64,000 nucleotides of DNA, taken from positions 124,001 through 188,000 of the forward strand of contig NZ_CP139976.1 of assembly GCF_034424625.1 (NCBI RefSeq), in the 5' to 3' direction. This DNA comes from Janthinobacterium lividum. Its GTDB lineage: Bacteria; Pseudomonadota; Gammaproteobacteria; Burkholderiales; Burkholderiaceae_D. The notes below the pieces were generated by a model, which did no database searches, was not told the DNA's origin, and saw nothing but the letters and a program-made list of their open reading frames with translations. Shown here in pieces: positions 1 through 64,000 of this stretch; position 1 is the first letter of the stretch; each line of letters begins with the position of its first letter. The position numbers were made by a program, and so were the translations under genes.

Positions 1-83
1 CAAAGTTGACAATTGCCGGGCAAGCGTTCGTTTTTGCCTGCCGGGCGGCGAAACATTGTTCAATTATCATGCGCTGCAACATA

Positions 84-99
84 CACTTCACGTGAAACC
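84..99. promoter_or_regulatory. parS-like site (degenerate)
   Basis: The central 12 bases TTCACGTGAAAC (87-98) match the core of the near-universal ParB site TGTTTCACGTGAAACA exactly, and 12 of 16 positions match overall; the mismatches are the left three bases and the last base. A chance match to a 12-base core in 64 kb is unlikely but possible. Real parS sites usually match at 14 or more positions, so ParB binding is uncertain. Confidence 0.35.
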
Positions 100-143
100 T
101 GAACATCGACGCTAAGTATCGGTTAACAAATTACTTTTCAATT

Positions 144-178
144 TTATCCACAGAATCTGTTGATAACTTTGTGGACAA
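144..178. promoter_or_regulatory. Cluster of three DnaA-box-like sequences
   Basis: A perfect DnaA box TTATCCACA lies at 144-152. The complement of 159-167 reads TTATCAACA and the complement of 170-178 reads TTGTCCACA, each one change from consensus. A fourth candidate (complement TTATGCACA, within the relaxed TTWTNCACA consensus) lies at 333-341. Close, oppositely oriented boxes of this kind are characteristic of bacterial origins and DnaA-regulated promoters. Confidence 0.55.
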
Positions 179-372
179 TGAAGGAATAAGGCCTGCGAAC
201 GAAAGAATAACCTTATCAATAGCAACAAAGTCCGCCGAACAAGGCATTTTTTATTTCTTAATAATCAAGCACTTGCAGAGCATCCCCGGGCATGGATTTT
301 CCACTGCCTCTTATTTCCGCAGCAAAAAAAATTGTGCATAAGTCGGTATTTCTTGCTAGGGCGCAGCAAAGA

Positions 373-406
373 AAAAGGCAGGCTTCCGCTGGAAAGCCTG
401 CCTTTT
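373..406 (-). terminator. Terminator downstream of hemE (bidirectional)
   Basis: A perfect 13-bp stem pairs 373-385 with 394-406 around an 8-base loop. The A-rich left foot becomes a T-run when read on the minus strand, so it is a strong rho-independent terminator for hemE. The T-run on the right arm means it could also stop plus-strand transcripts. Confidence 0.9.
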
Positions 407-435
407 CTGTCCCTGCGCGAGGGGAGGCGCCGAAA

Positions 436-1521
436 TTACTGGCCGCTGCGCATGGCGCGGCTCATGCTGTGCACGGCTTCCACCATCGCTTCCACGGATT
501 CCGGTGGCGTGAACTGGGAAATGCCATGGCCCAGGTTGAATACATGGCCCGTGCCGGCCGATGGGGCGCCGAAGGCGTTGAGCACTTTCGCCACTTCGGC
601 GCGGATCTGCTCGGGGCTGGCGAACAGGATGGCCGGGTCGAGATTGCCCTGCAAACCCACTTTATGGCCGACCAGCTGGCGCGCGCGCGTCAGGTTGACG
701 GTCCAGTCCAGGCCCACGGCATCGGCGCCGATATCGGCGATCTGCTCGATCCATTGGCCACCGCCCTTGGTAAACACGATGGCGGGAATCTTGACGCCAT
801 CCTTGTCGCGTTTCAGCTGCGCCACCACTTGCTGCATGTAGGCCAGCGAGAATTCCTGGTAGGCGCCGTCAGCCAGCGCACCGCCCCAGGAGTCGAAAAT
901 CATCACGGCTTGCGCGCCGGCATCAATTTGCGCGTTCAGGTACTGCGCCACGGAGGTGGCGTTAATCGCCAGGATGTGGTGCATCAGGTCCGGACGGTTG
1001 TACAGCATCTTCTTGATGGTGTGGAACTCTTTCGAGCCGCCGCCTTCCACCATGTAGCAGGCCAGGGTCCAAGGGCTGCCGGAAAAACCGATCAGCGGCA
1101 CGCGGCCGTTGAGTTCCGTGCGGATTTGCGTGACGGCCTTGAAGACGTAGTCGAGCGATGCCAGGTCCGGCACTTGCAAGGCCTTCACATCCTGTTCCGT
1201 GCGCAGCGGGCGCTCGAACTTCGGGCCTTCGCCATCGGCGAAATACAGGCCCAGACCCATCGCGTCGGGCACCGTCAGGATGTCGGAAAACAAAATCGCC
1301 GCGTCGAGCGGGAAACGCTCCAGGGGCTGCAAGGTGACTTCCGTCGCGTAATCGGGATTCTTTGCCAGGCCCAGGAAGGAGCCGGCCCGCTCGCGCGTGG
1401 CGCGGTATTCGGGCAAATAGCGGCCCGCCTGGCGCATCAGCCAGACAGGGGTATGCTCGGTCGGCTGGCGCAGCAAGGCGCGCAGGAAAGTATCATTCTG
1501 GAGCGGAGCAAATTGTGGCAT
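436..1521 (-). CDS. hemE: Uroporphyrinogen decarboxylase
   Basis: HemE decarboxylates the four acetate side chains of uroporphyrinogen III to give coproporphyrinogen III in cytoplasmic haem synthesis. The N-terminal region carries the family signatures [13 protein letters not shown] and, further on, [15 protein letters not shown], and the length of 361 residues is normal. The open frame begins at a TTG at 1530, but the ATG at 1521 gives the usual start [16 protein letters not shown] and is preferred. No clear Shine-Dalgarno sequence is seen. The gene is divergent from the peptidase gene at 1722 and is followed by a strong terminator. In Burkholderiales hemE usually neighbours priA and the atp operon; priA is not in the window. 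Confidence 0.97.
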
Positions 1522-1721
1522 GGAAGGCAATCAATAGCTTGGAGAAGCGGTATTATCGCATCCAATCGCCGCCATTTCATTGATTCCAGTGCCGCTTTGC
1601 AGCATTTGCCACGCACAGCGATGACTTTCGTTGTGCCTGCCCTTCCATTATGATGATGCACGCCGCCGCGCGCCCTGACCCTGCCTGGCGGCCCTTGATC
1701 CCCTCACTACACGGAGCCCGC

Positions 1722-3665
1722 ATGACCTCGACCGCATCTTGCACCCCTTATGGCATCTGGCCATCGCCGATCAGCGCGGCCATCGTCGCCGCCGGCGCCT
1801 CGCCGCTGACGCAGCTGGCCCTGGGCGGTGCGGATGACAGCGACGTGTTCTGGCTGGCCGGACGCGCCAGCGAGGCGGGCCGCAACACCCTGCTGCGCCA
1901 GCGCGGCGCGCGTGTCGATGAACTGACGCCAGCGCCCTTCAATGTGCGCACCCGCGTGCATGAATACGGCGGCGGCGCGTATGCCGTTGCCGGCGATAGC
2001 GTGTATTTCTCGCATTTCGCCGACAATTGCCTGTACCGCGTGGACGGCGACGGCACCCCGGAAGCATTCACCACGGGCGGCAGCACGCGCCATGCGGATT
2101 TTGTGGTCGATGCGGACCGTTCCCGCCTGATCGCCGTACGCGAGCAGCATCCGGCGGAAGGCCACGCGCATCCGGAAAACTGCCTGGTGGCCGTCGGCTT
2201 CGACGGGCGCGAAACGATGCTGGCGCGCGGCCACGACTTTTATGCGGCGCCGCGTTTGTCGCCGGACGGCAGCCAGCTGGCCTGGATCAGCTGGGATCAC
2301 CCGCGCCTGCCATGGCAAGGCACGGAACTGTGGCTGGCCGACGTGCATGCGGACGGCAGCCTCGGCTCGCCGCGCCTGATCGCCGGCGGCGCGCGCGAAT
2401 CGATCTGCCAGCCGGAATGGTCGCCCAGCGGCTTGCTGCACTTCGTCTCCGACAGCAGCGGCTGGTGGAATCTGTACCGCCTGCACGGCGCCGACATCGA
2501 GGCACTGTGCCCGATGGAAGCGGAATTTGCCACGCCGCACTGGACCTTCGGCGGCAGCATGTACGGGTTTCTTTCCGACGACGAGATCGTCTGCACGTAT
2601 ATCCAGGCCGGCATCAGCTACCTGGCGCAATTGAACGTGGCGGCGGCCAAGCTGGAGCCGATTTCCCACCCGTACCAGGAAATCCGCGAACTGCGCGTGG
2701 GGCCCGGCTTTGTCGCACTGCTGGGCGGCAGCCCCACCATTGCGCTGGAACTGGCGCGCATCGATTTGGCTAACCATGAGCTGGAAGTGCTGGCGCAGTC
2801 GATCACGGCCCTGCCCGCGCTCGACTATCTCTCCGTGCCGCGCAGCTTGAGTTTTCCTAGCAGCAATGGCCGCACGGCCTACGCCTTCTTTTATGCGCCC
2901 ACGAATGGCGATGTACAGGCGCCGGCAGGAACATTGCCGCCCGTCATCGTCATCAGCCACGGCGGTCCCACCAGCATGGCCAGCAATACCTTGAAACTGG
3001 CAACGCAGTACTGGACCAGCCGCGGTATCGGCGTGCTCGACGTCAACTATGGCGGCAGCAGCGGCTTTGGCCGCGAATACCGCGACGCGCTGCGCGGGCA
3101 ATGGGGCATCGTCGACGTGGAAGACTGCATCGCCGGCGCGCGCTACCTGGCGGCCAACGGCCTGGCCGACCCGGAACGCCTGATCATCCGCGGCGGCAGC
3201 GCGGGCGGCCTGACCACCCTGTGCGCCTTGACGTTCCACGACGTCTTCAAGGCGGGCGCCAGCTACTATGGCGTGTCCGACCTGAAGGGACTGGACGACG
3301 ATTCGCACAAATTCGAAGCGCGCTACACCGACTACCTGATCGCCTCGCAACCGCAGGCCGAGGCGCTGTACCGCGAGCGCTCGCCCATCCACCACACGGA
3401 TAAATTGTCGCGCCCGATGATCTTCTTCCAGGGCCTCGATGACAAGGTCGTGCCGCCGCAGCAGTCGCAGCTGATGGTCGACGCCTTGCAGGCGCGCGGC
3501 GTGCCCGTCGCGTACGTGCCGCTGGAAGGCGAGGGACACGGCTTCCGCAAGGCGGAAAACATCGTGCGCACCCTGGAGGCGGAACTGTATTTCTACCAGC
3601 GCGTGTTCGGCCTGCCCGTGGCGGCCGGCGAGCCGCCCGTGCAGATCGCCAACTTGCCCGCATGA
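1722..3665 (+). CDS. S9 family serine peptidase (prolyl oligopeptidase / acylaminoacyl-peptidase type)
   Basis: Predicted cytoplasmic serine peptidase of 647 residues with an N-terminal beta-propeller-like half (about 1-380) and a C-terminal alpha/beta-hydrolase domain. The catalytic triad is visible: Ser493 in GGSAG, Asp574 in GLDDKVVP and His606 in GEGHGF. The frame is open from 1650, but the ATG at 1722 follows ACGGAG at a good distance and removes a low-quality leader, so it was chosen. No signal peptide is present. The stop codon overlaps the start of the SNF2 helicase gene (ATGA), so the two are probably translationally coupled; a functional link is not known. Substrates are probably short peptides; this is family inference. 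Confidence 0.93.
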   Translation: MTSTASCTPYGIWPSPISAAIVAAGASPLTQLALGGADDSDVFWLAGRASEAGRNTLLRQRGARVDELTPAPFNVRTRVHEYGGGAYAVAGDSVYFSHFADNCLYRVDGDGTPEAFTTGGSTRHADFVVDADRSRLIAVREQHPAEGHAHPENCLVAVGFDGRETMLARGHDFYAAPRLSPDGSQLAWISWDHPRLPWQGTELWLADVHADGSLGSPRLIAGGARESICQPEWSPSGLLHFVSDSSGWWNLYRLHGADIEALCPMEAEFATPHWTFGGSMYGFLSDDEIVCTYIQAGISYLAQLNVAAAKLEPISHPYQEIRELRVGPGFVALLGGSPTIALELARIDLANHELEVLAQSITALPALDYLSVPRSLSFPSSNGRTAYAFFYAPTNGDVQAPAGTLPPVIVISHGGPTSMASNTLKLATQYWTSRGIGVLDVNYGGSSGFGREYRDALRGQWGIVDVEDCIAGARYLAANGLADPERLIIRGGSAGGLTTLCALTFHDVFKAGASYYGVSDLKGLDDDSHKFEARYTDYLIASQPQAEALYRERSPIHHTDKLSRPMIFFQGLDDKVVPPQQSQLMVDALQARGVPVAYVPLEGEGHGFRKAENIVRTLEAELYFYQRVFGLPVAAGEPPVQIANLPA

Positions 3666-6600
3666 CCGAGCAGAATGGTGACCAGCATCTGCTGGACGAG
3701 TTCGCCGCACTGGAGCAGCATGAACAGATGATTCTGGCCTTGCTGGCGATCACGGGCGAACCGGTGGGCAAGCATGCCGTGTATGAACACTTGCAGCGCG
3801 CCAATGTCGTCGAGCCGGACGGCACGCCGTTTTCCCTGCTGGTGGTAACCAACATGCTGCAGCGGCTGACGCGCCTGGCGCTGGCGTCCGAGATCGTCGG
3901 GCGGGGCTTTGCCTGCGAAGCGAGGCTGCGCTGGCCCGCCATGCGCGCCGCCATCGAGCACCTGGTGTTTCGCGACCTGTGCCAGGCCATCGAGCTGATC
4001 AACCCCGTGCGCCGCAACTGGGATGGCTATGTGGAATTGCGCAGCTACCGGCAAGGCGTGGCGCGCCTGCGCATCGCCCTGCTGCGCAATGACGAGGTGC
4101 GCCACGTGGCCGCCATCCTGGCCGCCTGCATGGCGTGCTATGAAGCGCAGCAGTTGCATCCGCTGATCGAAATTTTCGGCCGGCCGTTCGAACCGGAAAT
4201 GTTGTCTTTCGTCATGCCGCAACTGCAGGATGACATCCTCGCCGTGCTGCTGGGCAACGCCCCGCGCGAGCCGGCCACGGCGCACGCCATCCGCGCCTAC
4301 GCGCGCGCGCACCATGCGCGCCAGGCGGCCGCCGGCGACCATATCGGCGCCGCCCTGCCATTGGCCCTGGCCGAAGACGCCCTGCTGTGCGGCGAACTCG
4401 ACGCAGCCGCGCGCTACCTGGCTGGCCAGCAGGGGCCGCAGGCGCTGTTTGTCGACAGCAGCATCGCCCTGTTGCGCGGCGAGCACGCGCACGCCGTGGC
4501 GGGCTTCGAGACAGCCTTGAAAGGACTGCGCAAGGAGGCAGGCAAGCGCAAGCTGTGCTTCACGGGCATCGGCGGCCACCTGTACGTGCTGGCCTTGCTG
4601 CGCGGTAACGACGCCAAGCTGCTGAAGAGCGCGGAAACCTACCTCGATATCGCCCTGCATGCGCAGCCGAACCACGACAGCATCGTCTACCAGCAACTGA
4701 ACACCTTGCGCCTGGTGCGCGGCGGCGTGCAGCTGGCGGAAAGCATCCCCACGCGCAGCTGGGAAACGGGACTGCAGGCGCAGCTGTTCCAGGGCTTGCT
4801 GTACTACTGGCTGGCGCTACCGCAATTGAGCGAGCGCAAGGACCAGCTGCGGTCGCTGGTGCAGCAGGCGGACGCGGCCGGCTACGATCTGATCGCGGCG
4901 CAGGCGGCCGGCTTGCTGGGCTTGATGGGCGAGGCGCAGCAGGAGCGCTATGCGACGGCCAAGCGGGCGCAACACGGCTTGACGGACATGGCGCCGTGGT
5001 TCGAGCGCCAGGAAGCGTGGCAGCGCCAGCTGAGCGCGCTGATCAACCTGCAGCAAAATGCGCCCGCCGAAGCGCTGGGTGGCGTGTCGCGCCTCGTGTG
5101 GCTGGTGGCATTCGACCCGCGCTTCGGCCTCACGGCCGTGGAAGTGCGCGAGCAGAAGCGCGACGCGCGCGGCGGCTGGAGCAAGGGCCGCGCCATGGGT
5201 CTGAAACGCCTGGCCGAAGAGGCCGGCGACATCGATTTTCTCACGCCGCAAGACGCGCGCGCGGCGGGCAGCATCGCGCCGTTCAAGCAATACTATTCGT
5301 CAGCGCCCCGCTATGAAATCGAGCTCGACAAGGCCGCCGTCTTGCTGGTGGGCCATCCGCTCGTGTTCTGGCTCGACCATCCCGACACGCGCGTGGAACT
5401 GATCGCCGGCGCGCCCGAGCTCCTGATCAAGTCGCACGAAGGGCAGCTGTGGCTGGGCATGCAACCGCCGCTGCCCGACAACGGCAGCAATGTGGTGGTG
5501 CAGCGCGAAACGCCGACGCGCCTGCGCGTGGTGCACATCCTCGACGAGCACCGGCGCATCGGCGCCATCGTGGGCCTGGGCCTGTCCGTGCCCCTGCATG
5601 CGGAAAAACAGGTGATGCAGGCGATCGGCGCCATCTCGTCCATGGTCACCGTGCAATCGGACATCGGCGGCGGCGCCGGCGACGCGGAAGCCATCACGGC
5701 CGACCACCGCCTGCACGTGCACCTGCTGCCCTATCAGCAGGGCCTCAAGATGCAGATTTTAGTGCGTCCACTGCTCGACAACGGCGCCTATTACGCCCCC
5801 GGCAGCGGCGCCGAAAGCGTGTTTGCCGATGTGGCGGGCCGGGCCGTGCAGGCGCGGCGCGACCTGAACGCGGAACGCGAAGCGCAGCGCCAGCTCATTG
5901 GTAAATGCCTGGTGCTGGAAGAGGCGGAGGAAGAGCATGGCGAGTGGCTGCTGGGCCAGCCTGCGCTGGGCCTGCAATTGCTGGTGGAATTGCAGGCGCT
6001 GGAGCCAGACGGCATGGTGCTGGCCTGGCCCGAAGGCGAAACCATGCGCGTGTCGAAACGCATCGACAGCGGCCAGATGCGCCTGAATATCAAGAGCGAA
6101 AAAGACTGGTTTGCCGCCAGCGGCGAAGTGCAGATCGACGAAGACAAGGTAATGGATTTACGCGCCCTGCTCGACTTGATGCAGAACAACAAAAGCCGCT
6201 TCGTGGCCCTGGGCGACAACCAGTTCCTGGCTCTGAGCGACGAATTGCACCGCCGCCTGTCCGAGCTGGCCGCGTATGGCGAAGCGCATGCCGACGGCGT
6301 GCACATCCACCCGCTGGCCGCCTTCGCGCTGGAAGAGCTGGCCAACGATGCGGGCGGCGTGAAGGCTGACAAACTGTGGCGCGAACATTTGCTGCGCCTG
6401 CGCGCCCTCGACGACTATCAACCGCAGTTGCCCAGCACCTTGCAGGCGGACTTGCGCGATTACCAGCTGGCCGGTTTTAACTGGCTGGCGCGGCTGGCGC
6501 ACTGGGGCGTGGGCGCCTGCCTGGCCGACGATATGGGACTCGGCAAGACATTGCAGGCGCTGGCCCTGATCCTGGCGCGCGCGCCGCACGGCCCCACCCT

Positions 6601-7843
6601 CGTCGTCGCCCCCACGTCCGTGTGCATGAACTGGATCAGCGAAGCGCAGCGCTTCGCGCCCACCTTGAACATCAAACTGTTCGGCAACGGCGACCGCGCC
6701 GACATGCTCGATACCTTGCAGCCCTTCGACGTGGTGGTGGCCAGCTATGGCTTGCTGCAGCAGGAAGCCACTATGTTTGCCGGCGTGCGCTGGCATACGA
6801 TCGTGCTGGACGAAGCGCAAGCCATCAAGAATGGCGCCACCAAGCGCTCGCAAGCCGTGATGGCCTTGCAAGGGGATTTCCGCATGGTGGCCAGCGGCAC
6901 GCCGCTGGAAAACCACCTGGGTGAATTGTGGAACCTGTTCCGCTTCATCAACCCCGGTTTGCTGGGCACCCTCGACCAGTTTAATTTGCGCTTCGCCGGA
7001 CCCATTGAGAAAGATCAAGACAAGCGGGCGGCGGCCGGCGCGCGGCTGCGGCTGCGCCGCCTGATCGCGCCATTCATCCTGCGCCGCACGAAGACGCAAG
7101 TGCTGTCGGAATTGCCATCGCGCACGGAAATCGTGCTGGAAGTGGAATTGTCGCCGCAGGAAACGGCGCTGTACGAATCCTTGCGCCGCGAAGCGCTGGA
7201 AAAGCTGGCCATGGTGGAAGGGCCGGCATCGAAGAAAGCCATCCAGATCCTGGCGGAAATCATGAAGCTGCGTCGCGCCTGCTGCAATCCGCAACTGGTG
7301 GCGCCCGAGCTGGGCCTGGCCAGCAGCAAGCTGGCGGCGTTCGCCCAATTGCTGTCGGGCTTGCTGGAAAACCGCCACAAGGTGCTCGTCTTCAGCCAGT
7401 TCGTCGACCATTTGACCCTGATCCGCCAGCACCTGGAGCAGCATGGCGTGCGCTACCAGTATCTCGATGGCAGCACGCCCATGCAGGAGCGAAAGCGCCG
7501 CGTGGACGCCTTCCAGGCGGGCGAGGGCGACGTTTTCCTCATCAGCCTGAAGGCGGGCGGCATGGGCATCAATTTGACGGCGGCCGATTACGTGATCCAC
7601 ATGGACCCGTGGTGGAACCCGGCCGTGGAAGACCAGGCCTCGGACCGCGCCCACCGCATGGGGCAATTGCGCCCCGTCACCATTTACCGCCTGGTGGCGA
7701 AACACACGATCGAGGAAGGCATCGTCGAATTGCACCAGCACAAGCGCGACCTGGCCGACAGCTTGCTGGAAGGCAGCGATGCGGCCGCGCGCATGTCGGC
7801 CAATGACATGCTGGGCATGCTGCAGGAGGGGTTGAAACAATGA
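3662..7843 (+). CDS. Large SNF2-family DEAD/DEAH-box helicase with sensor-like N-terminus
   Basis: A 1393-residue protein. The C-terminal half holds a full SNF2 ATPase: Walker A in DDMGLGKT (about 956-963), Walker B variant DEAQ (about 1049), the GTPLENHLGELW motif (about 1079) and helicase C with VFSQFVDHL (about 1240) and the arginine-finger region DQASDRAHRMGQ (about 1320). Residues 20-95 look like a winged helix and about 200-450 like tandem helical (TPR-like) repeats; these two are inferences from the pattern. SNF2 enzymes translocate on DNA or remodel protein-DNA complexes. The start overlaps the peptidase stop by 4 bp. A second SNF2 gene lies at 38231. No restriction or phage-defence partner is adjacent. 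Confidence 0.92.
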   Translation: MTEQNGDQHLLDEFAALEQHEQMILALLAITGEPVGKHAVYEHLQRANVVEPDGTPFSLLVVTNMLQRLTRLALASEIVGRGFACEARLRWPAMRAAIEHLVFRDLCQAIELINPVRRNWDGYVELRSYRQGVARLRIALLRNDEVRHVAAILAACMACYEAQQLHPLIEIFGRPFEPEMLSFVMPQLQDDILAVLLGNAPREPATAHAIRAYARAHHARQAAAGDHIGAALPLALAEDALLCGELDAAARYLAGQQGPQALFVDSSIALLRGEHAHAVAGFETALKGLRKEAGKRKLCFTGIGGHLYVLALLRGNDAKLLKSAETYLDIALHAQPNHDSIVYQQLNTLRLVRGGVQLAESIPTRSWETGLQAQLFQGLLYYWLALPQLSERKDQLRSLVQQADAAGYDLIAAQAAGLLGLMGEAQQERYATAKRAQHGLTDMAPWFERQEAWQRQLSALINLQQNAPAEALGGVSRLVWLVAFDPRFGLTAVEVREQKRDARGGWSKGRAMGLKRLAEEAGDIDFLTPQDARAAGSIAPFKQYYSSAPRYEIELDKAAVLLVGHPLVFWLDHPDTRVELIAGAPELLIKSHEGQLWLGMQPPLPDNGSNVVVQRETPTRLRVVHILDEHRRIGAIVGLGLSVPLHAEKQVMQAIGAISSMVTVQSDIGGGAGDAEAITADHRLHVHLLPYQQGLKMQILVRPLLDNGAYYAPGSGAESVFADVAGRAVQARRDLNAEREAQRQLIGKCLVLEEAEEEHGEWLLGQPALGLQLLVELQALEPDGMVLAWPEGETMRVSKRIDSGQMRLNIKSEKDWFAASGEVQIDEDKVMDLRALLDLMQNNKSRFVALGDNQFLALSDELHRRLSELAAYGEAHADGVHIHPLAAFALEELANDAGGVKADKLWREHLLRLRALDDYQPQLPSTLQADLRDYQLAGFNWLARLAHWGVGACLADDMGLGKTLQALALILARAPHGPTLVVAPTSVCMNWISEAQRFAPTLNIKLFGNGDRADMLDTLQPFDVVVASYGLLQQEATMFAGVRWHTIVLDEAQAIKNGATKRSQAVMALQGDFRMVASGTPLENHLGELWNLFRFINPGLLGTLDQFNLRFAGPIEKDQDKRAAAGARLRLRRLIAPFILRRTKTQVLSELPSRTEIVLEVELSPQETALYESLRREALEKLAMVEGPASKKAIQILAEIMKLRRACCNPQLVAPELGLASSKLAAFAQLLSGLLENRHKVLVFSQFVDHLTLIRQHLEQHGVRYQYLDGSTPMQERKRRVDAFQAGEGDVFLISLKAGGMGINLTAADYVIHMDPWWNPAVEDQASDRAHRMGQLRPVTIYRLVAKHTIEEGIVELHQHKRDLADSLLEGSDAAARMSANDMLGMLQEGLKQ

Positions 7844-7912
7844 GATTGAAAAAATGAGCGGCGCCACCGCGTTCCATGCGATGATCGTTTTTCCCTGTTG
7901 CTCTCCCATGCC

Positions 7913-8401
7913 ATGACCGACTATATCGCCACCAGCGCCGGCCAGCGCGCCACCTTTTTATGCGGCAAATCCTGGACCGCCTACGTCAGCACCTTCCTGA
8001 TTGCCGTGCTGCTATTCTTTGCCGCCCTGCCGCTGGCCTTCAAGTACAACGCGCGCGCCGCCTTCGTGGTGCTGATCGGCTCGGCCCTGATCGTCGGCTA
8101 CCGTCTGCTGACCATCCGCAGCTACCAGCTGTACTACGACGAGGCGGGCGTCTGGCTGGCATCTGGCATCTTGCCTTGGAAAAAGAAACTCGCGGGCGTG
8201 AAATGGCGCGACATGGATGAAGCCGTCTATGAAACGAACTTCTGGAGCTGGCTGTTCCAGTCCTATACGGTAAGAGTCAGCCAGCGCTACACGCAGGAAA
8301 CGGAAATCCACGCCACCGGCATGGCGCGCGGCAAGGATGCCGTGGCGGCCCTGAATGTGCGCCATCAGGAGATGCTGCGAGGCAGCGCCATCGTCGTCTA
8401 G
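7913..8401 (+). CDS. Small membrane protein, PH-like domain (hypothetical)
   Basis: 162 residues if started at the ATG at 7913 (MTDYIATSAG...); a TTG at 7898 is in frame but has no clear support. Two hydrophobic segments (about 18-42 and 45-62) form a likely membrane hairpin. The rest is a soluble region beginning YYDEAGVWLASGILPWKKK, with alternating hydrophobic strands resembling bacterial PH (bPH/DUF304-like) domains. It lies 70 bp after the SNF2 gene on the same strand and may share its transcript. Function unknown. Confidence 0.72.
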   Translation: MTDYIATSAGQRATFLCGKSWTAYVSTFLIAVLLFFAALPLAFKYNARAAFVVLIGSALIVGYRLLTIRSYQLYYDEAGVWLASGILPWKKKLAGVKWRDMDEAVYETNFWSWLFQSYTVRVSQRYTQETEIHATGMARGKDAVAALNVRHQEMLRGSAIVV

Positions 8402-8567
8402 CGCCGCGCGCGCCCGGCGCAAAAAACTGCGCAGCGGCGGCAATTAATGCTAATCTTTGGGCCGCCCAGGCAAGCAAGGCCAACCTTTCAATAGTTGTTT
8501 GTTACTTATATTATCAGTTTATTATTTTCTGATGAGAACAAACGGCAAAATATTCAAGAGATAAACT

Positions 8568-10430
8568 ATGCTGATAAAAAATAAAGTTGCGCTCGCCGCA
8601 TTGATGATGGCCTTTACCCTGGCACCGGCCAGCGCCGCCAAGAAGCCGCAGAAGCAAGGCAAGGCCAGCACCAGCAGCAGCAAGAAAAAAACCGTCGCCA
8701 AGAAAGCGGCCGTCGTCAGCGCCGCCACGGCAGCCACGGTAGCGGCCGTCGCCAGCGAGAACAGCAGCGACCGTTCCATGAATAACCTGAGCGGCCAGTT
8801 CCTCACGGCCCTGTGGCGCCTGGACCCGGAAAGCGCGATTTCCGTCGGCAAGTACGATGGCGCCGCCAACCTGAGCATTCCCGACGCGGCCAGCCGCCAG
8901 AAGCAACTGGCCTTCATCGAAGAATGGCTGGGCAAGTTCGGCAAGCTGAATGCCGGCAAAATGTCGGACAAGCAACGTACCGACCTGGCCTTGCTGACGA
9001 ATAAACTGCAAGCGGACCGCTGGTACCTGACCACCTTCCGCGAATTCGAATGGAATCCCGCCCAGTACAACGTGGCCGGCTCCATCGACTTTATCCTGAA
9101 CACGGAATACGCGGCCCAGCCGCAGCGCCTGCGCACCTTGCTCAAGCGCATCGCCAGCGTGCCGCAATACTATGCGGCCGCGCGCGCCAGCATCGTCAAT
9201 CCCACGCGCGAACACACGCAGCTGGCCATCGCCCAGAGCGCCGGCGTGCTCAGCGTACTCGATGACCTGAACAAGACGGCGCAGGGCTCCATCCTGACGC
9301 CGGCGGAAAAACAGCTGTACAACGCGCGCATCGCCGCGGCCCGCACGGCCGTGCAAGGCTACGCGGCCTGGCTGACGGAACAGGATGCCGCGCTGGCGCA
9401 GAACGGCAACGCGCGCTCCTTCCGCATCGGCAAGGAACTGTATGAGCAGAAATTCGCCTACGATATCCAGGCCAGCGTGAGCGCCGAGCAGATGTACCAG
9501 AAGGCCCTGGCCGCGCGCGAAAAGCTGCTCGAACACATGGATAGCCTGTCCGACGAACTGTGGGTGAAAACCATGGGCAATACGGCCAAGCCGGCGGACC
9601 GCACGGCAAAGATCGGCATGGTGATCGACAAGCTGTCCAGCAACCACGTGGCGGCCGCCGATTTCGTGCCGGAAATCCGCCGCCAGATCCCGCAATTGCA
9701 GGAATGGGTAACCAGCCACAACCTGCTGACGATGGATCCGAAAAAGCCCCTGGTCGTGCGTGAAACCCCCGCCTACCAGCGCGGCGTGGCTGGCGCCAGC
9801 ATCGAGGCGCCCGGCCCGTACCGCCCGCAAGACCGCACCTATTACAACGTGACGCCGCTCGATGGCGAAACACCGGAACAGGCGGAAAGCAGCTTGCGCG
9901 AATACAACCACTGGATCTTGCAGATCCTGAATATCCACGAAGCCATTCCCGGCCACTACACGCAGCTCGTGTACGCCAACAAGTCGCCGTCGCTGGTCAA
10001 GTCCATCTTCGGCAACGGCGCCATGATCGAAGGCTGGGCCGTGTATGGCGAACGCATGATGCTCGAATCGGGCTATGGCAATAACGCGCCGGAAATGTGG
10101 CTGATGTATTCGAAGTGGAACTTGCGCAGCGTCACCAATACCATCCTCGACTACAGCGTGCACGTGCTGGGCATGACGGAAGCGCAAGCGCTCGACCTGC
10201 TGACGCGCCAGGCCTTCCAGACCAAGCGTGAAGCAACAGAGAAATGGCGCCGCGTGCAGCTGAGCTCGGTACAACTGACCAGCTATTTCAGCGGCTACAG
10301 CGAAATCATGGACTTGCGCGAACAGCGCAAGCAAGCGCTGGGCAACAAATTCGTACTGAAGGATTTCCATGAGCAATTCCTCAGCTACGGCAGCGCGCCC
10401 GTGAAAGTCATCAAGGAACTGATGAATTAA
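8568..10430 (+). CDS. Secreted DUF885 family protein (putative metallo-carboxypeptidase-like enzyme)
   Basis: 620 residues. A signal peptide is clear (hydrophobic stretch then APASAA at about 22-24). The mature protein opens with a Lys/Ala/Ser-rich low-complexity stretch (about 25-65). The zinc-binding signature HEAIPGHYTQL begins at about 458, followed by EGWAVYGERM, both hallmarks of DUF885. The family is thought to hydrolyse peptides or related amides; the substrate is unknown. AAGAG lies about 8 bases before the ATG. It has its own AT-rich upstream region (8480-8567) and is followed by a strong hairpin at 10451. Confidence 0.9.
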   Translation: MLIKNKVALAALMMAFTLAPASAAKKPQKQGKASTSSSKKKTVAKKAAVVSAATAATVAAVASENSSDRSMNNLSGQFLTALWRLDPESAISVGKYDGAANLSIPDAASRQKQLAFIEEWLGKFGKLNAGKMSDKQRTDLALLTNKLQADRWYLTTFREFEWNPAQYNVAGSIDFILNTEYAAQPQRLRTLLKRIASVPQYYAAARASIVNPTREHTQLAIAQSAGVLSVLDDLNKTAQGSILTPAEKQLYNARIAAARTAVQGYAAWLTEQDAALAQNGNARSFRIGKELYEQKFAYDIQASVSAEQMYQKALAAREKLLEHMDSLSDELWVKTMGNTAKPADRTAKIGMVIDKLSSNHVAAADFVPEIRRQIPQLQEWVTSHNLLTMDPKKPLVVRETPAYQRGVAGASIEAPGPYRPQDRTYYNVTPLDGETPEQAESSLREYNHWILQILNIHEAIPGHYTQLVYANKSPSLVKSIFGNGAMIEGWAVYGERMMLESGYGNNAPEMWLMYSKWNLRSVTNTILDYSVHVLGMTEAQALDLLTRQAFQTKREATEKWRRVQLSSVQLTSYFSGYSEIMDLREQRKQALGNKFVLKDFHEQFLSYGSAPVKVIKELMN

Positions 10431-10450
10431 CGCGCACGCAGCATGACCTT

Positions 10451-10476
10451 CCAAAGGGCGCTGCGGCGCCCTTTGG
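10451..10476 (+). terminator. Hairpin downstream of the DUF885 gene
   Basis: A perfect 11-bp stem (CCAAAGGGCGC pairing with GCGCCCTTTGG) encloses a 4-base loop 20 bp after the stop codon. No T-run follows, so it is either a weak terminator or a 3-prime-end stabilising hairpin. Confidence 0.6.
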
Positions 10477-10480
10477 CATG

Positions 10481-10500
10481 GGTTTGCGCTATCGCAAACC
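10481..10500. repeat. Second small inverted repeat
   Basis: GGTTTGCG and CGCAAACC form a perfect 8-bp stem with a 4-base loop, starting 4 bp after the previous hairpin. Its role is unknown; together the two form a tandem hairpin between genes. Confidence 0.6.
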
Positions 10501-10600
10501 ACTGGCGCGCCTGTCCATTAAGCTCATGGGAAGGCAGGCGCCACCGCACTCCTCACTGGCAATTGCCGATTTTCCTGCTAGGCTGGATACAGGAGCGTCC

Positions 10601-10981
10601 ATGCATATGCCCATCCAGTTCGACACCCTCGATTACGCCAAACGCCTCGCCTCGGCCGGCGTGCCCACGCAGCAGGCGGAAGCGCATGCGACGGCGCTGG
10701 GCGAAGTGCTGGGTTCGGCCGTGGTCGTGCATGGCGAGCTGGCGGCGCTGGAGCGCAATCTGCTGGGGGAAATCAAGCTGGTGGCGCAAAAGGTCGATAC
10801 CAGAGTGGATGCGCTGGAACTGAAATTCGATACCAGAATAGATGCATTGGAGCAAAAATTCGACGCCCGCCTGGAACGCCTGGACTTGCGCCATGGCGCC
10901 GACATGAAGCACGTGTACTGGATGATGAGCACCCTGATCCTGCTCAACCTGGGCATCCTCAGCAAACTGATGCTGCAGTAA
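10601..10981 (+). CDS. DUF1640-like coiled-coil membrane-anchored protein
   Basis: 126 residues starting at the ATG at 10601, which has AGGAG 5 bases upstream; the frame is open from 10478 but that leader has no support. Residues about 3-30 (FDTLDYAKRLASAGVP then QAEAHA) match the head of short bacterial DUF1640 proteins. A charged coiled coil follows with near-exact 11-residue repeats (DTRVDALELKF, then DTRIDALEQKF, then DARLERLDLRH). One transmembrane helix closes the C-terminus (WMMSTLILLNLGILSKLML). The family occurs widely next to unrelated genes and its role is unknown. Confidence 0.8.
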   Translation: MHMPIQFDTLDYAKRLASAGVPTQQAEAHATALGEVLGSAVVVHGELAALERNLLGEIKLVAQKVDTRVDALELKFDTRIDALEQKFDARLERLDLRHGADMKHVYWMMSTLILLNLGILSKLMLQ

Positions 10982-11004
10982 GCACCCACCAACTTTCTTG
11001 GCGA

Positions 11005-11040
11005 TAAAAAAGCCGCGGCTCCCGAGGGAGGCCAGCGGCT
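11005..11040 (-). terminator. Terminator at the end of the tat genes
   Basis: On the minus strand AGCCGC pairs with GCGGCT, with additional inner GGC/CTCCC pairing, and a run of six T follows. It lies 26-61 bp after the tatC stop and marks the end of the long his-tat transcript. Confidence 0.85.
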
Positions 11041-11065
11041 CGTATCGGCACGCGTTGCGGGCCGT

Positions 11066-11821
11066 CTAGGACGCTTCTTCCGGCGCCTGGGTTGCCTTGA
11101 CGAAGATGGGCGCCACCAGCAAGCCCAGCTCGAACAGCAGGCACATAGGGATGGCCAGCGAGAACTGGCTGACGACGTCCGGCGGCGTGACGATGGCGGC
11201 AATCACGAAGGCGCCAACGATGATGTAGGGACGCACTTCCTTGAGTTTCGCGATGGACACAAGCCCCATGCGCACGAGGATCACCACCACCACGGGCACT
11301 TCGAAGGTGGCGCCAAAGGCCAGGCACATCGACATGACGAAATCGAGATAGTTTTCGATATCGGGAGTCACCGCGATCGACGATGGCGAAAAGTCGCTGA
11401 TGAAGTGAAAGACGCGGCCAAACACGAAGAAATAGCAGAAGGCCACGCCAGCGATGAACAGCAGCGACGACGAGATGACCAGCGGCGCGATCAGGCGCTT
11501 TTCATGCGTGTACAGACCGGGGGCGATGAAGGCCCACATCTGATACAGCACCCAGGGCAAGGCGACGATGAAGGCGATCACCAGCGTCACTTTCATCGGC
11601 ACGAGGAACGGCGAAATGACGCCGGTGGCAATCATTTTCGAGCCGGCTGGCAGCGAGGCGATCATCGGCTCCGCAATAAAATCGTAGATTTGCGAGGGGC
11701 CGGGCCAGTAGAACAGCACGGCACAGACGACGGCGATGCCGATCGAGGCCTTGACCAGGCGGTTGCGCAGCTCGACCAGATGCGAGATAAAAGTTTCTTC
11801 CACCGGAGATTTGCTACTCAT
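11066..11821 (-). CDS. tatC: Sec-independent protein translocase TatC
   Basis: TatC is the polytopic inner-membrane core of the twin-arginine translocase; with TatB it binds the RR signal peptide of folded substrates. The 251-residue protein shows the conserved N-terminal FISHLVELRNRL and six hydrophobic segments, with the family-typical periplasmic stretch EPMIASLPAG and the cytoplasmic loop APGLYTHEKR. The start overlaps the tatB stop by 4 bp (ATGA), implying coupled translation. It is the last gene before the terminator at 11005. Confidence 0.97.
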   Translation of the reverse strand: MSSKSPVEETFISHLVELRNRLVKASIGIAVVCAVLFYWPGPSQIYDFIAEPMIASLPAGSKMIATGVISPFLVPMKVTLVIAFIVALPWVLYQMWAFIAPGLYTHEKRLIAPLVISSSLLFIAGVAFCYFFVFGRVFHFISDFSPSSIAVTPDIENYLDFVMSMCLAFGATFEVPVVVVILVRMGLVSIAKLKEVRPYIIVGAFVIAAIVTPPDVVSQFSLAIPMCLLFELGLLVAPIFVKATQAPEEAS

Positions 11822-12351
11822 GAGTAAAAGGAGGAGGAACTGGCGCGCGGACGGAAGCGCGCCACGCGGGCGGCCGCCGACTGCACGTGCAGCTTGCCGC
11901 CATGGCGCTGCTTGTACCAGCCAGGGATGGCGGAATTGCGCACCAGCTTCTTGCGGCGGAATTCGCGCGCCTTGCGGGCCAGGTCATCGTTGGTGGCGCG
12001 CAGCATGGCTTCATGGGCATCGTGATGCCCCTCATACGAGCTGGAATCGCCGCGCCAGGCGTTTTCCACCTCGGCCAGGTTGCCGGAGATCGAGTTTTCC
12101 ACGCCATGCATGGATTTCTCCACGCTTTGCTTGACGGAATGGGCTGCATCCTGCACTTCCTTCTGCAGGTTTTTCAGCTCTTCCATCTCAATTTCGCGCG
12201 ACACTTCGGATTTCACCTGGTTCAGATAGCGTTGCGCGCGGCCATACAGGGTGCCGGCCATGCGCGCCACTCTCGGCAACTTTTCAGGGCCGATGACTAT
12301 CAACGCAACCACGCCGATGATGGCGATTTTAGAGAGACCGAGATCGATCAT
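11818..12351 (-). CDS. tatB: Sec-independent protein translocase TatB
   Basis: 177 residues. The N-terminal helix IDLGLSKIAIIGVVALIVIG followed by PEKLP is the classic TatB membrane anchor and hinge, then an amphipathic and coiled region (about 22-110). The C-terminus is basic and Ser-rich and poorly conserved in the family. TatB forms the substrate receptor with TatC. It lies 48 bp downstream of tatA and overlaps tatC. Confidence 0.95.
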   Translation of the reverse strand: MIDLGLSKIAIIGVVALIVIGPEKLPRVARMAGTLYGRAQRYLNQVKSEVSREIEMEELKNLQKEVQDAAHSVKQSVEKSMHGVENSISGNLAEVENAWRGDSSSYEGHHDAHEAMLRATNDDLARKAREFRRKKLVRNSAIPGWYKQRHGGKLHVQSAAARVARFRPRASSSSFYS

Positions 12352-12399
12352 AAGCGGACAAGGGCTGTTACCGGACGAGGCAAGCGCCCCGCCACGCTA

Positions 12400-12636
12400 T
12401 CAGAACTTGCTTTTCTCTTTCGTCTCGACGTCGATGGTGCTTTTGTCGGCCACTTGCGATGGCGCAGCAGGAGGGGTATTGGCTGCCGGAGCGTCATCTT
12501 CGCCCTTGACGCCATCCTTGAAGCCTTTGACGGCCTTGCCGATATCACCGCCGATATTGCCCAGTTTCTTGGTGCCGAAGACCAGCATCACAATGACCAG
12601 AACGATCACCCAGTGCCAAATACTCAATGAACCCAT
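12400..12636 (-). CDS. tatA: Sec-independent protein translocase TatA
   Basis: 78 residues from the ATG at 12636, which has AGGAGA a few bases upstream; a longer frame starting at 12678 is not supported. It has the TatA pattern: a short N-terminal helix ([15 protein letters not shown]), the hinge [19 protein letters not shown] and an acidic, disordered tail. TatA oligomerises to form the transport conduit recruited by TatBC. Confidence 0.95.
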
Positions 12637-12716
12637 CACATTCTCCTTGCGGGACGGTGCCCGAATAGCGTCAACCAATGCCGGTAGTATACACGTGAAC
12701 CCGGCGCACGGCGAAA

Positions 12717-13088
12717 TCAGTGCTGGCCGCGCCAGGGACGGGGGCCACCGTACACGTGCATGTGCAGGTGATACACCTCTTGCCCGCCGTTCGGGCCGCT
12801 GTTGATCATGGTCTTGAAGCCGCCGGCAGGCGTGCCATCGGCGTCATAGCTGACGGCGCAGCCGAACTCGGCAGCGAGTTTCGGCGCCAGGCGCAGCAGC
12901 TTGCCCAGCATTTCCGTGTGGCTATCGTCACAATCGGACAGGCTGGCCACGTGGCGCTTCGGGATCAACAGCAGATGCACGGGGGCGGCCGGGTTGATGT
13001 CCTTGAAGGCCAGCAAGTCCTCGTCTTCATACACGATGGTCGAGGGAATTTGTTTTGCAGCAATTTTGCAAAAAATGCAGTTATCCAC
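12717..13088 (-). CDS. HIT family (histidine triad) nucleotide-binding protein
   Basis: 123 residues from the GTG at 13088 ([12 protein letters not shown]), which has GGAG 6-9 bases upstream; a longer frame from 13142 would run into hisE. The HIT motif HLHMHV sits near the C-terminus and CIFCKI at the N-terminus is typical of HinT-like phosphoramidases, which hydrolyse AMP-linked amides. The position between hisE and tatA is conserved in Burkholderiales (knowledge of the group). It starts 17 bp after hisE. Confidence 0.93.
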
Positions 13089-13104
13089 GCACGCTCCAAT
13101 CAGG

Positions 13105-13476
13105 TCAGTGTTTGTCTGTTTCGCCGGCGTCGCGCAGCTCATCCTTGCGCGCCGCCTTTTCTTCCAGGCCGGACAGGCCTTCGCGGCGCGCCAGCTCGTC
13201 GAGCACCTGCTGCGGCGTCAGGTCGAACTGCGCCAGCATCACCAGCGAGTGGAACCACAGGTCGGCGCATTCGTACAAGACCTTCGACGAGTCGTTGTCG
13301 CGGCGCGCATCCTTGGCGGCCATCACGGTTTCCGTCGCCTCTTCGCCGATTTTTTTCAGGATGGCGTCATCGCCCTTGGCAAACAGACGTGCGACATACG
13401 ACGTGGCGGGGTCGCCGCCATTGGCCAGCTTGCGCGATTCGATCACGGCGGCCAGGCGTTTTAACGTTTCACTCAT
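13105..13476 (-). CDS. hisE: Phosphoribosyl-ATP pyrophosphatase
   Basis: HisE converts phosphoribosyl-ATP to phosphoribosyl-AMP, the second step of histidine synthesis. The 123-residue protein shows the MazG-like helix core with [15 protein letters not shown] and [14 protein letters not shown], whose acidic residues bind Mg2+. It is a separate gene rather than the hisIE fusion of enterics, and its start overlaps hisI by 4 bp. Confidence 0.97.
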
Positions 13477-13910
13477 TTGCTCTTGCTTTCCGCGTAAATC
13501 GTCTCAGGGTCTTTCAGGACGGGGTCGGTGACTTGCCATTCGCCCGTTTTTTCGTCGCCTTCGAACTTCTGGAAGAAGCACGAATGGCGGCCCGTATGGC
13601 AGGCGATGCCGCCCGCTTGCTCGATTTTCAGCAAGACCACGTCTTCGTCGCAATCGAGGCGGATTTCCAGCACCTTTTGCGTGTGGCCCGATTCTTCGCC
13701 CTTGTGCCACAGTTTCTTGCGCGAACGGCTCCAGTACACGGCCTCGCCCAGTTCCACCGTGCGCGCCAGCGCGTCGCGGTTCATCCAGGCGAACATCAGC
13801 ACGTCATTGCTGCCCGCTTCCTGCGCGATCACGGGCACCAGGCCGTGCTCGTCCCATTTGATCTTTTTCAGCCACTTGGCATTGCTTGCTACGATGGTTC
13901 CGTTTTGCAT
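13473..13910 (-). CDS. hisI: Phosphoribosyl-AMP cyclohydrolase
   Basis: HisI opens the purine ring of phosphoribosyl-AMP, the third step of histidine synthesis. The 145-residue protein has the Mg2+-binding [10 protein letters not shown] segment and the zinc-site [19 protein letters not shown] precedes the ATG. It overlaps hisE by 4 bp and follows hisF by 34 bp. Confidence 0.97.
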
Positions 13911-13944
13911 GTTCTTCTATCCTGCCTGTATTTACTGCTGATCT

Positions 13945-14706
13945 TTACGCCAGGCGCATGGGAATGCCCTGCTGCGCCATGAAACGCTTGGCTTCCTGTA
14001 CCGTGTGCTGGCCATAGTGGAAGATGCTGGCGGCCAGCACGGCGTCCGCGCGGCCCACCTTGATGCCATCGACCAGATCCTGCAAGCCGCCCACGCCGCC
14101 CGAGGCGATGACGGGAATGCTGACGGCATCGGACACGCCGCGCGTCAGGCCCAGGTCGAAGCCGACCTTGGTGCCATCGCGGTCCATGCTGGTGAGCAAG
14201 ATTTCGCCGGCGCCCAGGCTTTCCATTTTACGCGCCCACTCGAACGCGTCCAGGCCCGTGGCAGTGCGCCCGCCATGGGTAAACACTTCCCACTTGCCGG
14301 GCGACACCTGCTTGGCGTCGATGGCGACGACGATGCATTGCGAGCCGTGCTTTTGCGAGGCTTCGTACACCAGTTGGGGATTCGTCACGGCCGAGGTGTT
14401 GATGCTGACCTTGTCGGCGCCCGCGTTGAGCAGCCGGCGCACGTCTTCCACCACGCGCACGCCGCCGCCCACGGTCAGCGGAATGAACACTTGCGACGCC
14501 ACGGCTTCGATGATGTCGAAGATCAGGCCGCGGTTGTCGCTGGACGCGGTAATGTCGAGGAAAGTGATTTCATCGGCGCCCTGCTCGTCATAACGGCGGG
14601 CAATTTCCACCGGGTCGCCGGCGTCGCGCAATTCCGTGAAATTGACGCCTTTGACAACGCGACCATTCGTCACGTCGAGGCAGGGGATGATACGTTTTGC
14701 AAGCAT
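13945..14706 (-). CDS. hisF: Imidazole glycerol phosphate synthase cyclase subunit
   Basis: HisF is the TIM-barrel cyclase that uses ammonia from HisH to form imidazole glycerol phosphate and AICAR. From the ATG at 14706 the protein is 253 residues and begins [19 protein letters not shown]; Asp11 and the Asp of the later [12 protein letters not shown] segment are the expected catalytic pair. The frame extends upstream to 14739 without support. It pairs with hisH at 15596. Confidence 0.98.
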
Positions 14707-14766
14707 GATGGTATCCAGATTGTCGCCAGGCCAGGGCATGCACGCGCACGCCCCGGCCAGGCAGGC

Positions 14767-15540
14767 TTAAACGGCGGCGTCGGTCAGTTCGTCGGCGCGT
14801 TCCTGCGCCTGCGCCAGGTCGATCGTGCCTTCATAGATGGAACGGCCGCAGATCACGCCTTCGATGCCTTCGGCCTGGACCGCGCACAGCGCTTCCACGT
14901 CGCCGATATTGTGCAGGCCGCCCGAGGCGATAACGGGGATCTTGACGGCTTGCGCCAGCTTGACGGTGGCCTCGATATTGATGCCGCCCATCATGCCGTC
15001 GCGGCCGATGTCCGTATAGATGATCGATTCGACGCCGTAGGCTTCGAATTTTTTCGCCAGGTCGATCACTTCGTGGCCCGACATCTTGCTCCAGCCATCC
15101 GTTGCCACTTTGCCATCCTTGGCATCGAGACCGACGATGATGTGGCCCGGGAAGGCGCTGCAGGCGTCGTGCAGGAAACCGGGGCTTTTCACGGCCGCCG
15201 TGCCGATGATGATGTAGGTGATGCCGGCGTCGAGGTAGCGCTCGATGGTGTCGAGGTCGCGGATGCCGCCGCCCAGCTGCACGGGGATTTCCTCGATGTC
15301 GTTTTCCACGGCGAAATCCTGCACGGCTTTCAGGATGGCCTTGACGGCGCCTTCGTTCTTCGGCTTGCCGGCAAAGGCGCCGTTCAAGTCGACCAGGTGC
15401 AGCCGGCGCGCGCCTTGCATCAGCCAATGGCGGGCCATGTCGGCCGGGTCTTCGGAAAATACGGTGGCGAGTTCCATATCGCCTTGTTTCAGGCGTACGC
15501 AGTGACCGTCTTTCAGGTCGATGGCGGGAATAAGCAGCAT
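14767..15540 (-). CDS. hisA: Phosphoribosylformimino-AICAR ribotide isomerase
   Basis: HisA catalyses the Amadori isomerisation ahead of HisHF. The 257-residue TIM barrel begins [20 protein letters not shown] with catalytic Asp8, and the second aspartate lies in [12 protein letters not shown]. The sequence is homologous to HisF through the shared half-barrel ancestry. It lies between hisH and hisF. Confidence 0.98.
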
Positions 15541-15595
15541 GGTCAGTGTGGTTTAAAAGTGAGTGAGAGGCGGAAAAAAAGCCGGAGAGCCAACG

Positions 15596-16234
15596 TTAAG
15601 GTTGCCAGTGAACAAAGTTCTTGTACAGCTGCAAGCCAGCGGCAGCACTTTTTTCAGGGTGAAACTGTGTCGCGAAAATATTATCACGAGCGACGGCGCA
15701 AGCGAACGGCGCACCATAGACAGTCTCGCCCACCGTGTGCGCCGCCTCTTGAGGTTGAGCAAAATAGCTGTGCACGAAGTAAAAATACGCGTTGTCGGCA
15801 ATGCCATCCCACATGACATGGGACGCCGTCTGCCGCACTTGGTTCCAGCCCATTTGCGGCACCTTGAAGCGCGAGCCATCTTCCTGCACCTGGCCGTCGA
15901 GCTGAAAGCGCACGACTTTGCCTGGCAACAAGCCCAGACCGGCCGCATTGCCTTCTTCACTGCCGTCGAACAACATTTGCTCGCCGATGCATACGCCCAG
16001 AACGGGCTTGCTGTCGGCGGCGCGCAGCAGCGCTTCGAGCACGCCCGATTCGCGCAGGCTGCGCATGCAGTCAGGCATGGCGCCCTGGCCCGGCAAGACG
16101 ATGCGGTCGGCGCTGTCGATGTCTTCCACCGCGCCGGAAATGCGTACGTCGGCTTCCGGCGCCACGGCGCGCAGCGCTTGCGCTACCGAGCGCAAATTGC
16201 CCATGCCGTAATCCACCACCACAATTTTATTCAT
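15596..16234 (-). CDS. hisH: Imidazole glycerol phosphate synthase glutaminase subunit
   Basis: HisH is the class I glutamine amidotransferase that feeds ammonia to HisF. The 212-residue protein has the nucleophile Cys82 in VLGVCIGEQ (the usual context is GICLGMQ) and the His-Glu pair in TQFHPEKS. The start [17 protein letters not shown] is canonical. Confidence 0.97.
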
Positions 16235-16272
16235 GTTTGATCCCGGAATCTACACTATAGCGAGAGCGGCGC

Positions 16273-16863
16273 TTACAGGCTGCCCTTGGTCGATGGAATG
16301 ATGCCGGCCGCGCGCTCGTCGAGCTCGGCAGCCATGCGCAGCGCGCGGCCAAAGGCCTTGAACACGGTTTCGCATTGATGGTGGGCATTCGTGCCGCGCA
16401 GGTTGTCGATATGCAATGTCACGCCCGCATGGTTGACGAAGCCGCGGAAAAATTCCAAGGTCAGGTCGACGTCGAAGCCGGCGATCATGGCGCGCGTAAA
16501 CGGGATGTGGTATTCGATGCCCGGGCGGCCCGAGAAATCGAGCACCACGCGCGACAGCGCCTCGTCCAGCGGCACATACGCGTGGCCGTAGCGGCGGATG
16601 CCCTTCTTGTCGCCGATGGCCTTGGCCACGGCCATGCCCAGGGTGATGCCCACGTCTTCCACCGTATGGTGGTTATCGATATGCACGTCGCCCGTCGCTT
16701 CGATATCCAGGTCGATCAAGCCGTGGCGGGCGATCTGGTCCAGCATATGGTCGAGGAAGGGCACGCCCGTATTGAGCTTTTGCTGGCCCGTGCCGTCCAG
16801 GTTGAGGGCGACGCGAACTTGCGTCTCATTGGTGTTGCGCGTGATTTCTGCGGTGCGGTTCAT
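16273..16863 (-). CDS. hisB: Imidazoleglycerol-phosphate dehydratase
   Basis: HisB dehydrates imidazole glycerol phosphate in histidine synthesis. From the ATG at 16863 the protein is 196 residues ([14 protein letters not shown]), the monofunctional form without the phosphatase domain of enteric HisB. The metal-binding signatures [23 protein letters not shown] and the later NAHHQCE are all present. The frame is open further upstream but overlaps hisC and is not supported. It begins 19 bp after hisC. Confidence 0.97.
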
Positions 16864-16882
16864 GGGAGGCTCTGGCGATAGG

Positions 16883-17977
16883 CTAAACGAGGGATGCCTT
16901 GAAGGCATCGTAAAAAAGGGAATTTTCTTCCGGGGTGCTGACGCTGATGCGCAGGCAATTGGCCAGCGCAACATGCATTTTACTCATATTTTTAATTAAA
17001 ACCCTGCGGGCAAGCAGTTTTGCGCAAACATCGTCGGAATCAGCCACACGAATCAGAAGAAAATTTGCCTTCGAGGGAAACACGGTCACGCCGGGCAGTT
17101 CCGCCAGGCGCAGCGCCAGGTCGTCGCGCGCGCTGTTGAGCAGGGCCGCCTGGGCATTGAGCACGTCGAGATGATCGAGCGCGAATTCGGCCGCCGCCTG
17201 CGTCAGCACATTCACGTTATACGGCGGGCGCACTTTTTCAAATTGCGCCAGCAGGGCCGGCGCGGCCGACATGTAGCCGAGGCGGATGCCGGCCAGGCCC
17301 AGTTTCGACACGGTGCGCATCACCACCAGGTTTTCGAACTCGGGCAAACGGCCCATGAAGCTGTGCTGCGCGAACGGCTCATACGCTTCGTCGACGACGG
17401 CGATGCCCGTGTCGCCCAGGGCCGCCAGGATGCGTTCGATATCGGCAGCGGCAAACAGGTTGCCCGTCGGGTTGTTCGGATAGGCGAGGAAGACCAGCGC
17501 CGGGCGGTGCTCTTCGATCGCCGCCAGCATGGCGTCCATGTCCAGGCTGAAGTCCGGATTCAACGGCACGCCGACGAAATCCATGCCGGCGAACTGCGCC
17601 GAGCGCGCATACATGACGAAGGCGGGCACGGGCGCCAGCAGCACGGCGCGCTTGCCCGGCTCCTGGCGGGCGCATGCCATGGCCAGGATGGAAATGAGTT
17701 CATCGGAGCCGTTGCCCAGCATGACGTCAAAGCCGGCGGGCACGCCCAGCTTGGCGCAGATGGCCGCCTGCAGGCTGGCGTACGACGGTGGATAGCGGTT
17801 CAGCGCCACGCCGGCCAGGCGCGCGCCCAGCTCCTCGCGCAGATGCTGCGGCAGCGGATACGGGTTTTCCATCGCATCGAGTTTGATGTAACCGCTGGCA
17901 TCGGCTACCTGGTAGCTTTTGACGGCCCGCACATCGGAGCGCACGGTGTTGCTGATTAACTGATCGAGGAAAGACAT
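16883..17977 (-). CDS. hisC: Histidinol-phosphate aminotransferase
   Basis: A PLP-dependent fold-type I aminotransferase of 364 residues acting on imidazole acetol phosphate. It shows the family features: N-terminal [11 protein letters not shown], a central [19 protein letters not shown], and the PLP-lysine segment [19 protein letters not shown] lies 11 bases before the ATG. It is 33 bp downstream of the methyltransferase gene inserted in the his cluster. Confidence 0.97.
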
Positions 17978-18010
17978 GCTGCAAACACTCCTGATGGAAT
18001 TAAATGGAGA

Positions 18011-18952
18011 CTAAATGACGACGTCGTCCGGCACGGCGGCGCTGCGCGCCTTGCGGGCCGGCGCTTTTTTCACGGCGGGCGGTTTCTTCACGGCGGCCGG
18101 TTTTTTGGCCGCTGCCGGTTTCTTCGCTGCCGCCTTGGCGGGCTTGGTCGCGGCCAATGTGGCCGGTTCGGCCAGCTCCTGCGTCAATGCCGCCAGCCGC
18201 TGTTCGATGATGGCGCAGTAGTCGGGGTTCAGTTCAAAGCCGACGAAATCGCGCCCGCAGCGCTTCGCCGCCAGGGCCGTGGTGCCGCTGCCCATGAACA
18301 GGTCGAGCACCACGCCGCCGGGCGGGCACGACGCCTTGAGCATGCGCTCGATGATCTCGAGCGGCTTTTGTGTCGGGTGGTCGGCCCGTTCCGGGTGTTC
18401 CTTGTGCAGGCGCGACACGCTCCACAAGTCTTTCGGGTTGTAGCCCACTTCCAGCCATTTGGCGCCGATGAAGATCGAGCGCGAACGGGCTTTCTTGGTG
18501 GCCGCGTCGTAGGCGATGCGCACCGCGTCAAGGTCGAAGTAATAATCCTTGCGCTTGACGAAGAAGCCGATGGTATCGTGCACCGATGAAAAGCTGCGCA
18601 CGCTGCCGCCCATGGACGGCACGCGGCGGTCCCAGATGATTTCATTCATCATCGCCATGCGCTGTTTCAGCATGACGAAGATCTCTGGCGAATAGCGCCA
18701 GGTGAGGAAGATATACAGGCTGCCGTTGGCTTTCAGCTTGGGCAGTGCCGCATCGATCCATTCTTCCGTCCAGCGCAGGTAATCGGCCACCGACTGCTGG
18801 TCCGAGGCATTGCCGTAATCCTTGCCCAGGTTGTACGGCGGATCCGTCAGGATCAGGTCCACCGAACCATCGGGAATGCGCGCCAGCCCTGCCAGCGCAT
18901 CTTCGCAATAGACCCGGTTGACCCAGTCCGGCTGCTCCGCCATATTCGTCAT
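18011..18952 (-). CDS. Orphan DNA methyltransferase (beta-class, probably N6-adenine) with basic tail
   Basis: 313 residues. Motif IV DPPY at 37-40 precedes motif I FMGSGTT at 219-225, the order of beta-class DNA-amino methyltransferases, with HPTQKP at 192-197; DPPY favours adenine-N6. Residues about 262-313 are a Lys/Ala/Pro-rich tail of repeated KKPAA-type units, resembling histone H1 tails and absent from the catalytic fold. No restriction endonuclease lies nearby, so it looks solitary. Its start overlaps the hisD stop by 4 bp, so it is translated as part of the his operon. The recognition sequence cannot be read from the protein. Confidence 0.93.
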
Positions 18953-20274
18953 GGCTGCGGCTTCAGACGCAGTTCGGCGCTGCGTGCGTGCGCTTGCAAG
19001 CCTTCGCCATACGCCAGCGTGGCAGCGACACGGCCCAGGGTTTGCGCGCCCGCTTCACTGACGTGAATGATGGACGAGCGCTTCTGGAAATCGTACACGC
19101 CCAGCGGCGACGAAAAGCGCGCCGTGCGCGAAGTCGGCAGCACGTGATTGGGACCGCAGCAATAGTCGCCCAGCGATTCGGACGAGAAGCGGCCCAGGAA
19201 CATCGCGCCCGCATGGCGGATCTGCTCGGCCCACTGCTGCGGGTTTTCCGCCGAGATTTCCAGGTGTTCCGCGGCGATGCTGTTGGCGATCTCGCACGCT
19301 TCCTCCATGCTGCGCACCTTGATCAGCGCGCCCCTGTCCTGCAGCGAGGTGCTGATGGTGGCCTGGCGCGGCATCGTCGGCAGCAGCTTGGCGATGCTCT
19401 CTTCGACTTGGGCGATGTAGTCGGCGTCAGGGCACAGCAGAATCGCCTGCGCCAGTTCGTCGTGCTCGGCCTGCGAAAACAGATCCATCGCGACCCAGTC
19501 CGGGTCCGTCGTGCCGTCGCACAGCACCAGGATTTCCGATGGCCCGGCGATCATGTCGATGCCGACGATGCCGAACACGCGGCGCTTGGCGGCGGCCACA
19601 TAGGCGTTGCCGGGGCCGACGATTTTATCCACGGCGGCAATCGTCTGCGTGCCGTAGGCCAGCGCGCCAACGGCCTGCGCGCCGCCGATGGTGATCACGC
19701 GCGTCACGCCGGCAATCGCCGCGGCGGCCAGCACCATCTGGTTTTTCACGCCGTCCGGCGTCGGCACCACCATGATGATCTCGCCCACGCCCGCCACGTG
19801 CGCGGGAATGGCGTTCATCAGCACGGACGACGGGTAGGCGGCCTTGCCGCCCGGGACGTAGATGCCGACCCGGTCGAGCGGCGTGATCTTCTGGCCCAGC
19901 ACCGTGCCATCGGGCTCGGTATAGCTAAAACCGCGCAATTCCTCGCGCTGGCGTTCGTGGAAGGCGCGGATGCGCTGCGCGGCGATCTGCAGCGCCTCGC
20001 GCTGCGCCGACGGCAAGCCGTTCAGGGCCGCCTGCAATTCGGCTTGCGAAATATCAAAGGCCGCCATTTCCGCCGCGCCGCCATGCGGGATGCGGTCGAA
20101 ACGGTTGGTGTATTCCAGTACGGCGGCATCGCCGCGCGTTTTCACATCGGCCAGGATTTTCGCGACCGACATTTCAATCGCTGCATCGGTGCCCGCCTCG
20201 AACGCCAGCAGCGTGTCGAGCGATTGTTGGAAACCATCCTGGCTTGAATCGAGCTTGCGTATCTGTATCGGCAT
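18949..20274 (-). CDS. hisD: Histidinol dehydrogenase
   Basis: HisD oxidises histidinol to histidine in two NAD-dependent steps with a catalytic zinc. The 441-residue protein is full length and shows [24 protein letters not shown] and [13 protein letters not shown] typical of the family. It starts 26 bp after hisG and overlaps the methyltransferase gene by 4 bp. Confidence 0.98.
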
Positions 20275-20300
20275 AATCGGCTTTCTGCTACTGAATGTGT

Positions 20301-20969
20301 CTAGGCTTGCGAGGCGCGTTCAAACGCCTCGATAATCGGCTGCAAGCGCTCGCGCTTGAGCTTGAGCGCAGCCTGGTTGACCACCAGGCGCGACGAGATT
20401 TCCATGATGTGCTCGACCTCGACGAGGTTATTCGCGCGCAAGGTGCTGCCCGTGCTGACCAGGTCGACGATGGCATCGGACAGGCCGACCAAAGGCGCCA
20501 GCTCCATCGAGCCATACAGCTTGATCAGGTCGACGTGCACGCCCTTGGCGGCGAAGTGCTCGCGCGCCGTGTGCACGAACTTGGTGGCCACGCGCAGGCG
20601 CGCGCCCTGGTGCACGGCCTTTTCGTAATCAAAACCGGCCTGCACCGCCACCGACATGCGGCAGGCGGCGATATTCAGGTCGATCGGCTGGTACAGGCCT
20701 TCGCCGCCGTGTTCGAGCAGGACATCCTTGCCCGCCACGCCGAAATCGGCCGCGCCGTACTGCACGTAGGTCGGCACGTCGCTGGCGCGCACGATGATGA
20801 CGCGCACGTTCGGATCGTTGGTGGCCAAAATCAGCTTGCGCGAGGTCTCCGGGTTTTCCAGCACCCGGATGCCGGCCGCTTCCAGCAGCGGCATGGTGTC
20901 CTCAAAAATGCGGCCTTTCGAGAGCGCCAGTATCAGCTGCGAATTGTCGCCCGTGTTCGATCCGTTCAT
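20301..20969 (-). CDS. hisG: ATP phosphoribosyltransferase, short form
   Basis: HisG commits ATP and PRPP to histidine synthesis. At 222 residues it is the short form that lacks the C-terminal histidine-binding regulatory domain. The PRPP-binding region [14 protein letters not shown] and the N-terminal [16 protein letters not shown] are clear. Short HisG normally needs HisZ as a regulatory partner; no hisZ is in the window, so it must be elsewhere. AAGGAACGAG precedes the start, 12 bp after murA. Confidence 0.97.
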
Positions 20970-20981
20970 GCTCGTTCCTTG

Positions 20982-22473
<1,492 letters not shown>

Positions 22474-22519
22474 GATAAGTCCTTGATATTGAATAATGTA
22501 GTGATGGGGTGTGCCGCAA

Positions 22520-23281
22520 TTAGTGGCGTAATCGGTAACCGCTTTTCAGCAGGCGGATCGACGCCAGCGCCAGGATCACGAGGAAGCCGGCGACGATGGA
22601 CAGGCTGAGCCACGGGCTGACGTCGGACACGCCGAAGAAGCCGTAACGGAAGCCGTCGATCATGTAGAAGAAGGGGTTCAGGTGCGACACCGTCTGCCAG
22701 AATGGCGGCAGCGAATGGATCGAATAGAACACGCCCGACAGGAAGGTGGCCGGCATGATCAGGAAGTTCTGGAAGGCGGCCAGCTGGTCGAATTTCTCGG
22801 CCCAGATGCCGGCGATCAGGCCCATGGTGCCCAGCATCGCGGCGCCAAGAAACGCGAAGACGACGATCCACAGCGGCGCGACATACGACAGGTCGGCGAA
22901 CCAGCAAGTGATGGCAAACACGCCAAAGCCCACGGCCAGGCCGCGCGCGACGGAAGCGAGTACATACGCCGAGAAGATTTCCCAGTGCGACAGGGGCGTC
23001 AGCAGCACGAACACCAGGTTGCCCGTGATCTTCGACTGGATCAGCGAGGACGAGGAATTGGCAAACGCGTTTTGCAGCACGCTCATCATCACCAGGCCGG
23101 GAATCAAAAAGGCGGTGTAGCTGACGCCGGGGCTCGGCTCCACGCGGCCATCGAGCACATGGCCGAATACCAGCAGGTACAGCATCGACGTGAGCACGGG
23201 CGCGGCCACGGTTTGCGTCGCCACTTTCCAGAAGCGCAGCGTCTCTTTGTAGACGAGGGTGCGAAATCCTGTCGAAATCAT
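22520..23281 (-). CDS. ABC-2 type transporter permease (YadH-like)
   Basis: 253-residue inner-membrane permease with about six hydrophobic segments and the ABC-2 signature region VLTPLSHWEIFSAYVLASVARG. It overlaps the ATPase gene by 4 bp and forms a two-gene exporter with it. The substrate is unknown; the context between Mla and MurA suggests an envelope role, but that is inference. Confidence 0.93.
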   Translation of the reverse strand: MISTGFRTLVYKETLRFWKVATQTVAAPVLTSMLYLLVFGHVLDGRVEPSPGVSYTAFLIPGLVMMSVLQNAFANSSSSLIQSKITGNLVFVLLTPLSHWEIFSAYVLASVARGLAVGFGVFAITCWFADLSYVAPLWIVVFAFLGAAMLGTMGLIAGIWAEKFDQLAAFQNFLIMPATFLSGVFYSIHSLPPFWQTVSHLNPFFYMIDGFRYGFFGVSDVSPWLSLSIVAGFLVILALASIRLLKSGYRLRH

Positions 23282-24195
23282 ACGGTACCTTTATCCATGA
23301 TCTGCAAGAAGATATCTTCCAGGTCGGCTTGTTGCAATTGCATTTCATCGATCTCGGTGCCCGCTTCGCGCAGGCGGGCGAGGATTTTTTCGACTTCGCT
23401 GTATTCGTTGACGCGCAGGCTGAACTTGTTCGGCGCCTGCTGTTCTTCCGGGTGCAGCACCAGGTGCTGCAGGTCGGCCGGCAAGGCGCCGTGTTTCAGG
23501 TGCACCTGCAGCTGCGAGCCGGCGATGCGGCGGATCAGGGCCGACATGGTGTCGAGCGCCACCACCTTGCCCGTCTTCAGCATGGCCACGCGCTGGCACA
23601 TGGCTTGCGCCTCTTCCAGGTAGTGGGTGGTCAGGACGACCGTGTGGCCGCCTTCGCGGTTCAGGCGCGAGATGAACTTCCACAGGGTCTGGCGCAGTTC
23701 CACGTCGACGCCGGCAGTCGGCTCATCGAGCACGATCACGGGCGGCTTGTGCACCAGCGCCTGGGCCACCAGCACGCGACGCTTCATGCCGCCGGACAGG
23801 GCGCGCATATTCGTGTCGGCCTTGCCGGTGAGGTCGAGGTTTTCCATGACCTCGTCGATCCACTTGTCGTTGTTCGGCAGGCCGAAGTAACCGGACTGCA
23901 GGCGCAGGGTTTCGCGCACGGTGAAGAACGGGTCGAACACCAGTTCCTGCGGCACCACGCCCAGGTTGCGGCGCGCATTGCGGAAGTCCGTGACGACATC
24001 GTGGCCGTGGATCTTGACGGTGCCCGCGTCGGGGCGTATCAGGCCGGCGATGATGGAAATGAGGGTCGTCTTGCCGGCGCCATTCGGGCCGAGCAGGCCG
24101 AAAAATTCGCCTTCCTCGATGGCCAGCGACACGCCGCCCAGCGCCTTGAGCGATTTATAGCTCTTTTCTACATTCGTTATTTGAATTGCGGTCAT
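23278..24195 (-). CDS. ABC transporter ATP-binding protein (YadG-like)
   Basis: 305 residues. The Walker A motif GPNGAGKTT is at 36-44, the signature ALSGGMKRR in the middle, and Walker B in PPVIVLDEPTAGVD. The C-terminal about 80 residues are an accessory extension common in ABC-2 ATPases. It is separated from mlaB by 211 bp that carry a candidate promoter, so the exporter may be transcribed on its own as well as from the mla promoter. Confidence 0.95.
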   Translation of the reverse strand: MTAIQITNVEKSYKSLKALGGVSLAIEEGEFFGLLGPNGAGKTTLISIIAGLIRPDAGTVKIHGHDVVTDFRNARRNLGVVPQELVFDPFFTVRETLRLQSGYFGLPNNDKWIDEVMENLDLTGKADTNMRALSGGMKRRVLVAQALVHKPPVIVLDEPTAGVDVELRQTLWKFISRLNREGGHTVVLTTHYLEEAQAMCQRVAMLKTGKVVALDTMSALIRRIAGSQLQVHLKHGALPADLQHLVLHPEEQQAPNKFSLRVNEYSEVEKILARLREAGTEIDEMQLQQADLEDIFLQIMDKGTV

Positions 24196-24306
24196 GTGCT
24201 TGTTTCAAGTGTAATGCGTCTGGTGTGATGCGCCAGTTGCCGGAGACATCCAGGCCGGCAGGCCGGTGCAGGGCGCCGCCTTCAGGCGAGGACGGCGCAA
24301 CAGTCA

Positions 24307-24312
24307 ATTATA
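24307..24312 (-). promoter_or_regulatory. Candidate -10 element upstream of the ABC exporter
   Basis: TATAAT reads on the minus strand 111 bp before the ATPase start, within the only sizeable gap in the mla-his run. No good -35 hexamer sits at 16-18 bp, so this is weak evidence for an internal promoter. Confidence 0.3.
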
Positions 24313-24406
24313 GTTGGAAAATTCGTGGAACACTTGGAGATCAATCCGGCGGCGCTGCTGGCCTGCCGGCTTGAAAGCTACTGCTGATGCGGGGAGTGGG
24401 ACAGGA

Positions 24407-24754
24407 TCAATGATGATGCAGGTCGGACGGGCTGCGTTCGGCGTGGCCGCCGGCGCTGGCGCAGTCGTCGGCGCTCAGGGTGCTCGAGACGAGCGAGCAG
24501 ACGCCATACAGCTTGGTGAGGTTTTTCAGGTTGTTCGGCAGGTTTTTCAGCTCCAGCACGCCGCCAGCATCCTGCGCGGCGCGTTGCCACGTCAGCATGA
24601 CGGAGACGGCTGCCGAATCGACGGCCTTGACGTTGCGCAAGTCAAACTTCGTCTGACCTGAGCGGATGGCGTCCAGACCCTGCTCCAATGCCGAAGTGGC
24701 ATTGTGCACGGTCAGGGAAGTCAGGGACTGCAAGGTGTCGAGAGAGTCTGGCAT
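24407..24754 (-). CDS. mlaB: STAS-domain protein MlaB
   Basis: 115 residues with a STAS-like core; the segment FDLRNVKAVDSAAVSVMLTW matches the conserved helix-facing loop. MlaB binds and stabilises the MlaFE ABC complex that moves phospholipid between the membranes. The C-terminus (about 95-115) is an extra polar, His-ended tail. It lies 52 bp after mlaC. Confidence 0.88.
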   Translation of the reverse strand: MPDSLDTLQSLTSLTVHNATSALEQGLDAIRSGQTKFDLRNVKAVDSAAVSVMLTWQRAAQDAGGVLELKNLPNNLKNLTKLYGVCSLVSSTLSADDCASAGGHAERSPSDLHHH

Positions 24755-24806
24755 GGCGTCGGGCTGCGCTGGTCTGGAGCTGGGTCAGGAGCTATATGAT
24801 AGCCGA

Positions 24807-25442
24807 TTATTTGGCTTTGGCAGCGGGACGGCTGGCCAGGGCCTTGTTTTTCGCGGCCAGGGTCTTGATCAGGCCATCGATGCCGCCTTTGCTGATCTCG
24901 CTGGCAAAGCTGCTTTTGTACGTTTCCACCAGCCACGCGCCAAGCACGTTGATGTCATAGATCTTCCAGCCGGACGGGGTTTTCGCCACGCGGTAGTTCA
25001 GGGGCACGGGTTCGCCGCGCGCCACGTTCACCTGCGAGCGCACTTCCACTTCCGTATCGCTAGGATCGGCGCGCAGCGGCTTGAATTCCACGGTCTCGTT
25101 CTTGATCTGCGACAAGGCGCCCGAGTATGTGTAGATCAGCAGGGTGCGGAATTCCGCGGCCAGCTGCTTTTGCTGGTCGGGCGTGGCATCGCGCCAGTGG
25201 CGGCCGGCGGCCAGCGCCGTCATGCGCTGGAAATCCACGTACGGCAAGATCTTGCTTTCCACCAATTCCGTGACGCGCTTGATATCGCCAGCCTGGATGG
25301 CCTTGTCCGACTTGGCCGTGTCGATCACGTCCTGGCTGATGCGTTTGACCAATACGTCCGGCGCTTCCACGGCGGGGGCGGCCTGGGCGGCGGTGGCAAA
25401 GGCGATGGTGGCCATCGCCAGCAGTTGTTTCATCAATTTCAT
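24807..25442 (-). CDS. mlaC: Phospholipid-binding periplasmic protein MlaC
   Basis: 211 residues. A signal peptide ends at about AAQA (21). The mature protein matches the MlaC/Ttg2D family, including RMTALAAGRHWRDATPDQQK and the C-terminal GWKIYDINVLGAWLVETY. It ferries phospholipid between MlaA in the outer membrane and MlaFEDB in the inner membrane. Confidence 0.95.
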   Translation of the reverse strand: MKLMKQLLAMATIAFATAAQAAPAVEAPDVLVKRISQDVIDTAKSDKAIQAGDIKRVTELVESKILPYVDFQRMTALAAGRHWRDATPDQQKQLAAEFRTLLIYTYSGALSQIKNETVEFKPLRADPSDTEVEVRSQVNVARGEPVPLNYRVAKTPSGWKIYDINVLGAWLVETYKSSFASEISKGGIDGLIKTLAAKNKALASRPAAKAK

Positions 25443-25513
25443 GGTTTACCTTTCATGGTGTTGCTATGCACCGGCTGGCGTTGATCGCAGCCGTGGTGTT
25501 CCTGTACCGGAGT

Positions 25514-26398
25514 TTACTCCTGCGACTTGGCCTCGGATGCAACGGTATTGCTACCAGATGTTACGAGGTCCGCAGGTGCCAGCTGGGCGGCAACCTTGGC
25601 GGGCGGCGCTTCTACCGGGGCCGCCTGGGGTTTCGCATCGTACTCCGGCTCGTAATCGCTGGTGTCGTTTTTTGGCACTTTGCGGTCGCGGCGGTCCGTA
25701 TCGCCATCGAAAACCTTGCTTTCGCGCGCCTGCAGGAAGCCGTCGCGGATGAATTCATAACGGTCCAGCGCGGCCGCTTCCATCAGATTGGTCGCGTCGA
25801 GCAGCGCGGCGCGCTTGTCGACCACGCGCGTCACCGTGCCGATATTGCGCACATTGACCGGATCCTTGTAGCGCCACGGGTCGCCCGCGATATCGAGCGG
25901 CAGGGCCGCCGTGTCGCGCACGGTCGATGGGCCCAGCAGCGGCAGCATCACGTACGGACCCGACTGGACGCCATACCAGCCCAGGGTCTGGCCAAAGTCT
26001 TCGCTATGCTTAGGGATGCCCGCCTGCGAGGCGATATCGATCAGGCCAAGGATACCGAAAGTCGAGTTCATGCTGACGCGCACGACGTCTTGCAAGCCCG
26101 CTTCACCCTTGCCTTGCAATAAGTTGTTTACGGCGCTCCACACGTCGGACAAGTTGCCGAAGAAGTTGCCCACGCCCGTTTGCACGAACGATGGCGTGAC
26201 TTTCTTGTAAGCCGTGGCGACCGGTTTCAGGGCCACCTGGTCAACGGTGTCGTTGAACTTGAACATGGCGCGGTTATACCCTTCCAGCGGGTCGCGCGGG
26301 TTGGTGCCGGTGGCGCAAGCGCTCACGCTGGCGGCGATGGCCATGGCCAGGCCGATACGTACCAGGCTGCCTTGGGATTGCTTGGTCGACTCGCTCAT
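25514..26398 (-). CDS. mlaA: Outer-membrane lipoprotein MlaA (VacJ)
   Basis: 294 residues. The lipobox VSAC places the lipidated cysteine at about 28. The conserved MlaA core follows (DPLEGYNRAMFKFNDTVDQ, then LPLLGPSTVRD). The C-terminal 60 residues are Pro/Ala-rich and variable. In Escherichia coli mlaA is unlinked from the operon; here it lies between mlaD and mlaC, overlapping mlaD by 4 bp. It removes mislocalised phospholipid from the outer leaflet with a porin partner. Confidence 0.95.
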   Translation of the reverse strand: MSESTKQSQGSLVRIGLAMAIAASVSACATGTNPRDPLEGYNRAMFKFNDTVDQVALKPVATAYKKVTPSFVQTGVGNFFGNLSDVWSAVNNLLQGKGEAGLQDVVRVSMNSTFGILGLIDIASQAGIPKHSEDFGQTLGWYGVQSGPYVMLPLLGPSTVRDTAALPLDIAGDPWRYKDPVNVRNIGTVTRVVDKRAALLDATNLMEAAALDRYEFIRDGFLQARESKVFDGDTDRRDRKVPKNDTSDYEPEYDAKPQAAPVEAPPAKVAAQLAPADLVTSGSNTVASEAKSQE

Positions 26399-26865
26399 TT
26401 GCTGTCCTTTCCTTCCGCTGCCTTGCTGTAGATGAACTGATTGATCAGGTCTTCCAGCACTGTGGCCGATTGAGTACGGGCGATCTTGTCGCCCTCTGCC
26501 AGGTTCGCCAAATCGCCGCCTGCTTCCAGGCCGATATATTGCTCACCCAGCAAACCGGCCGTCAAAATCTTGGCCGAGCTGTCTTTCGGAAATTTGTAGC
26601 CATCTTCGATGTCGAGTTTCACCAGCGCCTGGTAGGTCTTGTCGTCAAAGACGATTTCCGAGACCCGGCCCACAACCACGCCGGCACCCTTGACGGGCGC
26701 CTGCGGCTTGAGGCCGCCAATATTGTCGAACTTGGCGCTAATGGTATACGTCTTGCTGAAAGACAGCGAGCTCATATTGCCGGCCTTGAGCGCCAGAAAC
26801 ATCAATGCCGCCACACCCAGCAAGACGAACAAGCCGACCCAGACATCCAAAGATTTACGTTGCAT
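26395..26865 (-). CDS. mlaD: MCE-domain lipid transport protein MlaD
   Basis: 156 residues from the ATG at 26865 (MQRKSLDVWVGLF), with TAGGAT upstream; an in-frame TTG two codons earlier is less likely. One N-terminal membrane anchor is followed by a single MCE domain (KFDNIGGLKPQAPVKGAGV, GLLGEQYIGLEAG). It forms the periplasmic hexamer on MlaFE. Confidence 0.95.
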   Translation of the reverse strand: MQRKSLDVWVGLFVLLGVAALMFLALKAGNMSSLSFSKTYTISAKFDNIGGLKPQAPVKGAGVVVGRVSEIVFDDKTYQALVKLDIEDGYKFPKDSSAKILTAGLLGEQYIGLEAGGDLANLAEGDKIARTQSATVLEDLINQFIYSKAAEGKDSK

Positions 26866-26944
26866 AAACAATCCTAAATAATTTTTACTTGCTGCCGCCT
26901 GCGCAACATCTTGCCCAGGCCCGCTGTTTGTAGCTGATCGGCAA

Positions 26945-27727
26945 TTACTTGCTAAACATCAACGCCGTCATCATGAAATCGAGCCACCACACCATCAACG
27001 ATGAAATGACCACCGTGCGCGTGGTGGCGCCGGACACGTCTTCCGGCGTCGGCTGTGCCTGGTAACCCTGGAACAGCGCGATGAAGGTCACGGCAATACC
27101 GAACACCAGGCTCTTGATGGTGCCATTGCCCACTTCCTTCCAGACATCCACGCCGCCTTGCATCTGCGACCAGAACGAGCCTTCATCGACGCCGATCAGC
27201 ACCACGCCGACCAGATAGCTGCCGATGATGCCGACGGCCGTGAAGATGGCGCCCAGAATCGGCATGGCGATCACGCCGGCCCAGAAACGGGGCGCCAGCA
27301 CGCGCTGGATCGGGTTTACGGCCATCATTTCCATGGCCGACAATTGCTCGCCCGCCTTCATCAGGCCGATTTCCGCCGTCAGCGACGTGCCGGCGCGGCC
27401 CGCGAACAGCAGCGCCGTGACGACCGGGCCCAGTTCGCGCGTCAGGGACAGCGCCACCAGCAAGCCCAGCGACTGTTCGGCGCCGTACGTGGTCAAGGTG
27501 TAATACCCTTGCAAGCCCAGCACCATGCCGACAAACAGGCCGGAGACGGCAGTAATCACCAGAGAGCGGTTACCGATAAAAAACAGTTGCTCAATCACCA
27601 GACGCGGACGGCGCCACAGCCCGCCCGACGAGGCGATAATGATAAAAAACGAACGCACGGCAAAGCCGAGGTCTTGTACCGAATTGCGCAACCATGCACC
27701 GATCGCCGCCAGGAAACGCGCGATCAT
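26945..27727 (-). CDS. mlaE: Phospholipid ABC transporter permease MlaE
   Basis: 260 residues with the MlaE core: FIGNRSLVITAVSGLFVGMV, ELGPVVTALLFAGRAGTS and TAEIGLMKAGEQLSAMEMM. About five membrane segments. Overlaps mlaF by 4 bp. It is the membrane subunit for MlaF. Confidence 0.96.
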   Translation of the reverse strand: MIARFLAAIGAWLRNSVQDLGFAVRSFFIIIASSGGLWRRPRLVIEQLFFIGNRSLVITAVSGLFVGMVLGLQGYYTLTTYGAEQSLGLLVALSLTRELGPVVTALLFAGRAGTSLTAEIGLMKAGEQLSAMEMMAVNPIQRVLAPRFWAGVIAMPILGAIFTAVGIIGSYLVGVVLIGVDEGSFWSQMQGGVDVWKEVGNGTIKSLVFGIAVTFIALFQGYQAQPTPEDVSGATTRTVVISSLMVWWLDFMMTALMFSK

Positions 27728-28545
27728 CGGCCGCCCCCCGTCTGCAGACCCAGGTCGTCGGCCAGCGACTTGCCCGGATAATGGAACGGCACGGGGCCAT
27801 CGGCCTCGGCATTGACGAACTGCTTGACGTACGGATGCGTCGACACGGCCATCTCGGCCGGCGTGCCGTGCGCCACGATCTTGCCCGATGACAGAAAATA
27901 GACATAATCAGCGATGGCGAAACACTCCTTCACATCGTGCGATACCAGGATAGACGTGGAGCCCAGCGCATCGTTCAGATTGCGGATCAAATTCGCCGTC
28001 ACGCCCATGGAAATCGGGTCCAGGCCGGCGAACGGCTCGTCATACATGATCAGTTCGGGGTCGAGCGCGATGGCGCGCGCCAGCGCGACGCGGCGGCCCA
28101 TGCCGCCCGAGATCTCGGCCGGCTTCAATTGCGCCGCATTGCGCAGTCCCACGGCGTGCAGCTTCATCAGCACCAGGGTGCGGATCAGCTCTTCATTCAA
28201 GTCCGTATGTTCGCGCAGGGGAAACGCCACGTTCTCGAACGCCGTCAAGTCCGTAAACAGGGCGCCGTGCTGGAACAGCATGCCCATCTTGCGGCGCAAC
28301 TGGTATAACTCATCGGTCCCCAGCGTATGCACGATCTGCCCGTCGACATTCACGGAACCGGAACTGGGACGCAGCTGCCCGCCGATCAGGCGCAATACGG
28401 TCGTCTTGCCACTGCCGGAGCCACCCATGACGGCCACAACTTTTCCACGTGGGAAATCCATTTGAAGGCCCGATAAAATCGAACGTTCTCCATAGGCAAA
28501 GTGTAAATCACGGATCTCAACAAGATTTGGCACGACGAAGCTCAC
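27724..28545 (-). CDS. mlaF: Phospholipid ABC transporter ATPase MlaF
   Basis: 273 residues. Walker A GGSGSGKTT is at 41-49, the signature EISGGMGRRVALARA and Walker B MYDEPFAGLDP are intact. First gene of the mlaFEDACB run. About 190 bp of non-coding DNA precede it, up to the gltD hairpins, and should hold the operon promoter, but no convincing pair of hexamers was found there. Confidence 0.96.
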   Translation of the reverse strand: MSFVVPNLVEIRDLHFAYGERSILSGLQMDFPRGKVVAVMGGSGSGKTTVLRLIGGQLRPSSGSVNVDGQIVHTLGTDELYQLRRKMGMLFQHGALFTDLTAFENVAFPLREHTDLNEELIRTLVLMKLHAVGLRNAAQLKPAEISGGMGRRVALARAIALDPELIMYDEPFAGLDPISMGVTANLIRNLNDALGSTSILVSHDVKECFAIADYVYFLSSGKIVAHGTPAEMAVSTHPYVKQFVNAEADGPVPFHYPGKSLADDLGLQTGGGR

Positions 28546-28736
28546 TATTTTAATGGCGTATTGTAGTGCAGAAACGCCAACCTCTGCTGAGACACCCCTT
28601 GGGACAGCCCCGTAAAGGGGAAGAATACAACACTAATGAATCGAAAGTCAGATATTGTAGTGGAAATTCGGCCGCCACATCGCGTCCCTGCCCGATGGCA
28701 TGCATGGCTGTTGACTTGACAAGTAAAAAGAACAAA

Positions 28737-28763
28737 GGCCACGTCGCGATCCGCGCCGTGGCC
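28737..28763 (-). terminator. Terminator after gltD (distal hairpin)
   Basis: A 7-bp stem, GGCCACG (28737-28743) with CGTGGCC (28757-28763), followed on the minus strand by a T-rich stretch. It is the second hairpin behind gltD. Confidence 0.75.
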
Positions 28764-28768
28764 CTGGC

Positions 28769-28794
28769 AAAAAACGAACAATTGCTCGTTTTTT
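28769..28794 (-). terminator. Terminator overlapping the gltD stop codon
   Basis: AAAAAACGA (28769-28777) pairs with TCGTTTTTT (28786-28794). The stop codon of gltD (28793-28795) lies inside the right foot, so the hairpin can form only after ribosomes clear the gene end. Confidence 0.7.
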
Positions 28795-30256
28795 AGCGTG
28801 GCAGCAGGGATGCGCCCATCAGGAACTCATCGACGGCGCGCGCGCACTGGCGCCCTTCGCGGATGGCCCAGACCACCAGCGACTGGCCACGGCGCATGTC
28901 GCCTGCCGCAAACACCTTGGCCACCGACGTCTGGTAGCAGCCGGCGCCATCCGTTGTCGCCTTGACATTGCCGCGCGCATCCGTATCGACGCCGAACGCT
29001 TCCAGCACTTGTTGCACAGGGGAAACAAATCCCATGGCCAGGAAGACCAGGTCCGCCTTCATCTCGAATTCCGAGTTCGGCACTTCGCTCATCTTGCCGT
29101 CTTTCCACTCGACGCGGCAGGCGATCAGCTTTTCCACCTTGCCGCCCTTGCCTTCGAAACGCTTGGTGGCCACGGCCCAGTCGCGCTCGCAGCCTTCCTC
29201 GTGCGAGGACGAGGTGCGCAGCTTGGTCGGCCAGTAAGGCCAGACCAGCGGCTTGTTTTCCTGTTCCGGCGGCTGCGGCATCAGTTCGAACTGGGCCACC
29301 GAGGCGGCGCCATGGCGGTTCGAGGTGCCGACGCAGTCGGAACCCGTGTCGCCGCCGCCGATCACCACCACATGCTTGCCCGTCGCCTTGATCTGGTCCT
29401 TGAGCTTGTCGCCCGCGTTGACCTTGTTTTGCAACGGCAGGAAATCCATGGCGAAATGCACGCCTTTCAGCTCGCGGCCCGGCACGGGCAAGTCGCGCGG
29501 CTGCTCGGCGCCGCCGGCCATGATGACGGCGTCGAATTCTTTTTCCAGGTCTTCCGGGAAAATGGTTTCCTTGGCCCAGTTGTTGACGTGGGCCGGGAAA
29601 TCCTTGCCCACCAGCACGCTAGTGCGGAAGACCACGCCTTCGGCTTCCATCTGTTTCACGCGCAGGTCGATGTGCGATTTTTCCATCTTGAAGTCGGGGA
29701 TGCCGTAACGCAGCAAGCCACCGACCCGGTCGCTCTTTTCAAACACGGTGACGGCATGGCCGGCGCGCGCCAGCTGCTGCGCCGCCGCCAGGCCCGCGGG
29801 GCCGGAACCGACGATGGCCACTTTCTTGCCGGTGCTGAATCCCGCCGGCTGCGGCGTGACCCAGCCGTGTTCCCAGCCCATGTCGATGATTTTATGTTCG
29901 ATGGACTTGATGCCGACCGGATCTTCGTGGATGCCCAGGGTGCATGCCGATTCGCACGGCGCCGGGCAGATGCGGCCCGTAAATTCCGGGAAGTTATTCG
30001 TCGAATGCAAGATGTCCAGCGCTTCGCGGTAGGCGCCGCGGTACACCAGGTCATTCCAGTCAGGAATGATGTTATTCACGGGGCAACCCGTGGTGCAGAA
30101 GGGAATGCCGCAATCCATGCAGCGCGCGCCTTGCACGGTCGCTTGCGCGTCCGACAGGTGCAGCACGAATTCCTTGTAGTTCTTCAGACGCGCGGCAGGC
30201 TCCAGATAGTGTTCGTCCTGGCGCTTGAATTCCATGAAGCCGGTAATTTTACCCAC
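28793..30256 (-). CDS. gltD: Glutamate synthase small subunit
   Basis: 487 residues. The N-terminal Fe-S region has [19 protein letters not shown], followed by NAD(P)H/FAD dinucleotide folds ([21 protein letters not shown] and [14 protein letters not shown]). GltD takes electrons from NADPH and passes them to GltB. It starts 79 bp after gltB and is followed by tandem hairpins. Confidence 0.98.
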
Positions 30257-30335
30257 GATGTTTCCTTTGTATTTGCTGGCTGGGAGCGGCTTGGCCGCTC
30301 CCTGTCATTGCTCTATGCGATTGATCTTGGCTGGC

Positions 30336-33300
30336 TCAGGCGGCGACGGCTTGGACTTCCATGGCGGCATCGGCAGCCATCTCAATCAGCGCGCGCTTGT
30401 ATTCGTTCGGGAAGACCTTCACGAACTTGCCGCGCGCCGCGGCCCAGTCGTCCAGCAGGACACGGGCGCGGGTGCTGCCCGTGTGCTTGAAGTGACGCTC
30501 GATCAGGCGCTTGAGGATGACCTCGTCGGCTTCCGGCACGCCGTCGCGGTGCTGCGTATGCCAGGCATCGCGGTCGAGGTGCTGTTCCACTGCGGACACG
30601 ACCTTGTCCAGGCTGACCATGGCCGTGTTGCACTTGCTGGCAAAGTCGCCGGCCGGGTCATACACATAGGCGATGCCGCCCGACATGCCGGCCGCGAAGT
30701 TGCGTCCCGTGTTGCCCAGGACCACCACCGTGCCGCCCGTCATGTATTCGCAGCCATGGTCGCCCAGGCCCTCGACCACCGTGGTGGCGCCCGAGTTGCG
30801 CACGGCAAAGCGTTCGCCCGCCACGCCATTGAAGAAGGCTTCGCCGGCGATGGCGCCATACAGCACCGTGTTGCCGATGATGATGTTATCCACGGCCCAG
30901 CCACGGAATTCCGTATTCGGCCGCACGATGATGCGTCCGCCCGACAGGCCCTTGCCCACGTAATCGTTGCCTTCACCCACCAGGTCGATCGTGATGCCGT
31001 GCGCCAGGAAGGCGCAGGCCGACTGACCCGCCGTGCCTTGCAGCTGGATGTGGATGGTGTCGTCCGGCAAGCCGGCATGGCCGTATTTCTTCGCCACTTC
31101 GCCGGACAGCATGGTGCCCACCGTGCGGTTCAGGTTGCGCACGGGCGAGATGAAGGAAACGCGCTCGCCCTTTTCCAGCGCCGCGCGCGCTTGCGCGATC
31201 AGCTTGTGGTCCAGCGCCTTTTCCAGCGCATGGTCCTGGAATTCTACGTGGCGACAGGCTTGGCCATCCGGCGTTTCCGGCTTGTAGAAGATGGCCGAGA
31301 AGTCCAGACCCTGCGCCTTCCAGTGCGAAATCGCCTTCGACTTGTCCAGCAAGTCCACGCGGCCGATCAGTTCGTCATACGTGCGGATGCCCAGCTGCGC
31401 CATCAATTGACGGGCTTCTTCGGCCACGAAGAAGAAGTAATTGACGACATACTCGGGTTTACCCGAGAACTTGGCGCGCAGCACCGGATCTTGCGTGGCC
31501 ACACCTACCGGGCAGGTATTCAAGTGGCATTTGCGCATCATGATGCAGCCTTCGACCACCAGCGGCGCCGTGGCGAAGCCGATTTCGTCGGCGCCCAGCA
31601 GGGCGGCGATGACCACGTCGCGGCCCGTCTTCATCTGGCCATCGGCTTGCACGCGGATGCGGCTGCGCAAGCCGTTCAGTACCAGCGTTTGTTGCGTTTC
31701 GGCCAGACCCAACTCCCACGGCGTGCCCGCATGCTTGACGGACGACAATGGCGAAGCGCCCGTGCCGCCGTCGTGGCCGGCGACCACCACGTGGTCGGCT
31801 TTCGCCTTGGTCACGCCGGCAGCCACCGTGCCGATGCCCACTTCCGACACCAGCTTCACGGAAATCGAGGCACGCGGGTTGGCATTCTTCAAGTCATGGA
31901 TCAGCTGCGCCAGATCTTCGATCGAATAGATGTCGTGGTGCGGCGGCGGCGAAATCAGGCCCACGCCCGGCACGGAAAAGCGCAGGCTGGCGATGTATTC
32001 CGACACTTTATGACCCGGCAACTGGCCGCCTTCGCCCGGTTTTGCGCCCTGCGCCATCTTGATCTGGATCTGGTCGGCCGAATTCAGGTAGGCGGCCGTG
32101 ACGCCGAAACGTCCGGACGCCACCTGCTTGATGCGCGAACGCATGGAATCGCCTTCCTGCAGCGGAATGTCGACGACGATCTGCTCGGCGCCCACGACGG
32201 AAGCCATGGTGTCGCCCTGGCGGATCGGGATGCCCTTCAATTCCTGCGTGTAGCGGTTCGGATCTTCGCCGCCTTCGCCCGTGTTCGACTTGCCGCCGAT
32301 GCGGTTCATGGCCACGGCCAGCGTCGCGTGCGCTTCCGTGCTGATCGAGCCGAGCGACATGGCGCCCGTGGCAAAGCGCTTGACGATTTCCTTGGCCGGT
32401 TCCACTTCATCGAGCGGGATGGCCTTGGTCGGGTCGAGCTTGAACTCGAACAGGCCGCGCAGGGTCAGGTGGCGACGGCTCTGGTCGTTGATGATCTGCG
32501 CGTACTCTTTATAGCTGGAGAAATTGTTGCTGCGCGTCGAGTGCTGCAGCTTGGCAATCGCATCCGGCGTCCACATGTGGTCTTCGCCGCGCACGCGGAA
32601 GGCGTATTCGCCGCCCGCGTCGAGCTTGTCCACCAGCACGGGATCGTTGCCGAAGGCCAGCGCGTGCAGGCGCAGCGCTTCTTCCGCCACTTCAAACACG
32701 CCGATGCCTTCCACGTTCGACGCCGTGCCCTTGAAGTATTTGTCCACCAGCGATTTGTTAAGGCCGATGGCTTCGAAGATTTGCGCGCCGCAGTACGACA
32801 TATACGTGGAAATGCCCATCTTCGACATGACCTTCATCAAGCCTTTGCCGACAGCCTTGGTGTAGTTGTAGATGGCCTTGTCACCCGACAAGTCGCCTGG
32901 CAAGCCATGCGCCATCTCGACCAGGGTTTCCATGGCCAGATATGGGTGGACGGCTTCCGCGCCGTAGCCGGCCAGCAAGGCGAAGTGGTGCGTTTCGCGG
33001 GCCGAGCCCGTTTCCACGACGAGGCCGGTGGAGGCGCGCAAGCCCTTGCTCACCAGATGCTGATGCACGGTGGAGGTGGCCAGCAGCGCGGGGATCGCCA
33101 CCTGGTCGGCGCAAATGGCGCGGTCCGAGACGATCAGGATGTTGTGGCCCGACTTGACGGCGTCGACGGCTTCCGCGCACAGCGAGGCCAGGCACGCTTC
33201 CACGCCTTCCTTGCCCCAGGCCAGCGGGTAGCAGATGTCCAGTTCGTACGACTTGAACTTGCCGCCCGTGTGGGCGCTGATGTTGCGCAAACGGGCCATG

Positions 33301-35036
33301 TCGTCAAAGCCCAGCACGGGCTGCGCCACTTCCAGACGCATCGGCGGGTTGACGTTATTCGTATCGAGCAAGTTCGGTTTCGGGCCGATGAAGGACACGA
33401 GCGACATCACCATCGCTTCGCGGATCGGGTCGATCGGCGGATTCGTCACTTGCGCGAACAGTTGCTTGAAGTAGTTATACAGCGGTTTGAGCTTGTTCGA
33501 CATGACGGCCAGCGGCGAGTCATTGCCCATCGAGCCCGTCGCTTCTTCGCCGGCCACGGCCATAGGCGCCATGAGGAACTTCAAGTCTTCCTGTGTATAG
33601 CCGAACGCCTGCTGGCGGTCGAGCAACGATGGCTGCTCTTTTTCGCCTTGCGCGCGGTCCAGCTTGGCTTGTCCTTCGGCCAGCTTGATCTCGTCGAGCT
33701 TGATGCGCACCGAGTTGATCCACGCTTTATATGGCTTGGCGTTGGCGTAGGTGTTTTTGAGTTCCTGGTCGTCGATGATGCGGCCCGCTTCCAGGTCGAT
33801 CAGGAACATCTTGCCAGGCTGCAAGCGCCATTTCTGGATGATCTTCGACTCGGGAATCGGCAGCACGCCCGATTCCGACGCCATCACCACCAGGTCGTCG
33901 TCCGTGACGATGTAGCGCGCGGGACGCAAGCCGTTGCGGTCCAAGGTGCCGCCGATGTGGCGGCCATCCGTGAACGCCATGGCGGCGGGGCCGTCCCACG
34001 GTTCCATCATGGCCGCGTGGTATTCATAGAAGGCGCGGCGGTTGTCGTCCATCGTCGTGTGGTTTTCCCACGCTTCCGGAATCATCATCATCATCGCCTG
34101 GGCGATCGGGTAGCCGGCCATCAACAGCAGTTCCAGCGCATTGTCGAAGCACGCCGTGTCGGACTGGCCTTCATAGATCAGGGGGAACAGTTTTTGCAGG
34201 TCGTCGCCCAGCACGGCCGACTTCATCACGCCTTCGCGCGCGCGCATCCAGTTGAAGTTGCCTTTGACGGTGTTGATCTCGCCGTTATGCGCGATCAGAC
34301 GGTACGGGTGGGCCAGCGGCCATTCCGGGAAAGTATTCGTCGAGAAACGCTGGTGCACGAGGGCCAGGGCCGAGATGCAGCGCGCATCCTGCAAGTCCTT
34401 GTAGTAGACGCCCACCTGGTCGGCCAGCAGCAAGCCCTTATAGACAATGGTGCGCGCCGACATTGACGGCACGAAGAATTCCTTGCCGTGCAGCAGTTTC
34501 AAGGCCTGGATGGCGTGGCCCGACGATTTGCGGATCACATACAGTTTGCGCTCGAGCGCGTCGGTGACCATGATGTCCGGGCCGCGGCCGATGAAAATCT
34601 GGCGGATGACCGGTTCCTTGGCGCGCACGGTGGGCGACATCGGCATGTCCGTATCGATGGGCACGTTGCGCCAGCCCAGCACGACTTGTCCCTCGATGCG
34701 CACAGCGCGTTCGATTTCCTGTTCGCACGCGATGCGCGACGCATGTTCCTTCGGCAAGAAGACCATGCCCACGCCGTATTCACCAGGCGGCGGCAATTCC
34801 ACGCCCTGCTTGGCCATTTCTTCGCGGTAGTACTGGTCAGGAATCTGGATCAGGATGCCGGCGCCATCGCCCATCAGCGCATCGGCGCCCACGGCGCCCC
34901 GGTGATCGAGGTTTTTCAGAATCAGCAAACCCTGTTCGACGATCGAATGGGTCTTGTTGCCCTTGATATGGGCGACGAAACCGACGCCGCAGGCATCGTG
35001 TTCATTGGCTGGGTCGTACAGGCCTTGCGCTTTCAT
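30336..35036 (-). CDS. gltB: Glutamate synthase large subunit
   Basis: 1566 residues. After a 15-residue propeptide, Cys16 in EHDACGVGF is the glutaminase nucleophile. The FMN-binding synthase domain and the [3Fe-4S] site [16 protein letters not shown] (about 1165-1180) are intact, and the C-terminal GXGXG beta-helix region closes the protein. It makes glutamate from glutamine and 2-oxoglutarate. CGGAG precedes the ATG. The upstream region carries a candidate promoter next to the transposase element. Confidence 0.98.
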
Positions 35037-35070
35037 GGGCTTCTCCGCTGCATATGACTATCGAAAAACT

Positions 35071-35099
35071 AGAGTAGTGCAACGCAACAAAAAACTCAA
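35071..35099 (-). promoter_or_regulatory. Candidate gltB promoter
   Basis: On the minus strand TTGAGT (35099-35094) and TACTCT (35076-35071) are separated by exactly 17 bp, 35 bp before the gltB start. Both hexamers deviate from consensus, so this is tentative. The transposase element ends 12 bp upstream of it. Confidence 0.35.
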
Positions 35100-35110
35100 C
35101 TACAATAATT

Positions 35111-35170
35111 AGGGTCGGAGTCGAATTAAATTCGATTCCGTCGCTCTAAAAATTTAATAGGGACATAGTC
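35111..35170. repeat. Left motif pair flanking the REP-associated transposase
   Basis: AGGGTCGGAGTCG (35111-35123) and AGGGACATAGTC (35159-35170) are near-copies of each other and of the two motifs at 35998-36051 in inverted orientation. The stretch between them is AT-rich. Confidence 0.75.
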
Positions 35171-35230
35171 AAAGCAATTTCAATAAAACGTGAGAAAGAA
35201 ACCATTTTTTGTTTTAAATGCGAATGCTTT

Positions 35231-35938
35231 TCAATTGGTGTCCGCTTCGGCCACGATTTTGCGGGGACGGCCCCGCTTGGCCGGCAGCACTTGCCGCTGC
35301 ATTTTGTGCTCCAGCGCCTGCTTGAAAGCGTCGGCACCCAGCGGCCAGCCCTTCAATACAGCCTCTTCCACCACTTTCACCTGGCTGCGGCCCAGGCCTT
35401 GCTCGAACAGGCGCAGATAGGCCGCCTCGCGGTCGAACGGCGTATTGCCCAGCGCCCAGTACAGCGCATGGTCGGTGATGACGGGATCGGGACGCACGCC
35501 CGCATGGTGGGCATAGCTGGACCAGCTATAGTCCAGCGCCTGGCCCGCCAAACCCGTTTGCACGGGTACGCATTCCAGGTAGCGGCAGCAAGTGAGGAAG
35601 AAATTGTCGGGATCGATGACGGAAGTTTTGTAGCGTCCCTGCCACAGTGCCCCCTCGCGGCCGTATTTCTGGTTGAAATACGGGACGTAATAGCGTCCCA
35701 GCCACTGCATCAGCTGCCCCAGACCCGTCGCATCGCTGGGCGTGGCCAGCAAATGTAGCTGATCAGGCAATAAAACGTAGGCATGGATGGCCACCTTGAA
35801 CATTTTTGCCCCGGTTTTCAGCCAGGAAAGGAATTGCGCGTAATCGGCCGCATCCTGGAACACGGGCTGGCGGTTGCTGCCGCGCTGGATCACGTAATGG
35901 GGCAGTGCTGGAATGATGAGGCGGGGCAAGCGGGCCAT
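35231..35938 (-). CDS. REP-associated tyrosine transposase (Y1/IS200-like)
   Basis: 235 residues of the TnpA-REP family: N-terminal MARLPRLIIPALPHYVIQRG, then AIHAYVLLPDQLHLLATP, GREGALWQGRYKTSVID and the catalytic-tyrosine segment CRYLECVPVQTGL. The HUH motif usually reads NHVHLL; here it reads DQLHLL, so one metal-binding histidine is replaced by glutamine. The C-terminal tail is basic and ends in an AT-hook-like KRGRPRK. The gene is bracketed by inverted motif pairs. Such genes move short REP sequences rather than themselves; activity of this variant is uncertain. Confidence 0.9.
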   Translation of the reverse strand: MARLPRLIIPALPHYVIQRGSNRQPVFQDAADYAQFLSWLKTGAKMFKVAIHAYVLLPDQLHLLATPSDATGLGQLMQWLGRYYVPYFNQKYGREGALWQGRYKTSVIDPDNFFLTCCRYLECVPVQTGLAGQALDYSWSSYAHHAGVRPDPVITDHALYWALGNTPFDREAAYLRLFEQGLGRSQVKVVEEAVLKGWPLGADAFKQALEHKMQRQVLPAKRGRPRKIVAEADTN

Positions 35939-35997
35939 GGCAGAATCGGCAAAAGAAGGCTAAGGCCTTGATTTTACACAGTATGCGTGCCGGACGC

Positions 35998-36051
35998 GAC
36001 TCTGACCCTGTTTTATTTGAAATGCTGGAAAAGGCGGCTGACTCTGTCCCT
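35998..36051. repeat. Right motif pair flanking the REP-associated transposase
   Basis: GACTCTGACCCT (35998-36009) and GACTCTGTCCCT (36040-36051) are reverse complements, with one change each, of the left-side motifs AGGGTCGGAGTC and AGGGACATAGTC. The motif order is mirrored, so the element is an inverted-repeat unit of about 940 bp. Confidence 0.75.
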
Positions 36052-36070
36052 TAATTTTGCGACGCGACGT

Positions 36071-36217
36071 TCATGCGCCTTCGCAAACAGCCTGTGGGTA
36101 ATTCCAGCGGCCGCCCTTGTCGAGGCAGCTGTCGATTTTCCATTCCTGACGTAGCCACAGAGCAGCACAGGACAAGCCAACGATCAACAGCAGCCCAAGC
36201 GGAACACGCCATTTCAT
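36071..36217 (-). CDS. Small single-pass membrane protein (48 residues)
   Basis: Found by reading the minus strand. It starts at the ATG at 36217 (MKWRVPLGLLLIVGLSC) and ends at TGA 36073-36071. One N-terminal hydrophobic helix is followed by a short polar tail with a Cys-Leu-Asp-Lys-Gly-Gly-Arg-Trp-Asn pattern and a second cysteine near the end, a pattern I recognise from short uncharacterised proteobacterial proteins. CAGAGG precedes the ATG. It begins 18 bp after the response regulator stop, so it is probably co-transcribed with it. Function unknown. Confidence 0.72.
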   Translation of the reverse strand: MKWRVPLGLLLIVGLSCAALWLRQEWKIDSCLDKGGRWNYPQAVCEGA

Positions 36218-36235
36218 CCGGACCGCCTCTGCTGG

Positions 36236-36916
36236 TCAGGACAAATTGAAACTGGCCGACAAGCTGTAACCTTCGCCATACGCGCTGCGCAGCGGCAAGT
36301 CCTGGCCCAGGCCCGTCTTGGCTTTCTTGCGCAGGCGGTACACGAGCATGTCGACGCGGCGGCCCGCATCGGGATCTTCGCCGCCCATGCCGGCCACGAT
36401 GACGTCGCGCGGCACGGGGCGGGTATTGATGGTGAGCAAGTGCAGGAAGTTGAATTCTTTTTCCGTCAGGGCGATGACTGAACCCATCAGCTCAAGTTGG
36501 CGCGCGCTTACCTTCAAGGTCCACTTGCCCGGCTCGGGCACGGGATCTTGCGGGCCGACGCGGCGGTCGAGCGCTTCGATGTGGGCGGCCAGTTCGGGGA
36601 ATTTGATCGGCTTGGTCAGATAGTGGTCGGCGCCCAGGCGCAAGCCCAGGATGCGGCTGTCGAAAGCGACACGCCCCGTCAGGACCAGCACGCCAATTTG
36701 CGGATACAGCTGGCGCATGCGGGGAATGACGTTGAAGCCGTCCTCATCGGGCAAGCCCAGGTCCAGTACCACCACGCCAACATTACCATGGCTCAACGCC
36801 GTCCACATCCCGCCAGCGGAGCTGGTGATATGAACTTCGTGTTCGAGCTCAACGAGAAACTCCGCCATATCTTCGGCGTAGTCCAGATTGTCTTCGACGA
36901 TCAGTATTTTCGTCAT
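36236..36916 (-). CDS. OmpR/PhoB-type response regulator
   Basis: 226 residues. The receiver domain has acidic pocket residues at 8-9, the phospho-acceptor Asp52 in VVVLDLGLPDEDG and Lys102 in TKP. The C-terminal winged-helix DNA-binding domain (about 130-222) contains LTEKEFNFLHLL and RRVDMLVYRLRKK. Its kinase is encoded just upstream at 37054. Target genes are unknown. Confidence 0.94.
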   Translation of the reverse strand: MTKILIVEDNLDYAEDMAEFLVELEHEVHITSSAGGMWTALSHGNVGVVVLDLGLPDEDGFNVIPRMRQLYPQIGVLVLTGRVAFDSRILGLRLGADHYLTKPIKFPELAAHIEALDRRVGPQDPVPEPGKWTLKVSARQLELMGSVIALTEKEFNFLHLLTINTRPVPRDVIVAGMGGEDPDAGRRVDMLVYRLRKKAKTGLGQDLPLRSAYGEGYSLSASFNLS

Positions 36917-37011
36917 TGCAACGCCATTCTTCCGTTAGTGAGCTACCGTGGGCAAACCATGCCATTCACTTCTACACCATGATGGACGGCACAATAGGTT
37001 TACGTCAAGGA

Positions 37012-37040
37012 ATTATCACGGTTGCCTTCAGCGGAAGCAA
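37012..37040 (-). promoter_or_regulatory. Candidate promoter for the response regulator gene
   Basis: TTGCTT (37040-37035) and GATAAT (37017-37012) on the minus strand are 17 bp apart in the 137-bp gap between the kinase and regulator genes. This would allow the regulator to be expressed apart from the kinase. Tentative. Confidence 0.35.
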
Positions 37041-37053
37041 GGCTTTTCCTTGT

Positions 37054-38181
37054 CTAGACAGGAAGCGGCAGCCAAATGCGGAAAAGTGCCCCGCCTTCGG
37101 GCAGATTATGCCCCTGCAAACTCCCGCCATGCACGTCCACCACGGCGCGCGCCATGTACAGGCCCAGCCCCGCACCCGGATGCGTGGCATAGGTTCCACG
37201 GCTTCCTTTTTCGAATAACTGCGCCAGTTCGTCTTCCCGCAAGCCGGGCCCCGCATCGCGCACGCACAGGGCCACGCCGCCCTCGGGCACCAGCTTGGCC
37301 GACACGGTGATGACGCTGCCAGGCGGGCTGAACTTGACGGCGTTGTCGAGCAGGATTTTCAGGCACAGGGCCATGCCGGGCACGTCGCAGCGCAGCCTGG
37401 CTGGCAAGTCCTCGTCCAGTTCCAGCTGCACGCGGTGGCTGGCCGGCACGGTGGCGGCCGCCTGCTGCAGCAGGGCAAGCGGCGCGATGCCGTCGGCGGC
37501 CCGCTCGCGGCCGATGGCCGCCATGCGTTCGGGTGACAAATAATCGTCAATCATGGACAACAAACGGTCGACGGCCGTCGGGATTTTCACGTAGCGCTTG
37601 CGCGTGGCGTCGTCGGCGTCTGGCGATGTCGAGACGAGGCGCTGGATGGCGCCGTCAATTGTGGCCAGCGGCGTGCGGAATTCGTGCGACAGCATCGAGG
37701 CAAAGCGCTTCTGCTCCTTTTCCCGCTCGGCTTCCTGCGCCTGGACGGCGCTGACGTCGCGCACCGTGCCCGCCAAGGTCACGCCCCGCCCTGCCGCCGC
37801 AGGCACGATGGTGGAATGGATTTCCAGGGCCAGCTGGTGGCCGTCGGCATGCGGCAATTCCACTTCGCGCAACAGGGTCAAACGGCTGGTATCGCCATCG
37901 CGCCAGCGCTGCAGCCGGGCCGGCACGTCCGCCGCCAGCTGCGCCGCGTGCGCGCGCAAGGCAGGCAAGTCGTGGCCCGTCAGGCGTTGCGCGGCGGGGC
38001 TGATATAGATCAATTCGAGTGTGGCGGCGTCGAGCAGGAAGGCCGTGTCGCGCCCGTGCTCGGCCAGCAGGCGGAACTGCGCTTCGCCTGCCCGCGCGCG
38101 CAGCAGGGCGCGGCGCAACTGGACGAAGCGCAGCGCCATGAGGATGACGCCGGCAAGCAGCAGAAGGAGAAAGGGCAGCAT
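37054..38181 (-). CDS. PAS-domain sensor histidine kinase
   Basis: 375 residues. A single N-terminal membrane helix (about 3-20) is followed by a PAS domain (about 33-145), the dimerisation/phosphoacceptor helix with His166 in SHEFRTPLATI, and an ATPase domain with the N box LLDNAVKFSPPG, G1 VRDAGPGL and G2 GAGLGLYMARAV. There is no periplasmic sensor region, so the signal is probably sensed in the cytoplasm or membrane through the PAS domain. It precedes its likely partner regulator. Confidence 0.93.
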   Translation of the reverse strand: MLPFLLLLLAGVILMALRFVQLRRALLRARAGEAQFRLLAEHGRDTAFLLDAATLELIYISPAAQRLTGHDLPALRAHAAQLAADVPARLQRWRDGDTSRLTLLREVELPHADGHQLALEIHSTIVPAAAGRGVTLAGTVRDVSAVQAQEAEREKEQKRFASMLSHEFRTPLATIDGAIQRLVSTSPDADDATRKRYVKIPTAVDRLLSMIDDYLSPERMAAIGRERAADGIAPLALLQQAAATVPASHRVQLELDEDLPARLRCDVPGMALCLKILLDNAVKFSPPGSVITVSAKLVPEGGVALCVRDAGPGLREDELAQLFEKGSRGTYATHPGAGLGLYMARAVVDVHGGSLQGHNLPEGGALFRIWLPLPV

Positions 38182-38230
38182 GCGTTATACCTGGCAAGAA
38201 AGAATCGCCAAGTATAAGCGTGCGGCAGCG

Positions 38231-41200
38231 TTAATCTTCCAACGGGGCGAAAATCTGCTGCAAGTCTTCCTGCGTGAGGGCCATCTTCTGCGATTCGCCT
38301 TCGGCCAGGATCGATTGCGCCAGTTCCGATTTCTTTTGCTGCAGCAGCTGGATTTTTTCTTCCAGCGTGCCCTTCGCGATCAGCTTGTAGACGAACACGG
38401 GCTTGTCCTGGCCGATGCGCCAGGCGCGGTCCGTGGCCTGGTTTTCCGCCGCCGGGTTCCACCACGGATCGTAGTGGATGACCGTGTCGGCCGCCGTCAG
38501 GTTCAGGCCGACGCCGCCCGCTTTCAGGCTGATCAGGAAGATCGGCACGGCGCCCTGCTGGAAAGCCGCCACTTGCGCGCCCCGGTCTTTCGTCTCGCCC
38601 GTCAGCAAGGCGTAGGGAATGTCGCGCGACTCGAGTTCTTCCTCGATCAATTCCAGCATGCTGGTAAATTGCGAGAACACAAGAATCTTGCGCCCTTCGT
38701 CAAGCAAGTCTTCCACCATCTGCATCAGGTCGAGCAGCTTGGCCGAACCGGCCGTCTGCTTCTTCGCCGGCAAGGATTTCACCAGGCGCGGATCGCAGCA
38801 GACCTGGCGCAGTTTCAGCAGCGCTTCGAGGATGACGATCTGGCTGCGCGCCACGCCCTTCTTGTCGATTTCTTCGCGCACCTTTTGATCCATCGCCAGA
38901 CGCACGGTTTCATACAGGTCGCGTTGCGGCCCAGTCAATTCCACCTTGCGCACCATTTCCGTCTTCGGCGGGAGTTCTTTGGCCACATTGTCCTTCGTGC
39001 GGCGCAGCAGGAAAGGCTTGATGCGGCGGTTCAGGAGCATGCGGCGCAGCGGGTCGTCCTGGCGCTCGATCGGATGGCGGAATTGCGTATTGAAGGTCTT
39101 CTCGTCGCCCAGCAAGCCCGGCAGTAGGAAGTGGAATTGCGACCACAGCTCGCCCAGGTGATTTTCCAGCGGCGTGCCGGACAGGCACAGGCGATGGCGC
39201 GCGCGCAACAGGCCCGCGCTTTGCGCCGCCTTGCTGCGCGTATTCTTGATGTAGTGCGATTCGTCAAGGATGACCAGATGGAAATCGTGCTCGCGCAGGG
39301 TTTCCTCGTCGCGCGGCAACAGGGCGTAGGTGGTCAGCACCAGGTCGCATTGGTCGATCTGGTCGAATTGCTGGGCGCGGTCCTTGCCTTGCAGCAGCAG
39401 CACTTTCAGGCTGGGCGCAAATTTTGCTGCCTCGTCCTGCCAGTTGCCCATCAGACTCGTCGGTGCAATCACCAGGGCCGGATGCGTCAAACGGCCCGCT
39501 TCCTTTTCCACCAGGATATGCGCCAGGGTCTGCACAGTTTTACCTAAGCCCATGTCATCGGCCAGAATCCCCGCCAGGTCATGGTCGCGCAGGAATTGCA
39601 TCCACGCCAGGCCATCGGCCTGGTAGTCGCGCAGGGTCGCCTGCAAGCCGGCTGGGGCCGCCACTTTTTGCACGGAACCGAACTGGCTCAGCTTGCGGCC
39701 CATGGCGCGCAGCTGCTCGCCGCCCGTCCATTGCATGTCCAGGCCCCGCGCCAGCTCTTCCAGGCGCGCCGCATCCAGCGTCGACATGCGCACGGCATGC
39801 TTGATCTTGTCGCTGAAATACAGTTCGCCCAGCGTGTTCAGGATGGGGCGCACCCTGCCCCACGGCAGGGCCACGCGCGTGCCGTCCTGCAAGGTCGCCA
39901 GCATCTGGTCATCGTCGGCATGCGCTTCGATGACTTTCGGGTTGAAATCGTTGGGCGCGTTGCGGATCAGCTGCACCAGCACGGGCAGCAGCGGCACGCG
40001 CTCGTGGTTGACGACGATGCCCAGTTCCAGCTCGAACCAGGCGTTGCCGCTGTCCGGATCCTGGTCGTCGATTTCCGCGTACCAGTCGCCCACGTCGCTC
40101 ACGTCGTAGCGGTACTTGGCCGTTTTTTCCACGATCCAGCCCTGTTTGCGCAAGGCGTCGATGCCGGCCTCGGCAAAACGCAGCCATTCCGCCTGGGAAG
40201 GCAGTTGCAAGGCGCCCTTCAAGCCGCTCAAGGGGGCGGAGCCCGGCTTCTTGAATTGCAGCTCGGCCAACGTCGCCAGCGCGCGCGCTTCATCGACCGT
40301 ATTTCTCTGGATAATTTCCGTCACGTCGCCCACTTGCCGCACCACGCGCTGCGACGGGTCGAACGCGACGCGCTCGCCATCGTAGTCGTAGGACAGCACG
40401 GCGAAGTCACTCCAGCGCTGCGCGCTGCCATCGGCCAGCATGGCGCTGTCGAGCAGCAAGACCGGCTGCGCCGGCACGTCCTTGCGCAAGCGCTGCGGTA
40501 ACGGCTGCGGCAGCGGCATCAAATGCTGCAAGCCCTGCGCCAGCAGCAATTGCGACACGCGCACCTTGTCGTTCGCGTTCAATGGCGGCGCCTGCGCCAC
40601 CAGCGCCTGCAAGTCGGCCAGGGAAATGTCGGAGCCGCCCTGGTTCAATTCCAGCACGCCGCACGACAGGTTGTCGATGTACCACGGCGGATCGGTGGGC
40701 AGCATGTAGTCGATCTGGTCGGCGCCGTGGTGTTTCGCGCCTTCCGGCGGGTCCACTTGCCAGCCCAGGCGCATGGTCTTGCCTTCGTCGCGCCAGAACA
40801 GGCGCGCGGGACGCACGGGACCTTCCTTCAACGGATACACGAGACCATTGCCGACGTCGGCCCAGGAATTGGCCCACAACAATTTATCCTGCTCGGCCAG
40901 CATTTTCAGCAGGGCCGCACCCACCTTGCCCTTCGGCTCCGTGGCGCTGCCCGTCTGCGAATTCTGCCCGCTGCGCATGGCCACGAAGAAACGCACGAGG
41001 TCTTCGTCGGCTGGCGTCAGGAACGTGGGCGGCGCCGACAGCAGGGAAAAGATTTCGCTGATGGGAGAAGCCGCCGCCACGTCCCCATTCGGCCGCAGCC
41101 GCGCCTTGTACAGGCACAGGGCCACGTGGCGGCCACCGCTGGTGGGCGCCAGCACGTAGATCAGCCGGTGCTGGTTGAGTTTGGGATCAGGCTCGGCAAT

Positions 41201-41335
41201 GGTCAGCACGGCCTTCGGATGGGCGGCAGCCTCCACCCGCTGCAGCCAGGTGGCGACGGCATACGGTAAAGGCGCTCCCGGCGCACTGGCCGGGGCAACT
41301 GGGGTTTCACTGGTTTCGTCGCGGGTAAAATCCAT
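38231..41335 (-). CDS. SNF2-family DEAD/DEAH-box helicase (second copy)
   Basis: About 1034 residues from the ATG at 41335 (MDFTRDETSE); an ATG three codons upstream (41344) and a longer open frame to 41419 exist, and no clear ribosome-binding site settles the choice. SNF2 motifs: Walker A DDMGLGKTVQ (about 593), DESH box (about 691), GTPLENHLGELW, and helicase C with VFSQFTSML and NQATDRAWRIGQ. The N-terminal 500 residues resemble the N-terminal regions of large bacterial Swi2/Snf2 proteins. It is paralogous in its motor to the gene at 3662 but differs in N-terminus and in DESH versus DEAQ. Confidence 0.9.
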   Translation of the reverse strand: MDFTRDETSETPVAPASAPGAPLPYAVATWLQRVEAAAHPKAVLTIAEPDPKLNQHRLIYVLAPTSGGRHVALCLYKARLRPNGDVAAASPISEIFSLLSAPPTFLTPADEDLVRFFVAMRSGQNSQTGSATEPKGKVGAALLKMLAEQDKLLWANSWADVGNGLVYPLKEGPVRPARLFWRDEGKTMRLGWQVDPPEGAKHHGADQIDYMLPTDPPWYIDNLSCGVLELNQGGSDISLADLQALVAQAPPLNANDKVRVSQLLLAQGLQHLMPLPQPLPQRLRKDVPAQPVLLLDSAMLADGSAQRWSDFAVLSYDYDGERVAFDPSQRVVRQVGDVTEIIQRNTVDEARALATLAELQFKKPGSAPLSGLKGALQLPSQAEWLRFAEAGIDALRKQGWIVEKTAKYRYDVSDVGDWYAEIDDQDPDSGNAWFELELGIVVNHERVPLLPVLVQLIRNAPNDFNPKVIEAHADDDQMLATLQDGTRVALPWGRVRPILNTLGELYFSDKIKHAVRMSTLDAARLEELARGLDMQWTGGEQLRAMGRKLSQFGSVQKVAAPAGLQATLRDYQADGLAWMQFLRDHDLAGILADDMGLGKTVQTLAHILVEKEAGRLTHPALVIAPTSLMGNWQDEAAKFAPSLKVLLLQGKDRAQQFDQIDQCDLVLTTYALLPRDEETLREHDFHLVILDESHYIKNTRSKAAQSAGLLRARHRLCLSGTPLENHLGELWSQFHFLLPGLLGDEKTFNTQFRHPIERQDDPLRRMLLNRRIKPFLLRRTKDNVAKELPPKTEMVRKVELTGPQRDLYETVRLAMDQKVREEIDKKGVARSQIVILEALLKLRQVCCDPRLVKSLPAKKQTAGSAKLLDLMQMVEDLLDEGRKILVFSQFTSMLELIEEELESRDIPYALLTGETKDRGAQVAAFQQGAVPIFLISLKAGGVGLNLTAADTVIHYDPWWNPAAENQATDRAWRIGQDKPVFVYKLIAKGTLEEKIQLLQQKKSELAQSILAEGESQKMALTQEDLQQIFAPLED

Positions 41336-41497
41336 GGGGCGCATTTTTGTGTAAAGGTCGTATCCAAATCGGCAACAGGCAATATTATCCGCCATACAGC
41401 CGTTGCTGGCTTGATTCACACACGCTCTTTGAGCAGTTTTAATGCGCGATGCCTAAAAAATAAGTATTTAATACGACACTTGGGACCCGCCGGCAGC

Positions 41498-41525
41498 AAA
41501 AAAGGCCCGTCACGGGCCTTTTTTT
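41498..41525 (-). terminator. Strong terminator closing the TPS/TonB cluster
   Basis: A perfect 12-bp stem (AAAAAAGGCCCG with CGGGCCTTTTTT) and a 3-base loop, with T-runs on both strands. It lies 19 bp after the YbjN-like gene and marks the end of the cluster; it could also stop plus-strand transcripts. Confidence 0.92.
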
Positions 41526-41543
41526 CCGCCGTTGGCCCGCTTG

Positions 41544-42047
41544 TCAGGCCGGCACAGTTTCTTCTTCTGCCACGTTGGCGGCTTCGACGAGCGGAGCGGT
41601 GCTCGTATCGGCCGGCGTAAAGTTGCGCAAAAACAAGAAGAACTGGCCCATCATCTGCGTCCACAGTTGCAGATTGATATTCAGGTACTCGCGGCTGACG
41701 CCACCGGCGACCAGTACATCCATTTCCAGCACGACGAAATCGCCATGCTGGGCTACGCGGGCAAAACGCTTGCTGCGGTGCCATTCGGCCAGCAAGCCGG
41801 CCGGCAAGTCGCCGCCCTGCACGCGCAGCGGGCAGCTCAGGGTCAGATCCGCATACTGGCCAGGCGATGCTTCATTGCCCCACAGCACCTGAAAGCCGAT
41901 GCCATGGCTGGCGCTGTGCAGGCGCACGACGCCGTCGTGTTCGATGCTGGTGACGGCGCAGCCGGCCGCCTTGATGGCCTCGGCCGTTTGTTCCGCATTC
42001 AGGGTGGTCAGCAAGCTATTCGTGTTTTCCATCGTCATTCCATTCAT
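41544..42047 (-). CDS. YbjN-like domain protein
   Basis: 167 residues (start at 42047; in-frame ATGs at 42038 and 42032 are alternatives). No signal peptide. The central part (VVRLHSASHGIGFQVLWGNE and RFARVAQHGDFVVLEMDVLV) and the C-terminal helix (REYLNINLQLWTQMMGQFFLFLR) match the YbjN family, whose fold is related to type III secretion chaperones (family knowledge, not tested). It follows the coiled-coil gene by 14 bp and is the last gene before the terminator, so it belongs to the TPS/TonB transcript. A role as a cytoplasmic chaperone for the system is speculation. Confidence 0.65.
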   Translation of the reverse strand: MNGMTMENTNSLLTTLNAEQTAEAIKAAGCAVTSIEHDGVVRLHSASHGIGFQVLWGNEASPGQYADLTLSCPLRVQGGDLPAGLLAEWHRSKRFARVAQHGDFVVLEMDVLVAGGVSREYLNINLQLWTQMMGQFFLFLRNFTPADTSTAPLVEAANVAEEETVPA

Positions 42048-42061
42048 TTCAAAAAGTAAAA

Positions 42062-42757
42062 TTACTGGGGAGCCGGCGCGGGCGCGGCCGGCGTTGCTGC
42101 CGCTTCGGTTTGACGCGCATCAAAGCGCCCCTGGTACAGCTGATCACCGTACTGCTGGGCAATCTGTTCGAGTTTCACTCTGCTTTGCGCGGCGAACGGC
42201 TGGCGCGCCTTCATGACGTCCAGCACGTCGAGTCCTTCATACGCTTGGAGGATTTCCTGTCCGGCCGCATACAGCTGGGCATTCTTGCTTTCGCAGCGTG
42301 CCAGGGCGCCCCGCTGGGCCGCCACTTCGCCGTCGAGACGCGCACGCTCCGCTTCGATCTGCTTGCCCGTGGCGGCCAGCTGTTCGCTGGCCTGGCGGTA
42401 CTGCGCCAGGCTGGCGCTTGCCTCTTGCGCGGCGGCGGCGCTGCGCTGTTGCTGCTCGCCCAGTTTTTCCCGCTGCGCGCGCTCCTGCGCCAGTTGCGAC
42501 TGGCTGCGTGCCAGCTCCTTTTTCAAGCCATCGCTGGCGGGCGCGGCGGCAGCCGGCGCCGCCTTGGCGGCAGGCACGCCCTTGGCTTTGAGCAATTCCA
42601 GCTCGCCGCGCGTCTGATGCAATTGCGCCGTGACATTGCGCAACTCGGCCCGCAAGCGCTCTTCCATGCTCTGCCCCTTCTGCGCCTGGGCCGTGCCGGC
42701 GGCCAGCAAGCTCAGCAGCAGTAAAGGCAGGCGCATTTTGTTGGATATCAACATCAT
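42062..42757 (-). CDS. Periplasmic coiled-coil protein (hypothetical)
   Basis: 231 residues. AAGGAG lies just before two adjacent ATG codons (42757 and 42754) and overlaps the porin stop; the second ATG has the better spacing. A signal peptide ends near AAGTAQA. The middle (about 30-165) is a long Gln/Glu/Ala-rich coiled coil with one cysteine (GALARCESKNAQ), and the C-terminus is Ala/Pro-rich. It may be a periplasmic scaffold for the upstream TonB system; the function is not known. Confidence 0.8.
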   Translation of the reverse strand: MMLISNKMRLPLLLLSLLAAGTAQAQKGQSMEERLRAELRNVTAQLHQTRGELELLKAKGVPAAKAAPAAAAPASDGLKKELARSQSQLAQERAQREKLGEQQQRSAAAAQEASASLAQYRQASEQLAATGKQIEAERARLDGEVAAQRGALARCESKNAQLYAAGQEILQAYEGLDVLDVMKARQPFAAQSRVKLEQIAQQYGDQLYQGRFDARQTEAAATPAAPAPAPQ

Positions 42758-42763
42758 GGCTCC

Positions 42764-44503
42764 TTAAAAACGCGCGTTCAATTCGATTTGCAGGGTGTCG
42801 ATCGACAGTGCCGAACCGAACACTTCGCGGCTCGACGTCCAGCGGCCGTTCAGCCAGGTATTCTTGTCGAGCGCATACGCGCCGCCCAGGTAGTAGCCGC
42901 GCGCATTCGTGCCGCCCAGGTGGAAGGTGGAATCGTTGTAGGCGTCAGGCAAGGCATCCGGTTCGATGCGCTTGTAGCCGAGCAACACGTTCCAATCGCC
43001 GCGCGCCGCAGGGCTGGCCTTGCCCAAGGTCGCCTGCAGCATGTAGGCATTGCCGCCGCTCCGGAAATCGGCTTGCGAGACGCCGCCCGTGCCGCCGAAG
43101 TTGTTCATGATGCCGCCCTTGGCGCGCGCCCACATGGCGTTCTTGTCGTAAGCCATGTTGCGCACATAATCGCCTTCGATGCGCAAGTCCGTGCCGCCGG
43201 CAACCTTGCTATCCCAGCGCGCATTCAGATTGGCCAGGCGGAATTTCGAGGCCAGGCCCACGAATTGCGGCTGCGGCGTATTCGCCGGGTCCAGCGGGTT
43301 CAGAGCGATATTGCGCAGCAGCATCAAGCTATTGCCTTTTTGCATGCTCGATGGACGCGACCAGTCCGTGCTGCAGCCATCGGCGCCCGCGTACAGGGCG
43401 CACGGCTGCGAATACTCGCCGCTGATATTGCGGAAGTTGTAGTAAGCCAGTGCGCCGCGCAACTGATGGTCGCTATTGATCTTCCACGAAGCGCCCACTT
43501 GCGCGCCCAGCAGCCACTTGTTTTCGCTGGACATCTTGGCCTGGCTGCGGCTAGGAGCATTGTCGGATGAATACTCGAGCGGAATCAGGCCCAGGGTACC
43601 AAACACGGTGACGTCCTTGCTGTCGCCGAGGGGTTGCTGCACCTTGGCGGCGATGCCGTCGAAATTGAGTTCGCTGGAAAACAGTTCATCGCCGGAAACG
43701 AACGGGTTATCGAAACGGCCCGCCGTCAGTTTCAGCCAGGAAGCGGGCTGGTAAGACAGCCAGGCCTGGTCCAGCCAGATGTTCTTCTTGCCCAGGCCGC
43801 CACCGAGGGTTTGCGTGGTGGACACGGGGCTGTCGTCATTGCCGCTGGCCAGGCGGATGCCCGCTTGCGTGCTGTCGGAAATGTCGGCCAGGATGCCCAG
43901 GCGCGCGCGGGCGCGCAGCAAGTGCTTGCGGTCTTCGCGCGTGTTCAGCAGCGCCGGCAGGGCCAGGTTGGTATTCGAATTGACGTCGTAGCCGCTGCCG
44001 CTGTTGAGCGAACGCCAGTCGATCTCGATATTGCTGTTGGCCATGTCGTAATAGCGCGATTCGTAGCGCGCGCGCACATCGCCTTCCAGGCGGATGCGCT
44101 TGGTCCAGGCCGGCGTTTCATTCGGCGCGGCCCAGCCGCCTGCTTTTGCCTCGGCCATGACCTGGCCCTTGATCTCGTCGCGGATCTGCTCGCGCACGGT
44201 TTGCGAAATATACGGCACGCGCACGTCGCCCGCCTGTACCTGCGCCAGGGCCGCCGGCGCGGCGGCCGGGCGGGCTTGCGCCGCGGCCAGCGCTTCACTC
44301 TGCGCCTGCGCCAGCAGTGCTTCGCCGGCATCCTTATTCAGGGCGCCGCTCTGGATCAGACCGCGGATCAGTTTGACCATGGTGCTGTCGGCCGGTGCCG
44401 CGGACTGGGCTTGTGCTGCGCCTGCCGCCACGCTCAGGGCCAGGGCAGCCAGCGCCAGCGGAAGGCGGCGCAGGCGCTGCGAGGGAGAAAATAAGGAATT
44501 CAT
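42764..44503 (-). CDS. Putative outer-membrane porin (Porin_5-like)
   Basis: 579 residues. The signal peptide ends near GAAQA. A short helical N-terminal region (about 40-130) precedes a beta-barrel with alternating aromatic and polar strands (RIRLEGDVRARYESRYYD, WLSYQPASWLKLTAGRFDNP) and a terminal phenylalanine (LQIELNARF), the usual outer-membrane end signal. It matches the 'putative porin' family often seen near TonB-like genes. It may be the outer-membrane partner of the TonB transducer, but no plug domain is visible. Confidence 0.88.
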   Translation of the reverse strand: MNSLFSPSQRLRRLPLALAALALSVAAGAAQAQSAAPADSTMVKLIRGLIQSGALNKDAGEALLAQAQSEALAAAQARPAAAPAALAQVQAGDVRVPYISQTVREQIRDEIKGQVMAEAKAGGWAAPNETPAWTKRIRLEGDVRARYESRYYDMANSNIEIDWRSLNSGSGYDVNSNTNLALPALLNTREDRKHLLRARARLGILADISDSTQAGIRLASGNDDSPVSTTQTLGGGLGKKNIWLDQAWLSYQPASWLKLTAGRFDNPFVSGDELFSSELNFDGIAAKVQQPLGDSKDVTVFGTLGLIPLEYSSDNAPSRSQAKMSSENKWLLGAQVGASWKINSDHQLRGALAYYNFRNISGEYSQPCALYAGADGCSTDWSRPSSMQKGNSLMLLRNIALNPLDPANTPQPQFVGLASKFRLANLNARWDSKVAGGTDLRIEGDYVRNMAYDKNAMWARAKGGIMNNFGGTGGVSQADFRSGGNAYMLQATLGKASPAARGDWNVLLGYKRIEPDALPDAYNDSTFHLGGTNARGYYLGGAYALDKNTWLNGRWTSSREVFGSALSIDTLQIELNARF

Positions 44504-44540
44504 TGTTTCTTTCGAAAAAAATTAATATGAATTGGGGACG

Positions 44541-45257
44541 CTATGGCCGGCGGCCTTTGATGGATACGCGGGCCGGGAAACGCAGGGATGCCGGTGGCCG
44601 CTCATCGGCGCGGAAGTCGCGCACCATGGCCAGCACTTGCTCATCCGTCTGCGCATTGCCCGTGCCTTGCACCAGCTGCACCTTCGTCGTCTTGCCTTCC
44701 GTATCGAGCCACAGGTCGACGCGGATGTCGGCAAACGCCAGCTGGCGCGTGCGCGGGTCGCGGGCAAAGGCCAGCTGCAGCGCGTTGGCCACATAGCGGC
44801 CATACGATCCCGCACCGAGGCCGCCGCCACCGCCGCCGCCCGTCATGCCGCCGCCGCGCCCGGCCTGGATGCCGAAGGCATCGCTGCCGGCCTGCGCCGC
44901 GCCGTCGATGGTGACGGGGTCGCCCTTGTCCGGCGACGGGCTTTCCGGCGCGTCATCCATGGGCTTGTCGGCCGGCGTCGGTTCCGGCTCCGACACTTCC
45001 GGCACCACCTTGTCCGGCGTCGGTTCCGGCAGTTTTTCCGGTTCCGGTGGCGGTGGCGGCGGAGGAGGCAGCATCAGCATCGGCGGCGCCGCCACTTCGC
45101 GCTTGGTGGCTGCCGTGTCCGACAGCAAATACCAGACCAGCGCGGCCAGCGCGCCAGCCAGCAGCACGCCGCCGGCCACGCCGCCCCAGCGGCGCCACCA
45201 CTGCGCCGCGCCCGACGATTCCGAGGCGGCCATCTTCATCATGTCGTCACGCTTCAC
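44541..45257 (-). CDS. TonB-like energy transducer with proline and glycine linkers
   Basis: 238 residues from a GTG start at 45257, supported by GAGGAG 7 bases upstream that overlaps the exbD stop. One membrane helix (about 25-47) anchors a Pro-rich spacer (LMLPPPPPPPPEPEKLPEPT) and an acidic segment. A glycine tract (about 135-150) follows, then a TonB-C-like fold (IRVDLWLDTEGKTTKVQLVQ). TonB couples ExbB/ExbD proton flow to outer-membrane proteins. The pair of linkers is unusual. No TonB-dependent receptor lies in the window. Confidence 0.85.
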   Translation of the reverse strand: MKRDDMMKMAASESSGAAQWWRRWGGVAGGVLLAGALAALVWYLLSDTAATKREVAAPPMLMLPPPPPPPPEPEKLPEPTPDKVVPEVSEPEPTPADKPMDDAPESPSPDKGDPVTIDGAAQAGSDAFGIQAGRGGGMTGGGGGGGLGAGSYGRYVANALQLAFARDPRTRQLAFADIRVDLWLDTEGKTTKVQLVQGTGNAQTDEQVLAMVRDFRADERPPASLRFPARVSIKGRRP

Positions 45258-45267
45258 CTTGCGCTCC

Positions 45268-45678
45268 TCATGCCGGCTTGCCGGTCACCAGGCCCACCTG
45301 GTTCAGGTCGATGCGGCGCAACAAGTCCAGCACTTCGACCACTTTCGCGTATTGCACGGCGGCATCGCCGCGCACGATTACGGGGAAGTCGGGCGTCAGG
45401 GCCTTTTCCGTGCGCAGGCGCTCTTCCAGCTCGGGCAAGGTGACGGGATAGGCGTCGAGGAAGACCTGGCCCGCGTTGTCGATGGTGATGGCCTTGGTCT
45501 TCGGTTTTTCCAGCGCCACGGCCGAACTGGCCTTGGGCAGGTCGACCTTGATGCCGGGAATGCTGGCGTTGCTGGTCAAGATGAAGATCACCAGCACCAC
45601 CAGCAGCACGTCGACGAAGGGCGTGATGTTGATGCCGCCGCTACGCTTGCGGGGGGTAAACTTGGCGGAGGTGGCCAT
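45268..45678 (-). CDS. exbD: ExbD/TolR family biopolymer transport protein
   Basis: 136 residues from the ATG at 45678 (MATSAKFTPRK); the longer frame to 45789 overlaps the upstream gene. One N-terminal membrane helix (INITPFVDVLLVVLVIFIL) with the conserved Asp of the proton path is followed by a periplasmic domain. It sits 13 bp after the ExbB-like gene and 10 bp before tonB. Confidence 0.94.
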   Translation of the reverse strand: MATSAKFTPRKRSGGINITPFVDVLLVVLVIFILTSNASIPGIKVDLPKASSAVALEKPKTKAITIDNAGQVFLDAYPVTLPELEERLRTEKALTPDFPVIVRGDAAVQYAKVVEVLDLLRRIDLNQVGLVTGKPA

Positions 45679-45691
45679 GGTTATGCGCCCC

Positions 45692-47473
45692 TCACGCCTG
45701 TTGCAGCACGGGACGCATCTGGCGTCCGTCGCCCTGCTCTTCAGCCAGGCGCGTGGCGAACTCATCGACGAAGACGGCCATGTCGGCAACGATGGCGTCC
45801 GAACGCGAGGACAGCCAGTTGTAGCCGAACAGGGCGGGAATCGCCACGCCCAGGCCGGCCGCCGTACACAGCAGCGCTGCCGCCATGCCCGGCGCCACCG
45901 AGTTGATGTCCACGGCGCCGGCCATGGCCGCCACGACGAACACCAGCATGATGCCGATCACGGTGCCGAACAGGCCGACATATGGCGCGCCTTCGATGGT
46001 GGTCGAGAGCCAGATCATGCGTTTCGACATGCGTTCGCTTTCGCGCACCATCACGCCATCCATGGCGGCGCGGATGGCGCCGATGGTCGCGTTCGAGACC
46101 GCGTTCAAGTCGTAGCCGCGGTCATGGCGGCGGCGCATTTCGTCGATGGCCACGTCATACAGGCGCCACAGCGAGGAATCCGTCTTCACGGAAGCGCTCA
46201 GCTTGCCGTTGCGCGCCAGGTGGTCGAGCGGCGCGCCGGCTGCTTCGTGGAACGACTGCATGAATTGCGCATTGGCGCGCGAGATGGCGCCATAGCTGCG
46301 GCCCTTGCCGATCATGATGATCCACGACAAGACCATCATCAGGCCCAGCACGCCGACGACGATCCACGCGTCGAGCGGCATGGCGGCGATGATGAAGCCG
46401 AAATGGCTTTTGCCCGCCTGCTGTTCATCGGCGCCAAACACGGCCAGGCGCGATTCGGAACCTTGCGAGACGGCGTCGGCCAGCAGCAGGGCATCGGGAC
46501 GGGCCGTGCGCGACAGGCGCAGCTCGTCGATGGCGCCCGTGAAGTTGTTCAGGGTGGAGGTACCGGAGGCGACCGGCGGCGCATCGGCGCCCACCGAGGC
46601 GGCCGTCGTGAAGGCTGGCAGCGCGGTGGCCAGCGACACGGCCGGACGGCCGCCCACGTACAGGGCCACGTTGGCTTTATCGGCTTTCACGGCCAGGTGC
46701 GACCATTGCGCGGCCTGGATCGGTTGGCCTGGCTTGCTGCGCTGGCCATTCACCTGCACGAAAGGCACGCCCTGGTCGACGCCGATCAGCAATTCATTGG
46801 CGCCGTCGCGGCGCGCATACAGCACTTGCTGCGGGCCCAGGTTATCGGGACGTACCCAGGCGGAAAAGGTGAAGGGCGCGCCGGCGGCCAGCGCCAGCGA
46901 AGGCGAGGCAGGCAGCATCAGCGGTGCCGTACCCAGGCGGGCGCCGGCGCCGATGACGGAACCGTCCAGCGCCGGCACGGCCGTCTGGGCATGGTTGCCG
47001 TAGGCGGTGCTGTCGCGCGAAGGCACGCCAGGCTCGGTGAAGTGGTACACCAGGCTGTAGTCGGGGTCGAAAGTACGCTGGCCATTGCCGGAAGCGGGCG
47101 CCTTCGGATTGCCGTAGTACATCCACAGCTGCTGCGGCGTGCCCGCCGTCAGGGCCGGCACGTCGACCCAGATCAGGGCGATGCCCAGCAGCGGGTTGAA
47201 CTGTTCGATCTGGTGGTTCAGCACCGTCTTGTCGTCGCCTGCCACGAAGCGCAGGTCGGCGCCGTTGTCGCTGACGCCTTCGAAGTTGAAGTTACCGGAA
47301 TGCAAGCGCAGCAGCACGGGAATGCGGCCGGGATCGCCGCCCACGGCGCCCGCCTTCGGGCCGGCGTCGACGGTGACGGGTTTGCGGTAAGCCCAGTCGG
47401 GCTGCCACCAGGCATGCGCCAGGCCGGGAACGAGCGTGCCCAGGATCGTGAGCAGAAAAAGAAAACGTTGCAT
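45692..47473 (-). CDS. MotA/TolQ/ExbB proton channel fused to DUF2341 and LamG domains
   Basis: 593 residues. A signal peptide (1-21) precedes a DUF2341-type region (about 25-150, including WWQPDWAYRKPVTVD and PQQLWMYYGNPKAP), then a LamG/concanavalin-like domain (about 165-325, including FTFSAWVRPDNLGPQQVLYA and FTGAIDELRLSR). Three membrane helices (about 367-388, 490-515, 520-550) form an ExbB-like channel, with TTIEGAPYVGLFGTVIGIM as core signature. Classic ExbB is about 240 residues, so the sugar-binding-like periplasmic half is an addition. GGAGA precedes the ATG. Confidence 0.92.
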   Translation of the reverse strand: MQRFLFLLTILGTLVPGLAHAWWQPDWAYRKPVTVDAGPKAGAVGGDPGRIPVLLRLHSGNFNFEGVSDNGADLRFVAGDDKTVLNHQIEQFNPLLGIALIWVDVPALTAGTPQQLWMYYGNPKAPASGNGQRTFDPDYSLVYHFTEPGVPSRDSTAYGNHAQTAVPALDGSVIGAGARLGTAPLMLPASPSLALAAGAPFTFSAWVRPDNLGPQQVLYARRDGANELLIGVDQGVPFVQVNGQRSKPGQPIQAAQWSHLAVKADKANVALYVGGRPAVSLATALPAFTTAASVGADAPPVASGTSTLNNFTGAIDELRLSRTARPDALLLADAVSQGSESRLAVFGADEQQAGKSHFGFIIAAMPLDAWIVVGVLGLMMVLSWIIMIGKGRSYGAISRANAQFMQSFHEAAGAPLDHLARNGKLSASVKTDSSLWRLYDVAIDEMRRRHDRGYDLNAVSNATIGAIRAAMDGVMVRESERMSKRMIWLSTTIEGAPYVGLFGTVIGIMLVFVVAAMAGAVDINSVAPGMAAALLCTAAGLGVAIPALFGYNWLSSRSDAIVADMAVFVDEFATRLAEEQGDGRQMRPVLQQA

Positions 47474-47529
47474 GACAGTGATTCTCCGAAGAAAAGTCTA
47501 AAAAAGTGCAGTGCTGGTGAGCTGGCCCG

Positions 47530-49179
47530 TCAGTAGCTGGCCGACAGGTTGAAATTGATGCGGCGCACGTGTTTGTGCGTGCGCGGGCCATCGCGCAGCG
47601 GGTAAGCGAAATCGATGCGGCCATTCAGGTAGCGCAGGAACTGGAAGCTGCTGCCCACGCCCACGGAGGCCAGGCCGAACAGGTCTTTCTGCTCGATCAT
47701 CGGATCGCGCAGGCGCAGGCGCGCGCCATCGGCAAAGGCAAACAGGCGCCAGTTTTCCAGGCGGCTGAAATACGTCAGCTGGGGCGTGCGCCATTCGACG
47801 GTGCCGGAAATGCCGTAGTCGCCCGTCGCTTCGGCCGACAGGTAGCCGCGCACGGAATTGGCGCCGCCGGCGGCCATCTGCTCGCCCGACACGAGCGCCG
47901 CGTCGGCCAACTGGCCCGACATGCGCCCGTGCAGCTGCGCGCCGCTGCCCAAGGTGTAGGTGGCGTTGGCGTCGCCCTTCAGGACGAGGAAGCTGGGCGA
48001 AGCCTTGTAGCGCTTGTTGTCGTAGGCGGCGCTGTTGCTGCCATAGCCGAACGCGGCGCGCGTGCCGGCCACCAGCGACAGGCCCAGGCCATACGTCGCC
48101 GCATCCGTCTGCGCAAAGCCGTTATACGACACGCTCAGGGGCACGTACTTGAGCGGAATATTGCTGCCCGTACCATTGAGTTTCAAGGCTTCCTGGTTAT
48201 CCTTGAAATCGATGCCGGCAGAAAAACTGTGCCACCAGATGCCGCTGTTGGGCACCGTGTAATTGACTTTCATGCCCAGCGCGTGGCCCTTGCCCAGCAC
48301 GCTGGTGCCGCCCGTGCTGGCCACATTGCTGTTCGACTGGTAGCCGGTCGCTTCCACGCTCCAACCCTGCGTGCCGATCGGCGCCACGTACGAGGCGGAC
48401 CACACCTTGGTCTGGTTCAGGTCGCCCGGCGTACCGAAAAAGCTGATGGTCGCGCTATGCCCGAGCTGCCACAGGTTGTCGTGGCCGACCGACATGCTGC
48501 TGCGCAGCTTCTTCGTGTCGGCGCTGTAGTCGTTGTTCAGGCCGATGCTGGCGCGCCACGGGCTGCTGTCGTCCACTTTCAAGTCCACGTCCATGGTGCC
48601 GGACAGGCTGCCTTGCTTGACCAGCGGCATCACCTGGCGCTTGGGACCGCGGTTCAGGGCCGTCAGTTCCACTTGCGCCTGCGTAAAGTCCGGCACCTTG
48701 CCTTCCGTCAGGGCAGGCACTTGCTGGCGCACGTCGAGCGGCGAGTTGTATTGCGCACCGACGACGCGCAAGCGTCCCACCTTCGTTTCGCTCACCTGCA
48801 GCACCACCACGCCCTGCTCCACCTGCTGCTCCGGCAAGTCCACGTAGACGGACTGGTAGCCGCGCGCTTGATAGGCAGCAACGAGGGCGTCGCGCGCCCC
48901 TTCCACGTCCTTCAGGGTGCGGCCCGGCCCCAGAAAGGGCGTCACCGCCTCTTCGATGGCACGCGCATCGAGCACGGTATTGCCGCGCACCAGATATTCC
49001 TCGATCGTCACCTGCCGTTCCGGTGCGGCCACAGGAGCGGCCACAGGAGCGGCCGCCGGGACCGCGTCCTGCGCGCGCGCCATGCCGGGCAGCGCCAGCA
49101 TGGCCAGGCACAGCATCGTCAAGGCGGTCGCAGGCGCCGCTGGCGGCACGTCCCTGCCCTTGGTTGTCATTTCACGCAT
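47530..49179 (-). CDS. Two-partner secretion outer-membrane translocator (TpsB, ShlB/FhaC family)
   Basis: 549 residues. The signal peptide ends near MARAQ. A Pro/Ala linker with a short tandem repeat (VAAPVAAP) precedes two POTRA domains (about 55-210; EEYLVRGNTVLDARAIEEAV, VGRLRVVGAQYNSPLDVR) and a 16-stranded Omp85-type barrel. The conserved VRGY of loop L6 is at 443-446 in GGANSVRGYLS. TpsB exports the TpsA protein through the outer membrane. It lies 141 bp after the TpsA gene, and the start was taken as the ATG at 49179 (AGGTG upstream; an ATG at 49170 is possible). Confidence 0.94.
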   Translation of the reverse strand: MREMTTKGRDVPPAAPATALTMLCLAMLALPGMARAQDAVPAAAPVAAPVAAPERQVTIEEYLVRGNTVLDARAIEEAVTPFLGPGRTLKDVEGARDALVAAYQARGYQSVYVDLPEQQVEQGVVVLQVSETKVGRLRVVGAQYNSPLDVRQQVPALTEGKVPDFTQAQVELTALNRGPKRQVMPLVKQGSLSGTMDVDLKVDDSSPWRASIGLNNDYSADTKKLRSSMSVGHDNLWQLGHSATISFFGTPGDLNQTKVWSASYVAPIGTQGWSVEATGYQSNSNVASTGGTSVLGKGHALGMKVNYTVPNSGIWWHSFSAGIDFKDNQEALKLNGTGSNIPLKYVPLSVSYNGFAQTDAATYGLGLSLVAGTRAAFGYGSNSAAYDNKRYKASPSFLVLKGDANATYTLGSGAQLHGRMSGQLADAALVSGEQMAAGGANSVRGYLSAEATGDYGISGTVEWRTPQLTYFSRLENWRLFAFADGARLRLRDPMIEQKDLFGLASVGVGSSFQFLRYLNGRIDFAYPLRDGPRTHKHVRRINFNLSASY

Positions 49180-49320
49180 CTTCCATTCACCTTAAAATCA
49201 AACGGTTGCCCTGTGTTGCGGCGCTGGGCCGGCGTATTTTTGTTGCTAATGCTGATCTACTGATGCCTAGACAGCCGCCGCGCGCGGCGACTGCCGAATG
49301 TCATCAAATGTTCATAAAAC

Positions 49321-52300
49321 TCACGGTTGCAGGCCGCGCCGCTCGCTCGGCGTGAGCGCCTGCAGCTGCGGCGCCGTCAAGGGCCCCGCCCCCAGCACCT
49401 GCACCACGCCGGCCGGCTGGTAGGTCGATGCCTGCGGCTCTCCACCCTTGAGCTTGCCAACACCGGCTTCGTCCGCCTGCTCATTGCCAAAGCCCAGCAC
49501 CTTCACCGTGAACAGCGATGGCTGCGCCTGACGCGTGGCGGCCCGTTCGCGCTGCAATACCTCCTGCGCCGCCGTCACGGCTTGCGAGGCGGCCGCGCTG
49601 GCATTGCTGAGCGCGCCCACGTTCACGGCGGCGATGGCCGGCATGCCCGTCGACTTGCCCTGCACCTGGATGTTTTCCGCATTCACCACCTGCAAGGCCG
49701 CCAGGTTGACGTTGCCCGAGACGCGGATGCCCGCCTCGCCCGCGTCGATGGTGCCCAGCGGGGCGATCAGGTCGATGTCGCCAGGCGGCACCTCCGGGAT
49801 CGGGTTCAGGGTGGCGATGCCGGCGCCCGTGTTCGGCGTGGTCGGTGACAGGCTCACCATGCCGATGTCGTCGTAGACCCGGCGCTGCGGCGTAAACACC
49901 ACGGTGGACTTGGAGCCGCGGCCGGCATTGATGTCGCCCTGCGCCGACCAGGCCAGGATATTGCCGCCGAAGGTGGTGAAGATGCGGCTCTGGCCCAGCA
50001 GGATGCTGTCGCGGGCATAGATCTGGATTTCACCGGCACCCTGCGTCAGCACGCCCGAGCCTTCGCCCGGCACGAAGCCGCCATCGACGCCCACCAGGGT
50101 GCGCCCGCCCGGCGTCAGTATGTCGATGTTGCCGCCGAAATCAGTGTGGATGCCGGCATCCTGCAAGTCGAACACGGGGGCGTGGGTATCGCCCCCCAGC
50201 ACATATTGCTGGCGCGTCAGGTAATTGACGCCCTTGCGCGGCCGCCTGGTGCTGCCGCCTGAGGCGCCGTCCAGATAGTAGGTGGCGCCACTGAACATGG
50301 TCAGGTCGCCCGCATAGGTCACGGGCTTGCCCTGCGCATCCTTGGTCGGGAACAGCGTGGCGATGGCTTCGCGGCCACGCAGGTAGCTGCCTTCGCGCAC
50401 GCCGCCGGCAGCCGTGTACTCGCGCCCGCCTGCCTTGAGTTCGGCGAAATACACGTTGCGCAGGAAGACACGCTGCTGCTCGGCCGGCAAGGCCGCGAAA
50501 AACTTGCGCGCGTCCATGCTGCCGGCATCGAAGGTCAGCCCGGCGCCATTGCGCTGTCCGGCGCCGTAGCGGGTTTCCAGCCAGTTGACCAGGTGCAGTT
50601 GGCTCGACAGGCCATATTCGCGCTGCAGGTCGCGCCTGCTGCCGCCGGTGCTGGCCTGGAGAGTCTTGTCGAGCTCGCTTTGGCGCGCTGCCAGGAAGGC
50701 GGGCGCGCCCGCAGCGTCGCCGCTGTAGCCGAATTCCGCGCGCAACCAGTCGGCCAGGCCCAGGCGGCCGCCATACACGGCCACCGCCTTGCCCGGCTGG
50801 TCGGCCAGCGACTTGCCTGGATCGATCAGGTTGGCAGCGTCGAGATAGCGCGCGGCAAAGGCGTCGTAGTTGGGGCCATGCGCCCCGACCCCGGCCGCCA
50901 CCGCGATGCTGGCGCCGCTGCTGCGGTCGCCGGATGCGCGATTCGTCACCGCGCCGATACTCTTCAGCTCGGCCTTGTCGGCCATGTCGATATCGCGCCC
51001 GGCCGTCACTTCCAGCGTGCCCGGACCGCCCACGTAGAACGTGCCGTAGCGAATGTCGCGGCCGGCACGCACGACCGACACCTCGTCTGGATTGTTGTGC
51101 AGTATCAGATTGCCGCGCGCCGAACCAACAAAGTTTTCCGTCGGCCGCAGCGGCAGCGACGGGTTGGCGTACGCTATCTCCGAAGTCCAGCCCAGCAGTC
51201 CCTGTGGCGTCGCTTCGACCAGCCCCAGCGCCGTGCCGGAGTTGACGATATCGCGTCCGGCCCGGATATCGACCGGACCGGCGCCCTCGTACCAGGTGCT
51301 GTGGCTGGCCGCATTGCCGCCGCCGCGCGTGATGATGGAACCGGTGCGCAGGCCGATGATGTCGCCCGCCAGCGCGTAATAGCGCGCCGGCAACTGATCC
51401 TGCACCGCATAGCCCGAGGCGGTGGGCGGCGTCAGCGTGAACAGCGGATAACGCTGCGGTGTAGCGCCCGCTTCGCGCGACGCGAACAGCACGCTGGGCG
51501 CCTGCGCTTCCTGGTTGACGTTATGCGTGTACGTGTCGCCATACACGGTCAGGCCACTCACTCCCGCGAAACCGGGATTGAACGGGCTCGGCAGCGCGGT
51601 CGGATCGGCGCCCGACGCCGTCACCGAATAAGCACCCGCGTAGATCGAATCGGCGGCCAGCAATTCCAGCTGCCCCGGCGTGCGGCGCGTAAAATGCGCA
51701 TCGACCGGCGATGGTGCCAGCAGCAGGCCGGTGGCCGGCCGCGCCAGCGTGTTGGTACCGGTGTCCGTCGCGCCTTGGGCGGAGTTGCCCATATACAGGC
51801 TGCCGCTGGCGGCCACGGCGCGCAATTGCGACGGCATCACGAAACGCCCGCCGCTGGAAGCCTGGTTGCCGCTGGCGCGGTCGTCGCTCCAGGCCGTGGA
51901 CGGCGTCAGGTTGCCGCCCGCGCTGAACAGGTCGATAGCGGTCGACGGCGTCCACAGCGAGAACCAGCTGTAGCCCTCGCCGTCTTGCGCCACGCCCTTC
52001 GCGGTGAACGGCGTGCCGTTGTTGATCTGGGTGACGCGGCCGGCGTCGCCCACGCCGCCCAGCACCAGGTCGCCGCGCGCATCGATGCGCACGCCGGAGT
52101 CGCCCGGCACCACCACCGGCCCGCCGCCCGCGATGGACGAAGTGGCGGTGTAGACCTGGTAGGCGCGCGATTCCTGGCTGTCGCCCTTGTCGAAGCGCAG
52201 CTCGATGCCGCCCACCGATCCCGCCTCCATGCGCAAGGCGCCGCGCAGGTTGACGAAGGTGCTGTTAAGGTCGCCACGCGTGCCGGAAAAACGGGTATCC

Positions 52301-55300
52301 GGCGTGATCTCGCCTGTCGTGTCGGCAAACGAGCGCACTTCGGCCACCGGATTGAGGCCGCCGCCAATGCGCACGTCAAGGTCGCCACCGCCGGTCAGCG
52401 TGAGCGCGGAACCGTCGGCCGATACCCGGCCGGTGCTGGCCACCGCCAGATTCAAGCCCTGGCTGCGCATGGCGAATTTGCCGCCTTGGTCGGTACGCGG
52501 CGACAGCATGCCGGCGGCCTTGCCCGCCTCGAATACGAGGTTGCCGCCGCCCAGGGTGCCGATGCCGGTAAAGCCGGTCATCACGGGCTGGGTCTCGTAC
52601 AGGTAGTTCGTGCCGAGACCGCCGGCCACATAACTGCCAAAGTTGATCCACCAGGCGGTGGGCACGCCCTCGCCCTGGGCAACCGCGCTGCCGGTGCCCT
52701 GGCGCCACAGCCAGGTGCCGACGGCGCTGCTGTCCTGCTGCGGACGCAAATAGCCCACGTCGTCGGGGCGACGCTCCGTGCTGTAGCCGCCACCCACCAG
52801 GTCGCCGGTGACGTCGCCCTGGGCGCGCACCAGCACGTTGCCGCCATGCTCGGGATACCAGGCCTGGTACAGGCTTTGCGCGCCACCGTCCACATAAGGC
52901 TTGAAGGCGTCGCCATCGGCGCCGAGAATGGAACCCTTGCGATCCGCCGCGCGCGGCAGGCGGTAAGCCGCCGCCACGTTGGCCGCCTGGGTACCGGCCG
53001 TATACACGCCATACGGCGAACTCTGGTTGAAGTTGCCGCCGGCCAGGAGATCGAGGTCGCCCGTGCCGGTACGCAGCACGCTGAACAGCTGTTGCCGCGC
53101 AGGCTTGGGCACCATCGGGAAGCTGGCACCTTCGGGCAGCCACGTCACCAGGTCGCCCACGCCCCACTGGTTGTACGCCAGCAGCTCCTCCACGCTGGAA
53201 AAGTCGGCGAGATTGATCAGCGTGCCGGCGGGATTGCCAAGATACAGTTCCGAGTCGCCCATCCAGTAGAAATTGCCTGCCACGCCGTCGATCGGCGGCG
53301 CCGCCACGCTCGGCAGGCTGAGCCCCAGGACCGCGCCGTAGTGGTGGTCGGTCAGCAGCAGACTGCGGTTGTCGCCCATGGGGCGCAGCGCGCGGCTATC
53401 GGCCGCCTGCATGTCGGCACCGGCCACCAGGCGCATCGACCACGACTGCGAACCGCTGGCCAGCATCGGCGCCAGCGCCCAGTTGCGGCCCTGGTTGCCG
53501 TCGGCATCGCCCGGACGCAGGGCCACCGAGTCGGCGCCGCCAGGCAGCCGCACCCAGGTTTCGCTCGGCACCAGCGCGCCCTTGCGCAGCTGCAGTTCGC
53601 CGGCCAGCACCACGCCATTGGCGGGCGTATCGGGGAAGCCGTCGCCGTCGTAGTCGGGGCTCGGCGTGTCCCTGACGGCGCCCACCGGGAACGGCAGCGG
53701 CACGCCGCCGGGCCAGGTCATGGCCGCCACGGACATCCCCACGGGCAGGCGGGTGCCGGCATCGAGCCGCGTGCCGCTGCCCAGCGTGACGGCCTTCGCC
53801 AGCACGGTGCCGGCCGCATACACGATATCGCCGGCGGCATTGCGCACGGCGCCGCCCAGCACCGTACCAGCCGGCAATTCCACCTCGGCCGTCAGGGTGG
53901 CTTGCGACGGCAGCGCAGTGCCGGCCCGCAAGCTCATGGCTTTCATCGGCAGGTCGTAGTTCAAGGTGCGGCCGGGCTGGAAGAAGGTGTCGTCGGCCAG
54001 CGTGACCAGCTGGCCGTGTGGCACGATGACGTCGGCGCCGAACGGCACGCGACCCTTGGCCAGCATCCAGCCCTTGTCGTCCGGCGTGACCGGCAAGGCC
54101 TTGCCATCGAAGCCGTCATTGATGCTGCCGAAGACGTTCAGGTTGCCGCCGGCGCGCAGCACCAGCGCACCCGCTTCGCCGGAACCGGCCACGCCGGTCT
54201 GCTGCGTGTGCGGATTGACGCTGGCGTAGCGGTAACCGGACAGGTCGATGTCGCCATCGACGTGCAGGTCGCCGTCCGGCGTGGCGCTGAGGATGGCCAC
54301 GCCCGGACGCAGGTGGAAGGCATCCTTGTCCTTGCGCAGGCCGGACAGGCGGCCATTCATCAGCCCGTCGTTGGCCAGGGCGCCCGTCATGAACGCCACG
54401 CTGTCGTCGTGCTTGCGGTCCAGGTAAGCCTGGTTGATGACCTGGTAGGGGCGGCCGTCCGCGCCGGCGTCGGTGCCGGGCGCAGCGTCGTTATACGACC
54501 AGAAACCATTGACCGTGATGGCGCGGGCGCCGTCGATGGCCAGCGGACCGGCCGCATCGATGGCGACGTCGTTGCCGGTGGCGCCACCGAGGCGCCGGGC
54601 GCTCAGCTCCAGCGTGCCCAGCGATGCGATCTGATCAGCCTTGCCTGCGGTACCGGCGCGCAGGTCCATGTGCGCGCCGGTCTCCAGCACCAGGCGGCCG
54701 CTGCCGGCATCGATGTCGATCACGGCGCGGTTGGGCGCCTCGATCACCTGGCCGTAGCTGTCGACCCGCAGCACGCTGCCATGGGCGTCGAGCAGCGCGC
54801 CGCCGGCCACTCTGACGCCGTCGCGCGCTGCCAGGCGGATGCTGCCCACCTGCTCGCCGCTGGCGTCGACCGTGCCGTTGACGGCCAGGTGGCCGCCATC
54901 CACGGAGACCGTGATTTCGCGCGCTTTCAGTTCACTGTCCAGCACCAGGTCGCCCTGCTTGAGCTGGAAGCTGCGGCTGCCGAACACGCCGCCCTTGGTC
55001 AGGCGCTGGTTCAGTCCCTTGAAATCCTCGATATGCTGGCCGCGCACGTCGAGGCCGCCCGCCGCGAACGGCACGTCGGTACCGCCCGCGTCGTAGTGGC
55101 CGCTACTGCCGCCGGCGATGCTGCCCAGCAGCGCCACGCTGCCCGCCTGCGCATCGAGCGCGCTGGCGGTGAGCTTGCCGGCGCGGTTGGAAACGGCCGA
55201 GAAATCGATGCTGGAAGCGGCCGCCTGGCGCACGTCGCCGTGGCGGCTGTCGAGCACCACCTCGCCGCCCCAGCTGTACTTGGCCACGCCGTTGAAATCG

Positions 55301-58300
55301 ATCTTGCGGCCGGCCAGGTCGAGCCTGGCGCCATCGCCCAGCACGACGTCTTGCTCGGCGGATACGCTGAGCTTGCCACTTGGCAGCAGCACGGCCGTGT
55401 CGAGCGTCACGCTGCGCCCGTCCAGCGCCACTTCGGCGCCCAGTGCGCCGGCCAGGGTGGCCGCATCCGGGGCCGCTGCGGCCGCCACCGATGGCTTGGC
55501 GACACGGATGTCGCCGCCCGCCTTGATCTTGTTGACGGAGCCGGCCGCGCCGGTGAGCAGCGCGGTGTTCAGCGCCAGGTTGCCGCCGCTGCGCAGATAG
55601 CCCTTGCTGGCCGTATCCCAGCCGCTTTGCGACTGGTACACCGATAACGATCCCGTATGGTTGGCGGTGATGCGCTCGCTGGCGTTGAACACGACGTCGC
55701 CAAAGCCGAGGATCAAGCGATCCATGCTGTGGATCGTGTCGGGCCGGCTGTTCGGGCCATAGCCAAACTCGACCTGGCGGGCGTCGACCTGCAGGCGCCC
55801 GCTGCCGCTGCCGGCGCCGCCAGTGGCGACCAGGCCCGGCGCGGTCGTGGCGCCGTTCCACACCAGTACGTCGGTCTTGATGCGCGCCACGGCATCGCTG
55901 CCGCCGGCGCCGTAGATCGCCGGAGTGCCGATCACCAGCCGCTCCAGCGACGATTTTCCCGTACTCGCGTTGATGGTCGACAATTCGACGTTGTCATAGA
56001 AATTGATGGCGTCGCGCGCCGTCAGCGCCAGGCTTTCCAGCGCCGGCGCACCCGCGCTGGCGTCGCCGCGCAGCAGGCGGTCGAGGATGCCCTGGTTCAG
56101 GGTCAGTCCGGCCGGCAATGCGTCGCGCGCGGCCATGGCGTCCAGCGACGCTGCGCTGCCCACATTGATGCCGCCCACGGCCAGCACCAGGTTGCGGGTG
56201 CCATAGGTAGTGGCGTCGCGCAGATTGAAGCTCTGGTCGGTGGCGGCGACAATGCTGCCTTCCGAATACAGCGGCGTGCTGCCGCTGCACACTGCGCCCG
56301 CCGCGCAGGCGCCGATGTCGATGCGGCCCGGTCCGGATCGCGGATCGATACTCACGCCGGGCGCCAGCATGTCCAGCCGGCCATTCGACACGGCCAGCAC
56401 GCTGGACGTGCCCGGCGCATACACGTAGCCATTGCCCGAATCCCAGGCGGCGGCGCCACGGCCCAGGGTATTGATGCCACCACCCTGCTCGATGACGATG
56501 CCGCCTGCCTTGCTATTGGTCACCAGGAACACTTCGCCAGCCTTGAGCACGGCGCCGTCGCGCACCACGATGTTATCGACGCCGCCCTGGAACTGGGCGA
56601 TATTCGCTTGCTGGTTGCCGGTAACGCCGCTGTAGTTGACGGTGGGTAAACCGCCAATGCCCAGGCGCGGGGCGCCGATGGCGTTCAGGGCTTCCGCCCG
56701 CACGGCGATCCCATCGAAGCCGACGGTAGGCGCGCCGGCGCTGCCGATGATTTCGTAATTCTTGCCGGAACCGCCCAGCAGCAGCGCGCTGCCGCCGAAA
56801 CCGTCCTTGCCTGGCGTGTAGTTGGTCGTGCCGGCAAAGCGCAGAGCATCGTCGGTGCTGGCCTTGGACTGCACCAGTTCGATGTGCAGCGCCTTGGCGT
56901 CGCGTTCGAGCAGCGGCCGCGGCACGCCGTCGCGCACCGCCTGCGCCAGCGCGAATGCGCCGTAGCTCGTTTCATTGTATTGCGAATAGCTGCGCAGCAC
57001 GTCGGCCGGCGTCAGCACCGCCTGCGATGGCAGCACCGTGCGCCGGTCGGTATTGCTGGTGCCCAGCTGCACGGCGGTAGCAAACGAGCCGTTGCGCATG
57101 GCCGTGGCCGACCCGACAGGCAAGCCGCCGGCGGCCAGGCCGTTCAGCTCCACCCGGAACGCGCCGGGCAGCAGCGCAAAGCTCGACGGCAGCAAGGTAT
57201 AGGTGCCGGCGGCCAGGCCGGGCACGCCGGCGCCGATGGTGATCTGGCGCCCCAGCGCCGGATCGCCGGCGCCATTCTCGGCCACGATGGGCGCATAGCC
57301 CGCCTGCGCGCCCGGAACGATGGCGTAGACGGGATTGGTGGCCAGGCCCGGCAGCACGAAGCCGCCTTTGCCGGACGTCTGCACCAGCGGGTTGAGGCGG
57401 GCGTCGGTCGAGCCGCCGCGTCCGGCCAGGAAGGCCGCGCCGGTCAGGGTGCCACCGCCTGACAGGTCGAGCACGGCGCCCGCGCGCACATCGACGTGTT
57501 CGCCGGTGAGCACGACGGCCGGGTCATTGCCCACGCCCTTGTATGCGACGTCGACGCCGTCCATCATATAGCTCAGGCCATCGAGCGAGCCGCCGTACGG
57601 CATCACCAGGCCGTTGGCGCTGACCGACGTCACGCTGCCAGGCAGCAGATTGGTGTGGCCCGTCACTGCGCCATTCGTATTCTGGCCCAGCGTGATTTTG
57701 CCCAGCGGCGCGCGCACCACGCCCCCCTGGTTCACCGTGCCGGCACTCAGCTCCAGCGAGCCGAACACCGAGTAGGGCAGGGCCGGCAACGGCGCGCCAG
57801 GGTCGCCGCTGCGCTCGATGGTCAGCTTGCGGGCCGGGTCGAACTCGGTCGCCAATTGCCCGAATTCGTTGATCACGTTGCGTTTGCCCACCTCCACCTT
57901 GCCGGTAGCGCCGCTCACCGGATAGATTTGCGCGCCCGCCAGGGTCAGATTGCCGGGCGTGTACAGCGCGGCCGCCGTGCGCATGCGGATATCGCCGCTT
58001 GAGCGCAGCGCCAGCTCGCCGAAGGCATCGCGCTTGACTTCCAGGTCGGCGGCGGCGTTTTGCACGATCACACCGTTGCTGCCGACATTGACGGCATTGG
58101 CGAGGTCGATCAGCGCGGCATGCAGCGTCAGGCTGGCGTGGTCGTCCACGTTGGGCACGCCCAGTTTGCCGCTGCCGATGCCGCCGTTGCCGGAGCCGCG
58201 CACCGGGTTCGGCATCAGGTGGTCGTCGCTCTGGGTGCGGCTGCTGCCGGCCAGACGGATGTAGGGCGCCGCCAGCTTGACTTGCGCGGTGGTGGCGGCG

Positions 58301-61300
58301 TCGGCATGCTCGGCCAGGGCCAATGCGCTGGCGGTCAGGCGCAGGCTCTGGCCCAGCGACAGGTCGAGGTTGCCGTCAAAACTGATCAAGCCATTCGACA
58401 GCAGGGCCAGATGGTCGAAGCCGCCGGCGGCCACGCGGTCCGCACCCAGCCGGGCCACGCCGTAGCGCAGCGCCGGATCGCTGTCGCCCACCTGCAGGTC
58501 GGCAGCCAGGCCACTGTCGCCCTGCAGGCGCGACAGCACCAGCTCGCGCGGCACGCGCACCGCATCTTCCACGCCCAGGCCCTTCAAGTCGAGCTTGCCG
58601 ACGATGCCGTAGTTCGGGGCTTCCAGGTTGAGCGCCAGCGTGCCGCCGGCCGCGCCGGCGCCACCGGCTGCCGCATGCAGGCTGCCGTCGAGCAACAAGC
58701 CGCGGAAGGAACCGAGCGCGATGCTGCCGCCGTCACCGGCCACCTGCACGCTGCCCTGGCCGGGCAGGTCGAGCCGGGCGGCGGCGCCGGACGCTTCCAG
58801 GCGTGCGCCGGGGCGCACGATGACAAAGGCGTCGGCCGCCTCGACCTGGGTGGCGTCGAGATTGTGTTTTGCACCGATCTCGATGGTGCCGCCGGCACCC
58901 ACATGGCCATACACGCCGCCCTGGGCGTCGGTGGCGGTGGCCGCGCGTCCGGCCACGTCGAGTACCGCGCGCTCGCCGATCCAGATCGACTGGGCATTGG
59001 CGCTGCCGTCTGGACGGTTGATCTCGCCACCGGTGACTAGCGTGCCCGGCAACACGGAAATGCGGCCGCCGGCCGCGCTCAGCGTGCCTTCCACGGTTAT
59101 CTGGCCGTTGCCGGTCAGGCTGATGCTCTTGCCGTCATCCACGCGCAGCGTGGCGCCCTCGCCCACCACCAGCGGCGCCTTGGCGTTGCGGGTGCCGGCC
59201 GACAGCGCGATATCGGCGCCGGCCCGTTGCTTGAGCACGCCTTTCACGGCATTTTCCTGCCACAGCGGCGCCAGCCACGGTTGCAGGACGGCGGCTGGAT
59301 CGACGCCGGTAGGCAATTGGCCCGCCAGCGCCAGGTCGGCGCGCAGCAAGGGCATGCTGACGTCGATGGTGGCGTCCTGCGCCACTTGCACGCCTTGCTG
59401 GCCATTGATGTTGTAGTGCGCAAAGCCGCGCTGGAACAGGTCATTGTCCAGCACCAGCAGCGGCTTGACCGCCAGGTCCGTCGGCGCACGGTTACCAGCC
59501 AGCAAGCGATCGCCCGCCTGCAAGGTCACATCAAACGCGAACGCCGTACCGGCGGCCACCCTGGCGTTGAAAGCGGGCACCGGCATGCCGTTCGGGAAGG
59601 CGTCGGCCGGCACCAGGTAGCCGGAACCGAGCTTGCCGCGCACGCCCGTGAGCGTGACGCCGGCCGGCACGGTCATGCCACTGGTGTAGACGATGCCATT
59701 GCTGCCGGTGACGGTGATGTATTCATAGCTGATCGAGGCCGGCGGCACCACCCAGGCGGCCGGCAGGGTGTACGGGCGCGCCGCGCTGAAGTCCGGCAAG
59801 TCCAGCAACGGCTGGCCGGGCTGGACCTTCGTGCTGATATAGCTGAAATCGGTATCGAGCACGGTGCCGGCCTTGATGGTGAAGGCTGCTGCCAAGGTCA
59901 GGTGCACGGGGACGGACTGGCCTGCAGGCAACACACCATTGCCGGCCAGCGCGCCGCCGCCCAGCACCACGCCGGTGCCGCTGTCGATGGTCAGCGTGCC
60001 GCCGCCGTTGACGCCGTAGCCGCGCAGTTCGCCATCGAGCACCAGCGCTTCCGACTTGACGCCGTTGAGATCATTCTGATTCGCGCGCAAGCTGATGTCG
60101 CCGCCGCGCCCGCCCTTCAGCTTGCCGTCGGCCAGCACGGCCGCGCCCGAGGACGTGTCGATCGCGCTGCCGGCTGCCAGGTTGACGGTACCGCTGCTGA
60201 CCAGCGCCACCGACCCGCCGTTGACATAGGGTAAGCCGGACGTGTTGCCCGGATCCAGCTTGAGCTGGCTCCACAGGCCGCGCGTGTCAAGCGTCACGCC
60301 GGCCGTCACATCGATGCCCACCTTTGCTCCGGCCGCGGGCGTGGCGACCGTTGTATCGACCCAGTTGCTGGTGCCATTGGACAGCTTGCTGACGATGTCG
60401 CCCAGCGCAATGCTGCCGCCGCGCGCCGTCAGGCCGGCATTGACCTTGACCTGGGGCGCATGCAGCGCGATGTCGCCGCCAGGCGTGACTTGCACCGCAG
60501 CGTCGACCTCGATGGCGCTGCCGGCGTAGGCCTTGATGCCGCCCAGGTGTTGCGCGTTGAGCCAGCCGGCGTCCAGGTAGGTCTTGCCGACCAGGTTTTC
60601 GGGCAGCGCGTCTTCGCGCAGGAGATTGCCGGCGCTGGCGCCGCCGGTGCCGATATGGATGGCCTGCAGCAGCGCCGCGGGATTGTCGCGCAGCTGCGTG
60701 CTGGCGGCGTCATATACCGGCGCCAGCTGGCCCAGCACCAGCTGGCCGTTGCGGGCGGCGGCCAGTTGCGACTGACGATAACTGTCGAGGCTGGCATCGC
60801 GCGCGTCCTGCTGGCGCTCGCCCTGGAATACGCCCGATTCGATCGCGCCTTCCAGCACGGCCGATGTGGTTCCCACCACCACGCGGCCCGCGTCACGGCC
60901 CACGGTATAGCCGTTTTCCAGCCGTTGCTGGGCGCCGATCAGGGGATTGGCGAAATTTTCCGTCGTTTCCGCGCCCCAGCGCTGGTGGTGCGCGGCGTAG
61001 CCTTGGTACACGCCCGTATACAGCACGTCGCCGGGCGCGGTCGACAGCCTGTACAGCTGGCCATCCTTGCCGCTGAGCCAGCTCTGGCGAATCATGCCCG
61101 TCTGGACGTCAAAAGTGCCGCCGGACACGTTGAGCAGAGAGCCGGCCTGGGTCACCAGTTCACCGCCCTGGAAAGCCACCGTGCCGCCCTGTGCCGCCCA
61201 CTCGCCGATGCCATGGCCGCTGGTGTTCAGATAACCGCTCACTTCGAGCAAGCCGCCGCCCGTGTACCAGCGGTCGGTCGGATAGCCATTCGTGCCTGCC

Positions 61301-63000
61301 GCCACCCGCACCAGGTCGCGCCGGTCGACCCACAGGTCGGTGCTGTTGAGGGCCTTGCTGTCGCGGTTGCCGGGCGCGTCGCGCTGCTCGTTGCCCTGTG
61401 CATTGATCAGCACGTTGTTCGAAGCCATCGCCACGTTGACGCCCACGGCGCCGGAGACGTCGATGCTGGCGCCGCGCGACACTTGCGTGCGGCGCGTGGC
61501 CAGCGCATTGACCTGGCCGCCGGTGGCCAGCGTCAGCGAACCGGTATCGAAGGCGATATCGCCGCCGGAGGCAATCTGGATCAGCGACAGGTCGCGGCGG
61601 TTGTAGGCGCCGTCGCTCGGCAGCGCCGAATCCTTGATGAGCGCGTCGCGCTGCACGTCCAGCGCGGTGGCGCCGCTGTCGTCGAGCAGCACCGTGGTAA
61701 GGCTGTCCGGCGCCAGGGTGACCAGGCCTTCGCTGCCGTCGGCCTTCAGGTGCACGGTGCCGCGTGTCGTCACGCTGGTGCTGCTGAGCAGCACGCCGGC
61801 CTGCTTCACGTCGCGGCCCGTCAGGGTGACGTCGCCGGTAAGCGCCTGCACCAGGCCGCTATTCGTCACCTTGCCGGCGCCGCTTTGCGCATTGAACTTG
61901 ACGTCGACCTCGTTGCCACGCGTGCTCGAAGTCTGGTTGGCATCCGTCCCCAGGCCCTTGCGGATGACGAAGCTGTCGCCGGCGGCCAGCGTCACCTGAC
62001 CGTTCGGCGCGGACAGGCTGCCGCCGTTATGCACTTCGCGCCCGGCCAGCAGCACATAGCCGCCGCCTTCCGTCACCGTCTGCGGCTTGCGCGTGCTGAT
62101 CTGCGCGCCAGCCTGCACCACCACGTCGGCCGTGGCGTTGGCGTGCGTGGCCACGCTGCCGTTGAGCACCAGATCGTTGGCCAGCGTGGGCTTGAAGCCC
62201 GAGCCCTGCGTTTCGCTGTAGATGCCCTTACGGAATTGGCTGTCGCTCATGCCCACGGCGGCGGCCACCAGACTGCGCGTGTCGACCTGGCTGCTGCCCG
62301 TAAACACGATGCCATTGCGGTTGACCAGCATCACCGTGCCGTCAGCCTTGATCTGGCCGCGGATCTGGCTGGGACGGGCCAGCGGATCGTTGACGCGGTT
62401 GAGTACGGACCAGTTCGCCAACTGGTCAAATTGCAGGGTGGTATTCTGGCCGATATTGAACGTTTCCCAGTTCAGGATCGCCTTGTCGGCCGTCTGCTTG
62501 ACGGTCACCACGGTCTTGCCGTCGGCCTGCGCCTGCGTGGGGCCATTCGCGTTGAACCAGCCCGCCGTCAGGCTGTTGCTGTCGACCTTCAAGCCGCCTT
62601 CGGCCAAGCCTTCCGGCACCTTCGAGCCGGCGGCAATGGCCGCCTGGCGCGCCGCCTGCTGGGCCGCCTGCTGCACGGCGATGGCGCGTGCGGCCAGTTG
62701 CAGATTGTTCAGCGAACTTTGCAGCTGTGCATTGGCTTTTTGCTGCTGCGCCTGCTTATTGTCCGTCCCGATGATGGCCTGGCCATTCGGCAAGCGTCCC
62801 GTGGCGGCGGCCGTGCCCTGCTGCGCACCCTTGCCGGCAAACCAGGCACCGCTGAATGGCTGCTGCGCCTGCGCGCCGCCCGCCTGCAGCAGCACGGCGA
62901 TGGCCAGCGCCAGCGGTTTCAATCGCACCGGGCGACCAATCCGGTTGCCCGCCATGGCGGAGGAGGATGCGTGTTTCGTGACCGACTTGCTTCGCTGCAT
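49321..63000 (-). CDS. Giant two-partner-secretion exoprotein (filamentous haemagglutinin family, TpsA)
   Basis: A single 13.7-kb frame of 4559 residues. An extended basic N-terminus and signal peptide end near AQAQ (about 46). Residues about 80-125 form a Gln/Ala-rich helical stretch not seen in typical TpsA proteins. The TPS secretion domain (about 137-300) has LNWETFNIGQNTTLQF, VLNRVNDP and the NRNGI motif at 227-231. A long beta-helix of repeated GG/AGT-type turns follows. A single close cysteine pair (CAAGAVC, about 2231) and an Asp-rich YDGDGFPDTP loop (about 3113) are embedded in it. The C-terminal region matches the DUF3739 filamentous-haemagglutinin type (GGRTLVGVDGGFVPGEGSGV, GGNILAWSAQGDINAGRG). 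AAGGGA precedes the ATG. Probably a secreted or surface-tethered adhesin. Confidence 0.93.
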   Translation of the reverse strand: MQRSKSVTKHASSSAMAGNRIGRPVRLKPLALAIAVLLQAGGAQAQQPFSGAWFAGKGAQQGTAAATGRLPNGQAIIGTDNKQAQQQKANAQLQSSLNNLQLAARAIAVQQAAQQAARQAAIAAGSKVPEGLAEGGLKVDSNSLTAGWFNANGPTQAQADGKTVVTVKQTADKAILNWETFNIGQNTTLQFDQLANWSVLNRVNDPLARPSQIRGQIKADGTVMLVNRNGIVFTGSSQVDTRSLVAAAVGMSDSQFRKGIYSETQGSGFKPTLANDLVLNGSVATHANATADVVVQAGAQISTRKPQTVTEGGGYVLLAGREVHNGGSLSAPNGQVTLAAGDSFVIRKGLGTDANQTSSTRGNEVDVKFNAQSGAGKVTNSGLVQALTGDVTLTGRDVKQAGVLLSSTSVTTRGTVHLKADGSEGLVTLAPDSLTTVLLDDSGATALDVQRDALIKDSALPSDGAYNRRDLSLIQIASGGDIAFDTGSLTLATGGQVNALATRRTQVSRGASIDVSGAVGVNVAMASNNVLINAQGNEQRDAPGNRDSKALNSTDLWVDRRDLVRVAAGTNGYPTDRWYTGGGLLEVSGYLNTSGHGIGEWAAQGGTVAFQGGELVTQAGSLLNVSGGTFDVQTGMIRQSWLSGKDGQLYRLSTAPGDVLYTGVYQGYAAHHQRWGAETTENFANPLIGAQQRLENGYTVGRDAGRVVVGTTSAVLEGAIESGVFQGERQQDARDASLDSYRQSQLAAARNGQLVLGQLAPVYDAASTQLRDNPAALLQAIHIGTGGASAGNLLREDALPENLVGKTYLDAGWLNAQHLGGIKAYAGSAIEVDAAVQVTPGGDIALHAPQVKVNAGLTARGGSIALGDIVSKLSNGTSNWVDTTVATPAAGAKVGIDVTAGVTLDTRGLWSQLKLDPGNTSGLPYVNGGSVALVSSGTVNLAAGSAIDTSSGAAVLADGKLKGGRGGDISLRANQNDLNGVKSEALVLDGELRGYGVNGGGTLTIDSGTGVVLGGGALAGNGVLPAGQSVPVHLTLAAAFTIKAGTVLDTDFSYISTKVQPGQPLLDLPDFSAARPYTLPAAWVVPPASISYEYITVTGSNGIVYTSGMTVPAGVTLTGVRGKLGSGYLVPADAFPNGMPVPAFNARVAAGTAFAFDVTLQAGDRLLAGNRAPTDLAVKPLLVLDNDLFQRGFAHYNINGQQGVQVAQDATIDVSMPLLRADLALAGQLPTGVDPAAVLQPWLAPLWQENAVKGVLKQRAGADIALSAGTRNAKAPLVVGEGATLRVDDGKSISLTGNGQITVEGTLSAAGGRISVLPGTLVTGGEINRPDGSANAQSIWIGERAVLDVAGRAATATDAQGGVYGHVGAGGTIEIGAKHNLDATQVEAADAFVIVRPGARLEASGAAARLDLPGQGSVQVAGDGGSIALGSFRGLLLDGSLHAAAGGAGAAGGTLALNLEAPNYGIVGKLDLKGLGVEDAVRVPRELVLSRLQGDSGLAADLQVGDSDPALRYGVARLGADRVAAGGFDHLALLSNGLISFDGNLDLSLGQSLRLTASALALAEHADAATTAQVKLAAPYIRLAGSSRTQSDDHLMPNPVRGSGNGGIGSGKLGVPNVDDHASLTLHAALIDLANAVNVGSNGVIVQNAAADLEVKRDAFGELALRSSGDIRMRTAAALYTPGNLTLAGAQIYPVSGATGKVEVGKRNVINEFGQLATEFDPARKLTIERSGDPGAPLPALPYSVFGSLELSAGTVNQGGVVRAPLGKITLGQNTNGAVTGHTNLLPGSVTSVSANGLVMPYGGSLDGLSYMMDGVDVAYKGVGNDPAVVLTGEHVDVRAGAVLDLSGGGTLTGAAFLAGRGGSTDARLNPLVQTSGKGGFVLPGLATNPVYAIVPGAQAGYAPIVAENGAGDPALGRQITIGAGVPGLAAGTYTLLPSSFALLPGAFRVELNGLAAGGLPVGSATAMRNGSFATAVQLGTSNTDRRTVLPSQAVLTPADVLRSYSQYNETSYGAFALAQAVRDGVPRPLLERDAKALHIELVQSKASTDDALRFAGTTNYTPGKDGFGGSALLLGGSGKNYEIIGSAGAPTVGFDGIAVRAEALNAIGAPRLGIGGLPTVNYSGVTGNQQANIAQFQGGVDNIVVRDGAVLKAGEVFLVTNSKAGGIVIEQGGGINTLGRGAAAWDSGNGYVYAPGTSSVLAVSNGRLDMLAPGVSIDPRSGPGRIDIGACAAGAVCSGSTPLYSEGSIVAATDQSFNLRDATTYGTRNLVLAVGGINVGSAASLDAMAARDALPAGLTLNQGILDRLLRGDASAGAPALESLALTARDAINFYDNVELSTINASTGKSSLERLVIGTPAIYGAGGSDAVARIKTDVLVWNGATTAPGLVATGGAGSGSGRLQVDARQVEFGYGPNSRPDTIHSMDRLILGFGDVVFNASERITANHTGSLSVYQSQSGWDTASKGYLRSGGNLALNTALLTGAAGSVNKIKAGGDIRVAKPSVAAAAAPDAATLAGALGAEVALDGRSVTLDTAVLLPSGKLSVSAEQDVVLGDGARLDLAGRKIDFNGVAKYSWGGEVVLDSRHGDVRQAAASSIDFSAVSNRAGKLTASALDAQAGSVALLGSIAGGSSGHYDAGGTDVPFAAGGLDVRGQHIEDFKGLNQRLTKGGVFGSRSFQLKQGDLVLDSELKAREITVSVDGGHLAVNGTVDASGEQVGSIRLAARDGVRVAGGALLDAHGSVLRVDSYGQVIEAPNRAVIDIDAGSGRLVLETGAHMDLRAGTAGKADQIASLGTLELSARRLGGATGNDVAIDAAGPLAIDGARAITVNGFWSYNDAAPGTDAGADGRPYQVINQAYLDRKHDDSVAFMTGALANDGLMNGRLSGLRKDKDAFHLRPGVAILSATPDGDLHVDGDIDLSGYRYASVNPHTQQTGVAGSGEAGALVLRAGGNLNVFGSINDGFDGKALPVTPDDKGWMLAKGRVPFGADVIVPHGQLVTLADDTFFQPGRTLNYDLPMKAMSLRAGTALPSQATLTAEVELPAGTVLGGAVRNAAGDIVYAAGTVLAKAVTLGSGTRLDAGTRLPVGMSVAAMTWPGGVPLPFPVGAVRDTPSPDYDGDGFPDTPANGVVLAGELQLRKGALVPSETWVRLPGGADSVALRPGDADGNQGRNWALAPMLASGSQSWSMRLVAGADMQAADSRALRPMGDNRSLLLTDHHYGAVLGLSLPSVAAPPIDGVAGNFYWMGDSELYLGNPAGTLINLADFSSVEELLAYNQWGVGDLVTWLPEGASFPMVPKPARQQLFSVLRTGTGDLDLLAGGNFNQSSPYGVYTAGTQAANVAAAYRLPRAADRKGSILGADGDAFKPYVDGGAQSLYQAWYPEHGGNVLVRAQGDVTGDLVGGGYSTERRPDDVGYLRPQQDSSAVGTWLWRQGTGSAVAQGEGVPTAWWINFGSYVAGGLGTNYLYETQPVMTGFTGIGTLGGGNLVFEAGKAAGMLSPRTDQGGKFAMRSQGLNLAVASTGRVSADGSALTLTGGGDLDVRIGGGLNPVAEVRSFADTTGEITPDTRFSGTRGDLNSTFVNLRGALRMEAGSVGGIELRFDKGDSQESRAYQVYTATSSIAGGGPVVVPGDSGVRIDARGDLVLGGVGDAGRVTQINNGTPFTAKGVAQDGEGYSWFSLWTPSTAIDLFSAGGNLTPSTAWSDDRASGNQASSGGRFVMPSQLRAVAASGSLYMGNSAQGATDTGTNTLARPATGLLLAPSPVDAHFTRRTPGQLELLAADSIYAGAYSVTASGADPTALPSPFNPGFAGVSGLTVYGDTYTHNVNQEAQAPSVLFASREAGATPQRYPLFTLTPPTASGYAVQDQLPARYYALAGDIIGLRTGSIITRGGGNAASHSTWYEGAGPVDIRAGRDIVNSGTALGLVEATPQGLLGWTSEIAYANPSLPLRPTENFVGSARGNLILHNNPDEVSVVRAGRDIRYGTFYVGGPGTLEVTAGRDIDMADKAELKSIGAVTNRASGDRSSGASIAVAAGVGAHGPNYDAFAARYLDAANLIDPGKSLADQPGKAVAVYGGRLGLADWLRAEFGYSGDAAGAPAFLAARQSELDKTLQASTGGSRRDLQREYGLSSQLHLVNWLETRYGAGQRNGAGLTFDAGSMDARKFFAALPAEQQRVFLRNVYFAELKAGGREYTAAGGVREGSYLRGREAIATLFPTKDAQGKPVTYAGDLTMFSGATYYLDGASGGSTRRPRKGVNYLTRQQYVLGGDTHAPVFDLQDAGIHTDFGGNIDILTPGGRTLVGVDGGFVPGEGSGVLTQGAGEIQIYARDSILLGQSRIFTTFGGNILAWSAQGDINAGRGSKSTVVFTPQRRVYDDIGMVSLSPTTPNTGAGIATLNPIPEVPPGDIDLIAPLGTIDAGEAGIRVSGNVNLAALQVVNAENIQVQGKSTGMPAIAAVNVGALSNASAAASQAVTAAQEVLQRERAATRQAQPSLFTVKVLGFGNEQADEAGVGKLKGGEPQASTYQPAGVVQVLGAGPLTAPQLQALTPSERRGLQP

Positions 63001-63135
63001 GGCGACATTCCCTTTTCATGTTCCGTTGCTGACCGATATCGCGAGGCGGCGCGCGGCACGCACGGGGCGGGCGGCAGGCACTGATTCGCGGCTTCCAGCA
63101 GCATTGACAGGGAACAAGGTCCGGGACTGCAAAAG

Positions 63136-63151
63136 GTCATGAAAATGTCAT
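63136..63151. promoter_or_regulatory. Pho-box-like direct repeat upstream of the giant exoprotein gene
   Basis: GTCAT occurs at 63136-63140 and 63147-63151 on the plus strand, an 11-bp period with an A-rich spacer, as in PhoB boxes (CTGTCAT half-sites). It lies about 136 bp before the exoprotein start but is oriented away from it. Recognition by an OmpR/PhoB-type regulator is speculation. Confidence 0.25.
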
Positions 63152-63180
63152 AATTGGCGAGATGCCATCGGCCTGCATCG

Positions 63181-64000
63181 CTAGCCAAACAGCACGATGC
63201 CGCCCGGCAGCCGCGTCACCCGCGCGCCATACGCGTCCTGGATCAGGGCGATCACATCGTCGAGGCGGTCGAGCGAAAAACTCGCTTGCACGCGCGTGTG
63301 CTTCAAGGCCTCGCCATTGAGGATCAGCTTGCCGGGACGGTAGCGGTTCACCTCGTCCACCACCTCGGCCAGCGTGCTTTGTTTAAATACCAGCAGGCGC
63401 TGGCGCCACGCGCTGACGTCGCCCTTCGCCACCGCACGCGCGATGCCGAAATGCTCGGGCCGGTAACGCAGCTGCTGGCCCGCCGCCAGTTCCGCATCGT
63501 TGCCGGCCTGCGCCACGCGCAGGCGGCCCGCCAGGCAGGTCACGCACACTTCCTGGCCGAACAAGCGGATATTGAAGCGCGCGCTGCCGGCCGACACCGT
63601 GCCGTCGCCCGCCTGCACGCGCACCCTCGCCGCGCCGCGCAAGCCGGCCTGGAATTCCGCCTCCCCCGCCAGCAGCACCAGCGACGCGGCGCCATCCTGC
63701 AGCGGCGCCGCATCGAGGCGCGTCTGCGTATTCATCTGCACCAGCACACCGCCATCGAGCGCCACTTCGCGCTGCTCGCCCGTGCCGGTGGCGTAGTCGG
63801 CAGCGAGGCCCGCCACGGCCGGCCACAGGTCCGTGGGCGGGCGCAGCACCAGCAAGCCCAGTGAGGCGGCGACGGCGCCACCGAGCCAGGCGCGCCGCGC
63901 CACGTTCACGGGCGTCTGCGCCCGCTTGACGGCGCGCGCGGCCGGCGCCATGGCGCCCCACACGGCGCGCGCCTCGGCAAACGCATTGGCATGCTTGCGG
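63181..64000 (-). CDS. FecR family anti-sigma/signalling protein (cut by window edge)
   Basis: At least 273 codons; the frame runs off the right end, so the N-terminus is missing. The first visible residues (HANAFAEARAVWGAMAP) match the end of the FecR N-terminal DUF4880 domain. A membrane helix (AWLGGAVAASLGLLVL) is followed by the FecR periplasmic domain and a C-terminal STN-like DUF4974 domain (QSTLAEVVDEVNRYRPGKLI). FecR proteins relay an outer-membrane signal to an ECF sigma factor, which would be encoded just beyond the edge. It heads the TPS/TonB cluster, 180 bp before the exoprotein gene. Confidence 0.9.
   Translation of the reverse strand, partial: RKHANAFAEARAVWGAMAPAARAVKRAQTPVNVARRAWLGGAVAASLGLLVLRPPTDLWPAVAGLAADYATGTGEQREVALDGGVLVQMNTQTRLDAAPLQDGAASLVLLAGEAEFQAGLRGAARVRVQAGDGTVSAGSARFNIRLFGQEVCVTCLAGRLRVAQAGNDAELAAGQQLRYRPEHFGIARAVAKGDVSAWRQRLLVFKQSTLAEVVDEVNRYRPGKLILNGEALKHTRVQASFSLDRLDDVIALIQDAYGARVTRLPGGIVLFG

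Follow-up and report, generated by a model that had tools for sequence, protein, structure and literature searches.

A Pdt/PUMA3-class two-partner secretion locus in Janthinobacterium lividum with its own ExbB-ExbD-TonB genes and a Porin_5 protein

Two-partner secretion is regarded as independent of external energy, and reconstituted type V translocation works in its absence, which counts against export driven by a motor (available text of PMC5422565). Reviews, as far as their text was available, name the energy source of the process as an open question. The locus studied here lies in a window of 64,000 nucleotides (positions 124,001 to 188,000 of contig NZ_CP139976.1) and encodes an ExbB-ExbD-TonB motor beside a secretion pair, raising the question of what such a motor acts upon. 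An earlier note had described the genes as running in one direction to a terminator, and had proposed to look for an ECF sigma gene to the right of position 64000. Both points are borne out by the open reading frames and a Pfam profile search: every gene that it named is on the minus strand, the run closes at the terminator, and a VreI-like sigma gene lies directly upstream of the FecR gene, making the two a pair. The full order is VreA-ECF sigma-FecR-TpsA-TpsB-[DUF2341-LamG-ExbB]-ExbD-TonB-Porin_5-coiled coil-YbjN-terminator, with the features as follows (window position = L003 position + 60000).

L003:4681-5409, outside the window and upstream of the FecR gene: VreA-like protein of 242 aa, STN (44.7 bits) plus a TonB-C-like domain (homology by hhalign)
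L003:4121-4714, outside the window and upstream of the FecR gene: ECF sigma ORF, VreI-like (Sigma70_r4_2, 57.0 bits)
63181-64128, minus strand, the window ending at 64000 inside the gene: FecR-type anti-sigma factor, VreR-like (FecR 47.8 bits, DUF4880 40.0 bits; start picked by eye)
63134..63151, plus strand: Pho-box-like site upstream of tpsA (11 of 14 consensus bases)
49321-63000, minus strand: TpsA exoprotein of 4559 aa, N-terminal TPS domain (77.6 bits), C-terminal DUF3739 and then a tail
47530-49179, minus strand: TpsB, outer-membrane TPS transporter (POTRA_2 56.8 bits, ShlB barrel 76.6 bits)
45692-47473, minus strand: ExbB/TolQ-type motor subunit with a periplasmic DUF2341 and LamG-type extension (DUF2341, Laminin_G_3, MotA_ExbB)
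45268-45678, minus strand: ExbD/TolR-type subunit, channel Asp kept
44541-45257, minus strand: TonB-like linker protein, GTG start (NCBIfam TIGR01352, 29.6 bits against a cut-off of 27.1), C-terminal domain homologous to that of VreA
42764-44503, minus strand: Porin_5 protein (PF16930, 633.7 bits)
42062-42757, minus strand: coiled-coil-like protein with a signal-peptide-like start, counterpart of PA0697
41544-42047, minus strand: YbjN-family protein (Pfam), counterpart of PA0698
41498-41518, minus strand: intrinsic terminator GGCCCGTGACGGGCC-T6, end of the run

The terminator string is unique in the window and absent from 100 shuffles; a generic terminator scan over the same stretch did not report it. 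Spacing and orientation suggest that the whole run is one operon, and further promoters could lie in the 141-bp gap before tpsB and the 180-bp gap before tpsA. With a TPS domain on TpsA and both POTRA and barrel on TpsB, the pair belongs to two-partner secretion (type Vb). The Pfam TonB_C model reaches only E 0.007 on the TonB-like protein, under its cut-off, and the coiled-coil-like protein matches no Pfam family above cut-off.

That this two-partner secretion locus belongs to the Pdt/PUMA3 class is well supported. The earlier suggestion that the system was undescribed has to be given up, as the same cluster has been published as P. aeruginosa PUMA3/Pdt (available text of PMC2729926 and PMC7035377). 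There it comprises vreA-vreI-vreR, pdtA (PA0690), pdtB (PA0692), exbB2, exbD2, tonB4 and PA0696-PA0698. The association of a TPS pair with ExbBD and PA0696 was noted in 2009 for Pseudomonas, Burkholderia, Rhodopseudomonas and Janthinobacterium (available text of PMC2729926), and a gene list for PA0690-PA0698 includes a "putative outer membrane porin" and YbjN (available text of PMC7035377). In zebrafish infected with VreI-induced P. aeruginosa, mutating tpsA, tpsB, the tonB homologue or PA0696 one at a time left virulence at the wild-type level, which counts against the mechanism proposed below (PMC2729926, same text), and in 2020 the Ton genes of the locus were still called uncharacterized in the available text. 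In the open-licence literature, a scope that leaves the Faure et al. PdtA/PdtB papers outside, we found no report on a role of the motor in export, assembly, retraction or uptake in the text available; likewise, DUF3739 does not appear in the papers listed for it, and a paper found for DUF2341 with ExbB only names the domain. The name exbB2 given to a Sphingobium gene is unrelated, that gene being, in the text available, a TolQ.

Conservation of the motor together with tpsAB was one of the points on which the earlier note had staked its reading, and it holds. Of 249 genomes, 6 carry DUF3739, and it is these same 6 that carry the full-length ExbB fusion; of 274 genomes, 19 carry either and 16 of them both (Fisher 3.2e-12 and 8e-23, respectively, with genome kinship ignored; the two samples overlap, sharing the carriers G000 and G019). 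The fusion searches scored the best 4-5 candidates per genome, and in the 249-genome search 22 genomes were listed, of which 16 align with the ExbB part only and were not counted as fusions. DUF3739 lacks the fusion in G344, where the match is at a contig end, and in G438, which is 64% complete; the fusion lacks DUF3739 in G347, which is 85% complete and has it near a contig start. In G314 the fusion match spans residues 175-582, the VIA list covers mainly model residues 130-579, and in G200 the fusion is split into two same-frame pieces. A general requirement of two-partner secretion for such a motor is rejected, since 95 of the 101 POTRA_2 genomes have neither fusion nor DUF3739. Members of the subclass come from Beta-, Gamma- and Alphaproteobacteria, Verrucomicrobiota and an Anaeromyxobacter bin, a taxonomic breadth that is new as far as we have seen.

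The neighbourhoods agree. From 553 confirmed ExbB-fusion relatives we took the 80 best, a set that leans toward close relatives because of that ranking, and scored their loci with profiles built from these very loci. Where there was room (7 of the 80 loci being omitted for TpsB, ExbD and TonB, 8 for the porin and 13 for coiled coil and YbjN), ExbD and TonB are present in 73 of 73 each, Porin_5 in 71 of 72 and an upstream TpsB in 69 of 73. TpsA was detected at 49 of 80 loci and at 42 of the 60 longer than 21 kb; because the 10-kb flanks are shorter than tpsA, a missing TpsA is not proof of absence. A sigma gene is found in 23 of 80 loci and FecR in 24 of 80. Together with the Fisher tests, these counts rule out chance clustering of the motor with tpsAB. 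A whole subclass of two-partner secretion is thus nearly always accompanied by its own motor, which opens the energy question to a gene-deletion test. Co-conservation is silent on what the motor acts upon.

In the motor itself, the ExbD channel Asp is kept in 79 of 79 proteins, and the ExbB channel residues Thr504 and Thr537 in 81 of 81 each; their correspondence to E. coli residues is set by alignment, and their roles we take from the available text of PMC8599685. By contrast, the position of E. coli Glu-176 of ExbB/TolQ, placed on the fusion by alignment, is Ala in 77 and Gly in 4 of the 81 fusion ExbBs, whereas 20 generic ExbB/TolQ proteins, aligned from 24 other loci given, have Glu in 19 and Val in one. 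This replacement in 81 of 81 counts against a working motor; for another bacterium, an ExbB was considered non-functional by its authors on two grounds combined, the missing Glu and mutants that showed no phenotype (PMC8599685, same text). A motor apparently built without the usual ExbB/TolQ Glu is new as far as we have seen. It falls short of the NCBIfam cut-offs for a conventional Ton system (exbB 72.8 against 206.2 bits, ExbD_2 72.6 against 123.45) and for Tol-Pal (tolQ 138 against 221 bits, tolR 96.7 against 127.3), and Pfam finds neither a TolB or Pal family nor a TonB-dependent receptor or plug family in the gene run. The structure of ExbB was predicted from 47 of the 74 sequences at hand.

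What could the motor reach at the outer membrane? A TonB box in TpsB was rejected: between signal peptide and POTRA there is merely a short variable stretch and nothing conserved (19 of 77 sequences, by eye). An FhaC-like N-terminal helix H1 with linker is predicted for most TpsB proteins and dispensable for activity (available text of PMC5422565). The Porin_5 protein is predicted, from 44 of the 72 sequences at hand, to form a barrel of 16 strands, preceded at the N-terminus by a helical extension. A conserved segment of the type GDVRVPYV at residues 92-99 is, by its conservation and position alone, most likely where TonB would dock. Pfam at E 0.05 matches this protein to Porin_5 and Porin_O_P only, with no SLH or peptidoglycan-binding family, and searching PDB sequences with a profile of the porin gave nothing useful. 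Among the 249 genomes, Porin_5 occurs in the same 6 as DUF3739 and the fusion, plus one weak match, and each of the 7 strong matches lies within about 3 kb of an ExbB fusion. Porin_5 is nearly exclusive to this system, which is also new as far as we have seen.

The C-terminal domains of VreA and TonB are homologous (hhalign 98.7%, E 1.4e-16), and that of VreA scores 53.7 bits against the operon's own TonB and at most 16.2 against TonB_C at 10 further loci in this genome; a closest kinship with this TonB, as the sequences suggest, is new as far as we have seen. The VreA-like STN protein matches no plug or barrel family in Pfam. In P. aeruginosa the locus depends on PhoB and VreI (available text of PMC4971064). 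Here, Pho-box-like sites, scored on a 14-base consensus, lie upstream of vreA (12/14, L003:5498), of tpsA (11/14) and on the tpsB side (10/14). The tpsA site is one of two with at least 11/14 in the window, and L003 holds two other 11/14 sites remote from vreA, tpsA and tpsB. At least 11/14 is reached upstream of tpsB at 11 of 71 loci versus 2.4% of control stretches. Elsewhere in this genome is a second VreA-sigma-FecR-TpsA set without an adjoining TpsB or motor, and its tpsA has no upstream Pho-box-like site above 8/14. This set, and the three DUF3739 places for one fusion in G200, suggest that one export and motor unit serves several TpsA proteins, although the second TpsA might use another TpsB instead.

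From the observed gene content, co-conservation, domain homologies and channel residues, we infer that the best overall explanation is a Pdt/PUMA3-class locus whose motor acts via TonB on an outer-membrane assembly of Porin_5, TpsB and TpsA, an explanation that we regard as about evenly poised between right and wrong. The cluster would be turned on when phosphate runs short, through PhoB and the VreI-type sigma factor, and TpsB would export TpsA, which would retain its conserved C-terminal DUF3739 handle. The inner-membrane motor, with its lectin-like periplasmic extension, would use protons to move TonB, and TonB would dock at the outer membrane, where the likeliest site is the Porin_5 periplasmic stalk close to GDVRVPYV. 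The docked TonB may then energise the assembly, whether to export a surface fibre, to release it or to control it mechanically. Given that a sister of the TonB C-terminal domain is fused to STN, VreA could read the docking site and report to FecR; the persistence of VreI activity without VreA in P. aeruginosa counts against a sensing role (available text of PMC7035377 and PMC4971064). The bolder proposal of a distinct, widespread, proton-powered class of two-partner secretion, in which a TonB motor handles the DUF3739 exoprotein through Porin_5 and a regulator with a decoy TonB head senses the state of the assembly, is tentative and on balance doubtful. The locus type in any case brings Porin_5, DUF3739, the fusion of DUF2341 to ExbB and the unusual VreA receptor into one shared context.

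The main rival is uptake through the porin: surface TpsA would capture a polymer or particle rich in phosphorus, which would then enter through Porin_5 with power from the TonB motor, in the way that HxuA supplies the TonB-dependent HxuC. We consider this possible but a minority prospect, as the Pfam matches of the run include no plug domain or TonB-dependent receptor, the porin is not linked to any substrate, and there are several TpsA proteins per motor. An envelope tether is unlikely. Here the Porin_5 stalk, the TolQR-like motor and TonB would make a Tol-Pal- or OmpM-like link that stiffens the envelope or positions the fibre, moving neither TpsA nor nutrient; such a link would not need phosphate and ECF control, and neither the porin's Pfam matches nor the run, without TolB and Pal, provide its expected anchors.

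The motor and porin might also do a separate job and merely share a regulon with tpsAB. Pointing that way, 4 of the 73 loci with room have no TpsB within 3 kb before the motor, one of them (L100) with neither TpsB nor TpsA found, and in P. aeruginosa pdtA and phdA-pdtB have separate promoters (available text of PMC4971064). However, the other three loci have TpsA upstream of the motor (L106, L109) or TpsB downstream (L108), and co-occurrence across genera is near-perfect, making this the most improbable of the alternatives.

HxuCBA of Haemophilus influenzae, which acquires haem, likewise encodes a TPS pair with a Ton-linked outer-membrane component in the accounts available; however, HxuC is a TonB-dependent transporter, whereas the present locus has its own motor and a porin without plug-domain match. 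Vibrio TonB2 with TtpC resembles it, in the available accounts, as a Ton system with a fourth protein beside TonB, ExbB and ExbD. TtpC is related to ExbB and extended by DUF3450 rather than DUF2341-LamG, and that system serves iron transport; we know of no TPS partner of the Vibrio TonB2/TtpC systems. FecIRA cell-surface signalling shares the ECF sigma factor, FecR and the STN domain, but here STN belongs to a protein that lacks plug and barrel and ends in a TonB-like domain, with no TonB-dependent transducer carrying STN. OmpM attachment porins carry an SLH domain on the periplasmic side, and the Porin_5 protein differs from OmpM1 of Veillonella in having no SLH match. Compared with Pdt/PUMA3 of P. 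aeruginosa, the regulators here immediately precede tpsA, only 141 bp separate tpsA from tpsB, too few for phdA, Hxc type II secretion genes were not noticed among the right-flank ORFs inspected by eye, the run stops after YbjN, and the genome has its second VreAIR-TpsA set elsewhere. Nevertheless, the likeness extends to the vreA (STN plus TonB-C-like)-ECF sigma-FecR set and to candidate Pho-box-like sites, and P. aeruginosa PA7 has the same components in the same order, at 38.5-76% identity in 8 compared segments.

The cluster is almost certainly a Pdt/PUMA3-type locus with the gene set found in Pseudomonas aeruginosa, so it is not an undescribed system, for which the earlier note held it the best candidate. 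It lies on the minus strand of C1 124001-188000, in a 6.76-Mb host genome of two contigs, and runs from right to left as follows:

Immediately past window position 64000: STN-domain protein of 242 aa that ends in a TonB-like domain (VreA-like)
Immediately past window position 64000: ECF sigma gene
Minus strand: FecR gene
Minus strand: TpsA, 4559 aa
Minus strand: TpsB
45692-47473, minus strand: ExbB fused with DUF2341 and a LamG-type domain ("the fusion")
Minus strand: ExbD
Minus strand: TonB
Minus strand: Porin_5
Minus strand: coiled-coil-like protein
Minus strand: YbjN
41498-41518: terminator ending the gene run, absent from the generic terminator scan listing

A sigma gene had been expected to the right of 64000, and the ECF sigma gene is there, accompanied by the 242-aa protein. 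The closest named relative of the fusion comes from a Janthinobacterium bin (97% identity). Elsewhere in the window are two SNF2-type helicase genes at 3662-7843 (+) and 38231-41419 (-), the latter directly left of the terminator, and two long ORFs at 8514-10502 (-) and 20295-22478 (+) that matched nothing in Pfam at E 1e-5 and may be non-coding frames opposite genes.

Co-conservation of the motor (the fusion and ExbD, with TonB) with tpsAB, as the earlier note proposed, was borne out both by gene neighbourhoods and by two genome draws. Among the best 80 of 553 loci obtained by searching the ExbB-fusion alignment across named genomes, loci with room had ExbD (73/73), TonB (73/73), Porin_5 (71/72), the coiled coil (59/67) and YbjN (43/67) downstream of the fusion and TpsB within 3 kb upstream (69/73), while TpsA was detected in 49, sigma in 23 and FecR in 24 of the 80. 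Record titles put these loci in, among others, Burkholderiales, Pseudomonas, Xanthomonadales, Sphingomonadales, Verrucomicrobiota and an Anaeromyxobacter bin. One locus (L079) titled Bacillus subtilis carries this Gram-negative cluster, arranged like Stenotrophomonas and Xanthomonas loci, and its assembly is probably mislabelled or contaminated. In the draw of 249 genomes by phylum, a full-length fusion (E < 1e-60) and DUF3739, the C-terminal domain of this TpsA type, occurred in the identical 6 genomes; Porin_5 occurred in the same 6, its 7 strong matches each about 3 kb or less from a fusion, and once as a weak match. The latter is divergent and fragmentary (G237:C53:152420-153385; L152, L154), and the genome that holds it has no motor fusion. 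Of the 249 genomes, 101 carry POTRA_2, which marks TpsB proteins. In the draw of 274 genomes by class, DUF3739 was found in 18, the fusion in 17 and both in 16. Where both occur, the two genes are separated by no more than 2.5 kb in 13 genomes and by 13-22 kb in 3. Each of the three genomes with just one of them is either incomplete or has its match close to the end of a contig. The motor is therefore associated with DUF3739-type two-partner secretion (TPS), not with TPS in general.

The host genome (G000) holds a second VreA-sigma-FecR-TpsA set at G000:C1:3096650-3111709 (L125:7650 to L126:3709), with a TpsA frame of 4244 aa, no TpsB or motor adjoining, and more sigma and FecR matches to its right in L126. 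Compared in 23 windows of 200 residues, the two TpsA proteins share 42-64% identity in 18 and 8-39% in the other 5. Conservation among 26 TpsA C-termini is strong over DUF3739 and lower in the tail, which carries two VQVLGxG-like repeats. Another genome (G200) has a single fusion for three DUF3739 places, and it seems that one motor serves several TpsA. The genome also has a separate TPS pair (G000:C1:5004350-5008930; L002, L005), with a TpsB 29% identical and a TpsA frame of 2671 aa; no motor or porin profile matched beside it in L005.

The membrane part of the fusion scored 138 bits with TolQ vs 72.8 bits with ExbB, both under the cut-off, and its top structure matches are TolQ. The channel Asp of ExbD (79/79) and two Thr of ExbB (81/81 fusions) are conserved. 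However, the Glu of generic ExbB/TolQ proteins (19 of 20), at residue 532 here, is Ala or Gly in all 81 fusions, a substitution that may point to another route for protons or ions. In the predicted model (pLDDT 89.4), strand-rich stretches at 29-143 and 177-321, the DUF2341 and LamG domains of Pfam, precede the membrane helices. Besides TolQ and ExbB, Foldseek listed beta-sandwich proteins of diverse function, among them arabinanase AbnA domain 4 and a putative carbohydrate-binding protein, with no aligned ranges; from such predicted fold likeness, sugar binding by the extension would not follow.

What the motor does is not stated in the published passages on the Pdt locus that we found. We favour a role in which it would act on an outer-membrane complex of Porin_5, TpsB and TpsA, because these components are conserved together and several TpsA seem to share one motor. 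Against this role it counts that single mutants kept full virulence in zebrafish, as described in passages of the 2009 paper (PMC2729926), and that other type V systems have been reconstituted without external energy, as described in passages of PMC5422565. Uptake through the porin ranks next because of phosphate control. Pho-box-like sites lie upstream of vreA (12/14), tpsA (11/14, one of two such in 64 kb) and tpsB (10/14), the same three places at which PhoB binding is described for the P. aeruginosa counterparts (in passages of PMC4971064). Against this count two further 11/14 sites elsewhere in L003, which covers the window from 60000 rightward, and the second TpsA set, where the best site before tpsA is 8/14, although one of 12/14 precedes its vreA. 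Nor do the data establish phosphate control across the loci, since sites of at least 11/14 precede tpsB in 11 of 71 regions vs 2.4% of control stretches.

VreA-like and TonB proteins have a C-terminal domain in common (hhalign 98.7%, E 1.4e-16; 20 and 74 sequences, sets kept separate). VreA scored 53.7 bits with the TonB profile, vs at most 16.2 for 10 further TonB_C loci in this genome, and the converse comparison gave 47.0 vs 15.5 bits. Passages of the 2009 paper model the VreA domain on TolA (9.3% identity) and already propose an outer-membrane partner for it as possible; the closer link of VreA to the operon's own TonB, seen with these profiles, is new as far as we have seen. The same paper's passages associate the regulators with TPS, ExbBD and PA0696 homologues in six other bacteria, including Janthinobacterium. 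Over aligned stretches, identity to P. aeruginosa PA7 (L059) is 55% for the TpsA C-terminus, 54% for TpsB, 55% for ExbB, 76% for ExbD, 40% for TonB, 56% for the porin, 38.5% for the coiled-coil protein and 47% for YbjN.
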